Assembly: GCA_036504445.1 (NCBI GenBank)
Contig: DASXVE010000028.1
Location: 40,797-104,796 of the forward strand
DNA length: 64,000 nt
Origin: Candidatus Aquicultor sp.
GTDB lineage: Bacteria > Actinomycetota > Aquicultoria > Aquicultorales > Aquicultoraceae
Direction: 5' to 3'
Under the pieces are notes generated by a model. The model was not told where the DNA came from, searched no databases, and saw nothing but the letters and a program-made list of their open reading frames with translations. A program made the translations under genes and the position numbers. Below, one piece after another: positions 1-64,000 of the stretch. Within the stretch, counting starts at the first letter, position 1; every line of letters starts with the position of its first letter.

Positions 1-285
1 AAGCGCCGTAAGGTGTGGGAAGAGGTTGAACGATTGAAACACCATGCCCACTTTCTGGCGCAGCTTGTTGATATCGTTCTTAGGATCCGTAATATCATCA
101 CCGTCGATATAAATATGGCCGCTCGTGACCTCTTCGAGTTTGTTGATGCAGCGAAGCATTGTCGATTTCCCCGACCCGGACGGCCCGAGAACGACGATGA
201 CCTCCCCCGGCTCGACCTTCAGGTCGATTCCTTTGAGCACTTCGTTATGTCCGAAATATTTGTGTACGCTAACAAGCTCAATCAC
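1..285 (-). CDS. glnQ: Polar amino-acid ABC transporter ATP-binding protein (partial, 3' end beyond window)
   Basis: This is the N-terminal 95 residues of an ABC ATPase that powers uptake of a polar amino acid. The Walker A motif GPSGSGKST and the downstream Q-loop region (VGMVFQSFNLFPH) are both readable; the signature and Walker B motifs lie outside the window. I place the start at a GTG (283-285), which overlaps the stop of the upstream permease by 8 bp, typical of translational coupling. Together with the permease and the binding lipoprotein upstream it forms a standard glnHPQ-type uptake operon. The substrate (glutamine, arginine, cystine or another) cannot be told from sequence alone. 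Confidence 0.9.
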   Translation of the reverse strand, partial: MIELVSVHKYFGHNEVLKGIDLKVEPGEVIVVLGPSGSGKSTMLRCINKLEEVTSGHIYIDGDDITDPKNDINKLRQKVGMVFQSFNLFPHLTAL

Positions 286-1003
286 TGACCGCGAGCCTCC
301 TCTCCATGTATGCGACAAGACGCGTTAGCGGCAGTGTCATCGCGAGGTATATCAAAGCCGCACCGAAGAACGGTGACTGGTTAGCCTTCCACGCACTCAC
401 GTTTCGTGCCTGCTGTGCCAGCTCGGGCAGCGCAACGACCGATAACAGTGAAGAATCTTTGAGCAGCGCGATAAACTCGTTTGTGAGCGGCGGCAGAACT
501 CTTCTGAATGTCTGCGGCAGGATAATGTAGCGCATCGCGCCGAGATACGAGAAACCGAGCGAGCGCGCCGCTTCCATTTGCCCCTTATGAATCGATTCGA
601 TGCCCGCGCGGAAGATCTCCGCTACATACGCACCGCTGTTTACACCAAGGACTGCGACTCCGCCGACCATGTCGTAATTCGGAATCATCAATCTAAGATT
701 AGGAATCGCGATCGGCAACGCGTACATTGCGATAAGTATCTGTACCAGGAGCGGTGTGCCGCGAAAGAAGTCAGTGTACACCGTTGATAACGCCCGCAAT
801 GTTCTAAAACGGGAGATTTTCATAACAGCCGCAACTATTCCGAGGGGAATCCCGAAAAGCTGGCCAAGCAATGAATACGATATGGTGAGCCAGGCTCCCT
901 TTAATAGGATTGGCAATACGTCACCGATAATCGTTGGCGATGCGAATAAGTGGATTATCCTGATACTATCGAGCCATTGTGCGGTGTCGTGTAGGAATGA
1001 CAA
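278..1003 (-). CDS. glnP: Polar amino-acid ABC transporter permease (HisM/GlnP family)
   Basis: Inner-membrane permease of 241 residues, usual length for the HisM/GlnP family. It has several hydrophobic spans and the EAA loop that docks the ATPase (GQMEAARSLGFSYLGAMRYI, about residues 145-165). The start is TTG at 1001-1003, preceded by AAGGAG at good spacing. It lies between the substrate-binding lipoprotein gene (upstream on the minus strand) and the ATPase gene, whose start it overlaps. A strong hairpin sits between it and the binding-protein gene, so it is probably expressed less than that gene. Confidence 0.92.
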   Translation of the reverse strand: MSFLHDTAQWLDSIRIIHLFASPTIIGDVLPILLKGAWLTISYSLLGQLFGIPLGIVAAVMKISRFRTLRALSTVYTDFFRGTPLLVQILIAMYALPIAIPNLRLMIPNYDMVGGVAVLGVNSGAYVAEIFRAGIESIHKGQMEAARSLGFSYLGAMRYIILPQTFRRVLPPLTNEFIALLKDSSLLSVVALPELAQQARNVSAWKANQSPFFGAALIYLAMTLPLTRLVAYMERRLAVSD

Positions 1004-1028
1004 GCGTTTGTACTCCTTTTCATACTAA

Positions 1029-1057
1029 GGGGCCCACACTTTAGACGTGTGGGCCCC
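1029..1057 (-). terminator. GC-rich hairpin between binding-protein and permease genes
   Basis: Perfect 11-bp inverted repeat (GGGGCCCACAC, 7-nt loop, GTGTGGGCCCC). On the minus strand it follows the binding-protein stop and precedes the permease. It has no long U tract in that direction, so it is more likely a partial terminator or mRNA-stabilising stem. Such stems commonly let the binding protein be made in excess over the membrane parts. Confidence 0.7.
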
Positions 1058-1080
1058 CGTTTTCTCCCTTGCCCTAAGTA

Positions 1081-1908
1081 CTATTTCTTAGTTCCGAACC
1101 ACTTATTGTAGATGGTGTCATATGTGCCGTCGTCTTTGAGCGCTTTGAGCGCTTTGTTTATAGCTTCGCCAAGTTTGGTGTCGTCTTTGCGCATTGCAAC
1201 ACCGTATGACTCATCTGTTTTAATCTCTTTGACGATCTGAAGCTCAGCTTTGTCTTTTACGATGTAAGCTGAAACCGGCAGGTCGTTGATAACCGCTTGA
1301 ATCTGACCGGCTTGTAACGCTGTAAATGCGTCAAGCGCGGTGTCGTACGACTTAATCTCTTTAGCGTTTTTTACGTTCTCTTTCGACCATGCTTCACCGG
1401 TTGTTCCGGTCTGAACGCCGACGGTCTTACCTTTCAAACCTGCGATATCTTTAATACCGGCGTCTTTTTTTGTAGCGATCGACTGGTTAGAATCAATGTA
1501 CGGATCCGAGAAGAGAACCTCTTTCTTCCTGTCCGCGGTAATTGTCATAGCGCTGACAACCGCGTCGAATTTCTTCGAGTTAAGCGCCGGGATAAGGCCG
1601 TCAAATTTGTTGTTTGTGAACTTAGCCTCTACCCCGAGCTTCTTAGCAATTGCGCCTAAAAGATCTACGTCGAAACCGACGGGCTTGTCGGCCTCCATGT
1701 TTTCGAACGGTGGAAACGCAATGTCGCTGCCAATCGATAATACGCCCGGTTGGATTGTATCGACCATTGCTGTTTTCGCTGCGTCTTTTGCAGTTGTGTC
1801 TGTGTTCGCGCCCGTATTATTGCCTGAGCCCGAGCAACCGGCGACTAGCATCATAACGAGCGCAATCGCGGCCACAACGAAGACGAGCATCCTTCCTTTT
1901 TTAGCCAT
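1081..1908 (-). CDS. Amino-acid ABC transporter substrate-binding lipoprotein
   Basis: Solute-binding protein of family 3 (SBP_bac_3), about 275 residues. The N-terminus is a lipoprotein signal peptide (MAKKGRMLVF..., lipobox LVAGC), so it is anchored outside the membrane. The mature part begins the classic fold with LSIGSDIAFPPFENM and ends with the usual YNKWFG. I chose the ATG at 1906-1908 because AAAGGGG stands about 9 nt upstream and the signal peptide starts there; a longer reading to 1965 adds only an unlikely leader. It feeds the permease and ATPase downstream. The casposon inserted just upstream of its putative promoter. Confidence 0.93.
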   Translation of the reverse strand: MAKKGRMLVFVVAAIALVMMLVAGCSGSGNNTGANTDTTAKDAAKTAMVDTIQPGVLSIGSDIAFPPFENMEADKPVGFDVDLLGAIAKKLGVEAKFTNNKFDGLIPALNSKKFDAVVSAMTITADRKKEVLFSDPYIDSNQSIATKKDAGIKDIAGLKGKTVGVQTGTTGEAWSKENVKNAKEIKSYDTALDAFTALQAGQIQAVINDLPVSAYIVKDKAELQIVKEIKTDESYGVAMRKDDTKLGEAINKALKALKDDGTYDTIYNKWFGTKK

Positions 1909-1956
1909 CACTTCAAACCCCTTTCTGCGTATAAAAACCGAATTAATGCTGGATAT

Positions 1957-1985
1957 ATTGTGCATCTATAGGTTTGCAAAGTCAA
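1957..1985 (-). promoter_or_regulatory. Putative promoter of the amino-acid transporter operon
   Basis: On the minus strand a TTGACT -35 box (1980-1985) is followed after 17 bp by CACAAT (1957-1962). The casposon end at 2003 is only 17 bp beyond the -35 box, so the core promoter appears to be intact while anything further upstream was displaced. The -10 box is weak, so confidence is modest. Confidence 0.4.
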
Positions 1986-1988
1986 TTA

Positions 1989-2002
1989 GTTATTGGTTGA
2001 GG
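1989..2002 (+). repeat. Left target-site duplication of the casposon
   Basis: The 14-bp sequence GTTATTGGTTGAGG abuts the left inverted repeat. The identical 14 bp follows the right inverted repeat at 17330-17343. The length matches the duplications reported for casposase integration (about 14-15 bp). Confidence 0.88.
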
Positions 2003-2038
2003 GGGTATATAGATACCCAGGCCCCCCATCGCTTAAGA
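2003..2038 (+). repeat. Left terminal inverted repeat of casposon
   Basis: It begins GGGTATATAGATAC and contains GGCCCCCCATCG at 2020-2031. Read inward, it matches the right end at 32 of 36 positions; the differences are at repeat positions 15, 16, 30 and 35. Confidence 0.9.
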
Positions 2039-2054
2039 ACCGACCTTCCGCACT

Positions 2055-2084
2055 TTGATGTACTCTTGCTGTAGGAGATATAAT
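2055..2084 (+). promoter_or_regulatory. Putative promoter of the left cargo gene
   Basis: TTGATG (2055-2060), an 18-bp spacer, then a perfect TATAAT (2079-2084). It lies inside the casposon end and points toward the gene at 2147. Confidence 0.5.
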
Positions 2085-2146
2085 TTGACTAAATACAAGA
2101 TAAGGGCGAATCGGATAATACATCAGAGACGCGAAGGAGAGCACTC

Positions 2147-2962
2147 ATGTTCAGCGAACCATTTTTCCTATTGTCGCAAGAGGGGTATATCACACGGTCG
2201 TGTATCTGTACGGGCTTAACCGAGATTAGAAAGGCAAATCTTGACGACAAAGGGCGATTCTATACGGGTTTCTTTCAATTAGCAATAGGGATTGAAAGGC
2301 TTGCAAAGCTCGCCTTAATTCTTGATTACATGGTTGATAATAAGCTGACGTCCCCAGGTGAAAAGTACGTTAGACATTTCGGCCATGATGTTGAAGGCCT
2401 GTTCTTTAAGCTTAAGGAAACAGCAGAACAGAAAGGTAGCACTACGCTATCAGGATTCGGACTGGAACCCATTCCTAGCGAGATTCTATCGTTTATATCG
2501 GAATTTGCGCGAAAAACTAGATATGCAAATCTTGACGGCTTGGCGAAAGGCGTAACTGAGAAAGAGCCCGTTGCCGAATGGCATAATATATTGATGAAAG
2601 TACTTAAGCAAAACGTTGCTGCTGAGAAAATCGCAAAAATACTTGCTCAGGGTGCTGCTGTTGCTAATGCAATAAGTCCGTTTACAATTATTCATGCTTT
2701 TGATCTACAAAACAATGCGTTGACTGTAGAAGAATGGCTAACGGTTCCTCAGTTATTGGATAACGCGTCAAGATACGTTGTTTACGAAGTAACCAAGATA
2801 CTTAGACTGATGATCGATTTTACGAATGAGCTTGCATGGTCAGCACGGGAGATAGATGTTAAGAACAGCAAACATACGTGCCATATACCTGAATTACGGG
2901 AGTTCTTCTATTTTCTACCTGATGACCGGTCTTATATATTAAGGAAGAAACGCTGGCCCTAG
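2147..2962 (+). CDS. Hypothetical protein, possibly HEPN-like
   Basis: A 271-residue soluble protein of unknown function, the first gene inside the left casposon end. AAGGAG lies 7 nt before the ATG, so the start is secure. Around residues 40-90 the helical pattern IGIERLAKLALILDYM followed by FGHDVEGLFFKL resembles HEPN helical-bundle proteins, which are often RNases or substrate-binding parts of defence modules. The canonical Rx4-6H motif is not clear (only RHFGHD), so this is a weak inference. Its position suggests accessory cargo rather than transposition machinery. Confidence 0.75.
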   Translation: MFSEPFFLLSQEGYITRSCICTGLTEIRKANLDDKGRFYTGFFQLAIGIERLAKLALILDYMVDNKLTSPGEKYVRHFGHDVEGLFFKLKETAEQKGSTTLSGFGLEPIPSEILSFISEFARKTRYANLDGLAKGVTEKEPVAEWHNILMKVLKQNVAAEKIAKILAQGAAVANAISPFTIIHAFDLQNNALTVEEWLTVPQLLDNASRYVVYEVTKILRLMIDFTNELAWSAREIDVKNSKHTCHIPELREFFYFLPDDRSYILRKKRWP

Positions 2963-3055
2963 CAGATACTGTACTAGATAGGTGTGTTACATATTCACAT
3001 AATGCTATGCTAAGATATGTGACAGTAAAGCCCTTTTATTCCTAGAGGTAAATTA

Positions 3056-3691
3056 ATGGCGTTACGCTTGAACAGGTTTTCATACCGCTTTGCTGAGCAA
3101 GTATTAAATAGCAAGTTGGCACTAAAAGAAGAGGTTGAGGCCATCGCAAAAGATGCCATTAAGAAACTAGCGCTAGACCTTGGCATACTCAATAATATTA
3201 ATCTCAAAGCAAGCGATAACTTAGGGTCGTGGTGGGCAGGTCGTGAAGGCGGGCCACCCGAAGTTGCAATATATGTCGATACTTTACGTGAGGTTTACGA
3301 TACACGTGAATTAGGGGTTAGACAATTAAATCCGTCGGGTGGCAATTATGACTGGTCAGGCGTAAAAGAGCGATTCATACACGCGTTGTTCCTGTTTGAT
3401 AATCGTTATGAAATAGAGGCCGTGTCGTGGATTTATCGAGCCTGGGAGATTCTAAAAGAGGATTGGAAAACCGTCAGACCGACAGGATACCAGCAGTCGG
3501 AGCACGGTCTCCTAACCTATATAAAAGCTAACTCTGTGATAGCGCCATTCGACCCAGATGACTTTAAATATGCAATAGGTCGATATCATCGCCACGAAAA
3601 TCCTCATCCGTATTCGGGAACAATCCTAACGCCAACGGATTGCAGAGGTGCAATGCAGAAGATAATCTTATATTTTGTGGCTAACTTCTAA
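3056..3691 (+). CDS. Hypothetical protein
   Basis: A 211-residue protein I do not recognise. The start ATG has GAGGT about 7 nt upstream. It has no signal peptide or membrane span. Residues 1-60 are helical and charged; the middle is rich in aromatic residues (SWWAGREGGPPEVAIYVDT; IYRAWEILKEDW). It is in line with the neighbours at 2147 and 3759 on the same strand with short gaps, so the three may form one cargo operon. Confidence 0.7.
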   Translation: MALRLNRFSYRFAEQVLNSKLALKEEVEAIAKDAIKKLALDLGILNNINLKASDNLGSWWAGREGGPPEVAIYVDTLREVYDTRELGVRQLNPSGGNYDWSGVKERFIHALFLFDNRYEIEAVSWIYRAWEILKEDWKTVRPTGYQQSEHGLLTYIKANSVIAPFDPDDFKYAIGRYHRHENPHPYSGTILTPTDCRGAMQKIILYFVANF

Positions 3692-3758
3692 TGCAAAAGA
3701 AGCATCTTAATTTTTGCCTTGAGAAGTTATTCATAAACTGAAAGAGTACGGTCGAGCC

Positions 3759-5027
3759 ATGGATTATAAGAACGAAATAACAAGATTAGCGAGCGAGCAT
3801 CACATAAACTCAAGCGAGTTTAACGGATTGGCTTGTCGCGTTATTCTACGGGAATTTGACTTAACGCTAGATCAATTAAAGAACTCGCTTAAAGAGCTTA
3901 TTCAAGAAGATAAGATATCGATAAACTTTGGCGATAGACACCCAAACCCTTACATAAAAGCGCTACCCGAGGAACCTGCTGAGACGCAAATTGCGAAACT
4001 TGATGCATCGAATTTAGAGCATGTTTGCGTTTATCCGTCACGAACCCGTCTCGCCGAGATTGTTGATACATCTAAATACGAAAATCAGCCATTTACTTTA
4101 AGGCTTGCCTTAGGCGAGGCACAGTTAGCTCTTGCCTCATTCGATCTAACTGTCCTTGAGGTGTATAGGAATGACCCCAGGTATTATTACATAAACGATG
4201 ATATCTCGGGTTCAATAAGTATTACAGATGAATATTATCAATCAGCAGCGATGTCGGAGGCTGATAAGGTGCTTCTGGAAAGTTTCGGTTTCGCCTATGA
4301 TTCCGATTTCAATAGGGCCGTTTGCGTCTGCCTGAGATACTTAACAAGGCTTAGTCCAGAGCATCAACAAATATGGAAATCTAAAGAGCTTCAAGGCGAA
4401 TATAAGCCACACCCCGATTATTACCGACAGATAATTGGCGATTGGGGTATCGGTATATCAATTTTTGACGCCTTCATTGAAGAGCTTAAACACATAAATG
4501 CTATATGCCAACTGATTGGTCGCCCGAATCTTTTTAGGGAAGATTTTAAAGATAAGCGCAAGCCTAGAGAGTTTAGCTTCTTAATAAGGCCAACGCTGAA
4601 GGAATTTAATGACTTTATTCATCTACTGGATAAGCTCTTGTCTGATAACATTAATCGTAAATTCTTCCTGAACGACGTCTCGTTTGAACGTGAAGAAGAG
4701 CGTGGAGACGGAAAAATCGTAATCCATCCTAAGGGTACGGTTCAAATTCTAGAGGAATGGCTTAGACTGAAACTCAAAGCAGAAGACCCAGACCCAATCG
4801 ACTACATCATCAATCCTCTAAAGAAGATTAGAAAGCTAAGGCAACGCCCCGCTCACGCCGTAGATGATAACGTGTTTAATCAAGAATATTTCAAGGAGCA
4901 GAGAGAGCTGATAATGGAAGCATATGATAGCTTAAACTTAATTAGACATTTTCTAAATAACCATCCTAAGGCACGGAGCTATAAGATTCCCGATAATCTT
5001 GACTCGGGAAAGATATGGGTATATTAA
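3759..5027 (+). CDS. Hypothetical protein with possible C-terminal HEPN-like domain
   Basis: A 422-residue soluble protein. The N-terminal 90 residues may form a small winged-helix-like unit (FNGLACRVILREFDLTLDQL). The C-terminal part (about residues 340-410) contains KKIRKLRQRPAHAVDDN followed by long helices, the kind of R...H arrangement seen in HEPN domains of abortive-infection or Apea-like proteins. Key residues would need modelling. The ribosome-binding site is weak. It is probably the last gene of the left cargo operon. Function unknown; phage or plasmid defence is a reasonable guess from its place in a mobile element. Confidence 0.7.
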   Translation: MDYKNEITRLASEHHINSSEFNGLACRVILREFDLTLDQLKNSLKELIQEDKISINFGDRHPNPYIKALPEEPAETQIAKLDASNLEHVCVYPSRTRLAEIVDTSKYENQPFTLRLALGEAQLALASFDLTVLEVYRNDPRYYYINDDISGSISITDEYYQSAAMSEADKVLLESFGFAYDSDFNRAVCVCLRYLTRLSPEHQQIWKSKELQGEYKPHPDYYRQIIGDWGIGISIFDAFIEELKHINAICQLIGRPNLFREDFKDKRKPREFSFLIRPTLKEFNDFIHLLDKLLSDNINRKFFLNDVSFEREEERGDGKIVIHPKGTVQILEEWLRLKLKAEDPDPIDYIINPLKKIRKLRQRPAHAVDDNVFNQEYFKEQRELIMEAYDSLNLIRHFLNNHPKARSYKIPDNLDSGKIWVY

Positions 5028-5100
5028 GAAGCCCTGCTTAACTGCTGTCTTTCGTTTTCTTTGTCTCACCTCGAATACTCGGCACGAGCAGTCTGGACTC

Positions 5101-5412
5101 CTAATCCCTAACTCGCATAAACAGGCTCACAACTCTTAGAAGGGTATCTCTCGCATCAGTGGTAAGATCATCACTTGAGCGTATCGCCAATTCAAGATTA
5201 CAGGCTACACCAGCCTCTTCACCTTTGATGAGATAATCGGTTGTCACGCCTAAAGTATTCGATAGGTCTGCTAGCTTTTCAGCTGATGGAGACCTTCGAT
5301 CAAGCTCCCACAGCGATATGAGTTGGTCTGTTACATCTACTCTTGCCGCGAGCTCCTTTTGGGTAAAACCGAGGCCCTCTCGCCGCGTTCGTATTCTGCT
5401 TCCTATAGACAT
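5101..5412 (-). CDS. XRE-family transcriptional regulator
   Basis: Small (103 residues) Cro/C1-type helix-turn-helix protein. The HTH spans about residues 1-60: IGSRIRTRREGLGFTQKEL, then TDQLISLWELDRRSPSAEKL. A short C-terminal tail follows. The start is the ATG at 5410-5412 with AGGG upstream; a longer frame to 5481 adds residues that do not look like an XRE protein. It is transcribed divergently from the lipoprotein gene at 5604 and may control that gene, itself or the left cargo. Such regulators are frequent in mobile elements. Confidence 0.88.
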   Translation of the reverse strand: MSIGSRIRTRREGLGFTQKELAARVDVTDQLISLWELDRRSPSAEKLADLSNTLGVTTDYLIKGEEAGVACNLELAIRSSDDLTTDARDTLLRVVSLFMRVRD

Positions 5413-5603
5413 ATGCAACCCTGCTTTGTTTGCTCTTGTGTTATTAAAGACAACGTAGCAATGGGTTTTGGTGTTGAGCAACGACTTTACATATTGTTGA
5501 GTCCAAGCACAACGTACGCTATACTTTATGGTAGCCCCTTGTTAGCCAGAGGGCTCTGCGATTGCCATCCATAAATCGATGCATCGTCGTGGAAGGTCAG
5601 ACC

Positions 5604-6560
5604 ATGAAGCTTAAGGAGCAAGACGTGATTCTTACCCGTAGAAATGTTGGTCAACTCTGCAAGATCGCTCTCATCCTCTTAGGTATAGTTATGGTTATTT
5701 CTTTAAGCGGCTGTAGAGGTGCCAATGATAGTGAAAAAACGGTAAGTCAGGGAAAGATTGATCTTGGTAAACAAGAAATCGAGTATAAAGTGAAAGAGAA
5801 ACCTCCTACGAGCGAGCCCGCTAACTCAGCTCCTATCTCATACGAAGGGAAATCGCCTCGTTTTGTTAATGCAGGAGAACCTTTCACTTGCAATTTTTCA
5901 ATCCAGAACAACACCGACATCCCGATTATTGCTGCAAGTATAGCTTTTAAAGATTGCTCGATGATAAAAGGGATTGGGGCTGATAATGGCTGGAGCTATA
6001 ATCCGGGAGGTAACTTAGCTTTGCCAAGCGTAAGCATCCAAAATATTGATATTGAGAGGGGTTCTAGTCTTCAATCAAAGGCAAGCATCATGATACTTGA
6101 GCCTGGCACATATCAATTCGAGATGTTGCCAAGTGTTAGAGCGGGCTCCTGGAAAGCATTGGGGGCTTATGTAGTCACAGTCATTGTCAACGACACTAAT
6201 GGAGCCCAACAGACGCGGTTAAATATTGAGGCGGCAAAGAACAATGCTAAAGAGCTAGATCAAATCAATTCCGATATTCGACGCGTTGATTTTGATATTG
6301 ATCGGGTTACGTCAGAAATTGAAAATAGAAAAAACAACATAGACGAAATCAATGGAGAAATTAAGGGTGTACAAGAAGAGATAGCAGATGACCCTGAGCA
6401 TGCTAGTGATCACAGCGTGCAAATTGAAGATTACAAAAACCGAATTCAGGACAATAAAACCACTTTGGATGAAGCGCAAAAGCAATTAAGAAGTCTAACC
6501 GATCAGAAGAATAAGTTATTAAGAAGAAAACAACAGCTAGAGGCAAGCTCGGGCGATTAA
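5604..6560 (+). CDS. Predicted lipoprotein with C-terminal coiled coil
   Basis: A 318-residue envelope protein of unknown role. The N-terminus is charged, then hydrophobic (IALILLGIVMVISL) and ends in the lipobox LSGC. Residues about 85-195 form a beta-rich domain (FTCNFSIQNNTDIPIIAASI). Residues about 200-318 are a long charged heptad pattern, a clear coiled coil. The ATG at 5604 is preceded by GGAAGG at 7-nt spacing. It is convergent with the polymerase gene. As casposon cargo it is unusual; it might alter surface properties or block competing elements. Confidence 0.8.
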   Translation: MKLKEQDVILTRRNVGQLCKIALILLGIVMVISLSGCRGANDSEKTVSQGKIDLGKQEIEYKVKEKPPTSEPANSAPISYEGKSPRFVNAGEPFTCNFSIQNNTDIPIIAASIAFKDCSMIKGIGADNGWSYNPGGNLALPSVSIQNIDIERGSSLQSKASIMILEPGTYQFEMLPSVRAGSWKALGAYVVTVIVNDTNGAQQTRLNIEAAKNNAKELDQINSDIRRVDFDIDRVTSEIENRKNNIDEINGEIKGVQEEIADDPEHASDHSVQIEDYKNRIQDNKTTLDEAQKQLRSLTDQKNKLLRRKQQLEASSGD

Positions 6561-6599
6561 TGCTTGCAACTTGCCCCTAGCGATTAAGTTTGTTTTGTA

Positions 6600-9500
6600 T
6601 TATAGGTACGTAGCCAAGTCCAACCTGCTTATTTTGCCATTAGCAAGTTCAATTCTTGCTCTCTCTAGATTCTGTGCGAATGTGTTCTTCGAAATATTCC
6701 ATCGTTCGCACGCATAATTAATATCAACGTACTCGGGAAAATCTGTTATTTTACTCTGCAAGAAATTCTTATATGGTTTATTCATTTTCGCCTCATTAGA
6801 ACGAGGCATTAATTTGTATTTAAATATTAACGGGTTATCTTTTACCTGCATGATGTACCATTTATTATGTATTTCCGCCAATAATTGGGCCTTGTTATTA
6901 CCTAAAGATTTTTCCTTGCGATAGAAAAACCGTGAAATATCAAGCAACGGGAACTTAAATTGTTTACCGCCAATTCGCACGATTACGGTTAATTTATTAA
7001 TATCTATCGCTTCTTTTTCAGGGGTGTAATTACCAAATACGCGATATAAAGCGAGCCGTGAAATTAATACATCATCCACTTTTTTAATTTCCGAGGGTGT
7101 AAATCGTTTTTCGTGCAGGGATTTATTAATAATAGATTTATTTATATTCCAAACGGCGGCAGCCTTATTTAACGTTAAATGCTCAGGAAATACTGTTAGT
7201 TTGGTAGTGATAACGCCGTTTGAATAAATTAATTCGCCAATAATATTTTTTATTTCTGGGTTTTTAATTACTCGTTTATTTATTAATTCAGCGTAATTAT
7301 TATCAGAAATAAAAAACCATTCGCCGTTCTGTTTTACCAGGAGCTTTAATTTAAACCCTTTTTTATTCCAAAACGGCACGTAATAATAGCAATCGAATTT
7401 ATATTTACCGTGCAATTCTTTTATTTCATAAACGGTAATATTTTTCGTCAATTTATTCTTTTCAATTGCAGCAATAATAATTTGCAAAATACCGATTAAT
7501 TGTTTCGGACAACTTTCGCTTTTTAATTGTTTTTGTAATACTTGCTCAGAAATACCGTTATTTATTAAATGCGCAGCGATATTACTAATACCAATATCTT
7601 TTGCTTTTGCAATTATCTTTTCTCTAGTCTGATTAATATGAGCACAGCAGGTAGTATCATCTACGCCAAAGACATTTGCCTCTTCGAGCTCATTTGCTTC
7701 TTTTCCGATATAGGCAACATCCAATGCTTTGACATGCGTTCGGTACAGCGTACCTTTATACTGTTCAGGACAACTCTCGCCAGTATCGGTTATAAATTTT
7801 AATTCACGGTGGTATGCATAGCGCTCGACTACATCGCCATAAGTTTTAAGCAATCTATGCTGCGAGAACGGGTCTCGCATAAGTGTTCTTAAATAAAGGC
7901 GGTTTCCCGTTTTGCGATCTACTAAGAATTCGGCAACGTCTTCAATGCTGCCCGGCTCGGTAAACGGTGAGATCGGCGTGACCTCTTCAGCCATATCGTA
8001 CTTGTCCTTGTACCACACACTCATAAAGTTAAAGGGCTTAATCTGCTTACAATACGGCTTGCCTTTATTAATATTGCTAAACGAGTTATATAGATGCGGC
8101 TTGGTAACGGAGTGTTGACCCATTGCAAAGTAATCAAACCAGGAGGGTCTATCAAAGGCAAAGCCAAGCTCCTCTGAGAGAATAAAGCGCCAGATATCTT
8201 CAACCCAATCGCTGTCTCGATCTTCTGCAAAACCCTTCTTGATAGGGTTTTTCAAATGCCCAAGCCCGTGATCTGATTTCTTGCGGATAACGGGCACACC
8301 ATCAATTACGTTAAAGAGCACATAGCGCTTCGATGAGACCATATAGCAGTAAAGCGGCTCTAAATCGCTAGACAACCCCGCTTTGGGGTTACTCCAGTCC
8401 TTGAGCGCGTAGTTTTCATCTTCTATCTTTAAGATGCTACCCGTAATGATCTCTTGGTTATAGGGATTAAGCGAGGCAAATCGATCAACGATTGTTCGCG
8501 CAACACAAAGTTCTTCCTCGTTATTAATCGCCATTGCCATTGAATCGGTGTCGCAAAAGACGTAAGGGAGCCCCGCATCGGATACGCTTTTTTCAATCAT
8601 GGCAAGTATGAGCCGGGAGGCTCCTGTAATCATAACCGCCGTTAAGGGGTTGGTGAAAAAGCCGGTTTCCTCAACCCTCTCTACTGCAACGGGAAAGTGC
8701 TCTAACCCATAGATATCGACTTGCTCAGTTTCATCGAGCTCGTTTCGGTTGAGCTCGATATAGATGCCGTATGACGTTGAGTTGGCAAGTATTTTCAAGA
8801 ACAGCTGCAGGCTGCTTAAGCCCGCATAATCAGGGTTCTCTTTACCAAGCTCTTTCATGTTTGCCTTTACGAGTGATCGCTGTTCAATAACAGTTTTAAA
8901 GAAATCCTCACTCGCTGGGTCTACCTTGACCTTGCCCTGTAAGCTCAAAGGTTTGAGCCCTGCCTGCGGTGTGCCGGGTATAAAGCGGAAAGCCTGTACG
9001 ATATTCGGAGTTTTACCCGTTAAGAGTTTTGAGACGATTACATCAGCTAACGTGTACCACATGGGTTTGTCCATAGTTAGTTTATTGAGTCCGATCTGAT
9101 ACGTCTCGCTGTACTTGGCGCGAATGGGCAAAACGTCGCCTTGTGGGATGATCTGCACTAAACCGGGAATCTTTGTCCAGATATCTTTATCAAACAAGGC
9201 ATCAAGAGTTATCCTGTCAATGAACTCCTGCACTTCGTCCGTTGCCTCAACTGCTTCAATGCGCTCAGCAGTAACCCAGTCCCAGAGTTTTTGCAAGCTA
9301 AAGACGGTTGGATACATCGAGACCACATCAGTGTAGAGCACGCGCTGCATGGTTTTTCTGATGCGGCACTCGCTTCTTCCGCCATAGTATGCCGCCATAG
9401 CAAAGCCTAAGATATTCTTATCGAAATCAGGCTGCTTTTCTAAAAATGGCTTGATGCCCATCGCCTTTAAGTATGCTTTTCCAATGCTTGCTGGCGAGTA

Positions 9501-10412
9501 GGCCTTTGTCGGAAGTAAGCCAATCGGGTGGTGTTGATACTCCTCGATTAATTTGCGATAGAGCTGCCAGGTGATCTCAACATCCTGGCGGTTATACTCA
9601 ATATACTCAGATGTGACGATGCCATGTTCTTTAGTGTCAAGCTTTACGCCTGCCTTAAAAAGCTCGCAGGCTTTCTTGAGCGAAAATGAGCCATTAGTAA
9701 GCGCAAAGATAAGCGTTCTTAAGTCGAGAAAATGCCCCCTAAAATACGGGACCGCATCCCGCGACTTTGCTGGCTTCTTAAACTGGATAAAGGCCTTCTT
9801 TGAATCGAGGTTTCTAATCGCAAGCTCAGGAGTGAAGATATCATCTCGTAAGGTAAGGCTTATATATTCTTTGTATTGTCCTCGCGTGTGCGACCGTGCC
9901 GAGAGTGCAATGCGCGAGAGATCAAACGGCAAATTAAAACCTGCACAGATTGTGCCAAGTTCATAGACCTCTTTTAATAGGATATCAATAAACTCGGCTC
10001 TTGATATAAGTCTAATACCGTGCTCTTGGGCATAAGTTTCAAGAATGCATAGTTCATCGACCTCTATGCCCTCACCATAGAAGATGACCTCGTAGGCTAG
10101 CACGAAATCATCGTGCCAGTGATCGTGCAGGTTGAGCCCGTCTTCTAACACCTTCAGCAGGTTTCCCTTGTAGCGGTTATACAGACCGCCAGCTTGCTCG
10201 AATTGGTACACCCTGGCAGAGCCGAACTTTAGGTTCTGATAAAAGTCGGTCGTCGTTTCGGTATCAAATACTAATACCCGCTGCCCGAAGGGTATGAGCT
10301 TTTTGTCATCATGCTTCTTTTTGCGCTTGGTATCCTGAGCGCGAAGCGCTGGCTTCTCGTAAGCGGTAAACACCCGCGTTGCGATCTCTGTTACTTGATC
10401 TGTTGCTCTCAT
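6600..10412 (-). CDS. polB: Family B DNA polymerase of the casposon
   Basis: A 1270-residue DNA polymerase that should replicate the element. Proofreading motifs: ExoI D50-T-E52, ExoII NLPFD (160-164), ExoIII YNRQD (273-277). Polymerase motifs: A DVVSMYP (362-368), B KILANSTSYG (540-549), C DTDS (621-624), with SSKRY further on. All catalytic acids are present. The start ATG at 10410-10412 has GGAG 9-10 nt upstream and lies 4 bp past the HNH gene stop; the longer reading to 10502 overlaps that gene. Residues beyond about 850 form an extra C-terminal region that is strikingly AT-rich in DNA (about 6780-7600) and carries two HTH-like segments (about 1080-1135 and 1228-1270). Confidence 0.93.
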   Translation of the reverse strand: MRATDQVTEIATRVFTAYEKPALRAQDTKRKKKHDDKKLIPFGQRVLVFDTETTTDFYQNLKFGSARVYQFEQAGGLYNRYKGNLLKVLEDGLNLHDHWHDDFVLAYEVIFYGEGIEVDELCILETYAQEHGIRLISRAEFIDILLKEVYELGTICAGFNLPFDLSRIALSARSHTRGQYKEYISLTLRDDIFTPELAIRNLDSKKAFIQFKKPAKSRDAVPYFRGHFLDLRTLIFALTNGSFSLKKACELFKAGVKLDTKEHGIVTSEYIEYNRQDVEITWQLYRKLIEEYQHHPIGLLPTKAYSPASIGKAYLKAMGIKPFLEKQPDFDKNILGFAMAAYYGGRSECRIRKTMQRVLYTDVVSMYPTVFSLQKLWDWVTAERIEAVEATDEVQEFIDRITLDALFDKDIWTKIPGLVQIIPQGDVLPIRAKYSETYQIGLNKLTMDKPMWYTLADVIVSKLLTGKTPNIVQAFRFIPGTPQAGLKPLSLQGKVKVDPASEDFFKTVIEQRSLVKANMKELGKENPDYAGLSSLQLFLKILANSTSYGIYIELNRNELDETEQVDIYGLEHFPVAVERVEETGFFTNPLTAVMITGASRLILAMIEKSVSDAGLPYVFCDTDSMAMAINNEEELCVARTIVDRFASLNPYNQEIITGSILKIEDENYALKDWSNPKAGLSSDLEPLYCYMVSSKRYVLFNVIDGVPVIRKKSDHGLGHLKNPIKKGFAEDRDSDWVEDIWRFILSEELGFAFDRPSWFDYFAMGQHSVTKPHLYNSFSNINKGKPYCKQIKPFNFMSVWYKDKYDMAEEVTPISPFTEPGSIEDVAEFLVDRKTGNRLYLRTLMRDPFSQHRLLKTYGDVVERYAYHRELKFITDTGESCPEQYKGTLYRTHVKALDVAYIGKEANELEEANVFGVDDTTCCAHINQTREKIIAKAKDIGISNIAAHLINNGISEQVLQKQLKSESCPKQLIGILQIIIAAIEKNKLTKNITVYEIKELHGKYKFDCYYYVPFWNKKGFKLKLLVKQNGEWFFISDNNYAELINKRVIKNPEIKNIIGELIYSNGVITTKLTVFPEHLTLNKAAAVWNINKSIINKSLHEKRFTPSEIKKVDDVLISRLALYRVFGNYTPEKEAIDINKLTVIVRIGGKQFKFPLLDISRFFYRKEKSLGNNKAQLLAEIHNKWYIMQVKDNPLIFKYKLMPRSNEAKMNKPYKNFLQSKITDFPEYVDINYACERWNISKNTFAQNLERARIELANGKISRLDLATYL

Positions 10413-10416
10413 TGTT

Positions 10417-10962
10417 TTAAGTCTCCATAAAATAGGTTGATAGCTTCTTAATTGTTGCTTCGTGCTCGTGGACGAACTCATTAAAGAGCGCTTCAAGCTC
10501 AAAGTCGGGGTTGAGCCTGCCGGTAATCGAGTCCTGCACGAGCTTAATGAAGATAACCCCCGTTACCCCGACTTGGGTTACGAGTTGTCCTACCGTCATC
10601 CCAGACTCAGGAAAATCGATTACCGTGTCTTTGTCGGAATTGGCAAGCTGTGCTCCGTATACAAGGAAGTTTTCCGCAAGCATGGCAAAGCCATCCGTTA
10701 TTGCCATTAAGAACGCAATAAACTTCTGGTACGGCGTGCGGCCTTCCAATAGAAGCTCCTCTAGCCAATCGGCTTTCTTGCGCTCATAGATGGTGTGACA
10801 ATTGAGGCAAATGGTCACCGTTGGCCCCTCGCGTTTGCCGATTAAGTGATGCGCCTCAAAGGGAACCTCTTTGAGTACAGCAGCGCGGCTTTCACCGCAG
10901 ATAAAGCAATGCGTCTCGCTAACCCTGTTTCGTGCTCGCTGTGACGCGATTAGTTCATTCAT
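10417..10962 (-). CDS. HNH endonuclease
   Basis: A 181-residue HNH nuclease. Cysteine pairs C19-x2-C22 and C52-x2-C55 frame HHL at 38-40, with H56 next: the layout of an HNH finger with structural zinc (CFIC, EAHHLIGKREG, CLNCH). The start is the ATG at 10960-10962, 5 nt after GGAGG. It sits between the polymerase and the 10965 gene with gaps of only a few bases, so the three are one operon. HNH nucleases are a recurrent casposon component; the role (host cutting, replication intermediates or competition) is not known. Confidence 0.9.
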   Translation of the reverse strand: MNELIASQRARNRVSETHCFICGESRAAVLKEVPFEAHHLIGKREGPTVTICLNCHTIYERKKADWLEELLLEGRTPYQKFIAFLMAITDGFAMLAENFLVYGAQLANSDKDTVIDFPESGMTVGQLVTQVGVTGVIFIKLVQDSITGRLNPDFELEALFNEFVHEHEATIKKLSTYFMET

Positions 10963-10964
10963 TG

Positions 10965-11660
10965 TTACCTCCATAAATCGTAAATGTGTAAAATATCGGT
11001 TTCTCCCGATTCGATGTGTCTTCCAAGAATCGTGCGGTCAGTAATAAAGCGATGGCGTTTGCCAAGAGAATCGGTCACGTACTTTCCTTTAAACTTTTCA
11101 AGCGCTGAGGCGTCGCCCTTTTGCTCGAAGAGCTTTACCGCATTGTGGTAGTCGCCAATCTTGCTCGCTTGCCGTGCCCCTTTTACCGTGATTGAGTACT
11201 TGCCGTAGCGGTCATAGAGAAACATCGGGCGCTCTAGGTTGTCGGTTTGCTTGAAATAGCCTTCCGGGGTAAGAGCGCTTCTGAAAAGCTCTCTAATCGT
11301 TCGCTTATCAGCAAGCTCTGAAAATAATGGTGACTCAGAGCGACGGGCAAACATCTCATCAAAACTGACGCTTTTTCCGGAAAGCTCGGCAAGACGCTTA
11401 GCCTCATCTCGCATCTCAAAGCCGATCTCATAGTTGGTGCGCTCTTTACTGGTAAGGCGTGAGAAGATTGGCGTTTGCCTAGATCGTGCTTGTGGCCTTG
11501 CGCTTATGAGCTCGCCGTGTCCTCTGGCTTGTTTGAGGCTGATATCAAGCCCATAAGTCTCAGATACCTTTAGAACTCGCCTTGAATATGGGTCGTTAAG
11601 CGGCTTTCCGTGCTCGATGCGCTCTTCGAGCCATGCTCGTACTGTTTTTGCTTGTGCCAT
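10965..11660 (-). CDS. Hypothetical casposon-core protein
   Basis: A basic 231-residue protein I do not recognise, first gene of the polymerase operon. The start ATG (11658-11660) is preceded by AGGGAGGTG, the strongest ribosome-binding site in the element. It is rich in Arg/Lys with long helices (LEERIEHGKPLNDPYSRRV; FEMRDEAKRLAELSGKSVSF) and no zinc or membrane motifs. Its fixed place beside HNH and PolB makes it a candidate replication or DNA-binding partner. It is transcribed divergently from the MerR-like gene. Confidence 0.75.
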   Translation of the reverse strand: MAQAKTVRAWLEERIEHGKPLNDPYSRRVLKVSETYGLDISLKQARGHGELISARPQARSRQTPIFSRLTSKERTNYEIGFEMRDEAKRLAELSGKSVSFDEMFARRSESPLFSELADKRTIRELFRSALTPEGYFKQTDNLERPMFLYDRYGKYSITVKGARQASKIGDYHNAVKLFEQKGDASALEKFKGKYVTDSLGKRHRFITDRTILGRHIESGETDILHIYDLWR

Positions 11661-11791
11661 GTTTTTCACCTCCCTTAAGAGTGGGCTTTCGTAGTGGCGC
11701 AAACATGCGCCGTTTATCCTTACAAGCCATAGCCTACCAGGGGGTTTGAAAAAACATGGACGTTTTCAGGTACCGCTGTAAAATAGGGTGT

Positions 11792-12841
11792 ATGTATTCA
11801 GAATGGTTGACCAGCGAAGAGCTGTTTCAAAAACTCGAAGAAAACAATTTAGAAGTTACATCTGTTCAGCTTAAGAAATGGCGGGAGCGCAAGGTTTTGC
11901 CTGAAATTAAGCAGGTATCCCTTGGTAGAGGCAAAGGAACCGAGACCCGCTACCCCCCTGAAACGGTCGAACGAATCCGTCGAATCTGCGAGCTTCAAGA
12001 GGATAAACGCTTTAAGAAGAATCTAGAGTTTTTGCGCTGGCAACTCTGGCGCGAGGGTTATCCAATTAGCTATGAAGTCATTATCGAGACCATCGAGACC
12101 GAAGTCATTGGTGCAATTCAAGAGCTACGCATCTACAAGCGCGATCCTCTAAGCTCTATCATTGCACTTGCGAAAGAAGCGGCGAAGAATCCCAAACTTA
12201 TCCTTAAGTTTCCTGGCGTTAGCATAAAGCGAATTGGGTTGTACGGTATAGGCAAGGTTACATCAATTCTGCTTGAAGCGGTTTTACAGAAAAGCGATAT
12301 CTTAACTTATACGGAAATCGTCGAAGGAGAACCCAGCCCGGCCTATATTGTCGAGCGAATAATGCGGCTTGATAGAGCGCGGACTGATACCGTTGGCGAT
12401 GTCGGCCCCTGGCTTAAAGGGCCACCTGAGGAGCAATTTCAAGGATTTTCCGATATCATGAGCTATCCCGCCATGAAACGTGCCTTGCGACACGCCAGTG
12501 AAGCCGACATTGAGCAAGCAAGAGACGACCTCCTATTCTTTACCGATACATTGTGTTTCATCTTGGGCATTGTTGCCAAACTATGTGACAGAAACGCGTT
12601 CGGTTTTAGAATTGCCGCCACGTATTTGAGGCGCTCGCAAAACTCGCTATTTCAACAGGCTGGCCTTACCCTCATGGTAACATCTATGCGGAAGAGCCAT
12701 TTTAAGCACAACCTTATTGCTTTTCGGCAAGGCGTAGAACAAGGATTGGATAACTATATTCAGATAGATGAGTATATAAAGGAGCACGGTATAGCCGCGC
12801 TAAAAGAATTGCACAATAACCCCGCTTACCAGCAGAATTAG
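11792..12841 (+). CDS. MerR-like helix-turn-helix protein
   Basis: A 349-residue protein. The first 70 residues form a MerR-like winged helix (SEWLTSEELFQKLEEN, then VQLKKWRERKVLPEIKQ, then TRYPPETVERIRRI). The remaining 280 residues are helical and unrecognised. The start is uncertain: the ATG at 11792 begins right where the domain begins and has TAAAAT 7-12 nt upstream, which would make the mRNA leaderless; an in-frame ATG at 11756 has AGGGGG at rather long spacing. It lies upstream of cas1 on the same strand (65-bp gap) and divergent from the polB operon, so it may regulate both or act in end recognition. Confidence 0.8.
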   Translation: MYSEWLTSEELFQKLEENNLEVTSVQLKKWRERKVLPEIKQVSLGRGKGTETRYPPETVERIRRICELQEDKRFKKNLEFLRWQLWREGYPISYEVIIETIETEVIGAIQELRIYKRDPLSSIIALAKEAAKNPKLILKFPGVSIKRIGLYGIGKVTSILLEAVLQKSDILTYTEIVEGEPSPAYIVERIMRLDRARTDTVGDVGPWLKGPPEEQFQGFSDIMSYPAMKRALRHASEADIEQARDDLLFFTDTLCFILGIVAKLCDRNAFGFRIAATYLRRSQNSLFQQAGLTLMVTSMRKSHFKHNLIAFRQGVEQGLDNYIQIDEYIKEHGIAALKELHNNPAYQQN

Positions 12842-12842
12842 C

Positions 12843-12871
12843 TTATAACTACCGCTCGTTTAGGGTATAAT
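12843..12871 (+). promoter_or_regulatory. Putative cas1 promoter
   Basis: TTATAA (12843-12848), a 17-bp spacer, then TATAAT (12866-12871), ahead of the cas1 ATG at 12907. It would allow cas1 expression independent of the MerR-like gene. Confidence 0.5.
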
Positions 12872-12906
12872 TATAAGTATATAACTCCTGGTAAAAGGCG
12901 GTCTTT

Positions 12907-14238
12907 ATGGATAAACGAGCACTGGTCTTAACCGGCCACGGTTTAGATATACGGGTGCAATACGGTGGGCTTAAAATTAGAGATGGATTCCCCCACAAAC
13001 AAGAGATTCGAGATACCTTCATCAATCGCGGCCTTAACGATATTGAGCATATCGTGATCTTAGGGCAAAGCGGCAGCATCACCTTTGATGCTCTCAAATG
13101 GATTGCCGATCAAGATATCGCGGTTACCTTTGTTGATTATAACGGCGAGCTTCTAACAGACTTTATTCCCAAAGAGCATACCTCGGGCGTAACAAAGAGA
13201 AGACAGGCATTAGCAACGCAAGAGCTGAACCTAAAGATTGCAACGTGGCTGCTGCAGGAAAAGTTTAAAGCGCAAGCAGAAACGCTCAAACATATTTCAC
13301 AGCGATACCAGAAAACCACATGGCTAGACACTGCAAGGGTAACGACAATTCAGGCTGCGGTTGCCTTCATTGCGGAGAAAGTAAGAGAGCTTAAGACCGC
13401 TGATGATGTTAATAATCAGCGAGCCCAAGAAGCGATAACCGCTGCTTATTATTGGGAGTGTTTCTCAGGCATTCCACTAATGTGCGTACAAACAAAGAAA
13501 ATCCCGCAAAATTGGCTAAGTCTTAACAAACGTCATTCACCAAAGACGCATTCACCTCGCAAAGCAATAGACCCGTTTAACGCTGCGCTTAACTATCTTT
13601 ATAGTGTGCTTGAGGTAATGATCAAACATGCTGCAATAGCGAAGGGCTTAGATGTCGATTTTGGAGTTATGCATGCGGACCGATCTAATAGAACCTCACT
13701 TGTCTTTGACCTCATGGAGCCCATCCGCCCGAAAGTCGATGTGCTGCTCTTAGATTGGTTCATGCAGCAAACCTTTGAGCCAAAGGATTTCTTTGAAACC
13801 CGCGAAGGCGTATGCCGCATAAGCCAAGACATTTCAAAAGAGATCATCCCGCTTCTTAACGATCTTAACCCGAACATTACAAAGGTTATAAAAGAGTTTG
13901 CAGGGTTCTTCAAAGATAAGCACACGATTGCAATATCTGTTAGTGATCAGAGCTTTCGAGCTGGTAAGGGAGAGAACAAAACGGTTTGCTTGTGTTGCAA
14001 TGAAGAGTTTATCCCCAAGAAGCCCGGACAGCTCTATTGCTCAGAGCAGCATAAGAATAAACACCATCGGCAAATGTTGCGGGCAGAGAGAAAAGAGAAC
14101 GGACAATGTATTCAATGTGGCAAGCACATGGATGGTCCTCGCATTGGGGCTAACGGTAGGAAGGTTTATTCTTGTGAAGAGTGCTCTGGTTATTATAGTG
14201 AAAAGTTTAAGAAATGGAAGCAGCTCCAGCAGTCATGA
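12907..14238 (+). CDS. cas1: Cas1 endonuclease / integrase (casposase)
   Basis: A 443-residue Cas1. The N-terminal beta-rich domain opens LVLTGHGLDIRVQYGGLKI. The metal-binding triad is intact: E175 (QEAITAAYYWE), H256 (GVMHADRSNRTSLVF) and D268 (VFDLMEPIRP). Cas1 here should join the element's ends to target DNA, as shown for archaeal casposases. It is longer than CRISPR Cas1 (about 330): residues 355-443 add two zinc motifs (C361/C363/C364/C378 and C401-x2-C404, C423-x2-C426) in place of the C-terminal HTH of many casposases. There is no Cas2 or CRISPR array nearby, and it lies inside inverted repeats with a target duplication. An alternative as orphan CRISPR Cas1 is therefore unlikely. Confidence 0.95.
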   Translation: MDKRALVLTGHGLDIRVQYGGLKIRDGFPHKQEIRDTFINRGLNDIEHIVILGQSGSITFDALKWIADQDIAVTFVDYNGELLTDFIPKEHTSGVTKRRQALATQELNLKIATWLLQEKFKAQAETLKHISQRYQKTTWLDTARVTTIQAAVAFIAEKVRELKTADDVNNQRAQEAITAAYYWECFSGIPLMCVQTKKIPQNWLSLNKRHSPKTHSPRKAIDPFNAALNYLYSVLEVMIKHAAIAKGLDVDFGVMHADRSNRTSLVFDLMEPIRPKVDVLLLDWFMQQTFEPKDFFETREGVCRISQDISKEIIPLLNDLNPNITKVIKEFAGFFKDKHTIAISVSDQSFRAGKGENKTVCLCCNEEFIPKKPGQLYCSEQHKNKHHRQMLRAERKENGQCIQCGKHMDGPRIGANGRKVYSCEECSGYYSEKFKKWKQLQQS

Positions 14239-14275
14239 TTTAAACATCTCGCGTCTGATTGCAAGATACCTCCTC

Positions 14276-14328
14276 AAGCATTCAGCGTCTAAATGGCTGT
14301 ATTTGCAACCAGTAGACGCTGAATGCTT
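14276..14328. repeat. Perfect 16-bp inverted repeat after cas1
   Basis: Arms 14276-14291 and 14313-14328 (AAGCATTCAGCGTCTA and its exact complement) flank a 21-nt loop. It lies between the convergent cas1 and 14370 genes. It could act as a bidirectional terminator, but the stem is only moderately GC-rich and has no U tract on either side, so a recombination or protein-binding site is also possible. Confidence 0.75.
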
Positions 14329-14369
14329 TGTGGTTAAACGAGTGTGATTAATTTATCGCTTCAAGAATT

Positions 14370-15836
14370 TTAGGAAGCGGTTTCCTCGTCATCATATCTC
14401 GTTTCGCCAGGCCTTTTATTGAAGTCTTTAAGCGTTTGCTCAAGCTCATTGAGCTCTTTTCTAGTGTAGCGAGAGCCTGGCAAGCTGCTCGCATATCTAG
14501 CCATATCAGATACTGTCTTGCCCTTTACGCCAAAAACTAACCCTTTGAATGTATCTATAAATGCCAATAGGTTGCCTTTAACGTATTTCTTGGCCTTGCC
14601 ATCATATAGTACAACTTCATTAAGGCTGTAGTCATAATCTTGCACCCAGACATCGGAAGTCCGTGTCTTAGTTGCAAGGTTTCTCACGACTGTCTCTGCC
14701 GATCTCCGCCTATGGGCATCGCTTAGCTTGCTAATGTTACTTATTGAGATAATGTTGCTGAGCGACATCGGGTCGATTAGGGGCTCGTCGAAAATCAAGC
14801 CGCCAAGACTGAGAACTAAATCGCTATGGCTGCTGAATAATTGTACACTCTTGGTATCAACGTGTTCTAACATGTATCCTTTATGCCGATTATTCGCAAT
14901 ATCCGCCTTAATAGATAGCCCTTTTACCTCAAGGGGTTTACTTAACGCAGACGCTACATATTGCATGAAATCTGGCTCATCAATGTACCTTGCAGTTGGC
15001 CATGTTATTGCTTCATCCTTTTGAAGCTGTTCGACAATACCATGTAACCCTCGGCTCTTTAAATGCCTCGCAATTTTCATCGTTGGAGCATGTTTCTTAC
15101 CCTTGCGCTCTTCAACGTATAAGTTCATTTGAGCGATCAAGGCACTTTGTTGCTTCTCCAAGGTTTGCAACTCTGCGATAATTGCCTCATCATCCTTGCT
15201 TCTTAGGCTTCTTTTCTTGAAATAATCCTGTAACAGCTGCTCAGCACGGTTAGTTACTTGGTCGAATTGCTTAGCTAACTCAAACTCTACAAGGATTGGA
15301 TACTGCTCTTGGTGTGTTTTCCAACCCTCAACAGTTTTTCTTATCCCAGGGATTCGCGTATTAAGGCGATTAAGACGCCTTACGTGCATCTGACCAGATA
15401 AGATTCGCTCAAGATCAGCACCTATCTTATCCGTATTAATCCTAAAGTGCTGAACGCATCTTGAACCAACAATGAGATGCTCGTTTGTGAGATCATTGGA
15501 GATGTAACAGATATTTTCGATAGTCCTATTGCATAAACTACATTTAACAATCTCACCCTCAGCTGCAACCCGCACGCGTGTTGCATACCATTCGTCTTTC
15601 GCCCTGTTACGCACGTCAGGGTAAACGTTATCGAAGAAGTTCTGTACCGGAAATGGTTGTTCTTTAACCAATTCCTCAGTAACTCTCTCATTTAGCTCTA
15701 GAAACTCGTAAATTTCGGGGTAATCTTCGATAATCTTGCTTTTCAAAAGTAGTGCTCGTTCTTTTCTTAAAACACGAAGTGCCGTAAAAACCACGCTCCT
15801 TATTAGGTCAAGAACTGCAGATAAAGCTATTACCAA
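14370..15836 (-). CDS. Hypothetical protein with zinc-ribbon motif
   Basis: A protein of about 488 residues. Around residues 98-130 a zinc-binding unit is readable: CSLCNRTIENICYISND, then VGSRCVQHF. This C-x2-C ... VGSxCV pattern occurs in proteins of phages and plasmids, but I cannot assign a function. The rest is helical and charged, with FKGLVFGVKGKTVSDMARYA near the end. The upstream end of the frame is a TTG (15834-15836) with poor ribosome-binding site; a start a little further in is possible. It probably shares the promoter at 16065 with the small gene before it. Right-hand cargo of the casposon. Confidence 0.72.
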   Translation of the reverse strand: MVIALSAVLDLIRSVVFTALRVLRKERALLLKSKIIEDYPEIYEFLELNERVTEELVKEQPFPVQNFFDNVYPDVRNRAKDEWYATRVRVAAEGEIVKCSLCNRTIENICYISNDLTNEHLIVGSRCVQHFRINTDKIGADLERILSGQMHVRRLNRLNTRIPGIRKTVEGWKTHQEQYPILVEFELAKQFDQVTNRAEQLLQDYFKKRSLRSKDDEAIIAELQTLEKQQSALIAQMNLYVEERKGKKHAPTMKIARHLKSRGLHGIVEQLQKDEAITWPTARYIDEPDFMQYVASALSKPLEVKGLSIKADIANNRHKGYMLEHVDTKSVQLFSSHSDLVLSLGGLIFDEPLIDPMSLSNIISISNISKLSDAHRRRSAETVVRNLATKTRTSDVWVQDYDYSLNEVVLYDGKAKKYVKGNLLAFIDTFKGLVFGVKGKTVSDMARYASSLPGSRYTRKELNELEQTLKDFNKRPGETRYDDEETAS

Positions 15837-15853
15837 TAATCTATTTCGACGCT

Positions 15854-16045
15854 TTATAACTCGAAAGCGGTAATAAGGTATTTATGTAGCGCTTTTAATG
15901 TTTCGGCATTGTATTGGGTGATCAAGTTGTGAGAGTTTGCTAATACCGGGGTGTTAGCTATCCCTATAGAGGCTGTAGCGATCTCATCGTTGACATATAC
16001 GGCGGTATTTAATTGTTTTGGGTTGCTTAATGGTTTTTGCAACAT
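15854..16045 (-). CDS. Small hypothetical protein (63 aa)
   Basis: Short frame starting MLQKPLSNPKQLNTAV. It has no recognisable domain and no clear Shine-Dalgarno sequence. It is listed because a good promoter (16065-16092) points straight at it and it precedes the zinc-motif gene on the same strand. It may equally be the leader of that gene. Confidence 0.35.
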   Translation of the reverse strand: MLQKPLSNPKQLNTAVYVNDEIATASIGIANTPVLANSHNLITQYNAETLKALHKYLITAFEL

Positions 16046-16064
16046 ATAGAATTATTTTGTATTT

Positions 16065-16092
16065 ATTATACCATTGCTCGCCAAGCGATCAA
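16065..16092 (-). promoter_or_regulatory. Promoter for right cargo genes
   Basis: On the minus strand TTGATC (16087-16092), a 16-bp spacer and a perfect TATAAT (16065-16070). It would drive 15854-16045 and 14370-15836. Confidence 0.55.
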
Positions 16093-16235
16093 CTACAATT
16101 ACCCAGTTTGTTATGAAAATCTGTCGTAATGCCTGGTTAATGCAGCTAATAATACCCAAACAAATGTTCTATTGCGGATTAAAAGAGGTTCGTCTTTAGG
16201 CTTGCCAGTTGGCGTGTTATACATAAAGTCCAACC

Positions 16236-17087
16236 TCATGCAGGACATTCTGATAGTAAACGTATAGCCATATGAATAGTCGCTAGGTATATGTAAAATA
16301 TCCAACTTAGCCAAACCGGATTATAATCGCTCTTTTGCTTGCTATTATGATGCCTAATGCCGAAATTATTGGCGATATTGAAAAGAGCGTTTTCATCTTC
16401 TGTTCTTAAAACTTCTTTCAATCGCGGTCTTAAGAACTCAAAGATATCTGCAAGGTCTCTGACTGCGTCCCTTCTCTCTTGGGCAGATGACTGCCGCCTT
16501 CGATATTTCGCTATCGCTAGATGAATCCGCTTATCGACATTTTTAGCGTCATAGTTTGGGATATCTGCGTCTAGCAAGTAATTGAGACCTGAATTACCCT
16601 TGATCTGGATTTCACCATTAGCTGAAATCTCATAGCCTTCTTTGTAGTCACGCAAGAAATCGTTTACTTCATAGCGTAATTCTGCCTGTGCAGGCACTTT
16701 ATCGAAAAGGTTATAGTGCCAGCCACAATTACAATAATCGTGATAATAACCATCAACAGGTTTCGAGATTAGATCGTAAAGCAGCTCGATCGTGTCAAAG
16801 ATATCTTCCTCGGAATACTCTTTGTACTTATCGGCAATGGGCCACAGATGCGATTTTCGCAATTTTCTAAAGACGTAAGCTTCAGGGTTTGACCCCGTAG
16901 AGCCAGGCAACCAACCCCCAGGCGTATCTACACAAGCATATCCGAATGCCTCTTGGAAATACGCATTAACCTCAAACATAGAGTAGACACTGAAAAAGAG
17001 CTCCCTTAACATGTCTAAATCTAGGTTTGCTTTGGGATTTGTTCCGACTCTCATTGAGTAGTATTGGCGTTGGTACAAATCATCCAT
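16236..17087 (-). CDS. Hypothetical protein, HEPN-like C-terminus
   Basis: A 283-residue protein, outermost right cargo gene. The last 60 residues (FNIANNFGIRHHNSKQ, then WLSWIFYIYLATIHMAIRLL) follow a pattern I recall from a widespread uncharacterised family whose C-terminal helices may be HEPN-like; this is inference. A Cys-rich turn (DYCNCGWHYNL) occurs near residue 115. The start is uncertain: ATG 17085-17087, or the GTG four codons earlier. No signal peptide. Likely accessory, perhaps defensive. Confidence 0.68.
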   Translation of the reverse strand: MDDLYQRQYYSMRVGTNPKANLDLDMLRELFFSVYSMFEVNAYFQEAFGYACVDTPGGWLPGSTGSNPEAYVFRKLRKSHLWPIADKYKEYSEEDIFDTIELLYDLISKPVDGYYHDYCNCGWHYNLFDKVPAQAELRYEVNDFLRDYKEGYEISANGEIQIKGNSGLNYLLDADIPNYDAKNVDKRIHLAIAKYRRRQSSAQERRDAVRDLADIFEFLRPRLKEVLRTEDENALFNIANNFGIRHHNSKQKSDYNPVWLSWIFYIYLATIHMAIRLLSECPA

Positions 17088-17293
17088 AGGGACGTCCACA
17101 TCCTAGTAGCTATCGGTTGGCAGCATCAACACCATAGTATCATATGTCAGCTCAGTTCTATGACCGCCAGCTCTGGGAAGTTTCAATTACTTAGGATACG
17201 GCTAATTTCTTCTCGCAAGGATTAATAACATGGCGGGTTAACGAAATACGAAGCGGTCTATATGTCAATTTGATACATGGGTATCCGCACGCA

Positions 17294-17329
17294 TTTTAAA
17301 CGATGGGGGGCCTATGTATCTATATACCC
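17294..17329 (-). repeat. Right terminal inverted repeat of casposon
   Basis: Read on the minus strand it starts GGGTATATAGATACATAGG and continues CCCCCCATCG, matching the left end at 32 of 36 positions. The ~200 bp between it and the last cargo gene (17088-17293) show no gene. Confidence 0.9.
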
Positions 17330-17343
17330 GTTATTGGTTGAGG
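17330..17343 (+). repeat. Right target-site duplication
   Basis: GTTATTGGTTGAGG, identical to 1989-2002, starting immediately after the right inverted repeat. The next bases (GGTATGCC) are host sequence. Confidence 0.88.
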
Positions 17344-17580
17344 GGTATGCCGATAGTATTATAGGTTTCGGAGGAGTTTTAAGTCTTGTCCTGGAGGCAT
17401 TATTGGCCCGGCCGTTAAAGCAAGACCCGTTGTTGCGTGGGCAGCAAGTTCGTCGGGTTCACACTCTCCTTTCTCTTCGTTATATACCCTGTTAAAAGGA
17501 TAACTAAGTGATTATAGTATAAATCACGGAACTTATGAATGACCGGAACGGGTAAACTTTTCATCTGAAAGAGAGCTTCC
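17344..17580. other. Host intergenic region right of the casposon
   Basis: 237 bp between the target duplication and the deacetylase gene. I see no tRNA or other RNA gene here, although many casposons sit at tRNA ends. An AT-rich stretch with TATAGTATAAAT near 17514-17525 may be the -10 region of the deacetylase promoter. Confidence 0.4.
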
Positions 17581-18462
17581 ATGAATAAACGGGTCATAAT
17601 ATTTACGATGTGTATAGCACTGGTTTCCGGAACGCTTTTCGGGATGGTTGCATATTATGGGCAGGGTCATAAGCATCTCCGAAAATCGAACTATCTAAAA
17701 AACAGGCAGGCCGAGCCCCGTGGTGATAACGTGCCAACGCGTGTAGCTGTAGACATACCTCAGGGCGCTGACTCGACCGGCCAGGCAAATAATAGTAACT
17801 CTGATAGCGGTGGTTTAGTCCGGCTGCCGCCGGTTGTGCCGGAACTTGTTAAGCACGGGTCAAGGACCTCAAAACTCGTCGCGTTGACGTTCGATCTCTG
17901 TGAAGCCCAGCGTGACCACGCTGGATTCGATACGCAGATCGTTCGCATTCTTACCGCCGATAGTGTAAAAGCGACGTTTTTTATGGGCGGCAAATGGGCC
18001 GAGACACATCCGGGGCCCGCACGGATTTTAAGCGGCAACCCGCTTTTTGAAATAGGAAACCATTCGTATTCACACCGTGTCTTCACGAAAATCTCGCCGG
18101 AAGAAGCGAAGGAGCAGGTTCTGAAAGCGCAAGCGAGTTTAACAAGGCTTACCGGCAAAACACCGAAATACTTCAGGTTTCCCGCCGGTTCGTATACACC
18201 TGTGAACTTGAAGATGGTCGGTGGGCTTGGCTTAAAGGCAATTCAGTGGGATGTTGTGACAGGTGATCCCGACCGGAACGTAGCCTGCGTTAATATTATT
18301 CGTGCAGTGAAGAATGGAGCGCGCGGCGGCTCCATAATCATTATGCACGCAAACGGTAGAGGATGGCACACCGCGGAGGCACTTCCCGATGTTATCGCAT
18401 ACCTGAGAGGCCACGGCTATACGCTTGCGACCATCTCCGAATTGTTGAACTCCGGAACTTAG
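17581..18462 (+). CDS. Polysaccharide deacetylase (CE4/NodB family)
   Basis: A 293-residue secreted or membrane-anchored deacetylase with an N-terminal hydrophobic helix (residues 5-26) and a linker to about residue 95. It removes acetyl groups from N-acetylated wall or capsule sugars. NodB motifs: TFDLCE (103-108), HSYSH (161-165, metal ligands), RFPAGS (199-204), WDVVTGD, and IIIMHA near 275. Motif 1 keeps the catalytic Asp (D105), but the second Asp of the usual TFDDG is Leu; I recall a TFDLCE subgroup with this form. AGAG precedes the ATG. It stands alone, right of the casposon. Confidence 0.88.
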   Translation: MNKRVIIFTMCIALVSGTLFGMVAYYGQGHKHLRKSNYLKNRQAEPRGDNVPTRVAVDIPQGADSTGQANNSNSDSGGLVRLPPVVPELVKHGSRTSKLVALTFDLCEAQRDHAGFDTQIVRILTADSVKATFFMGGKWAETHPGPARILSGNPLFEIGNHSYSHRVFTKISPEEAKEQVLKAQASLTRLTGKTPKYFRFPAGSYTPVNLKMVGGLGLKAIQWDVVTGDPDRNVACVNIIRAVKNGARGGSIIIMHANGRGWHTAEALPDVIAYLRGHGYTLATISELLNSGT

Positions 18463-18616
18463 AATTGCAAACTTTACTTTCTGGTGACACCATAAATGGG
18501 GTACGTTACCTCTTCGTTTTCAAAGTTTAGAATTGCGGAATCAATATTGTATTACAAACAGAGACTGTGGATACAATCATATAAACAAGCAATGCCTTAA
18601 TTATCAGGAGCGTAAT

Positions 18617-20158
18617 TTGGCAGAGGTTGATAGTAATCGGGAAGAGCATTCACATAAATCATCGCGGATACCCAATGGGCAACCGAGCCATGCCGAAAAA
18701 AAAGCCGAACAATTAGCAGAGCTCGATGCGGTCCTTAATGCCGTAGCCGATCCCGTCGTCATCTATGATGAACGAGGCAGCGTGCAAAAAGTAAATGAGG
18801 CAGCACGTGAGATCTATGGCTTTGATCCTACGGTCATAGACAGGGCTGTGTCTATTAAACGACTTAACGCACGTCATATAGACGGCCGCTCCTACACCGT
18901 GGAAGAGCTTCCTTCGACGCGAGCGCTCAAGGGTGAGCATGTTCTTAGCGAGCGTCTAAAAACGAACAATCTCTACGGTAGTGAAGTTATCTTCGAAGAA
19001 TCAGCCCTCCCCATCTATGCCGGCGAAGCTATCATCGGAGCCGTTATGGTTCTTCACGATATCACCGAGCAGGAGCATGCGCTATTAGATATTCGAGAAT
19101 CGCGCAAGCAGGTCTTAGATGTCCTTGAGAGTATCAGCGACGGCTTCTTCGCGCTTGATTCACTCTGGCGCTTTACCTATATAAACAGCAAGGCACAGCA
19201 ACTTTTGGGCATTGTAAAAGAAGATGTCTTATTCAAGGGAATATGGGATAAGCTTCCTAACGCGCAAGTATTGCGCCTTTACAAAGAGTTTACCGGCGCC
19301 GCCTCGCAGAAAACCGCAGCATCATTTGAAGAATTTATCCCACCGCTTGGTCGGTGGTTTGAGTTTCATGTCTATCCATATGAGAACGGCCTCTCGATTT
19401 ACTTTTCTGATGTCACTGAGCGAAAACATGTAGAGGAACAGTTGCGGCGATACCAGCTCTTTGCCCAGTCTGCCCGGGATATCTTGCTCTTCGTTCGAAA
19501 AAGCGATGGACGGATAATCGAAGCGAACGATTCCGCAATCAGCGCATATCAGTACAGTAAAGATGAATTGCTTTCGATGTCGGTTTTTGATTTGCGCGTA
19601 GAAGCCCAGGGGTTGGTTACTGAGCAGATTGAAAAAGCGGCAGCCGAGGGGATTCTATTCGAGACGACACACCGTAGAAAAGATGGCCGCACATTTCCCG
19701 TCGAAGTAAGCTCACGGCAAGCCGAGATTAGCGGCGAACACATTCTGGTAAGTGTTATTCGAGATATTACTAAGCGCAAGCAGACAGAAGATGCCCTCAA
19801 GAAGAGTGAGCAACGATATCGGGAGCTTGTCGAGCAATCACCCGATGGTCTTTTTGTGCAAATTGGCGATAGAGTTGTCTATGCCAATACCAGAGCCACG
19901 GAATTGCTAGGTGCAAAAACACCTGATGAGCTTATTGGTAGATCAATATTTAGCCTTTTTAACGAAGAGTACCATGAACTAATTAGGGCGCGCATTGAGC
20001 AACTATTACAAGGAAAGCCGGTCGGCTTAATTGGAGAGAATATGATCCGTCTTGACGGGACGAGTTTTTCTGCCGAAGTGGCAGCAGCGCCGATTATGTA
20101 TGACAATAAGCCTGCGATCCAGGTCATATTTCGAGCGTCCATCACAACAGAATCGTAA
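18617..20158 (+). CDS. Multi-PAS-domain protein without output domain
   Basis: A 513-residue cytoplasmic protein of four PAS units: about 25-150 (LDAVLNAVADPVVIYDERG), 160-275 (VLDVLESISDGFFALDS), 280-405 (ARDILLFVRKSDGRIIEAND) and 405-510 (YRELVEQSPDGLFVQIGD). No kinase, GGDEF, PP2C or HTH domain follows; the frame ends just after the last PAS. The start is a TTG at 18617 with AGGAG 6 nt upstream; a longer frame from 18533 is less likely. It converges with the PAS/GAF gene at 20174, with which it shares a nearly identical PAS unit. It may sense a ligand and act through protein contacts, or be a truncated kinase. Confidence 0.85.
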   Translation: MAEVDSNREEHSHKSSRIPNGQPSHAEKKAEQLAELDAVLNAVADPVVIYDERGSVQKVNEAAREIYGFDPTVIDRAVSIKRLNARHIDGRSYTVEELPSTRALKGEHVLSERLKTNNLYGSEVIFEESALPIYAGEAIIGAVMVLHDITEQEHALLDIRESRKQVLDVLESISDGFFALDSLWRFTYINSKAQQLLGIVKEDVLFKGIWDKLPNAQVLRLYKEFTGAASQKTAASFEEFIPPLGRWFEFHVYPYENGLSIYFSDVTERKHVEEQLRRYQLFAQSARDILLFVRKSDGRIIEANDSAISAYQYSKDELLSMSVFDLRVEAQGLVTEQIEKAAAEGILFETTHRRKDGRTFPVEVSSRQAEISGEHILVSVIRDITKRKQTEDALKKSEQRYRELVEQSPDGLFVQIGDRVVYANTRATELLGAKTPDELIGRSIFSLFNEEYHELIRARIEQLLQGKPVGLIGENMIRLDGTSFSAEVAAAPIMYDNKPAIQVIFRASITTES

Positions 20159-20173
20159 AATGGTGATTTCGTG

Positions 20174-21985
20174 CTAGCATTCGGCTTGTTGTCGTGCTTC
20201 AACTGCCTCTTCATACAGGCGGGCGTTTTCTAGGGCCAAAGAAATTGACGATGCAAGCTTCTTGGCAAAATCTACTTGCGCATCGGAAAAGGCAACCGGT
20301 GCGGAGTGATAGTTAAAGTAGAGAACGCCAAAGATGTCTCTCCTTATAAACAGGGGTATAGTTAAAAACGATCGGAAGCTATACTGCCGAATAAACTCTT
20401 GATTCATCCTTTTATCGCTATATGCGTCGTCGACTATTAACGGTTCTTTGGTTTCAGCAACAATGGCTGCCTGTGGCGATTGCTCATCGGTAACCTTCAA
20501 ATCTATAATATTGTCTGCAAAACCGTAGGCATAGCGCACTATCCAGTAATCGTTTTCTCGCTCAAGGATTGCAGCCGACTCCACCCCGATTGCCCGCGTA
20601 GCGTCACACACGACTTTGTCCATTGTCTCTGCGACATTTAACGACGAGTGGATATCTTTCATGCTGCTGTTTAAGGTATCACTGAGCAGCTTTGATCGGA
20701 TACTCTCAGTGACATCCACAAGCGAAAGAACAAGCCCCACTACAATACCCGTTTTGTCTTTGATGGGAGTCAGCGTCCAATCCCAATATGTGACGCCGCG
20801 CCACGGCTGATCGGCGTATTCGAAAGGTTTGGCTTTATACTCTACCGCCTTACCCGCATCGCGAACTTGTTTAAATATCGTCTCGTTGTCTTCATTGGGA
20901 AATATATCAAAGTGGTTCTTCCCCAAAAGTTCTTCTTTTGCGTGGCCTGAGCCCTTCTCGTACGCTGAATTGACCAGGACGAAATTGAATTCCGGGTCGA
21001 GGTATATGGTCTGCGCTCTTGTACTCTCAGTAACCGCCTCGAGGATATCCCGCTCTGTTTTCAACGCCGACGCAAGGCCCTTTACCTGCTCTTGCTCCTT
21101 CACTAATTGCTCTAGCAGATGTTCGCGTTCCTTTTCCGCTTCCTTCTTCACGGTGATATCGGAGAAATATACCGTGAGCCCGTTCTCGTACGGATAGACA
21201 TGAAACTCGAACCACCTATCCAACGGCACGATAAGCTCTTCAAATACGGTGGCGGTTTTTTGCTCGCTGGCACTAATCAGCTCTTTATAGAGGCGCAAGA
21301 TCTGGGCGTTAGGGAGTTTATCCCATATTTTCTTAAAGAGTACTTCTTCTTTGCGCATGCCGAGCAGCTGCTGTGCCTTCGTATTGATGTACGTGAAGCG
21401 CCACAGTGAATCAAGCGCGAAGAAGCCATCGCTAATACTCTCAAGGACATCGAGCACCTGCGTGCGCGATTCACGCACGTCTTCCAGGGCAAACTGGAGG
21501 TCTTTCGTTTGCTGTGCGACCTGTGTTTCAAGCTCGCTGTGGGCTTTTCGAAGCTCTGTTTCAGCTTGTTTTCGCACAGTAACGTCTCTTGTGACGGCAA
21601 GCATCCCAATTTTCTTGCCGTGCTCATCTTTGAGTGCGGTAGTCGAGATATCGACACATATCTCTTCGCCGTTTCTCTTTTGATGGATATTTTCACCATG
21701 CCAGAAACCATCCGTCCTAAACGAACTCAGTGCTGCCTGTTCGTCTGCCGGTGAGAGCCATCTGAATTGGTACGCATCTTGCAGCGGTATGCCAATCGCT
21801 TCAGCGGCGGAAAGGCCGTACAACTTCTCGGCGGCCGCGTTCCAGTATGCGATGCGGTTTTCGTTATCCGTGCCGATTACGGCATCGCTTACCTGTGCGA
21901 GCGCATTAGCCTGAAACGATAATTGCTTTTCAACTTGCGCATGCCCTTGCGTTTCTTGCGCGATATGATTATGTTCGTTCTCCAT
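20174..21985 (-). CDS. PAS-PAS-PAS-GAF sensor protein without output domain
   Basis: A 603-residue cytoplasmic sensor: PAS about 20-145 (QVSDAVIGTDNENRIAYWN), a helix, PAS about 180-300 (VLDVLESISDGFFALDSLWR), PAS about 325-450 and GAF about 460-595 (DATRAIGVESAAILERENDY; FLTIPLFIRRDIFGVLYF). It stops after the GAF at ENARLYEEAVEARQQ; in its relatives at 22318 and 29946 this helix leads into a PP2C domain. The start ATG at 21985 has GGAG 10 nt upstream. Output domain is absent, so signalling through a partner, or loss of a phosphatase domain, is likely. Confidence 0.85.
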   Translation of the reverse strand: MENEHNHIAQETQGHAQVEKQLSFQANALAQVSDAVIGTDNENRIAYWNAAAEKLYGLSAAEAIGIPLQDAYQFRWLSPADEQAALSSFRTDGFWHGENIHQKRNGEEICVDISTTALKDEHGKKIGMLAVTRDVTVRKQAETELRKAHSELETQVAQQTKDLQFALEDVRESRTQVLDVLESISDGFFALDSLWRFTYINTKAQQLLGMRKEEVLFKKIWDKLPNAQILRLYKELISASEQKTATVFEELIVPLDRWFEFHVYPYENGLTVYFSDITVKKEAEKEREHLLEQLVKEQEQVKGLASALKTERDILEAVTESTRAQTIYLDPEFNFVLVNSAYEKGSGHAKEELLGKNHFDIFPNEDNETIFKQVRDAGKAVEYKAKPFEYADQPWRGVTYWDWTLTPIKDKTGIVVGLVLSLVDVTESIRSKLLSDTLNSSMKDIHSSLNVAETMDKVVCDATRAIGVESAAILERENDYWIVRYAYGFADNIIDLKVTDEQSPQAAIVAETKEPLIVDDAYSDKRMNQEFIRQYSFRSFLTIPLFIRRDIFGVLYFNYHSAPVAFSDAQVDFAKKLASSISLALENARLYEEAVEARQQAEC

Positions 21986-22317
21986 TAGCGCCAATCTCCG
22001 AGCGGGTATTTCGTTACTTACCTCTATACCGTTGATTCTAAAGCAGTGGTGTGTCCCTGCCAAGGATGTGCAAAGAGACAACCATGCAATGCTACTACAA
22101 TTATAGGTAAACTGCGTCACCGTGTAAATCATCGTGATTACGGTTATTGATGCCTTTGTGTTTCGGTTGCTTATACGGGTAGCCGAAGAATATCCCGCAA
22201 ACTTTAAGTTAACGGGCTTTCGCCGAATGTGCGCGATTTTTTCGCGGTTTAGGGAAAATAAGTAACAATGAATGAAACTTTAAGCAGCGGGATGTTGAGC
22301 GATAGGATGCTGATGGT
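21986..22317. other. Intergenic region between divergent sensor genes
   Basis: 332 bp between divergently read sensor genes. It should hold promoters for both, but I see no convincing box pair, hairpin or small gene. Confidence 0.4.
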
Positions 22318-25300
22318 ATGACATTATTAAATCATAATAAGGTCAAAATATTATTATCGATAAACGATACTATAAGCGGCACTCTTGATTTAAAGGAGCT
22401 GATACAGCAGCTCGCGGATATAATTTCGGAATCGTTCGGCTTTCCTCGCGTCGCGATCGATCTAACCGAACGATCGGGAGAGATCGTAATCAGCGCGGTT
22501 CATGGATATCCGGGCGAGCTTGTCGGTCGCCCGGTCGACCTTCTTGCTTTCAATCCTGATTTCGCGCGCCTCCTAACAGGAGAAGTCCTGATTATTGATT
22601 ACGATGATCCGTCTCTACCGCCGGCCTCACGCAAAGCTCTTGACGAAGTTAATGCATTGCGGTTGTTAAACGTGCCCATTATGCGTGCGGGAAGGCTCCT
22701 TGGAATAATCGTCGCCGACGAGCCCGGTGTGAAGCGCACTTTTACCGAAGACGAGATGCGTCTCTTAAGTGCTATAGCAAACCAAGTGGCGTTGGCCGTA
22801 GAGAATTCACATTATTACGAGGAGCAGCACGAGGCGGCTACTGAAATCAGAGAATCGCGAAAGCAAGTTCTCGATATCCTTGAAAGCATCAATGATGCCT
22901 TCTTTGCCATGGATAACGATTGGCGATTTACCTACGTAAACACAAAAGCCGCGGAACTTATCGGCAAGCCCAAAGAGGAGTTGCTGTTTAGAAACATGTG
23001 GGAAGCGGTACCATGGCTGGCGGGTTCTATTTTTGAAATTGAGTACCGCAAAGCGAAGACGGAGATGAGACCGGTCTCGTTTGAAGCACCCTTCCTGCCG
23101 CCCAGTCGCTGGTTAGAGGTACGAGTTTATCCTTATGAGAACGGCATCTCCGTATATATCGCCGACATTACGGAGCGAAAGCAAGCTGAAGAAGCCCTCG
23201 AAGAAAGCGAACGGCGGTTTCGTGAGATACTCGAAGAGGTATCTCTCGTAGCCGTAATGTTGGATACACAGGGCAATATCACCTATGTAAATGAGTTCTT
23301 GTTAACCCTAACCGGCTGGACAAGGGATGAAGTTATCAGTCGAGACTGGTTTGATGTATTTATCCCTGCCGATCAGCGTGAAAAGTTGCGACAAGGATTC
23401 TTTGATTCGCTCGCGGCAGGTGCGATATTTCCCCACAATGAGAACGATATCCTTACAAGAAACGGACACCAGCGGACCGTCTTCTTCAGCAACATTGTTC
23501 TTCGAGACTCCCAAGGCAAGATTGCCGGCACGACAAGCATCGGTGAGGATATCACGGACAGAAAACATGCAGAGCAGGAACAAGCAAAGCTGCGTGAGGA
23601 TGCACGCAAGATCGATGAACAGCGGCGCTTTTATGCCTCAATACTCGAAAATGTGCCGATTCCGATAAGCTATTTTGATGAGCATCTTATTATTCGGCAG
23701 GTTAACAAGGCCGCAGCGGCCGCATTCGGCTATCCCGCGGAACGCATCCTCGGGTATCCCCTCGCGGCGGTCGCCAGAGAAAACCCGCAGCTCTACGAGG
23801 CAGCAAAACGCGTTCTTGAAACGGGTAAACCCGATCAGCACATGCTTACGTTCACTACACCGGGGCAAACACATAAAACCTACTATGTTTCCGCGTTTAT
23901 GCCTGACATCGATGCGAATGGGCATATCCGGGGCGTTTTTGCCGAGGGTTTCGATGTATCCGAGCTCATCCACAATTATCACTACTCTGAAACGACCCTG
24001 CGCAAGCAACTGGAATCAATCTTAAATAGCTTAACGGATGGCATTACTATCTTCGACCTTCAGGGAAATGTTCTCACTATGAACCCGGCCGCTCTGCGTC
24101 TATATGATTTGCCAAATGCCGAAACGGCGCAAATGAGCTATGAGGCCTACATGGGTTTGTTTGAATCGCAGCTGCCTGACGGTACACCGCTTCCACCCAA
24201 ACAACGCCCGATATCGCGCGTCCTTCATGGTGAAACTGTAAGCGATTTTAAAATGCAGGTGTGTAGAAAGGATACCGGCAAAACGTTTTTAGGAAGCTAT
24301 AACGGCAGCCTCGTTTTTGACGTCGAGGGCGAGCCTATCCTGGCAGTCGTAGCGGTCCGTGATATTACCGAAAGCCAGCGCATTTTTGAAGAGCTGCGCA
24401 AGAGCGAAACGCGATTTCGCGCAACACTTGAGCAAGCGGCAGTAGGAATTGCCCAAGTCGGTATCGATGATCGATGGATACGAGTTAATAAAAAACTCTG
24501 CGATATTCTGGGCTACTCAAAAGATGAGCTTGCCAAGCTTACGTTTCGGCAGGTTACATACCCGGCGGACTTAGACGTCGATGTCGACTACATGGACAGG
24601 CTTTTGTCGGGAGAACTTTCAACTTTCACAATTGAAAAACGCTACATTCGAAAAGACGGCTCGTTGATATGGGCTAACCTAACGGTCTCCCTGGTTAGAG
24701 ACCCACAAGGAAAGCCCCACTATTTTATATCAGTGGTCGAGGATATTTCGGAACGCAAAAGAGCAGAGCAAGAGCGCGATCGGCTTCTCGATGCGCTTAA
24801 CGGCTGGATACAGCTTACAGATGTGGCGATGAGCGGGCTCAATTTAGACGATCTGCTCAATAGCCTTATGAACCGCCTTAAGGATATTATGCGTGCGGAT
24901 GCAGCAACCGTCCTTTTAAAAGAAGACGGCGTTTTACGCATCTACGCAAGCGTCGGCGTAGAAGAAGAGGCTCGCAATCGAATTACGATTCCTATCGGTC
25001 AGGGATTTGCCGGCACTATTGCGGCAACGAAGCGGCCTCTCTACCTTAGGGATGCTAAGGCCCGGCCCCTTGCCGTAAGTCCGATTATTAGAGCGCTCGA
25101 TATCCACACGATGCTGGGCGTGCCTATGATGCGAGATGATAATCTCGTTGGTGTGCTCCATGTTGATTGGCTGACCATCCAACCGGAGGATGACCGCGAG
25201 CTACATTTACTTAAAATCGCCGCAGACCGCTGCGCCATCGCTATAGAATATGCCCAGCTATACACAAGAATGCAAGAAGAACTTGCTCGGACGCGCCTTT

Positions 25301-26505
25301 TACAGGATGTCGCCGTAGCCGCCACAGCAAACCCGGATCTTTCGATAGCGGCTAATGAAATTCTTAAAGCGATTAATACGCATTTACGTCTTAAAGCCGG
25401 CGATATTCGTGTGGTCGACCAGGAGAATCAGGTAATCCGATTAGTGGCAAGCTTCGGTTTCCCTGAAGCCACAGTTGAGTTGATACGCGAAGTGCCTATC
25501 GGGGCGGCAAATCTGATTGCAACACGCGCCGTTCGTGAGCAACGAATCATCACGGACAAAGACGATGAGCTAACACCGGAGAGAGTAAACATCCTTGGGC
25601 AAGCAGGCATGGCAAACGACAGGTATGTATCCGCGCCGATCGACTACAGAGACGAGGTTGCTGGAATTCTCACCCTCGTTTTTGAAGGCAAACGTGACTT
25701 TACGCAAGATGAGTTGGATTTGTTTCATGCGATTACCCACATTATCGGGCAAGCTATCGAGAATTCGCGTTTGTATGTCGCTGAGCGCCGCGTTGCCGAC
25801 ACACTTCAGGATGCACTCCTGACCATTCCTGAAAAGCTCGATCACCTGGAGTACGGGCACCTGTACCGCTCTGCGACCGAGGAAGCCAAAGTCGGCGGTG
25901 ATTTCTACGACCTGTTTGAGTTAGAACATAATAAGGTCGGCGTAGTTTTAGGCGATGTGTCCGGCAAAGGTATTGAGGCGGCGGCTTTGACCGCTACTGT
26001 CCGGGACAGTATCAGGGCATACAGCATCGAAGAGCATCCTGTGGACGAAGTTATGTCAAGAACTAACAATGTGGTCGCAAGGATAACTACCGCGTCATCA
26101 TTTATTACCGTCTTCTTTGGGACCCTGAATTCGGCTACCGGAGAATTCATATACTGTTCCGGCGGACACCCTCCCGCTATAATCAAAAGAAGCTCCGGTA
26201 TCGTGGACGAACTCCTAACGCTTTCGCCTATTATCGGGGCGTTTCCAAACCTTGCCTACACGCAATCTTCTAATACGCTCCGGGCAGGAGACGTATTGAT
26301 CCTCTACACCGACGGTGTAATCGAGGCACGATGCGGCGATACGTTCTACGGAGAGGAGCGCCTGGTTAGCCTTCTGAAAAGCGTTAAACCCGCGCCGCCG
26401 CAACAAATCGCTGAGCTAATTTACGATGATGTGATACGCTTCACCGGCGGTACCCTTTCGGATGATCTCGCTCTATTTACCATATCAATTAGACGAGCCA
26501 GATAA
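22318..26505 (+). CDS. GAF/PAS sensor with SpoIIE-type PP2C phosphatase (RsbU-like)
   Basis: A 1395-residue cytoplasmic regulator. Order: GAF about 15-165; five PAS units about 175-820; GAF about 825-985 (FLLEDG-type core ATVLLKEDGVLRIYASVGV); GAF about 990-1155; PP2C/SpoIIE about 1165-1395 (EAKVGGDFYDLF, GVVLGDVSGKGIEAAALTA, YCSGGHPPAIIK, LYTDGVIEAR, SDDLALFTISI). All metal-binding Asp positions appear present. By family knowledge it dephosphorylates a STAS anti-sigma-factor antagonist in response to signals. A STAS gene lies at 29591. The ribosome-binding site is weak (GGATGCTGATGGT). Confidence 0.92.
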   Translation: MTLLNHNKVKILLSINDTISGTLDLKELIQQLADIISESFGFPRVAIDLTERSGEIVISAVHGYPGELVGRPVDLLAFNPDFARLLTGEVLIIDYDDPSLPPASRKALDEVNALRLLNVPIMRAGRLLGIIVADEPGVKRTFTEDEMRLLSAIANQVALAVENSHYYEEQHEAATEIRESRKQVLDILESINDAFFAMDNDWRFTYVNTKAAELIGKPKEELLFRNMWEAVPWLAGSIFEIEYRKAKTEMRPVSFEAPFLPPSRWLEVRVYPYENGISVYIADITERKQAEEALEESERRFREILEEVSLVAVMLDTQGNITYVNEFLLTLTGWTRDEVISRDWFDVFIPADQREKLRQGFFDSLAAGAIFPHNENDILTRNGHQRTVFFSNIVLRDSQGKIAGTTSIGEDITDRKHAEQEQAKLREDARKIDEQRRFYASILENVPIPISYFDEHLIIRQVNKAAAAAFGYPAERILGYPLAAVARENPQLYEAAKRVLETGKPDQHMLTFTTPGQTHKTYYVSAFMPDIDANGHIRGVFAEGFDVSELIHNYHYSETTLRKQLESILNSLTDGITIFDLQGNVLTMNPAALRLYDLPNAETAQMSYEAYMGLFESQLPDGTPLPPKQRPISRVLHGETVSDFKMQVCRKDTGKTFLGSYNGSLVFDVEGEPILAVVAVRDITESQRIFEELRKSETRFRATLEQAAVGIAQVGIDDRWIRVNKKLCDILGYSKDELAKLTFRQVTYPADLDVDVDYMDRLLSGELSTFTIEKRYIRKDGSLIWANLTVSLVRDPQGKPHYFISVVEDISERKRAEQERDRLLDALNGWIQLTDVAMSGLNLDDLLNSLMNRLKDIMRADAATVLLKEDGVLRIYASVGVEEEARNRITIPIGQGFAGTIAATKRPLYLRDAKARPLAVSPIIRALDIHTMLGVPMMRDDNLVGVLHVDWLTIQPEDDRELHLLKIAADRCAIAIEYAQLYTRMQEELARTRLLQDVAVAATANPDLSIAANEILKAINTHLRLKAGDIRVVDQENQVIRLVASFGFPEATVELIREVPIGAANLIATRAVREQRIITDKDDELTPERVNILGQAGMANDRYVSAPIDYRDEVAGILTLVFEGKRDFTQDELDLFHAITHIIGQAIENSRLYVAERRVADTLQDALLTIPEKLDHLEYGHLYRSATEEAKVGGDFYDLFELEHNKVGVVLGDVSGKGIEAAALTATVRDSIRAYSIEEHPVDEVMSRTNNVVARITTASSFITVFFGTLNSATGEFIYCSGGHPPAIIKRSSGIVDELLTLSPIIGAFPNLAYTQSSNTLRAGDVLILYTDGVIEARCGDTFYGEERLVSLLKSVKPAPPQQIAELIYDDVIRFTGGTLSDDLALFTISIRRAR

Positions 26506-26672
26506 TAAACCCTCTCTTGCGGTCATTCAATAATCGTATAATTTATACTATAATCACTAAGTTATGCCATTTAGTTAAGGCTGTTTAGCGCAAAAAGCCG
26601 TTTCTAAAACGAACGGCCGTCTGTGCTACCGCGTCATACCAATAACAATATTCGTTAAAGTTCAGGGTGATT

Positions 26673-27578
26673 ATGGTTTCTCAAGATAATAGTGCATTCA
26701 GACGTGATATTTTGCCAATAGCAGCGCTGATCTTTGTAACGGCCATCTGGGGAATGACCTTCGTCATGGTAAAGGACGCGGTTACCAGAATGCCGGTTAT
26801 GGATTTTCTGGCTATCCGGTTTGCATTGGCTACTGCCGTGATGATTCTGTTGCGACCGCGAGCACTCAAGCTCTTAGATTCGAAAAGCCGTTTCCACGGC
26901 ATACTCCTCGGCATCACTCTTGGCGCAGGGTATGCAGGGCAGACGTTTGGCCTGCAGCATACCTCTGCCGCCGTGTCGGGATTTATAACGGGAATGTTCG
27001 TTGTTTTCACGCCGCTTATCGCAGGGCTTATCTTGCGCCGCCCCATTGGCGGGATGGCATGGCTGGCCGTAGGCCTCGCCACAGTAGGCCTCGCGCTTCT
27101 TTCGCTTCGCGGATTCGCACTCGGCACGGGCGAGCTGCTTACCCTCACCTGTGCGCTCTTTTTTGCAATTCATATCATAGGTCTGGGTGAGTGGTCGGCA
27201 GGCGCCGATTCGTATGCGCTCGCCATCGTCCAGCTTGCGGTTGTTACCATTATTAGCGGCATCGCCGCACTTCCAGGCGGGATCACCCTGCCGCCGGACT
27301 CAACCGCATGGTGGGCGGTCATTATAACCGCTGTATTTGCGACTGCAATCGCATTCGTAATACAAACATGGGCGCAATCGGTGCTGTCCCCCACCCGAAC
27401 CGCCGTGGTCCTGACTATGGAGCCGGTCTTTGCGGGGATTTTCGCCGTACTCATCGGCGGTGAACATCTGGGTTTGAGGACGCTTGCCGGCGGCGCCCTA
27501 GTGTTAACCGCAATGTACCTTGTCGAATTAGGCCCACGCCAAGCGCGCGAGGGCGAGCTTGCCCACTTAGAAGTCTAA
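26673..27578 (+). CDS. EamA/DMT-superfamily transporter
   Basis: A 301-residue integral membrane protein with about ten hydrophobic segments arranged as two EamA repeats (first from ALIFVTAIWGMTFVMVKDAV, second from LLTLTCALFFAIHIIGLGE). The C-terminal EPVFAGIFAVLIGGEHL is the family hallmark. It probably exports a metabolite or amino acid; the substrate is not predictable. Start: ATG at 26673, or the GTG two codons earlier; AGGGTG overlaps both. No operon partner. Confidence 0.88.
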   Translation: MVSQDNSAFRRDILPIAALIFVTAIWGMTFVMVKDAVTRMPVMDFLAIRFALATAVMILLRPRALKLLDSKSRFHGILLGITLGAGYAGQTFGLQHTSAAVSGFITGMFVVFTPLIAGLILRRPIGGMAWLAVGLATVGLALLSLRGFALGTGELLTLTCALFFAIHIIGLGEWSAGADSYALAIVQLAVVTIISGIAALPGGITLPPDSTAWWAVIITAVFATAIAFVIQTWAQSVLSPTRTAVVLTMEPVFAGIFAVLIGGEHLGLRTLAGGALVLTAMYLVELGPRQAREGELAHLEV

Positions 27579-27676
27579 CCTATCAGCATCTTTGCTATGC
27601 TTGCAGCGTTTGTCTTCGATTATCGAAGCAGCCTGATGATTTAAGCGTGGGGACGTGTATATAGCAGGGGATACTG

Positions 27677-28669
27677 CTAAAGCGCGCGGATAATTACCAT
27701 AATAAGCGCTGCGATTAATGCTGATGCGGGAATCGTGAATATCCAAGCCCAGACAATACGAGATGCTAACGGCCACCTGACGGCTTTAAACCTTTTCGAT
27801 GAACCCACGCCTACGATTGAACCGGTTATTGTGTGAGTCGTCGAAACCGGCACGCCCAGCGACGACGCGAAGAAAAGTGTAATAGCGCCCGATGTTTCAG
27901 CTATAAAACCGCCTGCAGGCTTCAGTTTGGTAATCCGTGAACCCATTGTCTTTACAATCCTAAAACCGCCAAAGAGCGTTCCGATTGCCATTGCTGAGTA
28001 AGAAAGTAATATAACCCATACCGGTATACTAAATTCACCATGTAGGTAACCGCTTGAAAACAGTAATGCGGTGATTATGCCTATCGTTTTTTGAGCATCG
28101 TTACCGCCATGCCCTAAACTGTATGCCGCAGCTGAGAAGAGCTGTGCCTTCCTAAAGAACGAATTTGCCCTTTCCGTATTCACGTTTTTTAAGATAGTAA
28201 AGATGAGGTTAGAGAGGATGACTGCCAATAAAAAACCGATTAACGGTGAGAGGAATATGAATAAAACGGTTTTGTTTATGCCTGAAAACTCGAGGGCGCT
28301 CGGCCCTGCCTTAATGAGTGCGGCTCCGATCAGCCCACCGATAAGCGCATGCGATGAGCTTGACGGTATTCCCTTCCACCAGGTAAATATTCCCCAGACA
28401 ATAGCGCCGATGAGCGCACTGCCGATAATTGCATTGTCGATTACGGATGGCAATACTATTCCCTTGCCAACCGTTGTAGCGACATGAAGCCCGAAGAGAA
28501 ATAGCGCTACAAAATTAAAGAACGCAGCCCACACAACGGCAAGCCGTGGCGATAATACGCGCGTAGACACCACTGTCGCGATTGAGTTGGCGGCATCATG
28601 GAAGCCGTTAATAAAGTCGAATACCAAAGCAATAGCTATGATAAGAATGACTATCTCGAGATTAGGCAT
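27677..28669 (-). CDS. pit: PiT-family inorganic phosphate transporter
   Basis: A 330-residue low-affinity phosphate:cation symporter with many membrane helices. The two signature repeats are FINGFHDAANSIATVV (about 18-33) and GHGGNDAQKTIGIITALL (about 190-210), with PVSTTHTITGSIVGVG near 280. Its ATG overlaps the end of the upstream PhoU-like gene by 8 bp, so the two are coupled. This pair is a standard arrangement for phosphate uptake. Confidence 0.93.
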   Translation of the reverse strand: MPNLEIVILIIAIALVFDFINGFHDAANSIATVVSTRVLSPRLAVVWAAFFNFVALFLFGLHVATTVGKGIVLPSVIDNAIIGSALIGAIVWGIFTWWKGIPSSSSHALIGGLIGAALIKAGPSALEFSGINKTVLFIFLSPLIGFLLAVILSNLIFTILKNVNTERANSFFRKAQLFSAAAYSLGHGGNDAQKTIGIITALLFSSGYLHGEFSIPVWVILLSYSAMAIGTLFGGFRIVKTMGSRITKLKPAGGFIAETSGAITLFFASSLGVPVSTTHTITGSIVGVGSSKRFKAVRWPLASRIVWAWIFTIPASALIAALIMVIIRAL

Positions 28670-29279
28670 GTTTTAGGATGATTCCTTCGATAAGGATTGC
28701 GGCTTCACGACAATAATCAACGGTGTCCTCAAGGTCCTCATAAATGTCTTTCCATTTGATGACCTCAAGCACGTCCGTACCGTTAGCAAAGAGGGCTGCA
28801 ATGGCTTTTCTGTAAATCTTATCAGCGGTTCTTTCGCTGTTCTTGATCTGTTCTATCAGTGTATGATTGCAATGCATTTTCTTGAGGCACCCTGTTAAGC
28901 CGGTGAGGAACGATGTGGAATTAACGATCTCCTGTGCCAGCTCCAGGGACTTCGGTTGAATTTCTTTGACGTTATAAAGGGTTATCCGCTCTGCAATTGA
29001 ATCGATCGAGTCGAGAATATTATCAATCGTGCTTCTGAGCTCATGGATATCTTCCGAATCAAAAGGAGTTACGAATGTTCTCTCAAGCTTCTGGCTGATT
29101 TCTGCAACTATATTATCGCCTTTATGCTCAAGATCATTGATGGCCTTGCTGTTCTCACTCAATTTTTCCGGTGTTTTAAGCCCTTCAAGCAATAGAACAG
29201 CTGCATCAGCAAGGTTATTTGATGCTTTGTTAAACAGTTCGAAATAGATTTCGTTCTTTGGGATAAGGTTTAGTTTCAT
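28662..29279 (-). CDS. PhoU-like / DUF47 PiT accessory protein
   Basis: A 205-residue all-helical cytoplasmic protein of the DUF47 family, cognate partner of PiT transporters. Recognisable parts: FELFNKASNNLADAAVLLLE (13-32), NDLEHKGDNIVAEISQKL (about 50) and FDSEDIHELRSTIDNILDSI. It probably gates or regulates the transporter encoded next. Start ATG 29277-29279; no obvious Shine-Dalgarno sequence. A longer frame to 29336 lacks family similarity. Confidence 0.9.
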   Translation of the reverse strand: MKLNLIPKNEIYFELFNKASNNLADAAVLLLEGLKTPEKLSENSKAINDLEHKGDNIVAEISQKLERTFVTPFDSEDIHELRSTIDNILDSIDSIAERITLYNVKEIQPKSLELAQEIVNSTSFLTGLTGCLKKMHCNHTLIEQIKNSERTADKIYRKAIAALFANGTDVLEVIKWKDIYEDLEDTVDYCREAAILIEGIILKHA

Positions 29280-29590
29280 CGCAATTAAAATAACATATAC
29301 GGACTCGCGCAACAATATATAAATGCTAAATAGCAACTGGAGACTAGCCTGATGCTAGTCCTATGGCGTTTTTTAACCGCATTCACCAGAGCATATGGTA
29401 TCGGTGATACCACCAAGTAATTTTAAAGTACTTACCAAGTAGGCCCGACATCGTTGCTACACTACATAAGCTACGCTAATATCATCTATCCGCCTTAAAC
29501 AATTGTGCCCGCTTTTAAACCACCCATGCCGTAGTTTACGTTCTCGCTCTAAACTTCTCAGAACATTTAGAATGTAGAGGGATAAGAGAT
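29280..29590. other. Intergenic region with small hairpin
   Basis: 311 bp upstream of the DUF47-pit operon and downstream of the STAS gene. A 7-bp stem (GACTAGC, 5-nt loop, GCTAGTC) at 29342-29360 may be a weak terminator. AT-rich sequence at 29280-29330 probably holds the operon promoter. No gene seen. Confidence 0.4.
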
Positions 29591-29953
29591 TTAGGGGAGG
29601 TTGAAAAGCTCTTTTTGCGCCGTTTCTACGGAATCGTAGAATAAGAGACCGGTACCGTCGAATATACCGAGTTGGCGGAATTTCCTTAAAAGATAGTTGT
29701 TTTCACGGGCTACTAATACCATCGGCACACCGATTTTCTGTAGACCGATAAAGGAGAATATCAGGGTTGATACGGCCGAGCTATCTAAAAACTTTATCCC
29801 GGTTAAGTCGACTATTACGCTTGCCGGAGATTCGGACATTACCTGCGCAAATAATCTTTCTACCTTCTCTTTCTCGTAAAGATCCCAATCACCTGAAAGT
29901 GTAATAATATTGCAGTTCGACGCATTATCATTGCGTATCGCAACATCAAACAT
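29591..29953 (-). CDS. STAS-domain anti-sigma factor antagonist (RsbV/SpoIIAA-like)
   Basis: A 120-residue single STAS domain. The phosphorylation site is IKFLDSSAVSTL, with S58 the likely phosphoserine. Unphosphorylated protein binds an anti-sigma kinase and so frees a sigma factor. Start ATG at 29953 with GGTGG upstream, overlapping the end of the SpoIIE-phosphatase gene by 8 bp: enzyme and substrate are probably co-translated. No RsbW-type kinase is encoded in the window, so the third partner must lie elsewhere. Confidence 0.92.
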   Translation of the reverse strand: MFDVAIRNDNASNCNIITLSGDWDLYEKEKVERLFAQVMSESPASVIVDLTGIKFLDSSAVSTLIFSFIGLQKIGVPMVLVARENNYLLRKFRQLGIFDGTGLLFYDSVETAQKELFNLP

Positions 29954-32900
29954 TGTTACCACCATCGCAATCAAGACATAATGCTAGGATAGCTACATCG
30001 TCGGTAAGCCTACCGTCCGTAAAGTCCATAACACGGCTGAAAACTGCATGAGACAGGTCGCTTGCAGACTTTGACTTCAAATCTCTTAAAAATGAAACCA
30101 ATCTATCTTGGTTGAAAAACTCGCCGTCTTTCCGGCGCGCTTCAATTATTCCATCCGTGTGAAGTAATAAGTAGTCCCCTTTTTCCAGCTTCGCCCGACC
30201 TTCAACATACTCCATATTCGCGAAGGCGCCGATAATCGGAGAATGCTCCTCGAGAAGCTCGATTCCGGTGCCATTCCGTTTTACTATTGCGGGCGGATGC
30301 CCGGCGCTGCAGTAGGATAACTTTCCTTCATGCGAATCCAGTATCCCAAAGAATACGGTTACAAACAGTGACTGGCCGACTACGCTTTTTATTGTATTAT
30401 TAGTTTTTGCCATTACCGTAGCCGGAGAATATCCCTCAAAAGCATACGCTCGGAGGGTGTTCTTAACAAGCGAGGTCAGAGCGGAAGCCTTCAAACCCTT
30501 TCCGGAAATATCGCCGACGACTACGCCGACTCTACCTTCTTCAATTTCAAAAATATCGTAGAAATCGCCGCCGACTTTCGCTGCTTCTGTGGCGGACCGG
30601 TACAAGTAGCCGTACCCAATACCGTCAATGCTGGACGGCACGGTCAAAATCGCTTCTTGAAGCGTATCGGCAATATCGCGTTCGGCTTCATAAAGCCGGG
30701 CGTTCTCAAGCGCAAGCGAAACCGATGTGCCAAGCTTACCGGCAAAATCGATTTGCGCTTCGCTAAATATAACCGGTTGCCGCCGATTGAAGAAGATGAG
30801 GTTTCCAATAACCATATCCTTTACAATCAATGGAATAGCTAGAAATGAACGTATCTTGTTTTTCTTCATTATGTTTTTTTCGAAACGCGAATCGTTATGG
30901 GAATCGGAACTCACTATCGGTTTTTTAGCCTCAGAAACTTGCAACGATATATGTGCCTTATCACCGGTTAATTGCTGGCCCAATAGCCCTTCTTCCAGGT
31001 TATACGCATATCTTATCGGCCAGCTGTCGCCCTCGCTTATCTCAATAGCGCTCGCCTCAACGCCTATCGCCGCAGCTGCTTTTACGACGATATGTTGCAT
31101 GATATCATCAACGCTCAAAGTGGAGCTTATTGCTGTGTTGAGTTCACTCAGCTCGTTGTTCAGTCTTTCTATCGCTTTGCGCTCTGATATGTCATCAACA
31201 ACCATGATGAAATATTGAGGCATACCGTTGTCATCGCGAACAATCGAACCGGTGACATTAACCCAGACAAGGGAACCGTCTTTTCTCACGTAGCGTTCAT
31301 CTATCATATAGGAGTCCAACACGCCCTTGAGCAGTTCCTCAATATAGCCGATATCGGTATCCAAATCTTCGTAATAAGTAATCTCAAGAAATGTTTTGCG
31401 CGCAAGCTCGGCCTGCGAATAGCCAATGATATCTCCGTATCGCTGGTTACTCATAATAAATGAGCCGTCTAAAGCGATATGCGCGATACCCGACGCGGCG
31501 TTTTCGAATATTCCGCGGAACTGGCGCTCGCTATCGCTCAACGCCCGCTCCGCAGCTTTTCGCTCCGTTATATCGTTAAAGACCGTAGCAAATTGCCCAG
31601 GGCCGGGTGAAAAGACCGCTACACTGAAATGCTTTTCCATCGGTGCAAAGTATGTTTCAAAGCTCGCGGACTCGCCCGTCGCCACAACCTTGGAATATGT
31701 ATCGAGATACGGCGCCTCACCCGTACCATAAAACACCGATGCTCTTCGCCCGGCCGCGTCTGCTTTTCTTAATCCGGTCATTGACTCGAAGCTCGGGTTC
31801 GCATCTTCTATAACGTAATCTACTGGATTTCCTTGCGAATCGTAAAGAACGGTATGCAGGACAATACCCTCGGTCGCGTTATTAAACAGCGCTCTAAATT
31901 TCTCTTCGCTCTGCCTAAGCGCTTCTTCCGCTAATTTCTCGGCGGTAATATCGCGGAAGACCAGAATTGCACCTAGGACTCTCCCGTCTGACGCACGAAT
32001 CGGCGCACAGCTATCGGCAATGCTAAGCTCCGAACCGTCTCGCGCGATCAAGGCCGTGTGATTTGCAAGGCCGACGATCAAACCCGATTTCAGCGTTTCC
32101 TCGACCGGGTTCTTGGCCTGCTGGCGCGTTTCTTCATTGATGATGTTAAAAACATCGAGCAGGGGCATACCGGCCGCTTCTTTTTGCAACCAGCCGGTGA
32201 GATTTTCCGCCACTTGGTTGAAGAGAACGACGGTGCCGTTTATATCTGTTGCGATTACGCCGTCGCCGATACTGGCAAGGGTAACGGCTAAGCGTTCCCG
32301 CTCAGAAGATAAAGCCTCCTCTACCTTGAGTCGTTCGTCAAATAGCCGTGCGTTTTCAAGCGCGATCGATATTTGTGAAGCAAACGTTTCGAAGAGCTCC
32401 GTCTTGCGGCCTCCGCGCTTCCATGTCGCTACGTCCGGTGAATAGAGCCCCATAACGCCAAACGGCTTCTCACCAATGGCAAGCGGTAAAACAACTGCGG
32501 AATTGATACCGTATCGCGCGAATAGCTCTTTTTGAATTACCACGGGTTCGGCCTGTATGTTCTGTATAATCATAGGCTTCCCCGCTTGGTATACAGTTCC
32601 AATTATGCCGTGACCCGGTTGAATCGTAAGCTTTGAAAACTCCTGGTCGCCTAAGCCGGTCCACATTAAAGGCTCGAGCAACCCGTTGTCTTCGTTCATC
32701 GCGAATATCCAGATGGCCTCGGCACCGAAGAGCCGTTTAGCTGAACGCGTCACTGTTTCTTTGATGCGCGCTATTTCGAGCGAGCTCGCCAACAAACTAC
32801 CGGTTTCCGTTATCCCCGCAAGTCCCTCAACATAGCCTTTTAGGTTTTTGCGCGCATCATCGAGCGACCGTCCGACATCCTCGATTTCGTCACCGGTTTC

Positions 32901-33881
32901 TATCCTGATAGGCTCATCGAAATTGCCCTCGCCGACAGCCCGTGCGCTATGCACAAGCCGCCTAAGCGATCTCGTAATTCGCTGAACAATAAGTATCCCG
33001 ATTGCCAGCGCCGCCAGAAGCGTAGCGAGCGTTGCCGCCGCTTCACTGGCAATATTTTGTCGGATCGGGGCGATCATCTCATCGACAGGTATACCTGAAC
33101 CGGCTGTCCAGCCGTACTCGCGTATAGATACCTCGGAAATCCAGCGGGTTTCCCCATTAACCGGGAACTTAAAGTTTATGCTTGTCGCGTTTTTGCCCGC
33201 GAGAGCGCTCTTTACGAACGGATAGCCGCCCCAATACGATCTCTGCGTCGCGAGGTTTGGATACTGATTCTGGAATACAAGGTAACCTTCGGAATCAACG
33301 ATATTTACTCCGCCCGATCCGAAATCAATCGATAATGTGGAATCCAGCTTGCCTACATCGACAAACGAGCCGGCAATACCGCGAACCGAACCGTCTGAGC
33401 CCTTGATTACTTGCGATATATAAAACCCGTTGTTACCGTTTACTACTTCGGTCGGGCTAATTCCATTTTCTTTATAATTGGCGATAACACTCTTAAATGC
33501 TTCGTTCTGCGAGAGATTCTTTCCTGCGAGACGCTGATCGGTCGATACGGTTACGTTGCCTTTGGTGTCGGTAATTACAACGAAATCAACCGGGTAATCG
33601 TTAACCAGTTTCCTGTAGGCTGCTTCAATCTTCGGAGCTGTATACGAGTTCTCTACCGAGCTCTGCCCGATATATTTCATAGCCTTTCCCAGCTCATGCA
33701 TCGAAAGCATAAAGCTTGTCTCACAAAGCTTCGCGACTTCGGTGCGTTCTGCGAGGACTCGATCTACTCTGGCCTGGTACCTCGAATAATAGTCATACGC
33801 AAGAATCCCGAAAATCGGAATCGCAATAATTAAATATACGAGTATAAGTTTTCGGCTGATATTTAATGCACGTCTCACCAT
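29946..33881 (-). CDS. Membrane Cache-HAMP-GAF-PAS sensor with SpoIIE-type phosphatase
   Basis: A 1311-residue transmembrane RsbU-like phosphatase. Layout: TM helix about 10-30; extracellular double-Cache domain about 35-280 (VDFVVITDTKGNVTVSTDQR; GGVNIVDSEGYLVF); TM about 285-303; HAMP about 303-355 (RLVHSARAVGEGNFDEPI); GAF about 360-520; three PAS units about 525-910; GAF about 915-1070; PP2C about 1080-1305 (AKVGGDFYDIFEIE, GDISGKGLKASALTSL, YCSAGHPPAIVK, HTDGIIEARR, TDDVAILAL). It should pass an external signal to the STAS protein encoded by the overlapping next gene. Confidence 0.94.
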   Translation of the reverse strand: MVRRALNISRKLILVYLIIAIPIFGILAYDYYSRYQARVDRVLAERTEVAKLCETSFMLSMHELGKAMKYIGQSSVENSYTAPKIEAAYRKLVNDYPVDFVVITDTKGNVTVSTDQRLAGKNLSQNEAFKSVIANYKENGISPTEVVNGNNGFYISQVIKGSDGSVRGIAGSFVDVGKLDSTLSIDFGSGGVNIVDSEGYLVFQNQYPNLATQRSYWGGYPFVKSALAGKNATSINFKFPVNGETRWISEVSIREYGWTAGSGIPVDEMIAPIRQNIASEAAATLATLLAALAIGILIVQRITRSLRRLVHSARAVGEGNFDEPIRIETGDEIEDVGRSLDDARKNLKGYVEGLAGITETGSLLASSLEIARIKETVTRSAKRLFGAEAIWIFAMNEDNGLLEPLMWTGLGDQEFSKLTIQPGHGIIGTVYQAGKPMIIQNIQAEPVVIQKELFARYGINSAVVLPLAIGEKPFGVMGLYSPDVATWKRGGRKTELFETFASQISIALENARLFDERLKVEEALSSERERLAVTLASIGDGVIATDINGTVVLFNQVAENLTGWLQKEAAGMPLLDVFNIINEETRQQAKNPVEETLKSGLIVGLANHTALIARDGSELSIADSCAPIRASDGRVLGAILVFRDITAEKLAEEALRQSEEKFRALFNNATEGIVLHTVLYDSQGNPVDYVIEDANPSFESMTGLRKADAAGRRASVFYGTGEAPYLDTYSKVVATGESASFETYFAPMEKHFSVAVFSPGPGQFATVFNDITERKAAERALSDSERQFRGIFENAASGIAHIALDGSFIMSNQRYGDIIGYSQAELARKTFLEITYYEDLDTDIGYIEELLKGVLDSYMIDERYVRKDGSLVWVNVTGSIVRDDNGMPQYFIMVVDDISERKAIERLNNELSELNTAISSTLSVDDIMQHIVVKAAAAIGVEASAIEISEGDSWPIRYAYNLEEGLLGQQLTGDKAHISLQVSEAKKPIVSSDSHNDSRFEKNIMKKNKIRSFLAIPLIVKDMVIGNLIFFNRRQPVIFSEAQIDFAGKLGTSVSLALENARLYEAERDIADTLQEAILTVPSSIDGIGYGYLYRSATEAAKVGGDFYDIFEIEEGRVGVVVGDISGKGLKASALTSLVKNTLRAYAFEGYSPATVMAKTNNTIKSVVGQSLFVTVFFGILDSHEGKLSYCSAGHPPAIVKRNGTGIELLEEHSPIIGAFANMEYVEGRAKLEKGDYLLLHTDGIIEARRKDGEFFNQDRLVSFLRDLKSKSASDLSHAVFSRVMDFTDGRLTDDVAILALCLDCDGGNNV

Positions 33882-34166
33882 GCCGTCCTCACATAATGTA
33901 GTTCGCCTTTTCCATAGAACTGATGAAACAGCTATACTAAGAGCTAGAATAATTGTTGCAAGAAAACAACTTCATCAAAACTGAGAAGTCGCTTGCCCGT
34001 AAAGCGCAGTCCGCTACGATTATAATAATATTACCAAATCATGGCAATTATGTCCGCATCTTTTTTTGTGTACGCTGCTGCCAGGCTGGCTTTTTAACAA
34101 TAAGAAGGAAGACGATAGAGCGCGGGCTTAAATATTGCTTGGTATGATGTAGCATTGGCTTTCGGT

Positions 34167-35309
34167 TTACGCTGCTGGCCTTTCAATTCCACCTTGCAGG
34201 TGAAGTATTCGCACGATAGCTCGGTCGATATCGGTCACTGTTATGATGCCGACGAGCCGGTTGTCTTTCATTACCAGCATCTGCCCCCCGGCTTTTGTTG
34301 CTATGGCTGGTATAAGGTCGAAGACTTCAGTGTCCGGGCTGGTCACGATATCGAGTGACATCGGGCGCATTACATTACTCACCTGCGTTACTTTCCACAT
34401 ATCTCGAGGTAGATTTGCTATATCTCGTGTTGTCACAATACCTTCAACGGCACCGTGCTCGGCAACCGGATACGCTACCCAATTATGTTTAGAAAAGTAC
34501 TGCCCTGCCAGTTCTTCGATGCTGATGTGCGGATCCACGGTTATCGGGTTCGGCGTCATGATCGAACCAACGGTAACGCCTTTGAGCGCTTCGTGGTAGA
34601 CCACTTCCTGGTATTCGACCTGTGCTGCGCGAAGCAAATACCAACCCAGCAGGATAAACCATATCAAACTGAAATTGCCGGTGAAGAACGGCCCCACCAG
34701 GCCGACGAAGATCATGGTATATGCGATCCCCCGGCCTATCCCGGCGGCTATAGCTGTAGATTGCCGCAGGTTATTGGTGAAGTACCAAAGCGTCGCCCGT
34801 AAAACCCTACCGCCGTCCAGCGGAAATCCCGGCAGCAGATTGAAAATACCGAGAATTATGTTTATATACCCAAGCCAAAAAGCCGTTCCTGCAACAATTG
34901 TACTGACACCGCGGGTTGCGTAATACAAACCCACGAAAACAGCGCCCAGCACAATGCTGCTCAGTGGCCCCGCAAGTGCCATTTTGAACTCCACCCCCGG
35001 CGTCTGCGGGGCGCTTTCTATTTGCGAAACACCGCCGAAGAGCAGGAGCGTTATCGACCGGACGGCAATACCGTTTCGCTGTGCGACCAGCGAATGCATG
35101 AGCTCGTGGAAAAGAACTGATAAGAAGAATATGACCGATGCAATCGCACCGATAATGATATATGAACCCAAGCTTAATCCTGGTATTAGCTGTGGGAAGA
35201 TCGAGAACGACAGCAAAAACGTTATAAGCGCAAAAATAAGGAACCATGTGTAATCTATTCGTAGCTCTATTCCAAATACCTTCCCTATCCGTATTGAGCT
35301 GCCACTCAT
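34167..35309 (-). CDS. Site-2 protease family (M50) metalloprotease with CBS domains
   Basis: A 380-residue membrane protease. The zinc site is HELMH (H68, E69, H72) inside the second helix, and the second motif LDGGRVLRATLW provides the third ligand Asp. Two CBS domains fill the C-terminal 130 residues (VGSIMTPNPITVDPHISIE; VSNVMRPMSLDIVTSPDTEV), likely binding adenine nucleotides to regulate cleavage. Family members cut membrane-bound regulators. Start ATG 35307-35309 with GGTGGGAAG upstream; a GTG four codons earlier is possible. No obvious substrate gene adjacent. Confidence 0.92.
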   Translation of the reverse strand: MSGSSIRIGKVFGIELRIDYTWFLIFALITFLLSFSIFPQLIPGLSLGSYIIIGAIASVIFFLSVLFHELMHSLVAQRNGIAVRSITLLLFGGVSQIESAPQTPGVEFKMALAGPLSSIVLGAVFVGLYYATRGVSTIVAGTAFWLGYINIILGIFNLLPGFPLDGGRVLRATLWYFTNNLRQSTAIAAGIGRGIAYTMIFVGLVGPFFTGNFSLIWFILLGWYLLRAAQVEYQEVVYHEALKGVTVGSIMTPNPITVDPHISIEELAGQYFSKHNWVAYPVAEHGAVEGIVTTRDIANLPRDMWKVTQVSNVMRPMSLDIVTSPDTEVFDLIPAIATKAGGQMLVMKDNRLVGIITVTDIDRAIVRILHLQGGIERPAA

Positions 35310-35622
35310 AATACTTCCCACCTATGCCTTATATTGATTCGCGTATGCTTATTTGTTTCCACGAAATACTAAACGCAAACCTTCTATCCTACGCCCGCTA
35401 AATTACATAACGCTTTACTGCTATTAAGCTTTTCGTTTGCTTTGCCGTGTTACATTTTTGGTTATCCATCTTCATATTTACCCGAATTGACGTATTTTTG
35501 TTAAGCGATCGCTTTGTCTACCTTTAAATATACATTTATTCTCTCGTCCATAATCTGCAGTCCTATACCGTATTAACCTTTATTTAATCATCTTAGCGCG
35601 CTGTTTGCGCTACAATACACCT
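35310..35622. other. AT-rich intergenic region
   Basis: 313 bp between divergent genes, AT-rich, no hairpin or small gene noticed. TACAAT at 35611-35616 lies only 6 bp before the ATG at 35623, suggesting a leaderless transcript for the glycosylase gene. Confidence 0.4.
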
Positions 35623-36345
35623 ATGCCAAACGATGTTATTTCAGCGGTTCGCGATGAGCTTACAGCTCACGTCGATGAGGCAACTAAAAACAGCTACAAC
35701 CGCTTCTTCAAGGAAGAAGTATCCTTTTATGGGGTTAAGTCGGCAACCGTCGGCAAAATTGCAAAACGCTTTTTTGCGGATATCAAAGATAGAAGCGAAG
35801 ATGAAATATTCGCCCTCTGCGAGGAGCTCCTGCAATCCGACTACACCGAAGAAGCGTTTATTGCTTTCGATTGGACGGATAGGCTTCACCGCAATTATCG
35901 ACCGTCAGACTTCGAGACGTTCGAACGATGGATACTCATGTATGTGAACAATTGGGCGAAATGCGATACATTTTGCAATCACACCGTGGGCTCGTTCGTC
36001 GAGCAATATCCCAAGTACGTTCAAAACCTTAAAACGTGGACGCAATCCGATAACCGTTGGCTGCGGCGCGCCTCCGCCGTCACTCTAATCCTGCCGGCCA
36101 GAAACGGTATGTTCTTGGATGATGTTTTCGAAATAGCGGACTTGCTGCTTCAAGACAACGATGACCTGGTTCAAAAGGGTTACGGCTGGATGCTTAAAGA
36201 AGCAAGTAAAGCGCACCGGCAGCAAGTATTCGAATACATAATTGATAAGAAAGCGATCATGCCCCGAACAGCTCTTCGTTACGCCATCGAAAAGATGCCG
36301 GACGACCTGCGCCGCACAGCCATGCAGCGGGATACCAAGAAATAA
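35623..36345 (+). CDS. AlkD-like DNA alkylation repair protein
   Basis: A 240-residue HEAT-like-repeat DNA glycosylase of the AlkD family, which removes alkylated bases such as 3-methyladenine and 7-methylguanine. Diagnostic parts: FFKEEVSFYGVKSATVGKIA near the N-terminus, NNWAKCDTFCNHTVG (catalytic W and D region) and LVQKGYGWMLKEASKAH, with the conserved Trp. Helical throughout. Start ATG 35623; a TTG six codons earlier is less likely. Stands alone. Confidence 0.92.
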   Translation: MPNDVISAVRDELTAHVDEATKNSYNRFFKEEVSFYGVKSATVGKIAKRFFADIKDRSEDEIFALCEELLQSDYTEEAFIAFDWTDRLHRNYRPSDFETFERWILMYVNNWAKCDTFCNHTVGSFVEQYPKYVQNLKTWTQSDNRWLRRASAVTLILPARNGMFLDDVFEIADLLLQDNDDLVQKGYGWMLKEASKAHRQQVFEYIIDKKAIMPRTALRYAIEKMPDDLRRTAMQRDTKK

Positions 36346-36438
36346 CCACTACGTTGAATGCCGTTTACGCCGCTTTAAGTTGTTCTGCCGGTGTTTCTAA
36401 AAACCCCGCGATTATATTGATATCCGGTACATCTGCGC

Positions 36439-37201
36439 TTACAAGATCGATTTGCGAGCCGGAACCCACCCCAGCCCAATCTCGATGCCACGCCGGAGAA
36501 CCGGTTGGTCCCACACGTCGGTATTTTGAATTACGCTTTCGGTTCCTAGGTATTTTAAGATAGCGAGGCCGGTAGCGTCGGCCGCCGTTATATTTGAAGT
36601 AGCGACCATAAGATTAGTTTCAACCGCTTCACCGCGGAAGGGCCCGCCTCTTACCATGGCCGGCGTGCCATCGAGCAATACGAAGTCGGCAGGCCGGGCG
36701 AGGCCAAGCTCGGCGAGACGCATAAAGAAGACATTGCGGGGCGCCGTGTGGATAGAGAACCGGCTGCGAAATCACGAAATCCGCATCAAGAAGCGTCTTC
36801 GGTACCGAGAAGCTGTTCCAGTGCGTTGCATCCTCCGGGCTTACCCTAATCCACTCGTCGTGCTCGAAGCCGATTACTTCTGCACCCACACGCAGCGCTG
36901 CTTGATAGAGGCCGGCCGTGGTCATCGACTCTATGGTCGGTAAGTAGTTCCAGTTTGAGGCGTCGCCCACAATAAGGCGCCTCGGGTTGTAGCGCTGCTT
37001 AATGTAACGAACAAGCGCCGCAACTGTCTCAGGATTCGATGTCGCGGGAAACGGATCGTTCGAGTTAACGTTTGGCTTAATAAGAACGCTCATCTCGGGC
37101 TGAAGGCCCGTCAGCCCTCCGGCCAAATTAATGGCCCGCTCAACCGCAGTATCTGCCGATGAAACCTTAACGATTGCGACGGTTGCGTTCTTTGAATCCA
37201 C
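36439..37201 (-). pseudogene. DUF362-family gene, broken by frameshift and internal deletion
   Basis: Residues 1-148 read well as a DUF362 protein (IKPNVNSNDPFPATSNPETV; LLDADFVISQPV). At about 36758 the frame is lost; the homology resumes in another frame from about 36735 (RLAELGLARPADFVLLDG, AMVRGGPFRGEAV, ADATGLAILKYLG). The segment between, which normally carries the KTH...KN motifs (about 40 residues), is missing. A deletion with a net frameshift explains this better than a single sequencing error. The intact family is thought to bind iron-sulfur clusters in some members; this copy is probably dead. Confidence 0.82.
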
Positions 37202-37218
37202 GACATACCCCCTGCTAA

Positions 37219-37247
37219 TCCTTAACCCGTGGATAGCGGGTTAAGGA
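37219..37247 (-). terminator. Hairpin upstream of the DUF362 relic
   Basis: 11-bp stem (TCCTTAACCCG, 7-nt loop, CGGGTTAAGGA). It lies just upstream of the relic's start and far from other stops; it could be an attenuator in the leader. The remaining 250 bp to the protease gene are AT-rich, with no gene. Confidence 0.5.
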
Positions 37248-37499
37248 ACGGCCGTCCTTCTTGTGACCTCAATTACCTTTTCGAGGTTGTTTCCCTCAAC
37301 AAAATATTTGTAACGTTGTGTGAAAACATTGTTCATAGTTTTCGCGCATAATTTAACCATATGCGCCTGCCCATAAAAGCGTACAGCATTATTCTTCGTA
37401 TTAGCATCAGTTCTATTCGCGTATTTATCCTCATACTCTGCAATAATATGCCGATATTTTACATGTAATATGCGCTAATTGTTGTTTAGAGGAGTATTT

Positions 37500-39413
37500 A
37501 TGCGTTACCGTATCTTCGCTATTATGACGCTGGCCATTTTCTTTTCAGCTGTATCGGTGACACCATATGCAATAGCGGTACCAGCGACCCACACCGTCTC
37601 GTTTGATTCTTTTGCGCCCGGCTGGAAAACGTTACACAACGCGGCACCAGGCGAACTTCTTGTTAAGCTTCGAACGCCGTATGGCAAGAACAGCATCAAT
37701 TCAACTAATAAAAAGATGCAGGCGCACGCGACGGATGTTATCGGGCGCCTCGGCGTACAAATCGTTAAAATTCCAAAAGCAATCAGCATGAGTAGTGCGA
37801 TTGAAGAATACAGCAAGCTGCCGAGTGTTGAGTACGCGGAGCCAAACTACATGTGCCATGCACTCGGTATCCCCAACGATTCATTCTACAACCAACAATG
37901 GTCGTTGCCGAAAATTGGTGTGCCCCAATTATGGGAAAGCTTTAATGGCGCGTCCGCTCCCGAGGTTATCGTCGCGGTTATAGATACGGGCGTTGATTAT
38001 AATCATCCTGATTTGGAAGGCAAAGTTATCAAGGGCCGTGATTTTGCAAATAACGACGCTGATCCCATGGATGATTGCGGCCACGGAACGCATATCGCAG
38101 GTACGATAGCGGCAATTTTAAATAACAATCTTGGAGTCGCGGGAATCGCTCCTAGTGCGAAGATCCTTGCTATCAAAGCGCTTGATGGAGAAGGTATAGC
38201 CTACGACAGTACGGTTGCCGAAGCGATAACATACGCGGCAGACCAAGGCGCGGAGATAATAAACTTGAGTTTAGGTGGCGAAGAATACTCCAAAACCGTT
38301 GAGGATTCCATTGTTTATGCCCGTCAGAAAGGGTGTCTGGTTATTGCTTCTGCAGGTAACGATGCCACCGATGTTCCATATTATCCGGCAAGCTATCCGC
38401 TTGTGCTTTCAGTTTCGGCAACCGATGCAAACGATGCGTTGGCTGAATTTTCAAACTACGGTCAATATATAGACATTGCCGCACCGGGCGTTGATATAGT
38501 CAGCACGCTCTTTGATACAAACGAGGGCTCGTGTTTTGCAAGCATGACCGGTACTTCGATGGCTGCGGGAGCTATCAGCGGTGTAGCCGCTCTCATAGCC
38601 GCTAAATACCCAAACTATACGATGGACCAGATTAGCCGTATTGTCCTTCGTTCAACCACTGACTTAGGTGATGTCGGCCGAGACGACCGTTTTGGGTACG
38701 GGCGAATCGATGCATCGAAAGCAATATCTCAAAACTTCGTTACGTATGAAGAAAGCGCGACGGGAATTCTTGTGTCGGGAGCCTGGAGATCGTATCGCGA
38801 TAATGATGCAAGCGGTGATGCGTACGTGCTTGGCGAAGAGCCGGATGCCACGCTCACGTTTAGTTTTACCGGCGATTCAATCTACTGGATTAGCGGTAAA
38901 GGGATGAACGCAGGATCGGCTGATGTTTACATCGACGGTACGCGTCAAGCAACGGTCGATCTGTATAGCGAGGACAAACAACTTCAGGAAACCGTTTTTA
39001 GTAAAACCTGGCCTGCTGCCGGACAGCACACGATAAAAATCGTAACCATAGACGGCGGTGTTTGCGTTGATGCGTTCGATATAGGGAACGGCAGTATCGT
39101 CTCCGTCATTCCGGCCCCTACAAATGTTAGGGCAGTCAAAAAAGCCAATTCAATCGTGGTCTCCTGGGCTGCTTCGATAAGCCCCGACCTTAAGAGCTAC
39201 GCCGTATATCGTTCAGTAAATAATGCGAATAGTTACAAAAAGATAGCTATGATTCCGTATGCAGCAAATAGCTTTACGGATAAAGGCGTTAAAACAGGTA
39301 TCAAATACTTTTATAGGGTATCGGCTATAGATGCATCGGGCATGGAAAGCCCCGGCTCGAATGCAGTCTCAATAATTATAGGCGGCCCGAAACGTGCTAA
39401 AAGAATGCGATAG
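37500..39413 (+). CDS. Secreted subtilisin-like serine protease with fibronectin type III domain
   Basis: A 637-residue exported S8 protease. Signal peptide 1-27 (ending YAIAVPA), an inhibitor-like prodomain about 45-118 (GELLVKLRTPYGKN ... YAEPNY), catalytic domain about 135-415 with D162 (VIDTGVDYNHPDLEG), H195 (DCGHGTHIAGT), N287 (ASAGND) and S353 (TGTSMAAGAISG). A beta-sandwich module follows (about 420-530), then a fibronectin type III domain about 540-625 and a basic tail. GAGGAG stands 6 nt before the ATG. All catalytic residues are present, so it is likely an active extracellular peptidase. Confidence 0.94.
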   Translation: MRYRIFAIMTLAIFFSAVSVTPYAIAVPATHTVSFDSFAPGWKTLHNAAPGELLVKLRTPYGKNSINSTNKKMQAHATDVIGRLGVQIVKIPKAISMSSAIEEYSKLPSVEYAEPNYMCHALGIPNDSFYNQQWSLPKIGVPQLWESFNGASAPEVIVAVIDTGVDYNHPDLEGKVIKGRDFANNDADPMDDCGHGTHIAGTIAAILNNNLGVAGIAPSAKILAIKALDGEGIAYDSTVAEAITYAADQGAEIINLSLGGEEYSKTVEDSIVYARQKGCLVIASAGNDATDVPYYPASYPLVLSVSATDANDALAEFSNYGQYIDIAAPGVDIVSTLFDTNEGSCFASMTGTSMAAGAISGVAALIAAKYPNYTMDQISRIVLRSTTDLGDVGRDDRFGYGRIDASKAISQNFVTYEESATGILVSGAWRSYRDNDASGDAYVLGEEPDATLTFSFTGDSIYWISGKGMNAGSADVYIDGTRQATVDLYSEDKQLQETVFSKTWPAAGQHTIKIVTIDGGVCVDAFDIGNGSIVSVIPAPTNVRAVKKANSIVVSWAASISPDLKSYAVYRSVNNANSYKKIAMIPYAANSFTDKGVKTGIKYFYRVSAIDASGMESPGSNAVSIIIGGPKRAKRMR

Positions 39414-39700
39414 GCATGCATCATCTCGGGTATCTCCCTAGCCGATACCCCTTTCAAGCTCTCAATAAATGCCATAAGCCTGTCTTCTTTGAAGAACTCG
39501 CCTTCCCCACGCCTGTCTTCGTAACGCAACTCTTTGAAAGAAGCTATCGTCGGTGACGTAATATCGAGCGCACAAACCTCGTTCGTTTTCCTCTTTATTA
39601 ATACGGGTGGATGGCCAGCGTTACAGTAACTAAACGTACCATTTCCAACATCGAGGACTCCGAAGAACAGCGTTATGAAATCGTCCTTACAAGTGAGTTT
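39411..39700 (-). pseudogene. Relic of a SpoIIE-type phosphatase domain
   Basis: On the minus strand, continuous translation reads DDFITLFFGVLDVG, then GTFSYCNAGHPPVLIKRK, a gap, then GEGEFFKEDRLMAFIESLKG. These are the last two-thirds of a PP2C/SpoIIE domain like those at 22318 and 29946, but the LLYTDG...EAR stretch is deleted, the start is cut by a stop near 39707, and the final SDD-type strand is missing. It is a decayed third member of the family. Confidence 0.85.
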
Positions 39701-39938
39701 TTATGCTACGCTTGCCGCCTTAATTAGTTCGCTCCTCCTTTTCCTCGTACCAGCGATTAACATGCGTTCCGGCTAACCTCAGGTACGATAGCAACAGGAG
39801 GCATGAATCCGTCCGGTATGAGCCGTCCTGCAAAATGTTGATATCGTTAATCTCAGTTATTCCTCTCCCAATTCTGGGTAAGAGGCTGACGCTATGCGTG
39901 TACTAACATGTGTGAGCCAATTTAAAGGAGGTGATAAT

Positions 39939-40619
39939 ATGCAGAAACGTATACTAAAATCGACCGTTCTGTTGGTCGCGGCCATTCTCGTTATTGTGGC
40001 GGTTGGGCTAACAATCTCATCCACATCGGCTAGCCCATCAAAGCAGACTGCTGCGACTACTCCGCCGGTCAAAGTTCAGGTATTTGCACCTGGGAATGGC
40101 GACCACGCGGGGATGGGAGGAATTGGTTGGTTTATCGACCTTGACCTCGAGTTCGATAAAAGTGTTGCAAAAACAGTTAAAGCAACCGGCCTCAACGGAT
40201 TTCAGTTGACCGGACCTGGCGTGCACAATAACGCCCAGCCATTCCCGGGAAGCTTCGCACCGGGCAAAGACGATCGCTTCCCCGGCCTGGTAGTGCTGCT
40301 CTCAACGACATCGAGCAAGATCGGCGGGCCTGGTGAGAATCTGGCTAATCTCTTCAACATCACAGGCCCAACAAACATATCTTCGAGCACCATCGAGATA
40401 TGGGATACCTGGATCATCACAGCGCCGAACTTTGGCGTTGGCAAGAACAGCACGCTCTTAGTCGCTGAAGTCGCCGACCTCAACAAGGACGGTATCTTCA
40501 ATGACGCGCCGAATAAAGTAAAGGACATGAACAATGACGGAAAAATTGACGATAAGGATCTTAAGGCGCTAGGGTTGGCATCAAACATTGTGAAGGTCAA
40601 CTTCTTTATTAACAAGTAA
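39939..40619 (+). CDS. Secreted protein with EF-hand/dockerin-like calcium loops
   Basis: A 226-residue exported protein. Signal peptide about 1-32 (STVLLVAAILVIVAVGLTIS). The body is beta-rich and unrecognised. The last 50 residues carry two Dx(N/D)xDGxxxD loops, DLNKDGIFND and DMNNDGKIDD, typical of calcium-binding EF-hand or dockerin type I repeats. AAGGAGGTGAT precedes the ATG at ideal spacing, implying high expression. It may be a surface or extracellular-matrix component; no cohesin is visible nearby. Confidence 0.85.
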   Translation: MQKRILKSTVLLVAAILVIVAVGLTISSTSASPSKQTAATTPPVKVQVFAPGNGDHAGMGGIGWFIDLDLEFDKSVAKTVKATGLNGFQLTGPGVHNNAQPFPGSFAPGKDDRFPGLVVLLSTTSSKIGGPGENLANLFNITGPTNISSSTIEIWDTWIITAPNFGVGKNSTLLVAEVADLNKDGIFNDAPNKVKDMNNDGKIDDKDLKALGLASNIVKVNFFINK

Positions 40620-40634
40620 CCGGTAAATAAATAC

Positions 40635-40665
40635 ATATGAGGCGGGCATAGAGCCCGCCTCATAT
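40635..40665 (+). terminator. Strong hairpin after the secreted-protein gene
   Basis: 12-bp stem (ATATGAGGCGGG, 7-nt loop, CCCGCCTCATAT) 15 nt after the stop codon. No U tract follows, but its position and stability fit a terminator or 3' stabiliser. Confidence 0.7.
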
Positions 40666-40742
40666 CCGCAGAACTCCTCTGCTGATTAGCATTAAACCGT
40701 ATTACCATTTCAATCACGTTATTTTGCGTGCAACTTGAACCA

Positions 40743-41552
40743 TCAGCGACTATGATCGTGTTCGCTCCTGGTGATAGTGCCCCGCTGCAAGCCCCGAATG
40801 CTGCTTAATATAGCACGCGGGCTAGGCGGGCATCCAGGGATATAAATATCTACTTTGATAGACGCATCAACCCCCGCTCCGGCAAACTGCGTATTCCCGA
40901 ATAACCCTCCGGAGCAAGCACAAGCCCCAACCGCTACGACGAGCTTCGGGCTTGGTGTCGCAGCCATCGTTTTATTGAGTGCAAGCTCCATTTGCCTGGT
41001 AACCGAGCCGGTAACAAATAAGACATCGGCATGTCGCGGAGAAGCTACGAAGCTGATGCCAAACCTTTCCGCGTCGTAGACAGGATTACTGATAGCAGCG
41101 ATTTCAAGCTCACAAGCATTACAACTACCGCAGTCAACTTCCCGCACATGCATCGATTTGGCAAATATCTTTATGGTTTTGGAGGGTCCCGGGGTTTTTA
41201 AGGGTCGTATGGCCGGTTCATCCGCCGAGGCTTTATCGGTTGAACCAACATATGATAGTTCACTTCGTGTTACGGCACCGCCAATTCCGGGTCCCAAGAT
41301 AAGAACTCCGGGCTCGCAAAGATCTGTGCACGCCCGACAAGCGATACACGCATCATGCTTAAATAGTATTTGACCGCTGTTGTTGAACGCTATCGCACCC
41401 GTCGGGCAAACCTCCGCACACGCCATACAACCCGAACAGCCGTTGCCAGCCAACATTGGAGCCCAACGGTCGGCATAAGACGGCGGCCGTCGATCTAAAT
41501 CTTTAATTGTTACTTTAGGCCTGCAAATTCGCTTGCATCTAAACTTTCGCAA
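40743..41552 (-). CDS. Ferredoxin–NuoB-like small subunit fusion (HyfH + HyfI type)
   Basis: A 269-residue protein joining two parts usually separate. Residues 35-90 form an 8-Fe ferredoxin (CSGCMACAEVCP and CIACRACTDLCEP). Residues 130-260 are the hydrogenase-4/NuoB small subunit with the four N2-cluster cysteines (CGSCNAC, GACACSGG, PGCPPSP). It should carry electrons to the large subunit encoded before it. Start TTG at 41550-41552 with AGGAGG 5 nt upstream. Last gene of the six-gene operon. Confidence 0.9.
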   Translation of the reverse strand: MRKFRCKRICRPKVTIKDLDRRPPSYADRWAPMLAGNGCSGCMACAEVCPTGAIAFNNSGQILFKHDACIACRACTDLCEPGVLILGPGIGGAVTRSELSYVGSTDKASADEPAIRPLKTPGPSKTIKIFAKSMHVREVDCGSCNACELEIAAISNPVYDAERFGISFVASPRHADVLFVTGSVTRQMELALNKTMAATPSPKLVVAVGACACSGGLFGNTQFAGAGVDASIKVDIYIPGCPPSPRAILSSIRGLQRGTITRSEHDHSR

Positions 41553-41561
41553 AACAGCCTC

Positions 41562-43151
41562 CTAAAGATCATTACCGGCGTATGATAGATTAAAGCTTTT
41601 ATTAACCAGAGGAAAATCGGGAACAATATCACCTTGGAGCGCCAACGGTAACGCCGGCCAGTTGCTGAACGAAGGCGTTCTCCAACGACATTGAGCAATC
41701 TTTGAGGTCTCTGTTATCTCAACCCAACAAATGGCCTGCCCCCGTGGGGCTTCGACCCAACCTAATGCTTGGCTATGGATTATTGTTGCCTCATCATCGC
41801 CATAAATCGCGCCTTGCTCAATGCCGTCGAGTGCGGCTTTGATTACCGCGAGAGATTGTCGGATCTCGTCAAACTTTAGCTTGACCCTGGAAGCAACATC
41901 GCCCTCGGAACGAGTGATAAGCCCTAGTGGGTACATCGTATAAAAACCATACGGGTAGTTAATTCTTGCATCAACCGGAACACCGCTTGCCCGTGCAATC
42001 GGGCCTACAACACCCAGTTTAAGCGCATGTTCGGCGCTGAGCGAACCGGTTCTCGTAAATCTGTCTACTATCGAACTGCGACTAAATATGCTGCTCTCAA
42101 GCTCCTGCACAGCGCATAGCTCCACTTCTATGAAGTTCGCTACCTGCAGCACTGCCCTATTATTGAGGTCCCTACGAAGGCCCCCCGGAACGATCATTCC
42201 CCGCATGAACCTACTGCCGGAAATTCTCTCGCACAAATCCAGTACTTTTTCACGCAAAATAGCGGCTTTTGCAGCGCCTACGGCAAAAGCTACATCGGTG
42301 ACAGCCCCACCGATATCCGCAAGGTGACAATGGGTTCGTTCCAACTCCAAGAGCACCGCCCGCAGCCTTTTAGCGCGCTCGGGTATCGCCAAACCTAAGG
42401 CACGCTCGACCGCCTGGCTATATGCAACTGCGTTCGCAATGGTCTCATCACCGGATATACGCTCGGCGGCAATCGCTCCTTCGAGCAGAGATCTTCCCTC
42501 CATAAACCGTTCTATTCCACGGTGTTTATAGAACAAGCGCAGTTCCAAATAGAGGATTTTTTCGCCCACCGAGCTAAACCGAAAGTGCCCCGGCTCGATA
42601 ATGCCCGCATGAACCGGACCGACCGGAATTTCAAAGACGCCCTCACCATCTATCTTATGGAACATATATGTGCCTTCGACACGCGGGACCGCTTGGGTTT
42701 GATCAAAGTCGGTCCGCCATGGATAGAGCCCTTCCGGCCAGTCTTCATGAAGCACGAGACGCCTCGGATCGGGGTGCCCGACGGGTGTAAGCCCAAGCAT
42801 ATCTGCAATCTTTCGCTCGTGCCAGTTTGCCGATGGAAGCCGCAGCGCTAGTGACGGGAACTCCGGAGTATCAGCCGGTATCTCGCTCATTACATGCAGC
42901 ATGCAACGGTGAGACGGGATACTGAAGACGTGGTGCAACGAGAACGCATTGTTTTGCGACCGGTTATCCTCAGCAAAAATGAATTGCAGCGTCCCGTTCA
43001 GTTTCTCAACAATGCCTAGCGCCAGCTCCGGTAAAAACGCAAGTTCGCTATCGGTCACTATTTCGCGTGCTTCGCCATGATATTCGTTGGTATTGCCGAG
43101 TATCACGCGCATAATATCTTCAGTGTTTCTTATACATTTAGTCGTTGCCAT
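41562..43151 (-). CDS. NuoC/NuoD-like large subunit lacking NiFe ligands (HyfG/HycE-related)
   Basis: A 529-residue fusion of a NuoC-like part (about 15-150, ANWHERKIADMLGLTPVGHP) and a large-subunit part (about 160-529, PVGPVHAGIIEPGHFRF). In active enzymes the first motif reads RVCGIC; here it is RISGDE (231-236). The C-terminal DPCxxC is replaced by FNLSYAGNDL. So all four NiFe-binding cysteines are gone and this is not a hydrogenase. This matches the hydrogenase-related 'Ehr' complexes. Redox partner unknown. Confidence 0.92.
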   Translation of the reverse strand: MATTKCIRNTEDIMRVILGNTNEYHGEAREIVTDSELAFLPELALGIVEKLNGTLQFIFAEDNRSQNNAFSLHHVFSIPSHRCMLHVMSEIPADTPEFPSLALRLPSANWHERKIADMLGLTPVGHPDPRRLVLHEDWPEGLYPWRTDFDQTQAVPRVEGTYMFHKIDGEGVFEIPVGPVHAGIIEPGHFRFSSVGEKILYLELRLFYKHRGIERFMEGRSLLEGAIAAERISGDETIANAVAYSQAVERALGLAIPERAKRLRAVLLELERTHCHLADIGGAVTDVAFAVGAAKAAILREKVLDLCERISGSRFMRGMIVPGGLRRDLNNRAVLQVANFIEVELCAVQELESSIFSRSSIVDRFTRTGSLSAEHALKLGVVGPIARASGVPVDARINYPYGFYTMYPLGLITRSEGDVASRVKLKFDEIRQSLAVIKAALDGIEQGAIYGDDEATIIHSQALGWVEAPRGQAICWVEITETSKIAQCRWRTPSFSNWPALPLALQGDIVPDFPLVNKSFNLSYAGNDL

Positions 43152-43153
43152 GA

Positions 43154-44614
43154 TTAAACACCCCCGAGAGAACGAGCGATGTTCTCTAATAGGTTGTTAA
43201 GCCAAAGTGGAATATACAGGCCTACCAGCGCCATCGAGCTGAGACCGACTGCAAATATCACTACGGGCAGGCGGTATCGCGAATCAGAAATCGGTCTGTT
43301 TGTGCGTGGTCCGAACGTTATCCGGCTTAGATAATATGTCAGACCGCTAAACGCTATAACAATTGAGAGCAGTGCTACGGCACTTACGACCGCTTTGCCC
43401 GCGCTAAAACCGCCACTAAGGATGATGAATTCGCTGGTAAAGAGACCGAAAGGCGGTGCTCCTGCAATGGCCAGAACCCCGGCGGCAAAAAACGAACCTG
43501 TTACGGGGGTTACTCCAATAACCCCTCGTATGCGCCCGATCTGCTTAGAACGAAAGATATGGTTTATACGGCCGGCGATAAAAAAGAGGGTCGACTTGCT
43601 TATCGCATGATTGATGAGATGAAAGATCGCGCCGTATAGTGCCAGCTTACTTCCTAAACCGAGCGCAAACACTATGATACCCATGTGTTCGATGCTCGAA
43701 TATGCAAGCAGACGCTTGTAATCCTTTTGTACCAGCATAAATAATGCGGCCGTTAATATACTTATCAGCCCAAAAGCGATTAATAGCGTTCCGGGGTAGG
43801 TAGTGCCGACTGCACGGACCGTGAAAGCATCGTATCGAATGATCCCATACATGGCGCAACTTAATAACACACCCGACAACAATCCGCTCACCGGGGTCGG
43901 CGCTAGGCTATGCGCGTCCGGCAGCCAGGTATGCATCGGCACTAATCCGGCTTTCGTGCCGTACCCCACCAGAATGAATATGAAGGCAAGCCGAATGGTC
44001 ACAGGATTAAGCCGGGATGCATGCTGCATTAGTTCCGACCAGTTAAGCGTCCCGGTTGTTCCGGCAAGAGATGAATAATACGTTAACACGGTTCCTAAAA
44101 GCGCGAAACTGATACCGGCAGAGCATATAATTACATATTTCCATGCAGCTTCGAGCGAAGCTCGGGTTCGATAAAATGAAACCATCAGCGCAGACGTCAA
44201 AGTGGTCAGCTCCATAGCAACCCAAAACATTCCCAGATTGTCGGTAACCACAGCGAGCAGCATTGCGAGCACAAAGAAATTTAATATAGCGTAGTACCAC
44301 CGGACGCGGTCGCGGTTAAAACGCCCGTGCTCAACCTCTTCTTTAATATAGCTAAGCGAAAAGAGAATTGCGCCGGTACCAATCGATGTTATCAGTAACA
44401 CCATAAGCATGCTGAGCTGGTCGACCGCTATATATCCCCCGTTGCCGTATATGTTGCCGTTAGTCGATACTTCCCAAGCAACCGCAATTCCTAGCATGAG
44501 CGTAAGAATTGAACCGGCGGCGGCAATTTTCTCGGCAATCGTAGGTCGCCGCACAACGATACAGAGTGCAGCAGTTATTAACGGCATGAACAATAAAGCG
44601 ATAGCGAGATTCAT
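43154..44614 (-). CDS. Proton-translocating antiporter-like subunit (HyfF/NuoN-like)
   Basis: A 486-residue membrane protein with about 14 hydrophobic spans, of the Mrp/NuoN/HyfF pump family. Family motif regions include LVGYGTKAGLVPMHTWLPDA (about 215-235; conserved K and H) and LLAYSSIEHMGIIVFALG. Start ATG with AGGGGC upstream. 2-bp gap to the large subunit. Probably pumps protons or sodium ions. Confidence 0.92.
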   Translation of the reverse strand: MNLAIALLFMPLITAALCIVVRRPTIAEKIAAAGSILTLMLGIAVAWEVSTNGNIYGNGGYIAVDQLSMLMVLLITSIGTGAILFSLSYIKEEVEHGRFNRDRVRWYYAILNFFVLAMLLAVVTDNLGMFWVAMELTTLTSALMVSFYRTRASLEAAWKYVIICSAGISFALLGTVLTYYSSLAGTTGTLNWSELMQHASRLNPVTIRLAFIFILVGYGTKAGLVPMHTWLPDAHSLAPTPVSGLLSGVLLSCAMYGIIRYDAFTVRAVGTTYPGTLLIAFGLISILTAALFMLVQKDYKRLLAYSSIEHMGIIVFALGLGSKLALYGAIFHLINHAISKSTLFFIAGRINHIFRSKQIGRIRGVIGVTPVTGSFFAAGVLAIAGAPPFGLFTSEFIILSGGFSAGKAVVSAVALLSIVIAFSGLTYYLSRITFGPRTNRPISDSRYRLPVVIFAVGLSSMALVGLYIPLWLNNLLENIARSLGGV

Positions 44615-44616
44615 TA

Positions 44617-45276
44617 TCAGCCCCTAAGTTGGTTTAAGTGCATTGTATTGGTTGACTTCAGTTCAAAATGCATGCGCCGCAAGTAGACCCAGAGCAAAAG
44701 GTTGGTGAGTAGAACATCAAAAAATATGCCGGCCTCAACAAAAAACGGCATGCCGCCGGTTAAGATAAGACCCACTAAGAATAAACCGTTCTCCATGGTG
44801 AGCAGTCCTATCACCTGAACTACCGCATCCTTACGAAGAACGATTGTAAGCATTCCAAGCATGGATACTGCAAGACCTACGGTTAGTGTTGTCGCATATG
44901 GACCCTGCTCGGGTACGATCATGGTTGCCATGTGCGATGCGAGCATCATCAATCCAATTGCAAGAAGAAACGACGTGGGGGCATTTACCAAGAGCCATCG
45001 TTCCTGTCGTGTCTTAAAAGTGCTAACCAGCCTGGTCATTATCAGCGGAATTGAAACAACCTTGATGATGACCGTCGCAACCGCCGCGATATAAACGTGT
45101 ATGTTCGTTGCGTTATAGCCGATGATAGCCGTCATAATAGCCAAAAGCAGCGAGTGCACGACATATATGTTGAGGCTGCGGCTAAAACTACGTAGGCCGA
45201 GCAGCAATAGCGTCAGCACCAGAATCGAAATTCCCAGAAAATTGAGTGTTTGCGGTCCAACTAGATTATCAATCAT
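44617..45276 (-). CDS. HyfE-like membrane subunit
   Basis: A 219-residue membrane protein with about seven spans, matching HyfE of hydrogenase-4 (NuoK-like N-terminal segment and GLLTMENGLFLVGLILTGG, MENG motif). Third gene from the operon start, between the NuoH-like and the HyfF-like genes, with 1-2 bp gaps. Confidence 0.9.
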   Translation of the reverse strand: MIDNLVGPQTLNFLGISILVLTLLLLGLRSFSRSLNIYVVHSLLLAIMTAIIGYNATNIHVYIAAVATVIIKVVSIPLIMTRLVSTFKTRQERWLLVNAPTSFLLAIGLMMLASHMATMIVPEQGPYATTLTVGLAVSMLGMLTIVLRKDAVVQVIGLLTMENGLFLVGLILTGGMPFFVEAGIFFDVLLTNLLLWVYLRRMHFELKSTNTMHLNQLRG

Positions 45277-45277
45277 G

Positions 45278-46228
45278 CTATCCCAACCCTGTAACCTTTA
45301 TGATGAGGGCGAGCATTGCTAGAGCAAAGGCTCCCCCGATAAGTTCCGGTACCCTAAAAAGCCTGAGTTTTGCGATCGATGATTCGATAGTAGCGATACC
45401 GACCGCCAATAAAATCAGCTTTATAGTTATAGCAGTAATACCGATTACAATAGCCGGCCGGCTGATCGATTGCGCAATGCCCCATGGAAAAAAGACGTTC
45501 GCAATAATTGTGAGGAGCAGCGTAAGCTTCATTGCTCCCGCCCATTCTATAAGTGCCAAATCGCGACCGGTGTATTCGAGTATCATCGCCTCGTGCACCA
45601 TCGTAAGTTCGAGATGCGTAGCCGGATTATCGACAGGTATACGGCTCGTTTCGGCCATTGCTATGATCAGGAACGCCAGGGCTAATAAAATATACGCCGG
45701 TTGTGCGTATCCCATTGAGAGCGATTTTGCAACAATATCACTGAAGTTGGTTGAACCGACATCGGCTGCAAGCACAAATATTCCCGTCATAGTAACCGGT
45801 TCGGCAAGCGACGAGATCATCATCTCACGGCTGCTCCCCATTCCGCCAAATGAACTGCCGGTATCTAACCCCGCGAGCGCGGTGAAGAACCGTGCCAATC
45901 CAAGCAAATAGATAACGACTATTGCGTCGCCGAAAGCGCTCGTTGGCAGCACTGCAATAAATGAAGGAACAATCATAGCGGCGGTGAAGGTCGCGGAAAA
46001 TATAATATAGGGGGCGGCCTTAAAAACCCATGAGGCATGCTCGGATACCACGGCATCTTTTTTTAAGAGCTTCCAAATATCGTAGTAACCCTGCAACAAA
46101 CCCGGGCCTCTTCTGCATTGAAAATACGCTTTAACCTTCTTCATTAACGCGGTAAAAAGCGGCGCTATCAGGACTACAAACAGTGCATGCCCGAGCACCA
46201 CAGCAATTTTCGTTGATAATAGTTCCAT
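45278..46228 (-). CDS. NuoH-like membrane subunit (HyfC/HycD type)
   Basis: A 316-residue membrane protein with about eight spans. Diagnostic stretches: KAYFQCRRGPGLLQGYYDIW (residues about 30-50) and ETSRIPVDNPATHLELTMVH (about 200-225), the quinone-side loops of NuoH homologues. It anchors the soluble arm to the membrane. GGAGATAAC places the start at the ATG 46226-46228; it follows the HyfB-like stop at once. Confidence 0.93.
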   Translation of the reverse strand: MELLSTKIAVVLGHALFVVLIAPLFTALMKKVKAYFQCRRGPGLLQGYYDIWKLLKKDAVVSEHASWVFKAAPYIIFSATFTAAMIVPSFIAVLPTSAFGDAIVVIYLLGLARFFTALAGLDTGSSFGGMGSSREMMISSLAEPVTMTGIFVLAADVGSTNFSDIVAKSLSMGYAQPAYILLALAFLIIAMAETSRIPVDNPATHLELTMVHEAMILEYTGRDLALIEWAGAMKLTLLLTIIANVFFPWGIAQSISRPAIVIGITAITIKLILLAVGIATIESSIAKLRLFRVPELIGGAFALAMLALIIKVTGLG

Positions 46229-46229
46229 G

Positions 46230-48254
46230 TTATCTCCACACAAATACTAATAGACCCACGAGTGTTGCAAATATATATGCCAGGTAGAGGTTGATATTGC
46301 CGGCTTGAATAACCCTCGCTCTTCTCGCCACTCGCACTAAGGTATTTATAAAACGGCGATACAGCTGGCGTTCAAACACCGGATAAAGCGAGGCTTCGTA
46401 AGAAAGAGCATGTGAAAAATACGGCGATGCTTCGTGATCGACCTCTATCTGTCGTCGCGGCTGGTAAATGGCGCTAAATACTGTCCTGAGCGGTTTTGTA
46501 AAAGCAGTTGCGCTATATTGCATCCTGGGCGTTATCTCCGGTATGCCGCAATCCCAAGTCGGCCCCTTTATGACCGAGCGGCGTCCGCGCAGCCTGATCA
46601 GTAAAATGGACAACATTGCACTAATTACTAAAAGGACGGCGACCATTGAAAGAGATGCCGATGCGTGACCGAGCTTATCCGGCAGACGTAAGAGCAGCGT
46701 GTTAAACGCCGGCATCTCGTAGGTTTTACCAATAAACGACTCCGCGACACGCCACGGAATCTTAATGAACGCTGCAGCCCCGATGCCTAAAATTAAGCAT
46801 AGTAGCCCTAGGATGGACATTCCTATGAGCATTGGCGCCGGAACCTCTTTAGCATCGGTCGCGCGTGCGCTTCTTGGGATGGAAAGAAAGGTGATTCCAA
46901 ACGCTTTGACAAAGCAGGCCGCCGCAAGGCCACCTGTGAGGGCTAAAGCCGGTACCGACAACAGAGAGATTATCCGCAACGAAACGTCTCCGATAAGATT
47001 GGCTTGAAGTATAGACTGAAATAGCAACCACTCGCTTGCAAAGCCGTTAAATGGAGGTATTGCAGATATTGCAAGCGAGCCAACCAGAAAAAGCGCGGCT
47101 GTGATTGGCATCCGCTTTATGAGTCCGCCCAGGTCTTCGATGTTTTTTGTACCGGTTGCATATTGTATCGAACCGGCGGTCAAAAACAGCAAACCCTTAA
47201 AGATCGCATGATTTATAAGATGAAATAAGCCGGCGGTCAAGCTTAACAGGGCAGCCGTTTTAAATCCAAGCGATGAAAAGATTACGGCAAACCCTACACC
47301 GATCATTATGATTCCGACATTTTCAACGCTGTGATACGCGAGGAGCCTCTTGATATCATGTTCCATTAAAGCATACATAACGCCTAATACCGCGGACACT
47401 ACGGCGAGAATCAGGACCAACAGACCCCACCACCACGGAGCCGGTGATAGGAAATCAAAAAGTACGCGAATCAATCCGTAGATACCTGTCTTTATCATGA
47501 CACTGCTCATGAGCGCTGATACATGACTTGGAGCGGCTGGGTGGGCTCTCGGCAGCCATACGTGAAGAGGCACAAGACCCGCTTTTGTACTAAAGCCAAG
47601 AAGCGCGGAAATAAATATGACGTTCTTTAATCCCATTGGCAGGCTTGCTTGAGCTTCCTTAAAGCCGGCAAAACTAAAGCTTCCGGAATGAACCGATAAT
47701 GCGAGAAACGAAAATAGAATAAAGGCCGTTCCAACATGTGTCATTACTAGATACTGGTAACCCGCCCTTGCCGTCTCTCTCTGCTTATAATGAAACACTA
47801 CTAAGAAATAAGACGTAAGCGTCATGAGTTCCCAAAAGACGAGAAAATAGAAGGCGTTATCGATCGACACCACCAGCACGAGCGATAATAAGAATAGATT
47901 ATATAGCGCCCCGAAACCGCCTGCGCTTCTTTTACCGGCGGTCTTGGTCATATAAGGCGGTGCATAAATAGATACCGCGAACGACACGACCGATACGGTC
48001 AGCAAGAAAAAGGCGGAGAGAGAATCAAGAGATACCGAAACAACGCCAAATATCGGCGACGAAAACAATTCTATTTTGGTGACAGTCATGCTGACCAGCG
48101 CAACCAGAGATGCTGCAATACCCGCCGTCGATGCGATAAGTGAGAAGGTATACGCGATGGGAATGTTAATACGGTTGTTTTTGTAGAACGCCAGTGGCAA
48201 CACGGCACCGATGAGGTATGCCGCAAATACAACGATATTAAATGCTTCAGCCAC
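46230..48254 (-). CDS. NuoL-like antiporter subunit (HyfB type)
   Basis: A 674-residue membrane protein of the NuoL/HyfB family, first gene of the operon. Pump-motif regions: VVFWELMTLTSYFLVVFHY, GFSTKAGLVPLHVWLPRAHP, LAYHSVENVGIIMIGVG. A C-terminal extension with extra helices follows. The start is GTG at 48252-48254 with GGAG 12 nt upstream. The two pump subunits in this operon suggest an ion-translocating complex. Confidence 0.93.
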   Translation of the reverse strand: MAEAFNIVVFAAYLIGAVLPLAFYKNNRINIPIAYTFSLIASTAGIAASLVALVSMTVTKIELFSSPIFGVVSVSLDSLSAFFLLTVSVVSFAVSIYAPPYMTKTAGKRSAGGFGALYNLFLLSLVLVVSIDNAFYFLVFWELMTLTSYFLVVFHYKQRETARAGYQYLVMTHVGTAFILFSFLALSVHSGSFSFAGFKEAQASLPMGLKNVIFISALLGFSTKAGLVPLHVWLPRAHPAAPSHVSALMSSVMIKTGIYGLIRVLFDFLSPAPWWWGLLVLILAVVSAVLGVMYALMEHDIKRLLAYHSVENVGIIMIGVGFAVIFSSLGFKTAALLSLTAGLFHLINHAIFKGLLFLTAGSIQYATGTKNIEDLGGLIKRMPITAALFLVGSLAISAIPPFNGFASEWLLFQSILQANLIGDVSLRIISLLSVPALALTGGLAAACFVKAFGITFLSIPRSARATDAKEVPAPMLIGMSILGLLCLILGIGAAAFIKIPWRVAESFIGKTYEMPAFNTLLLRLPDKLGHASASLSMVAVLLVISAMLSILLIRLRGRRSVIKGPTWDCGIPEITPRMQYSATAFTKPLRTVFSAIYQPRRQIEVDHEASPYFSHALSYEASLYPVFERQLYRRFINTLVRVARRARVIQAGNINLYLAYIFATLVGLLVFVWR

Positions 48255-48347
48255 GACGTCTAAATACTCCTTACTTTACGCGTTGAGTAATGTTCTACAA
48301 AGGTATGACGTGCAAATACACGTTAGCTTCTTTAACTATTTGTGATA

Positions 48348-48671
48348 TTAAAGAGAACCGAGCAGTTCGATTTTCTGCGCTAAACTCTCGTTAAAAAGAG
48401 CCTTTGCGGCATCGAGTAACTCGTATATCAGCCGGTTCTTGGCGCTATAATAAACGTTTGCGCCTTGCTTGCGCCCGACAACAATATCCGCCGATCGCAA
48501 AACCGCCAGCTGCTGAGATATGTTCGAGAGCTCGAGCTTTAAGTCAGGTTGAAGCTCGTTTACGCTCTTCTCTCCATCCCGAAGCAGTTCAAGAATCCGT
48601 ATTCTTGAAGGGTGCGCTAACGCCTTGAAGAAACCGGCTTTAAACTCATAAATTGGTTGATTAAGCGTCAT
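48348..48671 (-). CDS. ArsR-family transcriptional regulator
   Basis: A 107-residue winged-helix repressor. The HTH is HPSRIRILELLRDGEKSV, then LSNISQQLAVLRSADIVVGR (recognition helix), then GANVYYSA. No ArsR-type CxC metal site is present, so the signal is not obviously arsenic; no Cys at all is seen. The start ATG 48669-48671 follows GGAGGGGG. It lies 93 bp upstream of the oxidoreductase operon and likely controls it and itself via the 22-bp palindrome at 48694. Confidence 0.9.
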   Translation of the reverse strand: MTLNQPIYEFKAGFFKALAHPSRIRILELLRDGEKSVNELQPDLKLELSNISQQLAVLRSADIVVGRKQGANVYYSAKNRLIYELLDAAKALFNESLAQKIELLGSL

Positions 48672-48693
48672 AACCCCCTCCTTATTATATTCG

Positions 48694-48715
48694 AATATTA
48701 GCATATGCTAATATT
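48694..48715. promoter_or_regulatory. Perfect 22-bp palindrome, putative ArsR operator
   Basis: AATATTAGCAT is followed directly by its reverse complement. It lies 23 bp before the arsR start and overlaps the spacer and -35 region of a promoter whose -10 box TATAAT is at 48684-48689 (minus strand). This is a classic autorepression layout. Confidence 0.8.
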
Positions 48716-48784
48716 AAGTGCAAGGGATATCCCCAAAAGGACAGGGCCCCTAACATAGTGCAAGCTGTTGTAACGTTAAGAAAT

Positions 48785-48817
48785 AAGCCCTTGCGATTGT
48801 GCTTTTCGCAAGGGCTT
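48785..48817 (-). terminator. Terminator after the exporter permease gene
   Basis: 12-bp stem (AAGCCCTTGCGA, 9-nt loop, TCGCAAGGGCTT) followed on the minus strand by TTATTTCTTAA. It resembles the hairpin at 61979-62009, including the flanking TTAACTTTG. Confidence 0.85.
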
Positions 48818-48838
48818 AACTTTGCCGTTCCCGTCCTC

Positions 48839-51505
48839 TTACAAATCACGAATAACCTCTAATGCAGGCTTACGGGCAGCTTGGATCGTGATAACCGCCG
48901 CTCCTATTACCGCTATCGCTACTGTCCCCAATACCAGCGCCAAATATGGCCATGGTATGAATAGGTGCTCTGGAGGAGGATCGAATACGCCGGTCAATAT
49001 CTTAACAATGACAAGCGACAATACCCACCCTGCAAGAGTACCAAGACCTACGCCACCTATAGTTACAAATAGCGCTTCACCCCAGACAAAGGAAGACAGT
49101 TGCCTTGCGCGAGCTCCGAGCGCCCATGCGATAGCAAATGTCCTGCGCCGCTCCGCAAACCCCAGGATAAGAACGAGCCCGGATGCAGCGATGGCTAAGA
49201 TAACCGCAAATACCAGCTCAAGCCTTGTAAGCCCTGAGAGATCTAGCGCTGTTAGGCCAGATAGCGTGACTTTTAATTGGGTGTCGATATCCTGAACGAC
49301 CGCTCCCGATGCAGGCCCAAGCAGCTTGCGAATACGGCTGGCAACAACCGGCGGCGATCCACTCGTCTTAACGAGAAGTGTCTCAAACGCCGATGAGCCG
49401 GTCATGCGAGAAATATAGGAAGTGTTTGCAATCAGAAACGAATCCCGCGGCGCAGTCGGAAACTCGCGTGCAATTCCTACGTAATGGAACGGAACCACAT
49501 GGTAGGCACGATCTCGCGCGGATTGCAGGCGTATTCTGATCGTATCGCCCGGTTGAAGTTGGAAATCCTTGACGGTTTCTTCGGACACAAGAATTGCATC
49601 CGGCCGCGACGTGAGTTTATCAAGAACCTGTTTGGCGCTACCACCCTGAAAGAACGCGTCGGAGATCGGCGCCGCATTAGCGATCGTTTTTGGGTTAATG
49701 CCGTAGAGATCCTGTAAATCGTTTCCAACATATCCGAACCGATGTTGCATGGGTTCTACCGCTACGACTCCGCTTATCTCCTTTGCCGACGCCGGTAATG
49801 CCTTTGGCAAACCAGATGATGCCGACGTTGCGATCGCAACGTCGGAGCCGTTGGTTAGTTGGGCGTCGACTCTGGCCTGATTCATGTACGTCATATTGAA
49901 TATGGCGATGGAGATCGCAAATGATGCGGTCAGCGCCATTATAACAAGGCCCCTTGACAGCAGCTTTTCCTGCCGGGACATCGACGCGGCCACAACACCG
50001 GATAACTCCCGGGAAATAGGGCGAATGATGCGGGACAGACCTCGCCTCTCGTGCGTGAGGGCGAAATTTGAAATGCGCCATGTAAATAGAGCTGAGCCGA
50101 TCCACAACATGAGCGGAGCAAGCAGCGTTATATAGTTTATGGATATAGTCGGAACGCCTTCCGGCACTAGAACGACCTGGTATGCGTTACGCATTGCTTG
50201 CCAAAAGATCAATCCCGAACCGGCCAAGAAAACGATGTCGAGATAGATACGAGACCACAGCGGTCGGCTCGGTTTCCCTATAACCGCTTGGGCGGCTCGG
50301 ACGGTGAGGCCTCTGGCATCTCGCCAGGCAGGAAGCATGATGGTAGCCAAAGCGAGTGAAATTCCTAAGAGCACGGACACCGCAACCCACGTATACGCCT
50401 GAAAAGCCGTTGCACCGAACGCATACGTCCCGAACGAGAGCTTTCCGGCAAACGCAGCGCCCGATACCCCTAATCCCGTGCCAAATATCCCGACCAGCAA
50501 GGTCTCTGCAAAGGCAAGTCTGAGAATCAGCACAGGTGAAGCCCCGCGGATGCGAAGCAGCGCCTGCTCTCGCCGACGGCGATCTCCACCGGACGCGCCG
50601 ACCACCGACGCCAATAGCGCGGCGAGAATCACACCGGGCAGTCCTAGAAAGAGGAACAGTAACTGGGCGTAAATTGCATCTGCCCGAGCGGCATCTAACT
50701 GAGCCGCAATATTATTGCCCACGAGAGCGGTTCCTGCGAGGCGTGCCTCGAGGTTACGTGCCCGATTTTCGAGTTGAGTGAAAGCAGCCCCCGGATCCCG
50801 AGGAAGATCGCGCGAAAGCCTTACATGCACCTGCGTATATACGGCAGTGGGTTGGCTCTTTGCGACCGGATCGTACAGGTTATGCCATGTATCGAGAGGC
50901 ATAAGCACAACATTGTCCGGTGGTGCCTTAATACCGGCTCCGGGTATAGCGCCGACGGTTTGGAAAAGAGAGTCGGCTGCAGGTAAACTTATGATTCCCC
51001 TCACGGGGAGCTTTACCGGCGGTAATCCAGAACGGCCTATGGTTATGATCGTTCCTACTTGGGCCTGAAGGTTTGCCGCAGTCTGCTGCGCCAACAGGAT
51101 TCCTCTTTTGGACCCAACCAAAAACCGCATCTCATCCGGGAATGTCGATGTATATGTTCTAGGGATTCCGAGCGCCTTACCAGAGCCCGTGGTCTGGATT
51201 GTTCCCCCATTGGAAGACTGAAAGTATGTAACATCTGCAAAGCCCACAGGTTGAACCGCCCGTACGCCGGTGGTATGTCTAATAGTTTGTAATGACCGAT
51301 TTAGGTCAGAACCCGGTGATAGTTGAACCTGCCAGTCAACCGGAACTCCTGCTATTGCCGCTTTGGTCATCCTGGCTTTACTCGACGTGAAGAACATGCC
51401 AAGAGACAAGAGCAGAGTGACGGCCAAACCGATACAGAAAACCATACCGGCAAGCCTCGCTATGCGCCGTTGTGAGAGCCCTTTAATCCATACGAGACTG
51501 AACAT
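48839..51505 (-). CDS. FtsX/MacB-type ABC transporter permease
   Basis: An 888-residue membrane protein with two large FtsX blocks (LLFLFLGLPGVILAALLASV near 320 and a C-terminal block about 775-880, SGLVLILGFAERRRTFAIAW) and extracellular parts between (roughly 60-300 and 560-760). The first hydrophobic helix is at about 20-40. Start ATG 51503-51505, 6 nt after GGAGG. It overlaps the upstream ATPase gene by 23 bp. Such proteins export lipoproteins, peptides or drugs, or act mechanically across the envelope. Confidence 0.9.
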   Translation of the reverse strand: MFSLVWIKGLSQRRIARLAGMVFCIGLAVTLLLSLGMFFTSSKARMTKAAIAGVPVDWQVQLSPGSDLNRSLQTIRHTTGVRAVQPVGFADVTYFQSSNGGTIQTTGSGKALGIPRTYTSTFPDEMRFLVGSKRGILLAQQTAANLQAQVGTIITIGRSGLPPVKLPVRGIISLPAADSLFQTVGAIPGAGIKAPPDNVVLMPLDTWHNLYDPVAKSQPTAVYTQVHVRLSRDLPRDPGAAFTQLENRARNLEARLAGTALVGNNIAAQLDAARADAIYAQLLFLFLGLPGVILAALLASVVGASGGDRRRREQALLRIRGASPVLILRLAFAETLLVGIFGTGLGVSGAAFAGKLSFGTYAFGATAFQAYTWVAVSVLLGISLALATIMLPAWRDARGLTVRAAQAVIGKPSRPLWSRIYLDIVFLAGSGLIFWQAMRNAYQVVLVPEGVPTISINYITLLAPLMLWIGSALFTWRISNFALTHERRGLSRIIRPISRELSGVVAASMSRQEKLLSRGLVIMALTASFAISIAIFNMTYMNQARVDAQLTNGSDVAIATSASSGLPKALPASAKEISGVVAVEPMQHRFGYVGNDLQDLYGINPKTIANAAPISDAFFQGGSAKQVLDKLTSRPDAILVSEETVKDFQLQPGDTIRIRLQSARDRAYHVVPFHYVGIAREFPTAPRDSFLIANTSYISRMTGSSAFETLLVKTSGSPPVVASRIRKLLGPASGAVVQDIDTQLKVTLSGLTALDLSGLTRLELVFAVILAIAASGLVLILGFAERRRTFAIAWALGARARQLSSFVWGEALFVTIGGVGLGTLAGWVLSLVIVKILTGVFDPPPEHLFIPWPYLALVLGTVAIAVIGAAVITIQAARKPALEVIRDL

Positions 51506-52169
51506 GTTGTTCCTCCGTTTGTAAGCGCCCATTTTCCATAAACCATAGCGTCGAGAAACGGCCGGCCACCGCCATATCATGGGTGGCCAGAATAAGGCAG
51601 CCACCGATCTCTTTTGCGTATGAGAGCAAGAAGTTCATTAATTTCTGGGCGTTTTCATGGTCTTGTTGACCGGTCGGCTCATCAGTCAGCAAAAGTGCAG
51701 GTTTCGTAACTAACGCGCGGGCAATACCCACCCTCTGGGACTGACCGCCGGAGAGCTCCTCGGGTAGTTTTGATGCGATCTGCGTTAACGACATCCGCTC
51801 TAGCATAGCCCATGCTTTATCAAACGATTGTTGCTCGTCGACACCGGCAAGTAGGCTCGGTAGTGCGACATTTTCCACAACGGTGAGGGCCGGCAGAAGG
51901 CTCGGTCCCTGAAAGGCCATCGTGACCGATCCGGGTTTCAATTGCTTCCTTGTTCCCAGAGCAGGCCATTCTATGGTGCCGGTGGACGGTATATCAAGCC
52001 CGGCGATCAGATGGAGCAATGTCGTCTTCCCGCTTCCTGAGGGACCGACCAGCGCAACATGCGACTCATCCTGCACTTCAAATGTTACGTTATCGACCGC
52101 AGTCACCCTGCGCTCACCCTCTCCATATGTCTTTGAGACATTGTTAGCCCGTACTAGTAGATTCTTCAT
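51483..52169 (-). CDS. ABC transporter ATP-binding protein (MacB/LolD type)
   Basis: A 228-residue ATPase: Walker A GPSGSGKTT, Q-loop AFQGPSL, signature LSGGQSQRVGIARAL, Walker B PALLLTDEPTGQ, H-loop LATHD. All functional elements are intact. Start ATG 52167-52169 with GGAAGG upstream, overlapping the end of the second ATPase gene by 26 bp. It pairs with the FtsX-type permease. Confidence 0.93.
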   Translation of the reverse strand: MKNLLVRANNVSKTYGEGERRVTAVDNVTFEVQDESHVALVGPSGSGKTTLLHLIAGLDIPSTGTIEWPALGTRKQLKPGSVTMAFQGPSLLPALTVVENVALPSLLAGVDEQQSFDKAWAMLERMSLTQIASKLPEELSGGQSQRVGIARALVTKPALLLTDEPTGQQDHENAQKLMNFLLSYAKEIGGCLILATHDMAVAGRFSTLWFMENGRLQTEEQHVQSRMD

Positions 52170-52860
52170 TAATAATCCTTCCATCGAACAAACGGATTAT
52201 GCGATCGGCTGCAGAAGCAACGCGCTCGCTGTGGGTAACGACGATTACAATACCGCCATGTTCTGCCCGCTCGCTCAAAAGATTAAGAATAATCGCTTCG
52301 TTGGCTACATCAACTTCACCGGTCGGCTCATCGGCAAGTAAAATCGGTGGGTTATTTGCAAGTGCCACCGCTAAACCGGCGCGGGCCGCTTCGCCGCCCG
52401 AGAGTGTCGAAGGCCAAGCCATGGCGCGATCTGCCAAGCCCACGGCAGCCAAGAGATCGCGAACCTTTTGATCCGAGCCCGGGGATAAGTATTGAACCAT
52501 CCTGATATTGTCGGTGACCGTCAGATGATCGAGCAAATTACCGGACTGAAGAAGCACCCCGATCCACCTTGCGCGCAAGGCCGCCCGTACTGCCTCCGGT
52601 CGCCTCGTAATGCGATTTCCAGCCATGACAACGTAGCCGCCGTCAGGCTCGTCGAGCCCCGCAAGACAGGCAAGCAAGGTAGATTTTCCGCTCCCCGACG
52701 GGCCGACAATCGCAACCATCTCACCCGCCTCAACGGCGAGTGAAACACCTCGCAGCGCAAACGTCTCTTCGTCGCCCGCGTGGTAAAAGCGATAGAGTTC
52801 CTGAGCTTTAATCGCGGGCTTGGATTCTTTATCTGAATTCATAGGAATTACGACTGCCAT
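52144..52860 (-). CDS. Second ABC transporter ATP-binding protein
   Basis: A 238-residue ATPase: Walker A GPSGSGKSTLL, Walker B PPILLADEPTG, H-loop VVTHS. The Q-loop (LQSGNLLDH) is normal, but the signature is LSGGEAARAGLAVAL, a variant of LSGGQ. Start ATG with GGAGAG 6 nt upstream. It lies between the lipoprotein and the first ATPase in one overlapping operon. A heterodimer with the other ATPase driving a single permease is possible. Confidence 0.9.
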   Translation of the reverse strand: MAVVIPMNSDKESKPAIKAQELYRFYHAGDEETFALRGVSLAVEAGEMVAIVGPSGSGKSTLLACLAGLDEPDGGYVVMAGNRITRRPEAVRAALRARWIGVLLQSGNLLDHLTVTDNIRMVQYLSPGSDQKVRDLLAAVGLADRAMAWPSTLSGGEAARAGLAVALANNPPILLADEPTGEVDVANEAIILNLLSERAEHGGIVIVVTHSERVASAADRIIRLFDGRIINEESTSTG

Positions 52861-53543
52861 TTGAAGCTCTCCGATACAATTCGCCAGGGGTCGACGTTAT
52901 CTGCGCCGACCGGCGATAAGAGAATCAAATTCGCTTGCTCGCCATTTTTGAAAAACTCGTAACGCAGTACATCCAACCGGTACTGTTTTCCGGTTACCGA
53001 ATTAGGCTCGCTGTTCTTCTGATATCTTATGAGAACGGCAGGGCCGCCCGGCAAAGTAACCTGCTCGACACTGACGAGCTTAAACGCCGCCTCGGTGCGA
53101 GATAGTTCCGGCACCTCGGTGGATTTTGCCTGTGATACGCTCGGTGCCGAGCCGCTCGGTGCCCAGTTGACGGCAACACCGTTTAGCTTATCCGAAAACT
53201 CGACGCGCGAGCTCCCTTTAGCTTGAGACCAACCTTCAGGTACTTTTATCTGGAATTTCCCCTCAGCTGATTTGTACACAACAAACGCCTGCGTATCCGG
53301 AATGTCTCCCGGAGGGTTCTTCTCGGGGGCAACAGGGGCTTGGGCTTGGGTCGTGCTGGATGAACCCAAAGGCCGTGCCGTTCCAGTCTGCTGCGTGCTT
53401 GATGCACTCGCCGAAGCACCGGGGCTTGCAGAAGACGTTGTGCTGGTCTTACTTGCCGTTGTTCGACCACACCCGCTTAGCATTACGAGGCCCGCCAAAA
53501 CCAGCCATACTATTGCGCCCACGATCATACTTTTAGTCCTCAT
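52848..53543 (-). CDS. Predicted lipoprotein of the exporter operon
   Basis: A 231-residue exported lipoprotein with lipobox MLSGC near residue 25, a Ser/Thr/Ala-rich linker (about 28-75) and a globular domain (FVVYKSAEGKFQIKVPEGWS to the C-terminus) of the PsbP/photosystem-like beta fold type often seen in lipoproteins. Start ATG 53541-53543 with GAGGAG at 7 nt. It is the first gene of the exporter operon and likely an extracellular partner of the permease. Confidence 0.85.
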   Translation of the reverse strand: MRTKSMIVGAIVWLVLAGLVMLSGCGRTTASKTSTTSSASPGASASASSTQQTGTARPLGSSSTTQAQAPVAPEKNPPGDIPDTQAFVVYKSAEGKFQIKVPEGWSQAKGSSRVEFSDKLNGVAVNWAPSGSAPSVSQAKSTEVPELSRTEAAFKLVSVEQVTLPGGPAVLIRYQKNSEPNSVTGKQYRLDVLRYEFFKNGEQANLILLSPVGADNVDPWRIVSESFKWQS

Positions 53544-53674
53544 ATAATTCTCCTCGGTTTCTCGTCTCACAAAAGTCCTCTAAAAACTCAAAATAGCCGT
53601 TTAGCCTTGTCTCCAAACATTCTTCGTCCTCTATAAACGATGTTCGGTGTATTGCTAAAGCTTTTATTCTGCCA

Positions 53675-53720
53675 AAAGGTAATCGGTACTGGCGAGCTAA
53701 AGCCAGTACCGATTACCTTT
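53675..53720 (-). terminator. Perfect 19-bp hairpin after the acidic secreted protein gene
   Basis: Arms 53675-53693 and 53702-53720 with an 8-nt loop (core GGTAATCGGTACTGGC and complement). On the minus strand it follows the gene ending at 53754, and the distal arm runs into TTTT, so it is a rho-independent terminator. Confidence 0.85.
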
Positions 53721-53753
53721 GATTATGCCCTTACTGTTCTTAATTCTTCAGGC

Positions 53754-54173
53754 TTACTCTACGCCCTCGAATTGGTGATCTGCGTTAGTTCCTTCAGCGT
53801 CCTGATGTCCGCCGCCCGGAAGATTCTTGTCTTCCTGTACTTCGCCCTTTTTCTCAGTGGCCGATTCCTGTCCGGAATTATCGTTCACTTCGTTTATATC
53901 TTTGTCTGCCCCGCCTTTCTCCTGTGCATCGACTGCCTCAGTACCAGATGTCTCGTTAGCATCCTTTACTTCCTTACCGGCATCGGCTTTATCTTGAGTC
54001 GTGGCCGACTCAACCCCTGATGTCTGATTATTGTCCTGAGTAGCAGCTTGCACCTTGACTGGAGCTTGCTGTACCGCACCTTGCTGTGCGGCATTGGCGA
54101 ACGATAGTGCTGTCAGCCCACCGGTAATAATCAATGCGCCAACAACTGAGAGGATCACAATCTTCGTCTTCAT
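53754..54173 (-). CDS. Secreted low-complexity acidic protein
   Basis: A 139-residue protein with a signal peptide (LSVVGALIITGGLTALSFANA) and a disordered, very acidic body of repeated Asp/Glu/Thr/Gln segments (NETSGTEAVDAQEKGG). Nothing indicates an enzyme. It lies just downstream of the MprB-like two-component genes and may be their target or a calcium/polycation-binding envelope protein. Confidence 0.78.
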   Translation of the reverse strand: MKTKIVILSVVGALIITGGLTALSFANAAQQGAVQQAPVKVQAATQDNNQTSGVESATTQDKADAGKEVKDANETSGTEAVDAQEKGGADKDINEVNDNSGQESATEKKGEVQEDKNLPGGGHQDAEGTNADHQFEGVE

Positions 54174-54264
54174 ACTTTCACCTCACTTTCTTACACTTGC
54201 TTGCAATACTGTTCGAACAGGTATTCCAAAACTAGGTTCAGTGTACCCGGGTAAGATGAAGTTG

Positions 54265-55296
54265 CTATGAAGACGTGAGAAGAGGTAATGAAATGGTGAG
54301 AATCGTCCCGATACCTGGGGTGCTTTGCGCAGAAATAGTGCCGCGATGTTGTTCGATAATCCATTTGACGATCGACAAACCTAAACCGCTGCCACCAAGC
54401 TTGCGCGACCGCGACTTATCCGCTCTGTAGAATCTGTCGAAAACGTATGGGAGGTCTTCGGGGGCGATACCTATCCCGTTGTCTTGAATCGCGATCTGTA
54501 TTTGGTTACCGGCTTGCTTTGCGCGAATCAGCACTTCACCGTTTTCGCCGGAGTAATCGATAGCGTTCTTAAGGATGTTAAGAAATGCCTGCTCCAACTT
54601 GAGATGATCGCCGGAGATGTAAACCGGGCTTTCGATCTCGTTCCGTATTACGGTATCTTTTGTCTCGGCATATTTGCAGATTGTTTCTACGCTTTGCACT
54701 ACTAATGAAGACAATTCAATTCTAGAATATTGCAGCTGCTCTTGGTTGTTATCGATACGGGAAAGCACTAGGAGGTCTTCGACGATCTTGTTCATTCTAT
54801 CCACTTCTTCAAGGTTGCTGGCAAGAACAGCATCGCTCTTACCCTTACTCGCAGTACCACGCATCGCAACCTCAAGATTTGCTTTCATTATTGTCAGCGG
54901 GGTCCTAAGCTCGTGCGACGCATCTGCGACAAAACGCTTTTGAGCAGCAAGCGTTTTCTGTATGGGTTGCATGGTTTTCCCGGCCAACCAGAATCCGAGA
55001 CCGGCGACTAATATGATAACAGCGCCGTCTATGACAAAAATCTTGCTTTGTAGACCGGTAATCGTTCTAGCAACGAAATCTGTTTGCGCTTGCTCATTTG
55101 AAAACTCGCCGTTTACCTCGTCTTGTATGTCCTGTGAGAAGCTGTAATACAGTACAACGCTTACCACAATCAACACTACCGCAATTACCGCCACATAGAA
55201 TAGCGTTAAGCGCAACCGTGCCTGTTTAAACAAATTACGTTCTAAGCCGGTAACCGGCGCCTCGAATCGTTTCAAGAAGCTTGTCTTGATACTCAT
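54265..55296 (-). CDS. Sensor histidine kinase
   Basis: A 343-residue membrane kinase with two transmembrane helices (about 25-50 and 87-110) around a short loop. H-box VADASHELRTPLTIMKANLE, N-box LKNAIDYSGENG, G-boxes QDNGIGIAPEDL and KLGGSGLGLSIVKWI are intact. Its start overlaps the response-regulator gene by 62 bp; the true start could be slightly further in. It pairs with the OmpR-type regulator upstream. Confidence 0.92.
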   Translation of the reverse strand: MSIKTSFLKRFEAPVTGLERNLFKQARLRLTLFYVAVIAVVLIVVSVVLYYSFSQDIQDEVNGEFSNEQAQTDFVARTITGLQSKIFVIDGAVIILVAGLGFWLAGKTMQPIQKTLAAQKRFVADASHELRTPLTIMKANLEVAMRGTASKGKSDAVLASNLEEVDRMNKIVEDLLVLSRIDNNQEQLQYSRIELSSLVVQSVETICKYAETKDTVIRNEIESPVYISGDHLKLEQAFLNILKNAIDYSGENGEVLIRAKQAGNQIQIAIQDNGIGIAPEDLPYVFDRFYRADKSRSRKLGGSGLGLSIVKWIIEQHRGTISAQSTPGIGTILTISLPLLTSS

Positions 55297-55909
55297 GATC
55301 GATCTTTTTCCTTAGGTTTTTTATATGCACATCAATAACATTGCTAAAAGAATCAAAGTTGAAATCCCAGAGACGACTTATTACCTGCTCGCGTGTCAGA
55401 ACCTGCCCTGCATTCCTCATCAGATACTCCAGCAAGGCAAACTCCTTCATAGTAAGGACAATTTCTTTTTCACCCCGGTAGACTTTCTTTGTTATCGGAT
55501 TAAGCACAAGGTCCTTGATTCGCAGCTGCGGCGGCAATACCGCGTTGGGCCTTCTCAGTAGCGCTCTGACCCGCGCAAGTAATTCCTCAAAGGCAAACGG
55601 TTTAACAAGGTAATCATCCGCGCCACAATCCAAACCATGCACCTTGTCCTCCATACTATCCCTTGCAGTGAGCATGAGGATAGGAACACTGATACCTTGG
55701 CGCCTGATGTTTTCGCAAACCTTAAATCCGTCGAGCTTCGGCAGCATTACATCTAATACAATAAGGTCATACTCATCCCGACACATGTCAATCTGATACC
55801 AACCGGACTCGCCATCGAAAATACAGTCGACGGCGAAACCCTCCTGGGCCAGACCTTCTTTCAATATGTTCGCTAGCTTCTCTTCATCTTCGACTACAAG
55901 AATCCTCAT
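55235..55909 (-). CDS. OmpR/PhoB-family response regulator
   Basis: A 224-residue regulator: receiver domain 1-115 with acid pocket ED at 7-8 and phosphoacceptor D53 (IVLDVMLPKLDG), and a winged-helix DNA-binding domain 130-224 (LTMKEFALLEYLMRNAGQVL; DVHIKNLRKKID). Start ATG with AGAGG upstream. Followed by its kinase, with overlap. Confidence 0.94.
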   Translation of the reverse strand: MRILVVEDEEKLANILKEGLAQEGFAVDCIFDGESGWYQIDMCRDEYDLIVLDVMLPKLDGFKVCENIRRQGISVPILMLTARDSMEDKVHGLDCGADDYLVKPFAFEELLARVRALLRRPNAVLPPQLRIKDLVLNPITKKVYRGEKEIVLTMKEFALLEYLMRNAGQVLTREQVISRLWDFNFDSFSNVIDVHIKNLRKKIDHEYQDKLLETIRGAGYRLRT

Positions 55910-55937
55910 AATGTGCCTCTGAATATTACGCTGCTTT

Positions 55938-56942
55938 TTAGAATTTATCGATCAATTTTCCATGATCGTCAAGTACACGGATATAAAAACCTTTGCTCGT
56001 AACGTCGACAACTGCAAAATTATAGGCGGCTTTCGGGGCGATGTCTACATTTTTGCGGCTCTTATATGACTTCGTAAGCGGGGCTCCGACCGAACCCGCG
56101 GTTACCTGGTATATCTTACGGTGATATATAAAGTTCTGGCCTTTGACCGTCTCGTTCATCGAGGCGTCGACATGGCGGCGGGTGTAGTTGTGCTCGTGAC
56201 CGACAAAAACCATGTTAGCGCCGTTTGCATCGAGAACCTGCCAGAGGCGGTCGCGCTCAAGCTGGTTAGCGTCGAGCGATGAGCCAACGTGGGAGCCCGT
56301 CGGAAACGCCGGCTCGTGAAAAAAGACGAACTTGAGACGGGCTTTGTTGTCTTGCAGCTGCTTGGTTAACCAGGTACGCTGCGCACCGTCGATGCTATGG
56401 TTTTCTTCGGAGTTCAAAACGATAAATTCAATATTGCCCCGGCTAACGCGATATGCGGTGCGTCCAAACCCTTTTACATCATTATCCGGAAGATAGGCAA
56501 AAGCCTTCGAGAATGCGGATTCAAACCCTTCATGATTGCCGATAGCAGGATAAATCATGGATAGCGGATAGTAATTGTCCATGATGTCTTTCCAGTGCTG
56601 CAGCTGCTGTGATACAAGAGGGCCGCCGCCTACCATATCACCGACAAAAAATATCGCTTTAGGCTGCGGTGATAGCATTTTCACCTGCTTCATTACGCGT
56701 TTTAACACCGCGTCGTTAACGCCATTGTTTGAACCGCGGCTGTCTGCCATGACAACAAATCTGTAAGGTAAGCTCGCCGAGGTAGTATCTGTTACGCTTG
56801 CTTGCGAGACTCGATCGCGCTGCGCCTGCGTGCTTGTAAAACGACCGAGGTTTGGCATGATGCTTACCGCCGCCAAAGCAACGGCTAAGCATATAAGCAG
56901 GATAATTATGACGTTTCGTCCACGTATCAACTTGCCTTGCAT
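55938..56942 (-). CDS. Membrane-anchored metallophosphoesterase
   Basis: A calcineurin-like phosphoesterase of about 334 residues with an N-terminal membrane anchor (NVIIILLICLAVALAAVSIM). Motifs: VMADSRG (D-x-H/R variant), FVGDMVGGG, IGNHEG, and FFHEPAFP ... FVGHEHNY near 255. Motif 1 has Arg where His is usual. Acid-phosphatase-like or nucleotidase activity outside the cell is plausible. No clear ribosome-binding site. Confidence 0.85.
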   Translation of the reverse strand: MQGKLIRGRNVIIILLICLAVALAAVSIMPNLGRFTSTQAQRDRVSQASVTDTTSASLPYRFVVMADSRGSNNGVNDAVLKRVMKQVKMLSPQPKAIFFVGDMVGGGPLVSQQLQHWKDIMDNYYPLSMIYPAIGNHEGFESAFSKAFAYLPDNDVKGFGRTAYRVSRGNIEFIVLNSEENHSIDGAQRTWLTKQLQDNKARLKFVFFHEPAFPTGSHVGSSLDANQLERDRLWQVLDANGANMVFVGHEHNYTRRHVDASMNETVKGQNFIYHRKIYQVTAGSVGAPLTKSYKSRKNVDIAPKAAYNFAVVDVTSKGFYIRVLDDHGKLIDKF

Positions 56943-57152
56943 ATACTGAACATTAAGCCACAAATATGACGATGTAAAGTGATATCCATAAGCTAAGACG
57001 TTATCACCGTTCTAATGAAGCTATCTTTGTCAATTGCCGATTAAGCGCAGTATTGATATTGGACCTACCCCGTTACCGTTGACGCCTCAGCTTGAACAAT
57101 GGACTTATCAGAAGCTTCCTTAAGTTGTCTAAACTTCGTCGCCCATGGGACT

Positions 57153-57785
57153 TTAATCCTGCTGTTCCCCCGTACCTTTAGCTTTCGTTGCCTTAGCAGC
57201 CACTGGTTTGAATCCAGGTGTACTTACTTCAATAGAGAAACGCACCTCATTTTTTGAGTTTCTGTAGATACTGTACTTATTCTCGGGATAGTGGTTTGGA
57301 CCTGTTTTGTTATCAAAAAATATTGTTTTCGTTTCATTTGGATTGAGAGTGAAATCGGTCAATTTCTGATAGTAGTTTTCACTCTTGTTGGTGACGATGT
57401 CGGTCATTTTATAAAATGCTTCGAAGTCGCTCATCGCTTTAGAGCTCTTGTTCTTGATTGCGATTTGCAGCCGGTCTCCAATCGGCTTGTTAGTATCCGG
57501 GTCCACGTTATCTTCAACCATAGCACTAGCAATCGCAAGACCCTCAGTTACAGCGGTATTTTTTATGGGATTACTGGCAACCGGCAAAGATTGTTTCAGT
57601 TGTGTTTGATCCTGGCTCACCGGATTCGTGGTAACCGGTGCGGCCTGTTTCGTTTGTGTTTGATCCTGCAGTTTCGTTTGTGTTTGATCCTGGCTATTCG
57701 GCTTATTGAGCATGAACAGCAATGCCGCGATCACCAGCACAGCAACCGCTGCCACTCCAATAATTGTCATCGTGTTCTTTTTCAT
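57153..57785 (-). CDS. Membrane-anchored protein of the ABC-2 operon
   Basis: A 210-residue protein with an N-terminal helix (MTIIGVAAVAVLVIAALLFM), a Gln/Thr-rich linker with tandem repeats, and a beta-rich domain from about 85 (DRLQIAIKNKSSKAMSDFEA). Start ATG with AAGGGG upstream, overlapping the preceding permease gene by 4 bp, so it belongs to the export operon. Function unknown; the fold may bind the exported substrate. Confidence 0.75.
   Translation of the reverse strand: MKKNTMTIIGVAAVAVLVIAALLFMLNKPNSQDQTQTKLQDQTQTKQAAPVTTNPVSQDQTQLKQSLPVASNPIKNTAVTEGLAIASAMVEDNVDPDTNKPIGDRLQIAIKNKSSKAMSDFEAFYKMTDIVTNKSENYYQKLTDFTLNPNETKTIFFDNKTGPNHYPENKYSIYRNSKNEVRFSIEVSTPGFKPVAAKATKAKGTGEQQD
57647..57692. 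repeat. Tandem 24-bp repeat within the linker of the membrane protein
   Basis: A 22-nt unit (gtttcgtttgtgtttgatcc plus tg) occurs at 57647-57668 and again at 57671-57692; the core tgtttgatcctg recurs at 57603-57614. It encodes the repeated Gln-Asp-Gln-Thr-Gln-Thr-Lys linker and could change copy number by slippage. Confidence 0.8.
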
Positions 57786-58759
57786 CTGATCCCCTTCTTT
57801 ATTAATGTGCGTTTATTAAATTGTGCCAAAGCAAGCAATATACTGGCTAGCAAACTACATATGAGCCAAACCATATCTCCCCATTTTGCGAGCAATATTG
57901 CAAAGACAGGTTTCTGATTAAACTCATCCTTGATGCCCAAAATGGCGAAGTCGGCCCGTTCAAAATGCTTGCTGAGTGAGCTTTCTTCTAAATAGTTACG
58001 AGTTACTTCGTAGCCATGAAAGCGAGCCAGCACAGCTTTTTCGTGCGCTTTATTTACCTGGAGAGCCTTGAATAGCCCGCCCGGAACCTGATTATCAGGG
58101 TCCATAGTGTCACCGATTTGAGGGACAATCAAGACAACGCTTAGCCACAAGATGAAACTAACTATTAACGCGGTCGTCAGCTGTTTTGTATAACCTGCCA
58201 GCCCCATTGCAAGTGCCGTCCAGAAAAGCAAGTATACCCAGGCCATGCCCATGCCAATGGTCAGCTTGAGCAACTCCGTATTGGTTAGAATTGCGCCGCC
58301 GACAAACCTCAAGGTCGCGATGATGGTAAATTCCAAAACAAAAATAATCAGCGCCCAAACGATCGCCAGGGCGATAATCTTACCAAGGGCGATATCGAAA
58401 GTGCCGAGAGGGCGACTAAATAATAGCTTCATGGTGCCACGGTACTTCTCTTTAGCGATTACGCCATACCCGACGATGATTGCCACAATAGCGCCGATGA
58501 TTTCCAAGTATTCGATGCTGCTCCGAAGTTGTTGTAAGGCAAAGAACTGAGGAGCGCTTTGTGTTGCCATACCGCCGTTTTGCCGTAAAGCTTGCAGATA
58601 TTGTTGATAATCAGCCAACTGGGCATGGAAATCCATCGAAGCGATAACGAGGGACAATATGACAACTATGGCAAGCACCGCGCAAAGGATTAGAAAACTC
58701 CGGCTACGCAAAATATCTTTCAATTCTTTAGCGATAATCGTCCTGATACTCTTACTCAT
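57782..58759 (-). CDS. ABC-2 type permease
   Basis: A 325-residue membrane protein with six spans and a large loop after the first (AQLADYQQYLQALRQNGGMA). KEKYRGTMKLLFSRPLGTFDI is the typical ABC-2 (CcmB/YhfA-like) signature. 8-bp overlap with the preceding permease gene. Half of a two-permease exporter driven by the ATPase at 59654. Confidence 0.9.
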   Translation of the reverse strand: MSKSIRTIIAKELKDILRSRSFLILCAVLAIVVILSLVIASMDFHAQLADYQQYLQALRQNGGMATQSAPQFFALQQLRSSIEYLEIIGAIVAIIVGYGVIAKEKYRGTMKLLFSRPLGTFDIALGKIIALAIVWALIIFVLEFTIIATLRFVGGAILTNTELLKLTIGMGMAWVYLLFWTALAMGLAGYTKQLTTALIVSFILWLSVVLIVPQIGDTMDPDNQVPGGLFKALQVNKAHEKAVLARFHGYEVTRNYLEESSLSKHFERADFAILGIKDEFNQKPVFAILLAKWGDMVWLICSLLASILLALAQFNKRTLIKKGIR

Positions 58760-59657
58760 ATAGCTCTCTTCTCATGGCCTTTGGGGTTATGAACAAAACT
58801 AAAAAACAACTTGCAACCGCAATCCCGGTGAGCGCAGCCCAATCATATGCCGCTGGTCCCGTGGCATCGCTAAACTGCAATATTGCACCGCTAGCGCTCT
58901 TGAACCGATCCGTTATCGATATTGGCTGCAATATCGAACGATTAAAGCTAAAAAATTCCCCTTGTGAGGCTGCTTGGGCGGGTACTGGATTTAACAGTGC
59001 CGACGGATGCTCAGCTGTGCCTAGTTGAGGAATTACAAAAGCAAACAGTACCCAAATAAGAATGGGGATGAGCAGCGCTGTTGTTTCACGGCAGCTACAT
59101 GCTCCGAATACCATCCCCAGTATCGAGAATGGAAATAGAAAGAGCCAGGCCGTTAGGTAAAACTTCAGAATGGCTACGGTAGATACAAGACCAAGCGGAT
59201 GCGCCAAGACAATACTGATGCCAAGCCAACTAATAACCCCGGTGATAAGTAGAATGGATGCAACGGTAATCTGGACTCCCAATATCTTGCCGGCGATATA
59301 TTGCCGCATACTCAAGGGCCGTGAAAGTATGATGTCGATTACGCCGGCTTTTCGGTCGTGCAAGCTTGATCTAACACCAATGAGAATAGCAAGGAGAGCA
59401 CCGATAAGGACAATATAAATTACTGTATTTTTCAGCAACTCTAGCTGCGGTTGATTTGCGAATGGATTAGCAACCGCTGTTGCACCTTGCCGCACAGTCT
59501 CCGTGTAAACATTCATTACCGTGTGATGTGCAGACCAACCGATAAAACTCGAAAGGAAAACCATACCGACAAAGATAGCGAGCAACAGTATCTGTAGACG
59601 CTCGGTTCTGGCAATTCTGATTTCTTGTTTCGCGATTGCTAAAATAGAGGATTTCAT
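58752..59657 (-). CDS. ABC-2 type permease
   Basis: A 301-residue membrane protein with six spans; HDRKAGVIDIILSRPLSMRQ is the family signature. It pairs with the permease that follows, probably as a heterodimer. Start ATG with AAGG upstream, 4-bp overlap with the ATPase gene. Confidence 0.9.
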   Translation of the reverse strand: MKSSILAIAKQEIRIARTERLQILLLAIFVGMVFLSSFIGWSAHHTVMNVYTETVRQGATAVANPFANQPQLELLKNTVIYIVLIGALLAILIGVRSSLHDRKAGVIDIILSRPLSMRQYIAGKILGVQITVASILLITGVISWLGISIVLAHPLGLVSTVAILKFYLTAWLFLFPFSILGMVFGACSCRETTALLIPILIWVLFAFVIPQLGTAEHPSALLNPVPAQAASQGEFFSFNRSILQPISITDRFKSASGAILQFSDATGPAAYDWAALTGIAVASCFLVLFITPKAMRRELYE

Positions 59658-60391
59658 TCTGACCTTGCATCGACTTTCAAATATATATCTTCGAGCGAAA
59701 GCTCTCCAGGAAAGGCTTGCAGCGTCGATTCCAGTGTATTGTGATACAGCAGCTCTCCATTTCGTAAAATGCCAATACTCGTGCAGGTTTTTGTTACCTC
59801 GGAAAGTAAGTGGGTATTCATGAAAATCGTCATCCCGAACTCTTGATTTAGGTGGATAATATTCTCTCGCAACAGCTTTACGCCTTGAGGATCAAGGCCC
59901 GATGTGGGTTCATCAAGAAAAAGGACTTCCGGTTTGTGTAGTATCGCCTGGGCAATCCCGGCTCTTTGCCGCATGCCCTTGCTAAACTCTTCAAGTTTTT
60001 GATTCTCGTGACCCGTGAAGTCTAAAAACTCAAGTACCTCACTGATTCGTTTTTCCGTATTCTCGACACCGGATAACTTGCCAAAAAACGCTAAGTTCTC
60101 CCGCAGCGTCAGCGCGTCATAAAATTCAACGTTCTCGGGTAAATAACCGATTCTTCGGCAGACCTCTTTGCTATTCGTCGCAGCGTCATAACCACATATT
60201 TCCGCAACTCCATCGCTTGGCTGCAATAGTGTAGTAAGGATACTTACTGTCGTTGTTTTGCCGGCGCCGTTGTGACCCAGCAGACCAAAAATGTCGCCAT
60301 GGTTTATTTCTAAATCTAAATTAGATAGGGCGATAAAATCGCCATATTTCTTGGTAAGCGATTGTGTTTTGATAATAGGCTTATTTTTCAT
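59654..60391 (-). CDS. ABC exporter ATP-binding protein
   Basis: A 245-residue ATPase, first gene of a four-gene ABC-2 operon: Walker A GHNGAGKTT, signature FSKGMRQRAGIAQAI, Walker B VLFLDEPTSGLDP, H-loop MNTHL. It has the CcmA/NatA-like form used for drug, copper or lantibiotic-type export. The start is ATG 60389-60391 or a TTG four codons earlier; AGGAG sits before the latter. Confidence 0.92.
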   Translation of the reverse strand: MKNKPIIKTQSLTKKYGDFIALSNLDLEINHGDIFGLLGHNGAGKTTTVSILTTLLQPSDGVAEICGYDAATNSKEVCRRIGYLPENVEFYDALTLRENLAFFGKLSGVENTEKRISEVLEFLDFTGHENQKLEEFSKGMRQRAGIAQAILHKPEVLFLDEPTSGLDPQGVKLLRENIIHLNQEFGMTIFMNTHLLSEVTKTCTSIGILRNGELLYHNTLESTLQAFPGELSLEDIYLKVDARSE

Positions 60392-60630
60392 AGTTAAACT
60401 CAAATTGCTCCTCATCTCCTAACAAATCTATTGTATTTGTTTAAGATGAAGAATGGATGAAGAGGGAGCGCGGTTGATCTGTTTCTCATGAACGTCAACT
60501 AACTTATAACCATTTACCTCCACATTATGGTATATTCTGACATTCAATCTAAAGGTTTTACTACTCAATGACGATAATACTAAGTAAACAATACTTACAG
60601 CTAACGTCTATTGGCTTAGCGAGGTATAAA

Positions 60631-61908
60631 ATGGTAAGTCCATTGAGTTCTGGTTATTTGAACAATTGGACGGCAGCGTATCTTTCAAGCACGACATCCG
60701 GTCGGGGTCTCTCTCAATTATCGGCGACATACTCGGTGGCCCAGCAATCCCTGGCGATAAATTCCTGGAAGCGGCAGCAGCCGTCATTAATGACTAAAGC
60801 CCTGGTGGCACTCACCGGCAACGCCAACCGGCTATGGCAGGCCTCCAAGCCCTTTCAGCCGACGACACAAGACAACGTTTTTCTGCAGAGAAGTGCGACC
60901 TCAACTACACCGAGCGCCGTAACGGCTAAGGCGCAGGCCGGAGCCACACTCACTAACTACAGCGTCTCCGTAACCCAGATCGCAGCAGCCCAGCAAAATG
61001 TGGGAACTGCTTTGACGAGTTCGGCGACAACGAGCCTAGCCGCCGCCACCTACACGTTCAAAGTTCAAACCAACGGTGTTGCGTATGCCACCTCGTTTGC
61101 CGTCAATTCAGGCGATACCAACCAGACGGTTTTGGATAAAATGGCCCAGGCGATCAACGCGGCGGGAGCAGGTGTCGCCGCAACCGTTGTAAATGGTACT
61201 TCTGTTGGTACAAGCAAGCTCCAAGTCACCGCGAATAACACTGGCACGGCCAACGCTTTTACCATCACCGACATGACCGGTACCGCCGTGGCTTCTACAG
61301 GTGTGAGCTCGGCATCCACACTCGCGGCAGATGCGAACTATACTGTGAACGGCACCAACTATACCTCTGGTTCAAATACGGTATACCTGGAGAATTCAAA
61401 GGTTACGATGACGATCGCTGCTGTCACCAATAATGCAACGGTCACCGTATCCAATGACACACAAGTCGTGAGCACTGCTGTTAACAGCTTTGTCTCAGCC
61501 TACAACAACATGGTTAGTTTTACTGCCGAAAACCAGCAGTATATAAAGCCGCAAGTTGCCAGCAGCTTAAATAAGAGCTTTACGTCCCAGATGTCGGCCC
61601 TTCGCTCGATTGGCATCACTCAAAACCCGGATCAGACACTGGCGGTAGACCAGAGCAAACTCAACAGTGCCCTGCAAAACAATTTCAAGTCCGTGCAAGC
61701 TGCGTTTAGCGGCCTTGATAGTATTGCCACCAACGCCGGTGCGCAAAGCCGGTCAATCGCCGTCAGCCCGCTCAACAGTTATGCAAGCCAGCCACCGCTG
61801 GCAAATGATACGGCACCGGTTCTTTACAGCTACCTGGGTTCGCTTAACCAATCCTCTCTTTTGTCGGCGTTTCTATCTACAGGCCAGCTCATAAATATGT
61901 ACAGGTAA
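60631..61908 (+). CDS. FliD-like flagellar hook-associated protein (orphan)
   Basis: A 425-residue protein. The middle matches the FliD filament-cap core: NYSVSVTQIAAAQQNVG (about 112-130), DKMAQAINAAGAGVAATVVN, LQVTANNTGTANAFTITD, and DTQVVSTAVNSFVSAYNNMV near 315. Both ends are divergent. Start ATG 60631 with GAGG 8 nt upstream; an upstream extension is unlikely. No other flagellar genes are in the window, so it may cap a different filament or be left from a lost locus. Confidence 0.82.
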   Translation: MVSPLSSGYLNNWTAAYLSSTTSGRGLSQLSATYSVAQQSLAINSWKRQQPSLMTKALVALTGNANRLWQASKPFQPTTQDNVFLQRSATSTTPSAVTAKAQAGATLTNYSVSVTQIAAAQQNVGTALTSSATTSLAAATYTFKVQTNGVAYATSFAVNSGDTNQTVLDKMAQAINAAGAGVAATVVNGTSVGTSKLQVTANNTGTANAFTITDMTGTAVASTGVSSASTLAADANYTVNGTNYTSGSNTVYLENSKVTMTIAAVTNNATVTVSNDTQVVSTAVNSFVSAYNNMVSFTAENQQYIKPQVASSLNKSFTSQMSALRSIGITQNPDQTLAVDQSKLNSALQNNFKSVQAAFSGLDSIATNAGAQSRSIAVSPLNSYASQPPLANDTAPVLYSYLGSLNQSSLLSAFLSTGQLINMYR

Positions 61909-61978
61909 CCCTAAGCTAGCAAATACCGTTTTAGGTCCTGTTCAAGTCTTCACACATCTTGGTTTTCAAAAGATAAAA

Positions 61979-62009
61979 TGCCCTTGCGAAGATACTTTTC
62001 GCAAGGGCA
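61979..62009 (+). terminator. Terminator after the FliD-like gene
   Basis: 12-bp stem (TGCCCTTGCGAA, 7-nt loop, TTCGCAAGGGCA) 70 bp past the stop, then TTAACTTTG. A near copy of the hairpin at 48785-48817. Confidence 0.8.
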
Positions 62010-62144
62010 TTAACTTTGTCATCTGATTGAACACTATTTGAGCTTGGAGTTCCTGGCTGAGCTTGTGAAATCGCTATAAATTTGTAAATGACTATTGATA
62101 GGCGCTATCCTATGGTGTACACTAGTGTAAACCTGGAGGTAGTC

Positions 62145-62381
62145 ATGATTAGAACTGGCATTAAAGAAATGAGAAAAAACCTTACAAAGTATCTTGAATC
62201 AGTCCAAAAAGGCGAAGAAGTCATCATTACAAAAAGAGACGAACCAATAGCCAAAATCGTACCTATCCCTGTAAAACAACCGAAAACTCTCTCAAGTCGT
62301 GAGCAACTCAGAAAACTCATCAAGCCTACGGGAACACCATTATCTCAGATTATTTCCGAGAACAGAGAGGAGCGCCTGTAA
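62145..62381 (+). CDS. Phd/YefM-type antitoxin
   Basis: A 78-residue Phd/YefM-like DNA-binding antitoxin (TGIKEMRKNLTKYLESVQKG; EVIITKRDEPIAKIVPI). GGAGG lies 5 nt before the ATG at 62145. The C-terminus should neutralise the VapC-like toxin encoded immediately downstream (stop TAA and toxin TTG are adjacent), and the complex probably represses the operon. Confidence 0.92.
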   Translation: MIRTGIKEMRKNLTKYLESVQKGEEVIITKRDEPIAKIVPIPVKQPKTLSSREQLRKLIKPTGTPLSQIISENREERL

Positions 62382-62822
62382 TTGAATGTCTTTGTCGATA
62401 CAAGCGCTCTGGTCAAATATTATTATCCTGAAGCTGATAGCGATAACGTTGAGCAAATGATTCTAAGTGCTAAGCGCCTATATCTGTGCGAATTGTCGCT
62501 TGTTGAATTCGCCTCGGCATTAATGAAAAAAGTCAGAATGAACGAACTGCAGGAACAAGAGCAACAACTTATATGGGAAGCGTTCTTGAGTGACACACAG
62601 GCAGAGAACATTGAGTTGATTGATCTATCCCAAGATGACTTCAGAAGCGCCTCCGTCCTTATCGTAAAACATGGTAAAACTCGTAATTTAAGGACATTGG
62701 ATTCGCTTCAGTTAGCGGCAGCATTAAAGGTGTCCGATGCTGATTTCTTATCGTCGGATAAAGAATTGCTTGCAGTCGCAAAAGCAATTGGTTTGTCCGT
62801 AAAGGATTCATCAAAACCATAG
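62382..62822 (+). CDS. PIN-domain VapC-like toxin ribonuclease
   Basis: A 146-residue PIN-domain nuclease. Metal-binding acids: D6 (FVDTSAL), E42 (LSLVEFASAL), D107 (RTLDSLQLAAAL) and D121 or D126 (ADFLSSDKELL). By family, cleaves RNA (often tRNA or rRNA) when released from antitoxin. Start is TTG, directly after the antitoxin stop, so translation is coupled. Confidence 0.92.
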   Translation: MNVFVDTSALVKYYYPEADSDNVEQMILSAKRLYLCELSLVEFASALMKKVRMNELQEQEQQLIWEAFLSDTQAENIELIDLSQDDFRSASVLIVKHGKTRNLRTLDSLQLAAALKVSDADFLSSDKELLAVAKAIGLSVKDSSKP

Positions 62823-63155
62823 AAAAAGATTATGGCTCCCCAGAGCAATAATCTTCCAACTTTGTCGTCTTTAGTAGACACTGCTATAGTGAGCCACTGT
62901 CAATACCAACCAGGCCTCTTTTATACGGTTTGCGAATTTAAGCTTACGATTTACATCTCAAGCTTCCTTTAAATAAGGAGCTGATCGGGACAGGGCTCTT
63001 CGACGATGATTGCCCTGCTATTCGTGGATTGGCTACCACATTGATTATTATTCATCCGGAGCTGTCTTAATCTATTCACGCGGATTTAACGCCGCATAGT
63101 GTCCCCGAAATTTCTCCTTATTCGTGCCTATCCCGATCAGCTCAAACCTTGGGTC

Positions 63156-63250
63156 TTAGTTGAGGTTCTCACCCATAAGGCCCCAGACAAAGCCAGCTAG
63201 CTCCCTTGCGGCAGCTACTACGGCAACTTGACTTGCCCTTTTTGCTGCTA
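63156..63250 (-). pseudogene. Fragment of an IS110-family transposase (C-terminus)
   Basis: On the minus strand, continuous translation ending at 63156 reads QVAVVAAARELAGFVWGLM then GENLN and a stop, resembling the end of IS110/IS116 transposases. No intact frame lies upstream, so only the tail is left. The 330 bp between 62823 and 63155 contain nothing I can identify. Confidence 0.65.
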
Positions 63251-63328
63251 GCTTCCAGTATGTTTTATACAGGCGCTGCTGCGCCTTCATCGAATATGCA
63301 ATTACCTGCGCTGGCTGTCCCTCAGACC

Positions 63329-63526
63329 AAGAGAATGTTTAATCAAGCATTCTTCAAAAAGATCCACATAAAAGGCAAAAAGGCTAGCAGTAATGATTTT
63401 GCTAACCCTTTCGATCTAATTTTTTCTTCAAGTTCAAATAAGAACTTTCTGGTCGCCCTCACAGGACGCTATTTGAACTTTTCTGAGCTGGAGAAACTTA
63501 AGATGTATGTCGATGAGCTGCAGTGA
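63329..63526 (+). pseudogene. Fragment of a serine site-specific recombinase (C-terminus)
   Basis: RMFNQAFFKKIHIKG near 63340-63380 is the typical serine-recombinase motif (RxxNQAFFEKIYV), followed by a short tail ending at 63526. The catalytic N-terminus is absent. The frame is open back to 63206, but the upstream part has no similarity to a resolvase. Confidence 0.6.
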
Positions 63527-63819
63527 TATTATATCAAGGTTTCTAAACGAAGGATTCCTAATTCGGGTCAAATTGGCTCACTGGATTGGTCCTTATTTTA
63601 CTAACAAGTAATCCTTTGATTGATACGGCCGAAGGCCGCTTTGCAATTGATCTACCCTAGGTGCGAGATACTATTGAGCCCTTCACGCCTGCGCTATGGG
63701 AGCAGCTAAAGAAGCAAACCCAAGTATTCGAGAACCTAGCAGTCGAGTCGTATGTGCGAGATGGCGCCGCGTCCCAAAAGTTGAACCGTTAGGAAAGAAT
63801 CCTAAGGTGAATGGCGGTA

Positions 63820-64000
63820 TTACGCTGACACTCCTGCAAACTCTCGCTTGATGAAGTCATCCGGCGCAAGATAATCGATTGCAGAGTGCCGACGCTTTTC
63901 ATTATAGTACGAGAGCGCTTTGTTGATAAGCTTAATCACCTCACTTTCGCTCTGAGCGGCGGCAAACACGTCCGCCCACTCATCCTTTAACCTGCCAAAG
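63820..64000 (-). mobile_element. IS3-family transposase, C-terminal part (continues beyond window)
   Basis: On the minus strand the last 59 residues read FGRLKDEWADVFAAAQSESE, then INKALSYYNEKRRHSAI, then DYLAPDDFIKREF. The YNxxRRHSAxxYxxP pattern is the C-terminal end of the IS3-family OrfB integrase core; the conserved Glu of the DDE triad lies further upstream, outside the window or at its edge. The element end is probably near 63765-63800 (ACCGTTAGG...), but the inverted repeat cannot be verified here. Confidence 0.85.

Follow-up and report, generated by a model that had tools for sequence, protein, structure and literature searches.

Does a stretch of about 15.3 kb in the genome of the bacterium Candidatus Aquicultor sp. 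represent a complete casposon, or does its cas1 gene belong to a CRISPR locus or to a provirus? Casposases, the Cas1 integrases of casposons, are proposed ancestors of the CRISPR integrase. The locus was analysed within a window of 64,000 nt, which covers positions 40,797-104,796 of contig DASXVE010000028.1 (GCA_036504445.1); all coordinates below refer to this window. Because inverted ends, a 14-base duplication and the genes of a polymerase and a stand-alone Cas1 occur together at positions 2003-17329 (15,327 bp), this stretch, with its five core genes, is very probably an intact, self-replicating casposon with Cas1 as the predicted integrase.

The left terminal inverted repeat (2003-2036, plus strand), with the tip GGGTATATAGATAC, and the right one (17296-17329, minus strand) form arms of 34 nt that were 91% identical in the computed repeat search. 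The first-pass annotation had described repeats of about 36 bp with 32 of 36 positions matching; reading by eye over 36 nt gave the same count, and the repeat search bears the claim out. The perfect 14-bp direct repeat noticed earlier at both junctions was also found, as GTTATTGGTTGAGG at 1989-2002 and 17330-17343 (both plus strand). With up to one mismatch allowed, this sequence occurs in the 64 kb at these two sites only (0.01 expected). The identity of the two copies stretches to 16 bp (GTTATTGGTTGAGGGG), the left copy running to 2004, so that 2 bp fall inside the left end. When window positions 1-20000 were subjected to 200 dinucleotide shuffles, the best inverted-repeat score was 21, compared with 28 for the real sequence, and a repeat score of at least 12 combined with a flanking duplication of at least 8 appeared in 2 of the 200. 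Judged against these shuffles, the ends and the duplication exceed chance. The casposon superfamily is described as having terminal inverted repeats of 25-602 bp and a target duplication with a median of 15 bp (PMC4046053), and the 34-bp repeats and 14-bp duplication agree with this published description of casposon ends. The G+C content of the element is 43.2%, compared with 48.6-49.7% in the flanks.

The casposase, a stand-alone Cas1 of 443 aa (12907-14238, plus strand), was recognised by its Pfam match (PF01867, 3.2e-46), its catalytic residues and its place in the tree. The residues E175, H256, D268 and E271 are present, which upholds the earlier description of an intact Cas1; these columns are invariant across 30 aligned sequences, the window protein included, and align with identical letters in the M. 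mazei casposase 6opm. The fourth of them is E in the window protein and D221 in E. coli Cas1 (PMC4046053). The same 6opm was the best solved relative (2.7e-30), while the best CRISPR Cas1 matched at 4.8e-18. The C-terminal tail carries three CxxC pairs, zinc-ribbon-like by eye, and no HTH match was obtained for the protein in Pfam. A Cas1 phylogeny had been proposed as a check. In a tree of 75 rows, the window Cas1 fell in a clade of 21 rows (support 100/100) apart from CRISPR Cas1. The casposase side of this tree comprised 49 rows (99/95), with M. mazei inside and none of the 24 CRISPR references, and grouping of the window Cas1 with these 24 was rejected by the AU test (p-AU 8e-42). Within a tree that holds no AceAut, Henriciella or family 1, 4 and 5 references, a group of 48 rows takes in the Nitrosomonas loci and leaves M. 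mazei outside (100/98).

The family-B DNA polymerase is encoded at 6600-10502 (minus strand), with a likely start ATG at 10412 and the motif C CDTDS. Its exonuclease and A, B and C motifs are intact. The 1300-aa ORF alone had no polymerase match in Pfam, and as a single sequence it matched nothing relevant among the solved structures. A 970-aa piece matched PF03175 at 1.8e-7, and a profile of 11 polymerase sequences matched solved family-B polymerases at 7.5e-6. The structure model (pTM 0.77) resembles phi29 and other family-B polymerases; phi29 polymerase came first in Foldseek with a TM of 0.55 by target, the TM by query being 0.28-0.36 across the 50 matches listed. Motifs, family match, profile and model thus all agree with the polymerase assignment made at first sight. 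The CDTDS motif is that of the PolB_CDTDS group, which is described as including the A. boonei casposon polymerase. The C-terminal extension matches an HTH family of phage excisionases and, below the cut-off, HTH_59. No relatives of the polymerase were matched on plasmids.

Three further core genes were recognised, and all five core ORFs are open. The HNH nuclease-like protein (10417-10974, minus strand) has C23, C26, E40, H43, N58 and H60 invariant in eight sequences, the window copy included, and a weak PHROG match (2.2e-4); the window copy gave no Pfam match, and the HNH nuclease reported at first reading is borne out by these residues and the PHROG match. The C2 protein, whose fold was not recognised (10965-11702, minus strand), is encoded by the first gene of the HNH-polymerase operon and is conserved in other bacterial casposons; its model (mean pLDDT 70.7) had no match among solved structures at E 0.001. 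The MerR-like HTH protein (11756-12841, plus strand) is encoded upstream of cas1.

The genes towards either end are probably cargo and include at least one that is defence-like. On the plus strand, the ORF of 271 aa (2147-2962) had no family match, and those of 211 aa (3056-3691) and 422 aa (3759-5027) have no recognised function. The first has plasmid relatives (25-31% identity among 5 listed of 139 records), the second has no plasmid match, and the third has three plasmid relatives at 30-39% identity. These ORFs are followed by an XRE/HTH_3 regulator (5101-5481, minus strand; PF01381, 2.2e-14) and an ORF of 332 aa (5562-6560, plus strand) with a single membrane-like segment and a C-terminus resembling a coiled coil. 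On the other side, both on the minus strand, lie an ORF of 488 aa with one CxxC and no recognised function (14370-15836) and an AbiJ_NTD4/PDC-S32-like ORF that is likely defence-related (16236-17099). No serine or tyrosine recombinase or other transposase was found when 12 ORFs were searched in Pfam and 10 each in NCBIfam and PHROGs. The exception in this search was the excisionase-type HTH on the polymerase tail (PHROGs).

The core cassette was defined by all-against-all BLASTP over 17 loci, the window included; Cas1 was present in 16, the polymerase in 14 (in some loci as short pieces), C2 in 9, HNH in 8 and the MerR-like protein in 7. Among 17 related loci inspected for ends, including the joined G254 contig, both ends and a duplication of 14-15 bp were located in 7, which together with the window gives eight elements; in the other 10, of which some are truncated at the edge of a contig, both ends were not located. 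The tip GGG(G)TATA/TATG is common to six of the eight elements, and that of M. mazei is similar. The host is an actinomycetote, probably close to Ca. Aquicultor; the nearest named match is Ca. Aquicultor sp. (71%). Among 296 genomes from this phylum, 6, its own included, carry a Cas1 of this kind, and for each of the other five a polymerase relative was present in a retrieved stretch. Bacillota, Nitrosomonas and alphaproteobacteria also have named relatives. Bacterial casposons, which the first-pass annotation had called few, therefore look less rare than stated. Plasmids gave 47 records with Cas1 matches; the 20 listed were 22-28% identical, 18 being annotated as CRISPR cas1 and two unannotated. 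Viral contigs contained one relative (L090). No literature pairing 'casposon' with 'Aquicultor' was found.

Comparison with known systems places the element among the bacterial, family-3-like casposons as a new, well-formed member; its clade has a casposase tail resembling a zinc ribbon and a polymerase extended by an HTH. The family 3 elements NitAL212-C1 and AceAut-C1 (Krupovic 2014) are likewise described as bacterial, with a core of Cas1, polymerase, HNH and HTH proteins; the window element has the bacterial host, the HNH protein and an HTH protein, a putative counterpart of the conserved one that family 3 is described as having in common with family 2. Cas1 of AceAut-C1, known here by description only, is fused to a zinc-binding domain (PMC4046053), which resembles the tail of the window Cas1. 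The Nitrosomonas loci L028-L030 have Cas1, polymerase, HNH and C2 in common with the element; their Cas1 is 28-29% identical to that of the window, whose clade is separate (100/100). Unlike family 3, the window Cas1 gave no C-terminal HTH match, and the polymerase bears a long HTH-containing C-terminal extension. Two counterparts belong to the same Cas1 clade at 41% identity, namely Desulfotruncus (Desulfotomaculum) arcticus L025 and the Desulfosporosinus MAG L026. The L025 polymerase is 44% identical to that of the window and equally long (1301 aa). Both hosts are Bacillota, and on their incomplete contigs the ends were not found.

MetMaz-C1 of M. mazei (family 2) also combines a stand-alone Cas1 integrase, a polymerase and a 14-bp duplication, and its end GGGATATAGG (PMC10359463) is similar to the window tip GGGTATATAG. 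Its host is archaeal, whereas that of the window element is bacterial. Family 2 Cas1 bears a C-terminal HTH (PMC4046053), in contrast to the CxxC pairs of the window protein, so that neither this HTH nor the euryarchaeal host of family 2 is found here. Casposons of M. mazei are described as often lying at tRNA-Leu genes, while no tRNA genes were found in the window. Family 5 casposons are described as mostly lacking a polymerase (PMC9755687), which the window element possesses. Family 1 is characterised by a protein-primed polymerase; the observation bearing on this was the Foldseek ranking of phi29 polymerase with the TM values given above. A bolder reading is that the element, with its zinc-ribbon casposase devoid of HTH and its CDTDS polymerase with a long HTH C-terminus, is a still mobile member of a casposon family of its own and that GGG(G)TATAG is an ancestral signal reaching from archaea to bacteria; this is a tentative proposal and rather doubtful.

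Insertion is predicted to proceed by the same chemistry as the storage of CRISPR memory. A Cas1 tetramer would bind the frayed 3' ends (...TATACCC-3') of the excised or newly copied element and attack both strands of the target at positions some 14 bp from each other; repair of the resulting gaps by the host would yield the duplication. Copying of the element would fall to the CDTDS polymerase, and the HNH, MerR-like and C2 proteins are predicted to contribute to the choice of target, the processing of ends or regulation. The A. boonei casposase integrated the pentamer TCCCC, with a 14-bp duplication in 26 of 28 clones; shortening of the C run by one base was tolerated, and A in place of C at the fourth base from the end weakened integration (PMC6614799). 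The window tip has CCC preceded by A, while in five of the eight elements the run is CCCC or longer. This A was weighed against the casposon reading in view of the A. boonei effect.

The cas1 gene of the element could also be considered a stray from a CRISPR locus or part of a CRISPR adaptation module, as the host carries its own CRISPR-Cas loci and the window Cas1 exceeds the cut-off that NCBIfam TIGR00287 sets for cas1. The two Cas2 matches of the genome (C17, PF09827; C8, PF09707), however, each adjoin another Cas1 on other contigs, and neither Pfam family was matched on the contig of the element. Nowhere in the window does a 20-mer recur at a distance of 40-90 bp, as CRISPR repeats would, and the phylogeny rejects placement with CRISPR Cas1. 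The lack of Cas2 and CRISPR noted earlier was thus confirmed, and this origin is graded as already refuted, with a negligible probability. The 92 host spacers gave matches of 13-18 bp only, which is the chance level. It is also very improbable that the element is a Cas1-bearing provirus of the Toil-like type with a double-jelly-roll capsid. There is a precedent, since Streptomyces 'family 3 casposons' are described as having been reclassified once a divergent capsid protein was recognised (Yutin et al. 2018, PMC5894146). These proviruses belong to the same phylum as the likely host and also encode Cas1 and a polymerase. Several window ORFs have no assigned function, including those of 422 and 488 aa; one plasmid relative of the former is annotated as an AAA family ATPase, and weak matches to tape-measure proteins were obtained for the 332-aa protein. 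These matches, however, sit on its coiled-coil-like stretch, the 422- and 488-aa proteins were unmatched in the phage collection, and a Walker A motif was present in none of the 12 proteins, hence no packaging ATPase is recognisable. The ten proteins searched in PHROGs (Cas1 and XRE left out) gave no capsid or packaging matches, although a very divergent capsid protein could escape detection; the Streptomyces proviruses are described as encoding a capsid protein. The polymerase, moreover, is of the CDTDS type known by description from a casposon. Four lines support the complete casposon proposed earlier: the two ends, the duplicated target site, the position of the Cas1 on the casposase side of the tree and the core genes.

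The element could also be an immobile remnant, descended from a casposon but no longer able to move; this reading bears on its present state only and is compatible with the identity given above. The genome has a single copy of the element and hence gives no indication of a recent transposition inside it, and the two ends diverge by 9%. Against this stand the open core ORFs, the intact catalytic motifs of Cas1 and the polymerase, the ends and perfect duplication still in place and a coding share of 91%, and loss of movement is accordingly considered unlikely. We infer mobility, as the search yielded neither an empty-site allele nor a strain sharing these flanks. Of 20 genomes, three (its own, G013 and G018) contained the transporter gene of the left flank, and none of 10 same-family genomes did at E 0.001, while the right-flank deacetylase was present in all 20, its own included. 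The two flank genes were not adjacent in the inspected stretches of six relatives, so no empty site was obtained.

The casposases described as bench-tested (A. boonei, M. mazei and N. koreensis) are archaeal among the descriptions found. The complete bacterial element and the seven comparable elements with defined ends supply exact substrates for integration assays, by which end recognition by archaeal and bacterial casposases becomes comparable. A missing casposon factor may be represented by the conserved C2 protein, a candidate open to testing. Targeting of terminators was considered as a rule and rejected: the window site had a z of -0.05 and was not a strong terminator-like hairpin, and such targeting is therefore not claimed for it. 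Among the seven rebuilt sites that were folded, the G254 site being left out, strong terminator-like hairpins (z < -5) were found at three, L027, L057 and L119.

The element at 2003-17329, taken for a complete casposon in the first-pass annotation, is bounded by genuine inverted and direct repeats. The inverted repeat arms (2003-2036 and 17296-17329) are 34 nt long and match at 91%. The direct repeat GTTATTGGTTGAGG is found at 1989-2002 and 17330-17343; it extends to 16 bp if the two outermost bases of the left end are added, 14 bp being the portion outside the end. The inverted-repeat score of the real sequence was 28, versus a best score of 21 and a mean of 14.5 in 200 dinucleotide-preserving shuffles of window positions 1-20000, and any inverted repeat scoring at least 12 and flanked by a duplication of at least 8 bp occurred in 2 of these 200. 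The only other match of the left 60 bases in the 2.57-Mb genome is the right end. The element comprises 15,327 bp with a coding share of 91%, and its G+C content is 43.2% versus 48.6-49.7% in the flanks. The annotation is correct: the element is unusually complete, and it belongs to an already described kind, as one more member. The novelty lies in the host group, as far as the literature searched shows, in the distinct casposase clade and in the series of equivalent ends now available from bacterial elements. That the element is mobile is inferred only, because no empty site was found.

The two ends enclose twelve ORFs. Five genes form a central cassette, in which the overlapping, operon-like genes of the conserved core protein C2 (10965-11702), an HNH protein and the DNA polymerase (6600-10502) occupy the minus strand, and those of a MerR-like HTH protein and Cas1 (12907-14238) diverge from them on the plus strand. 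When 17 loci, that of the window among them, were compared all against all, Cas1 was present in 16 (running off the contig in L090) and the polymerase in 14, with just short pieces in L057 and L122; C2, the HNH protein and the MerR-like protein were found in nine, eight and seven loci, respectively. According to Krupovic et al. 2014 (PMC4046053), most family 2 casposons share a core of Cas1, PolB, HNH and two HTH proteins, and HNH and an HTH protein are common to three of the four family 3 elements. C2 possibly corresponds to the second of the two core HTH proteins. A few of its nine aligned members show a weak HTH match and three weakly match HigB_toxin, the window copy showing neither; for the latter, no Pfam match and no solved fold matching the predicted model were found. 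At 9102-15369 of the locus L057 lies a 6.3-kb element that has Cas1 and both ends and in which just a 129-aa fragment of the polymerase is found; this is possibly a decayed or non-autonomous casposon.

A single-sequence Pfam scan of the polymerase returned just a C-terminal HTH below the cut-off; in PHROGs, weak hits to DNA polymerases were obtained, along with a hit of the tail to an excisionase HTH. Its proposed membership in family B was borne out by an 11-sequence profile matching solved family-B polymerases (7.5e-6), by the match of a 970-aa piece to PF03175 and by the structure model (pTM 0.77), for which phi29 was matched first, followed by other family-B enzymes. The exonuclease and polymerase motifs are intact. 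Motif C reads CDTDS, which gives the PolB_CDTDS group its name; the A. boonei member of this group is described as casposon-encoded in PMC7544198. For nine of the 29 close Cas1 relatives (P0002-P0030), the longest contig has a length also given for a polymerase relative among the 120 listed, a coincidence suggesting that the two genes may travel together.

Cas1 is intact, as had been claimed: E175, H256, D268 and E271 are all present, and these catalytic columns are invariant across 30 aligned sequences including that of the window. The tail contains three CxxC pairs and showed no HTH match in the Pfam scan. The best solved relative is 6opm, which we take to be the M. mazei casposase (2.7e-30), followed at a lower level (4.8e-18) by 4n06, presumably an A. 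fulgidus CRISPR Cas1. The former identification is consistent with PMC6977970. In a tree of 75 rows, from which one long-branched Asgard row had been removed beforehand, the window Cas1 fell into a 21-row clade (support 100/100) with Desulfotruncus, Desulfosporosinus, a Peptococcaceae MAG, a MAG labelled Bathyarchaeia and metagenome proteins. This clade, all 15 casposon loci supplied and M. mazei are contained in a 49-row casposase side (99/95) holding none of the 24 CRISPR references, which were picked as loci lacking a polymerase relative and not each by an adjacent array. The supports were confirmed by split-by-split reading without re-rooting, and an earlier 76-row tree retaining the Asgard row agrees. 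The window Cas1 stands apart from CRISPR Cas1, its forced grouping with the 24 references being rejected (p-AU 8e-42). Two database proteins, P0080 and P0083, were placed on the CRISPR-reference side.

The reported absence of Cas2 and CRISPR at the element was also upheld. Both Cas2 matches of the genome lie elsewhere (PF09827 at contig C17, PF09707 at contig C8), each beside another Cas1, and both contigs bear long repeat arrays. No 20-mer recurs at 40-90-bp spacing within the window, and the 92 host spacers have no match to the element longer than 14 bp. The two large host arrays (L123:10915-14175 and L124:6586-9152) have 50 and 43 repeats and lie on contigs with cas1 and cas2.

Cas1-bearing proviruses are recorded for Streptomyces (PMC5894146), and a provirus of this type is an improbable alternative reading of the element. 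The proteins of the element that were searched contain no Walker A motif and no capsid match, which argues against this reading, although one plasmid relative of the 422-aa cargo protein (3759-5027) is annotated as an AAA family ATPase and a very divergent capsid could escape detection. In the favoured casposon, the rightmost cargo gene (16236-17099) matches a PHROG family (3e-72), a PADLOC candidate (1e-10) and, weakly and below the cut-off, AbiJ_NTD4. Together with a relative on a Methylobacterium plasmid that adjoins an abortive-infection gene, these matches suggest a putative defence role.

Both ends and a 14-15-bp duplication were recovered, after trimming of the overlap with the ends, in 7 of the 17 related Cas1 loci (six directly, one after joining contiguous stretches), some of the other ten being cut by contig ends. 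The elements with defined ends number eight: those of the window, L027 (labelled Alphaproteobacteria), L057 (labelled Micavibrio, Bdellovibrionota by NCBI), L028 (Nitrosomonas), and L118, L119, L120 and G254 from the phylum of the window host. Six of them start with GGG(G)TATA or GGGGTATG; L120 (GGGAAGAGAGATAGG) and G254 (GGGATAGGAGATAGG) retain just GGG and a later GATAGG. M. mazei MetMaz-C1 starts with GGGATATAGG and has a 14-bp duplication (PMC10359463). For the A. boonei enzyme, the integrated 3' pentamer is TCCCC; changing the fourth-last base to A weakened integration, and shortening of the C run by one base was tolerated (PMC6614799), so the window end ...ATACCC-3' is close to this optimum, not identical with it.

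The nearest named relative of a hydrogenase subunit encoded in the flank comes from Candidatus Aquicultor sp. (71%), of the Actinomycetota; the assignment of the host to this phylum is well supported, and that to the class is likely. A Cas1 hit to the casposase profile at 1e-20 was obtained in 6 of 296 sampled genomes of the phylum, counting that of the window, and in each of the other five a polymerase relative lies in a stretch that was examined. The genome G097 contains three casposase-like Cas1 genes (contigs C13, C24 and C36), two of which (L118 and L119) belong to complete elements inserted at separate sites. The 11.3-kb phage contig MT836291.1, which comes from human faeces and has no annotation, contains a remote Cas1 match (24%) at 3901-4656.

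The element is flanked on its left by a leftward-oriented gene for an amino-acid-type solute-binding protein and on its right by a polysaccharide deacetylase gene. At 1985-1957 on the minus strand, a sequence weakly resembling a promoter (TTGACT-17-CACAAT) starts 3 bp from the duplication, and the insertion may, as a guess, have spared this promoter; two such matches were found in the stretch searched versus 0.8 expected. Strong terminator-like hairpins (z below -5) form three of the seven rebuilt element sites (L027, L057 and L119); the rebuilt window site has no such hairpin. L119 immediately follows a tmRNA gene (gene at 193-549, duplication at 559-572), and the left end of L090, at 6631, adjoins a similar stem, as judged by eye. 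Near the window insertion site, two large PAS/GAF sensor proteins are encoded at 20174-26505, one with a terminal SpoIIE domain.
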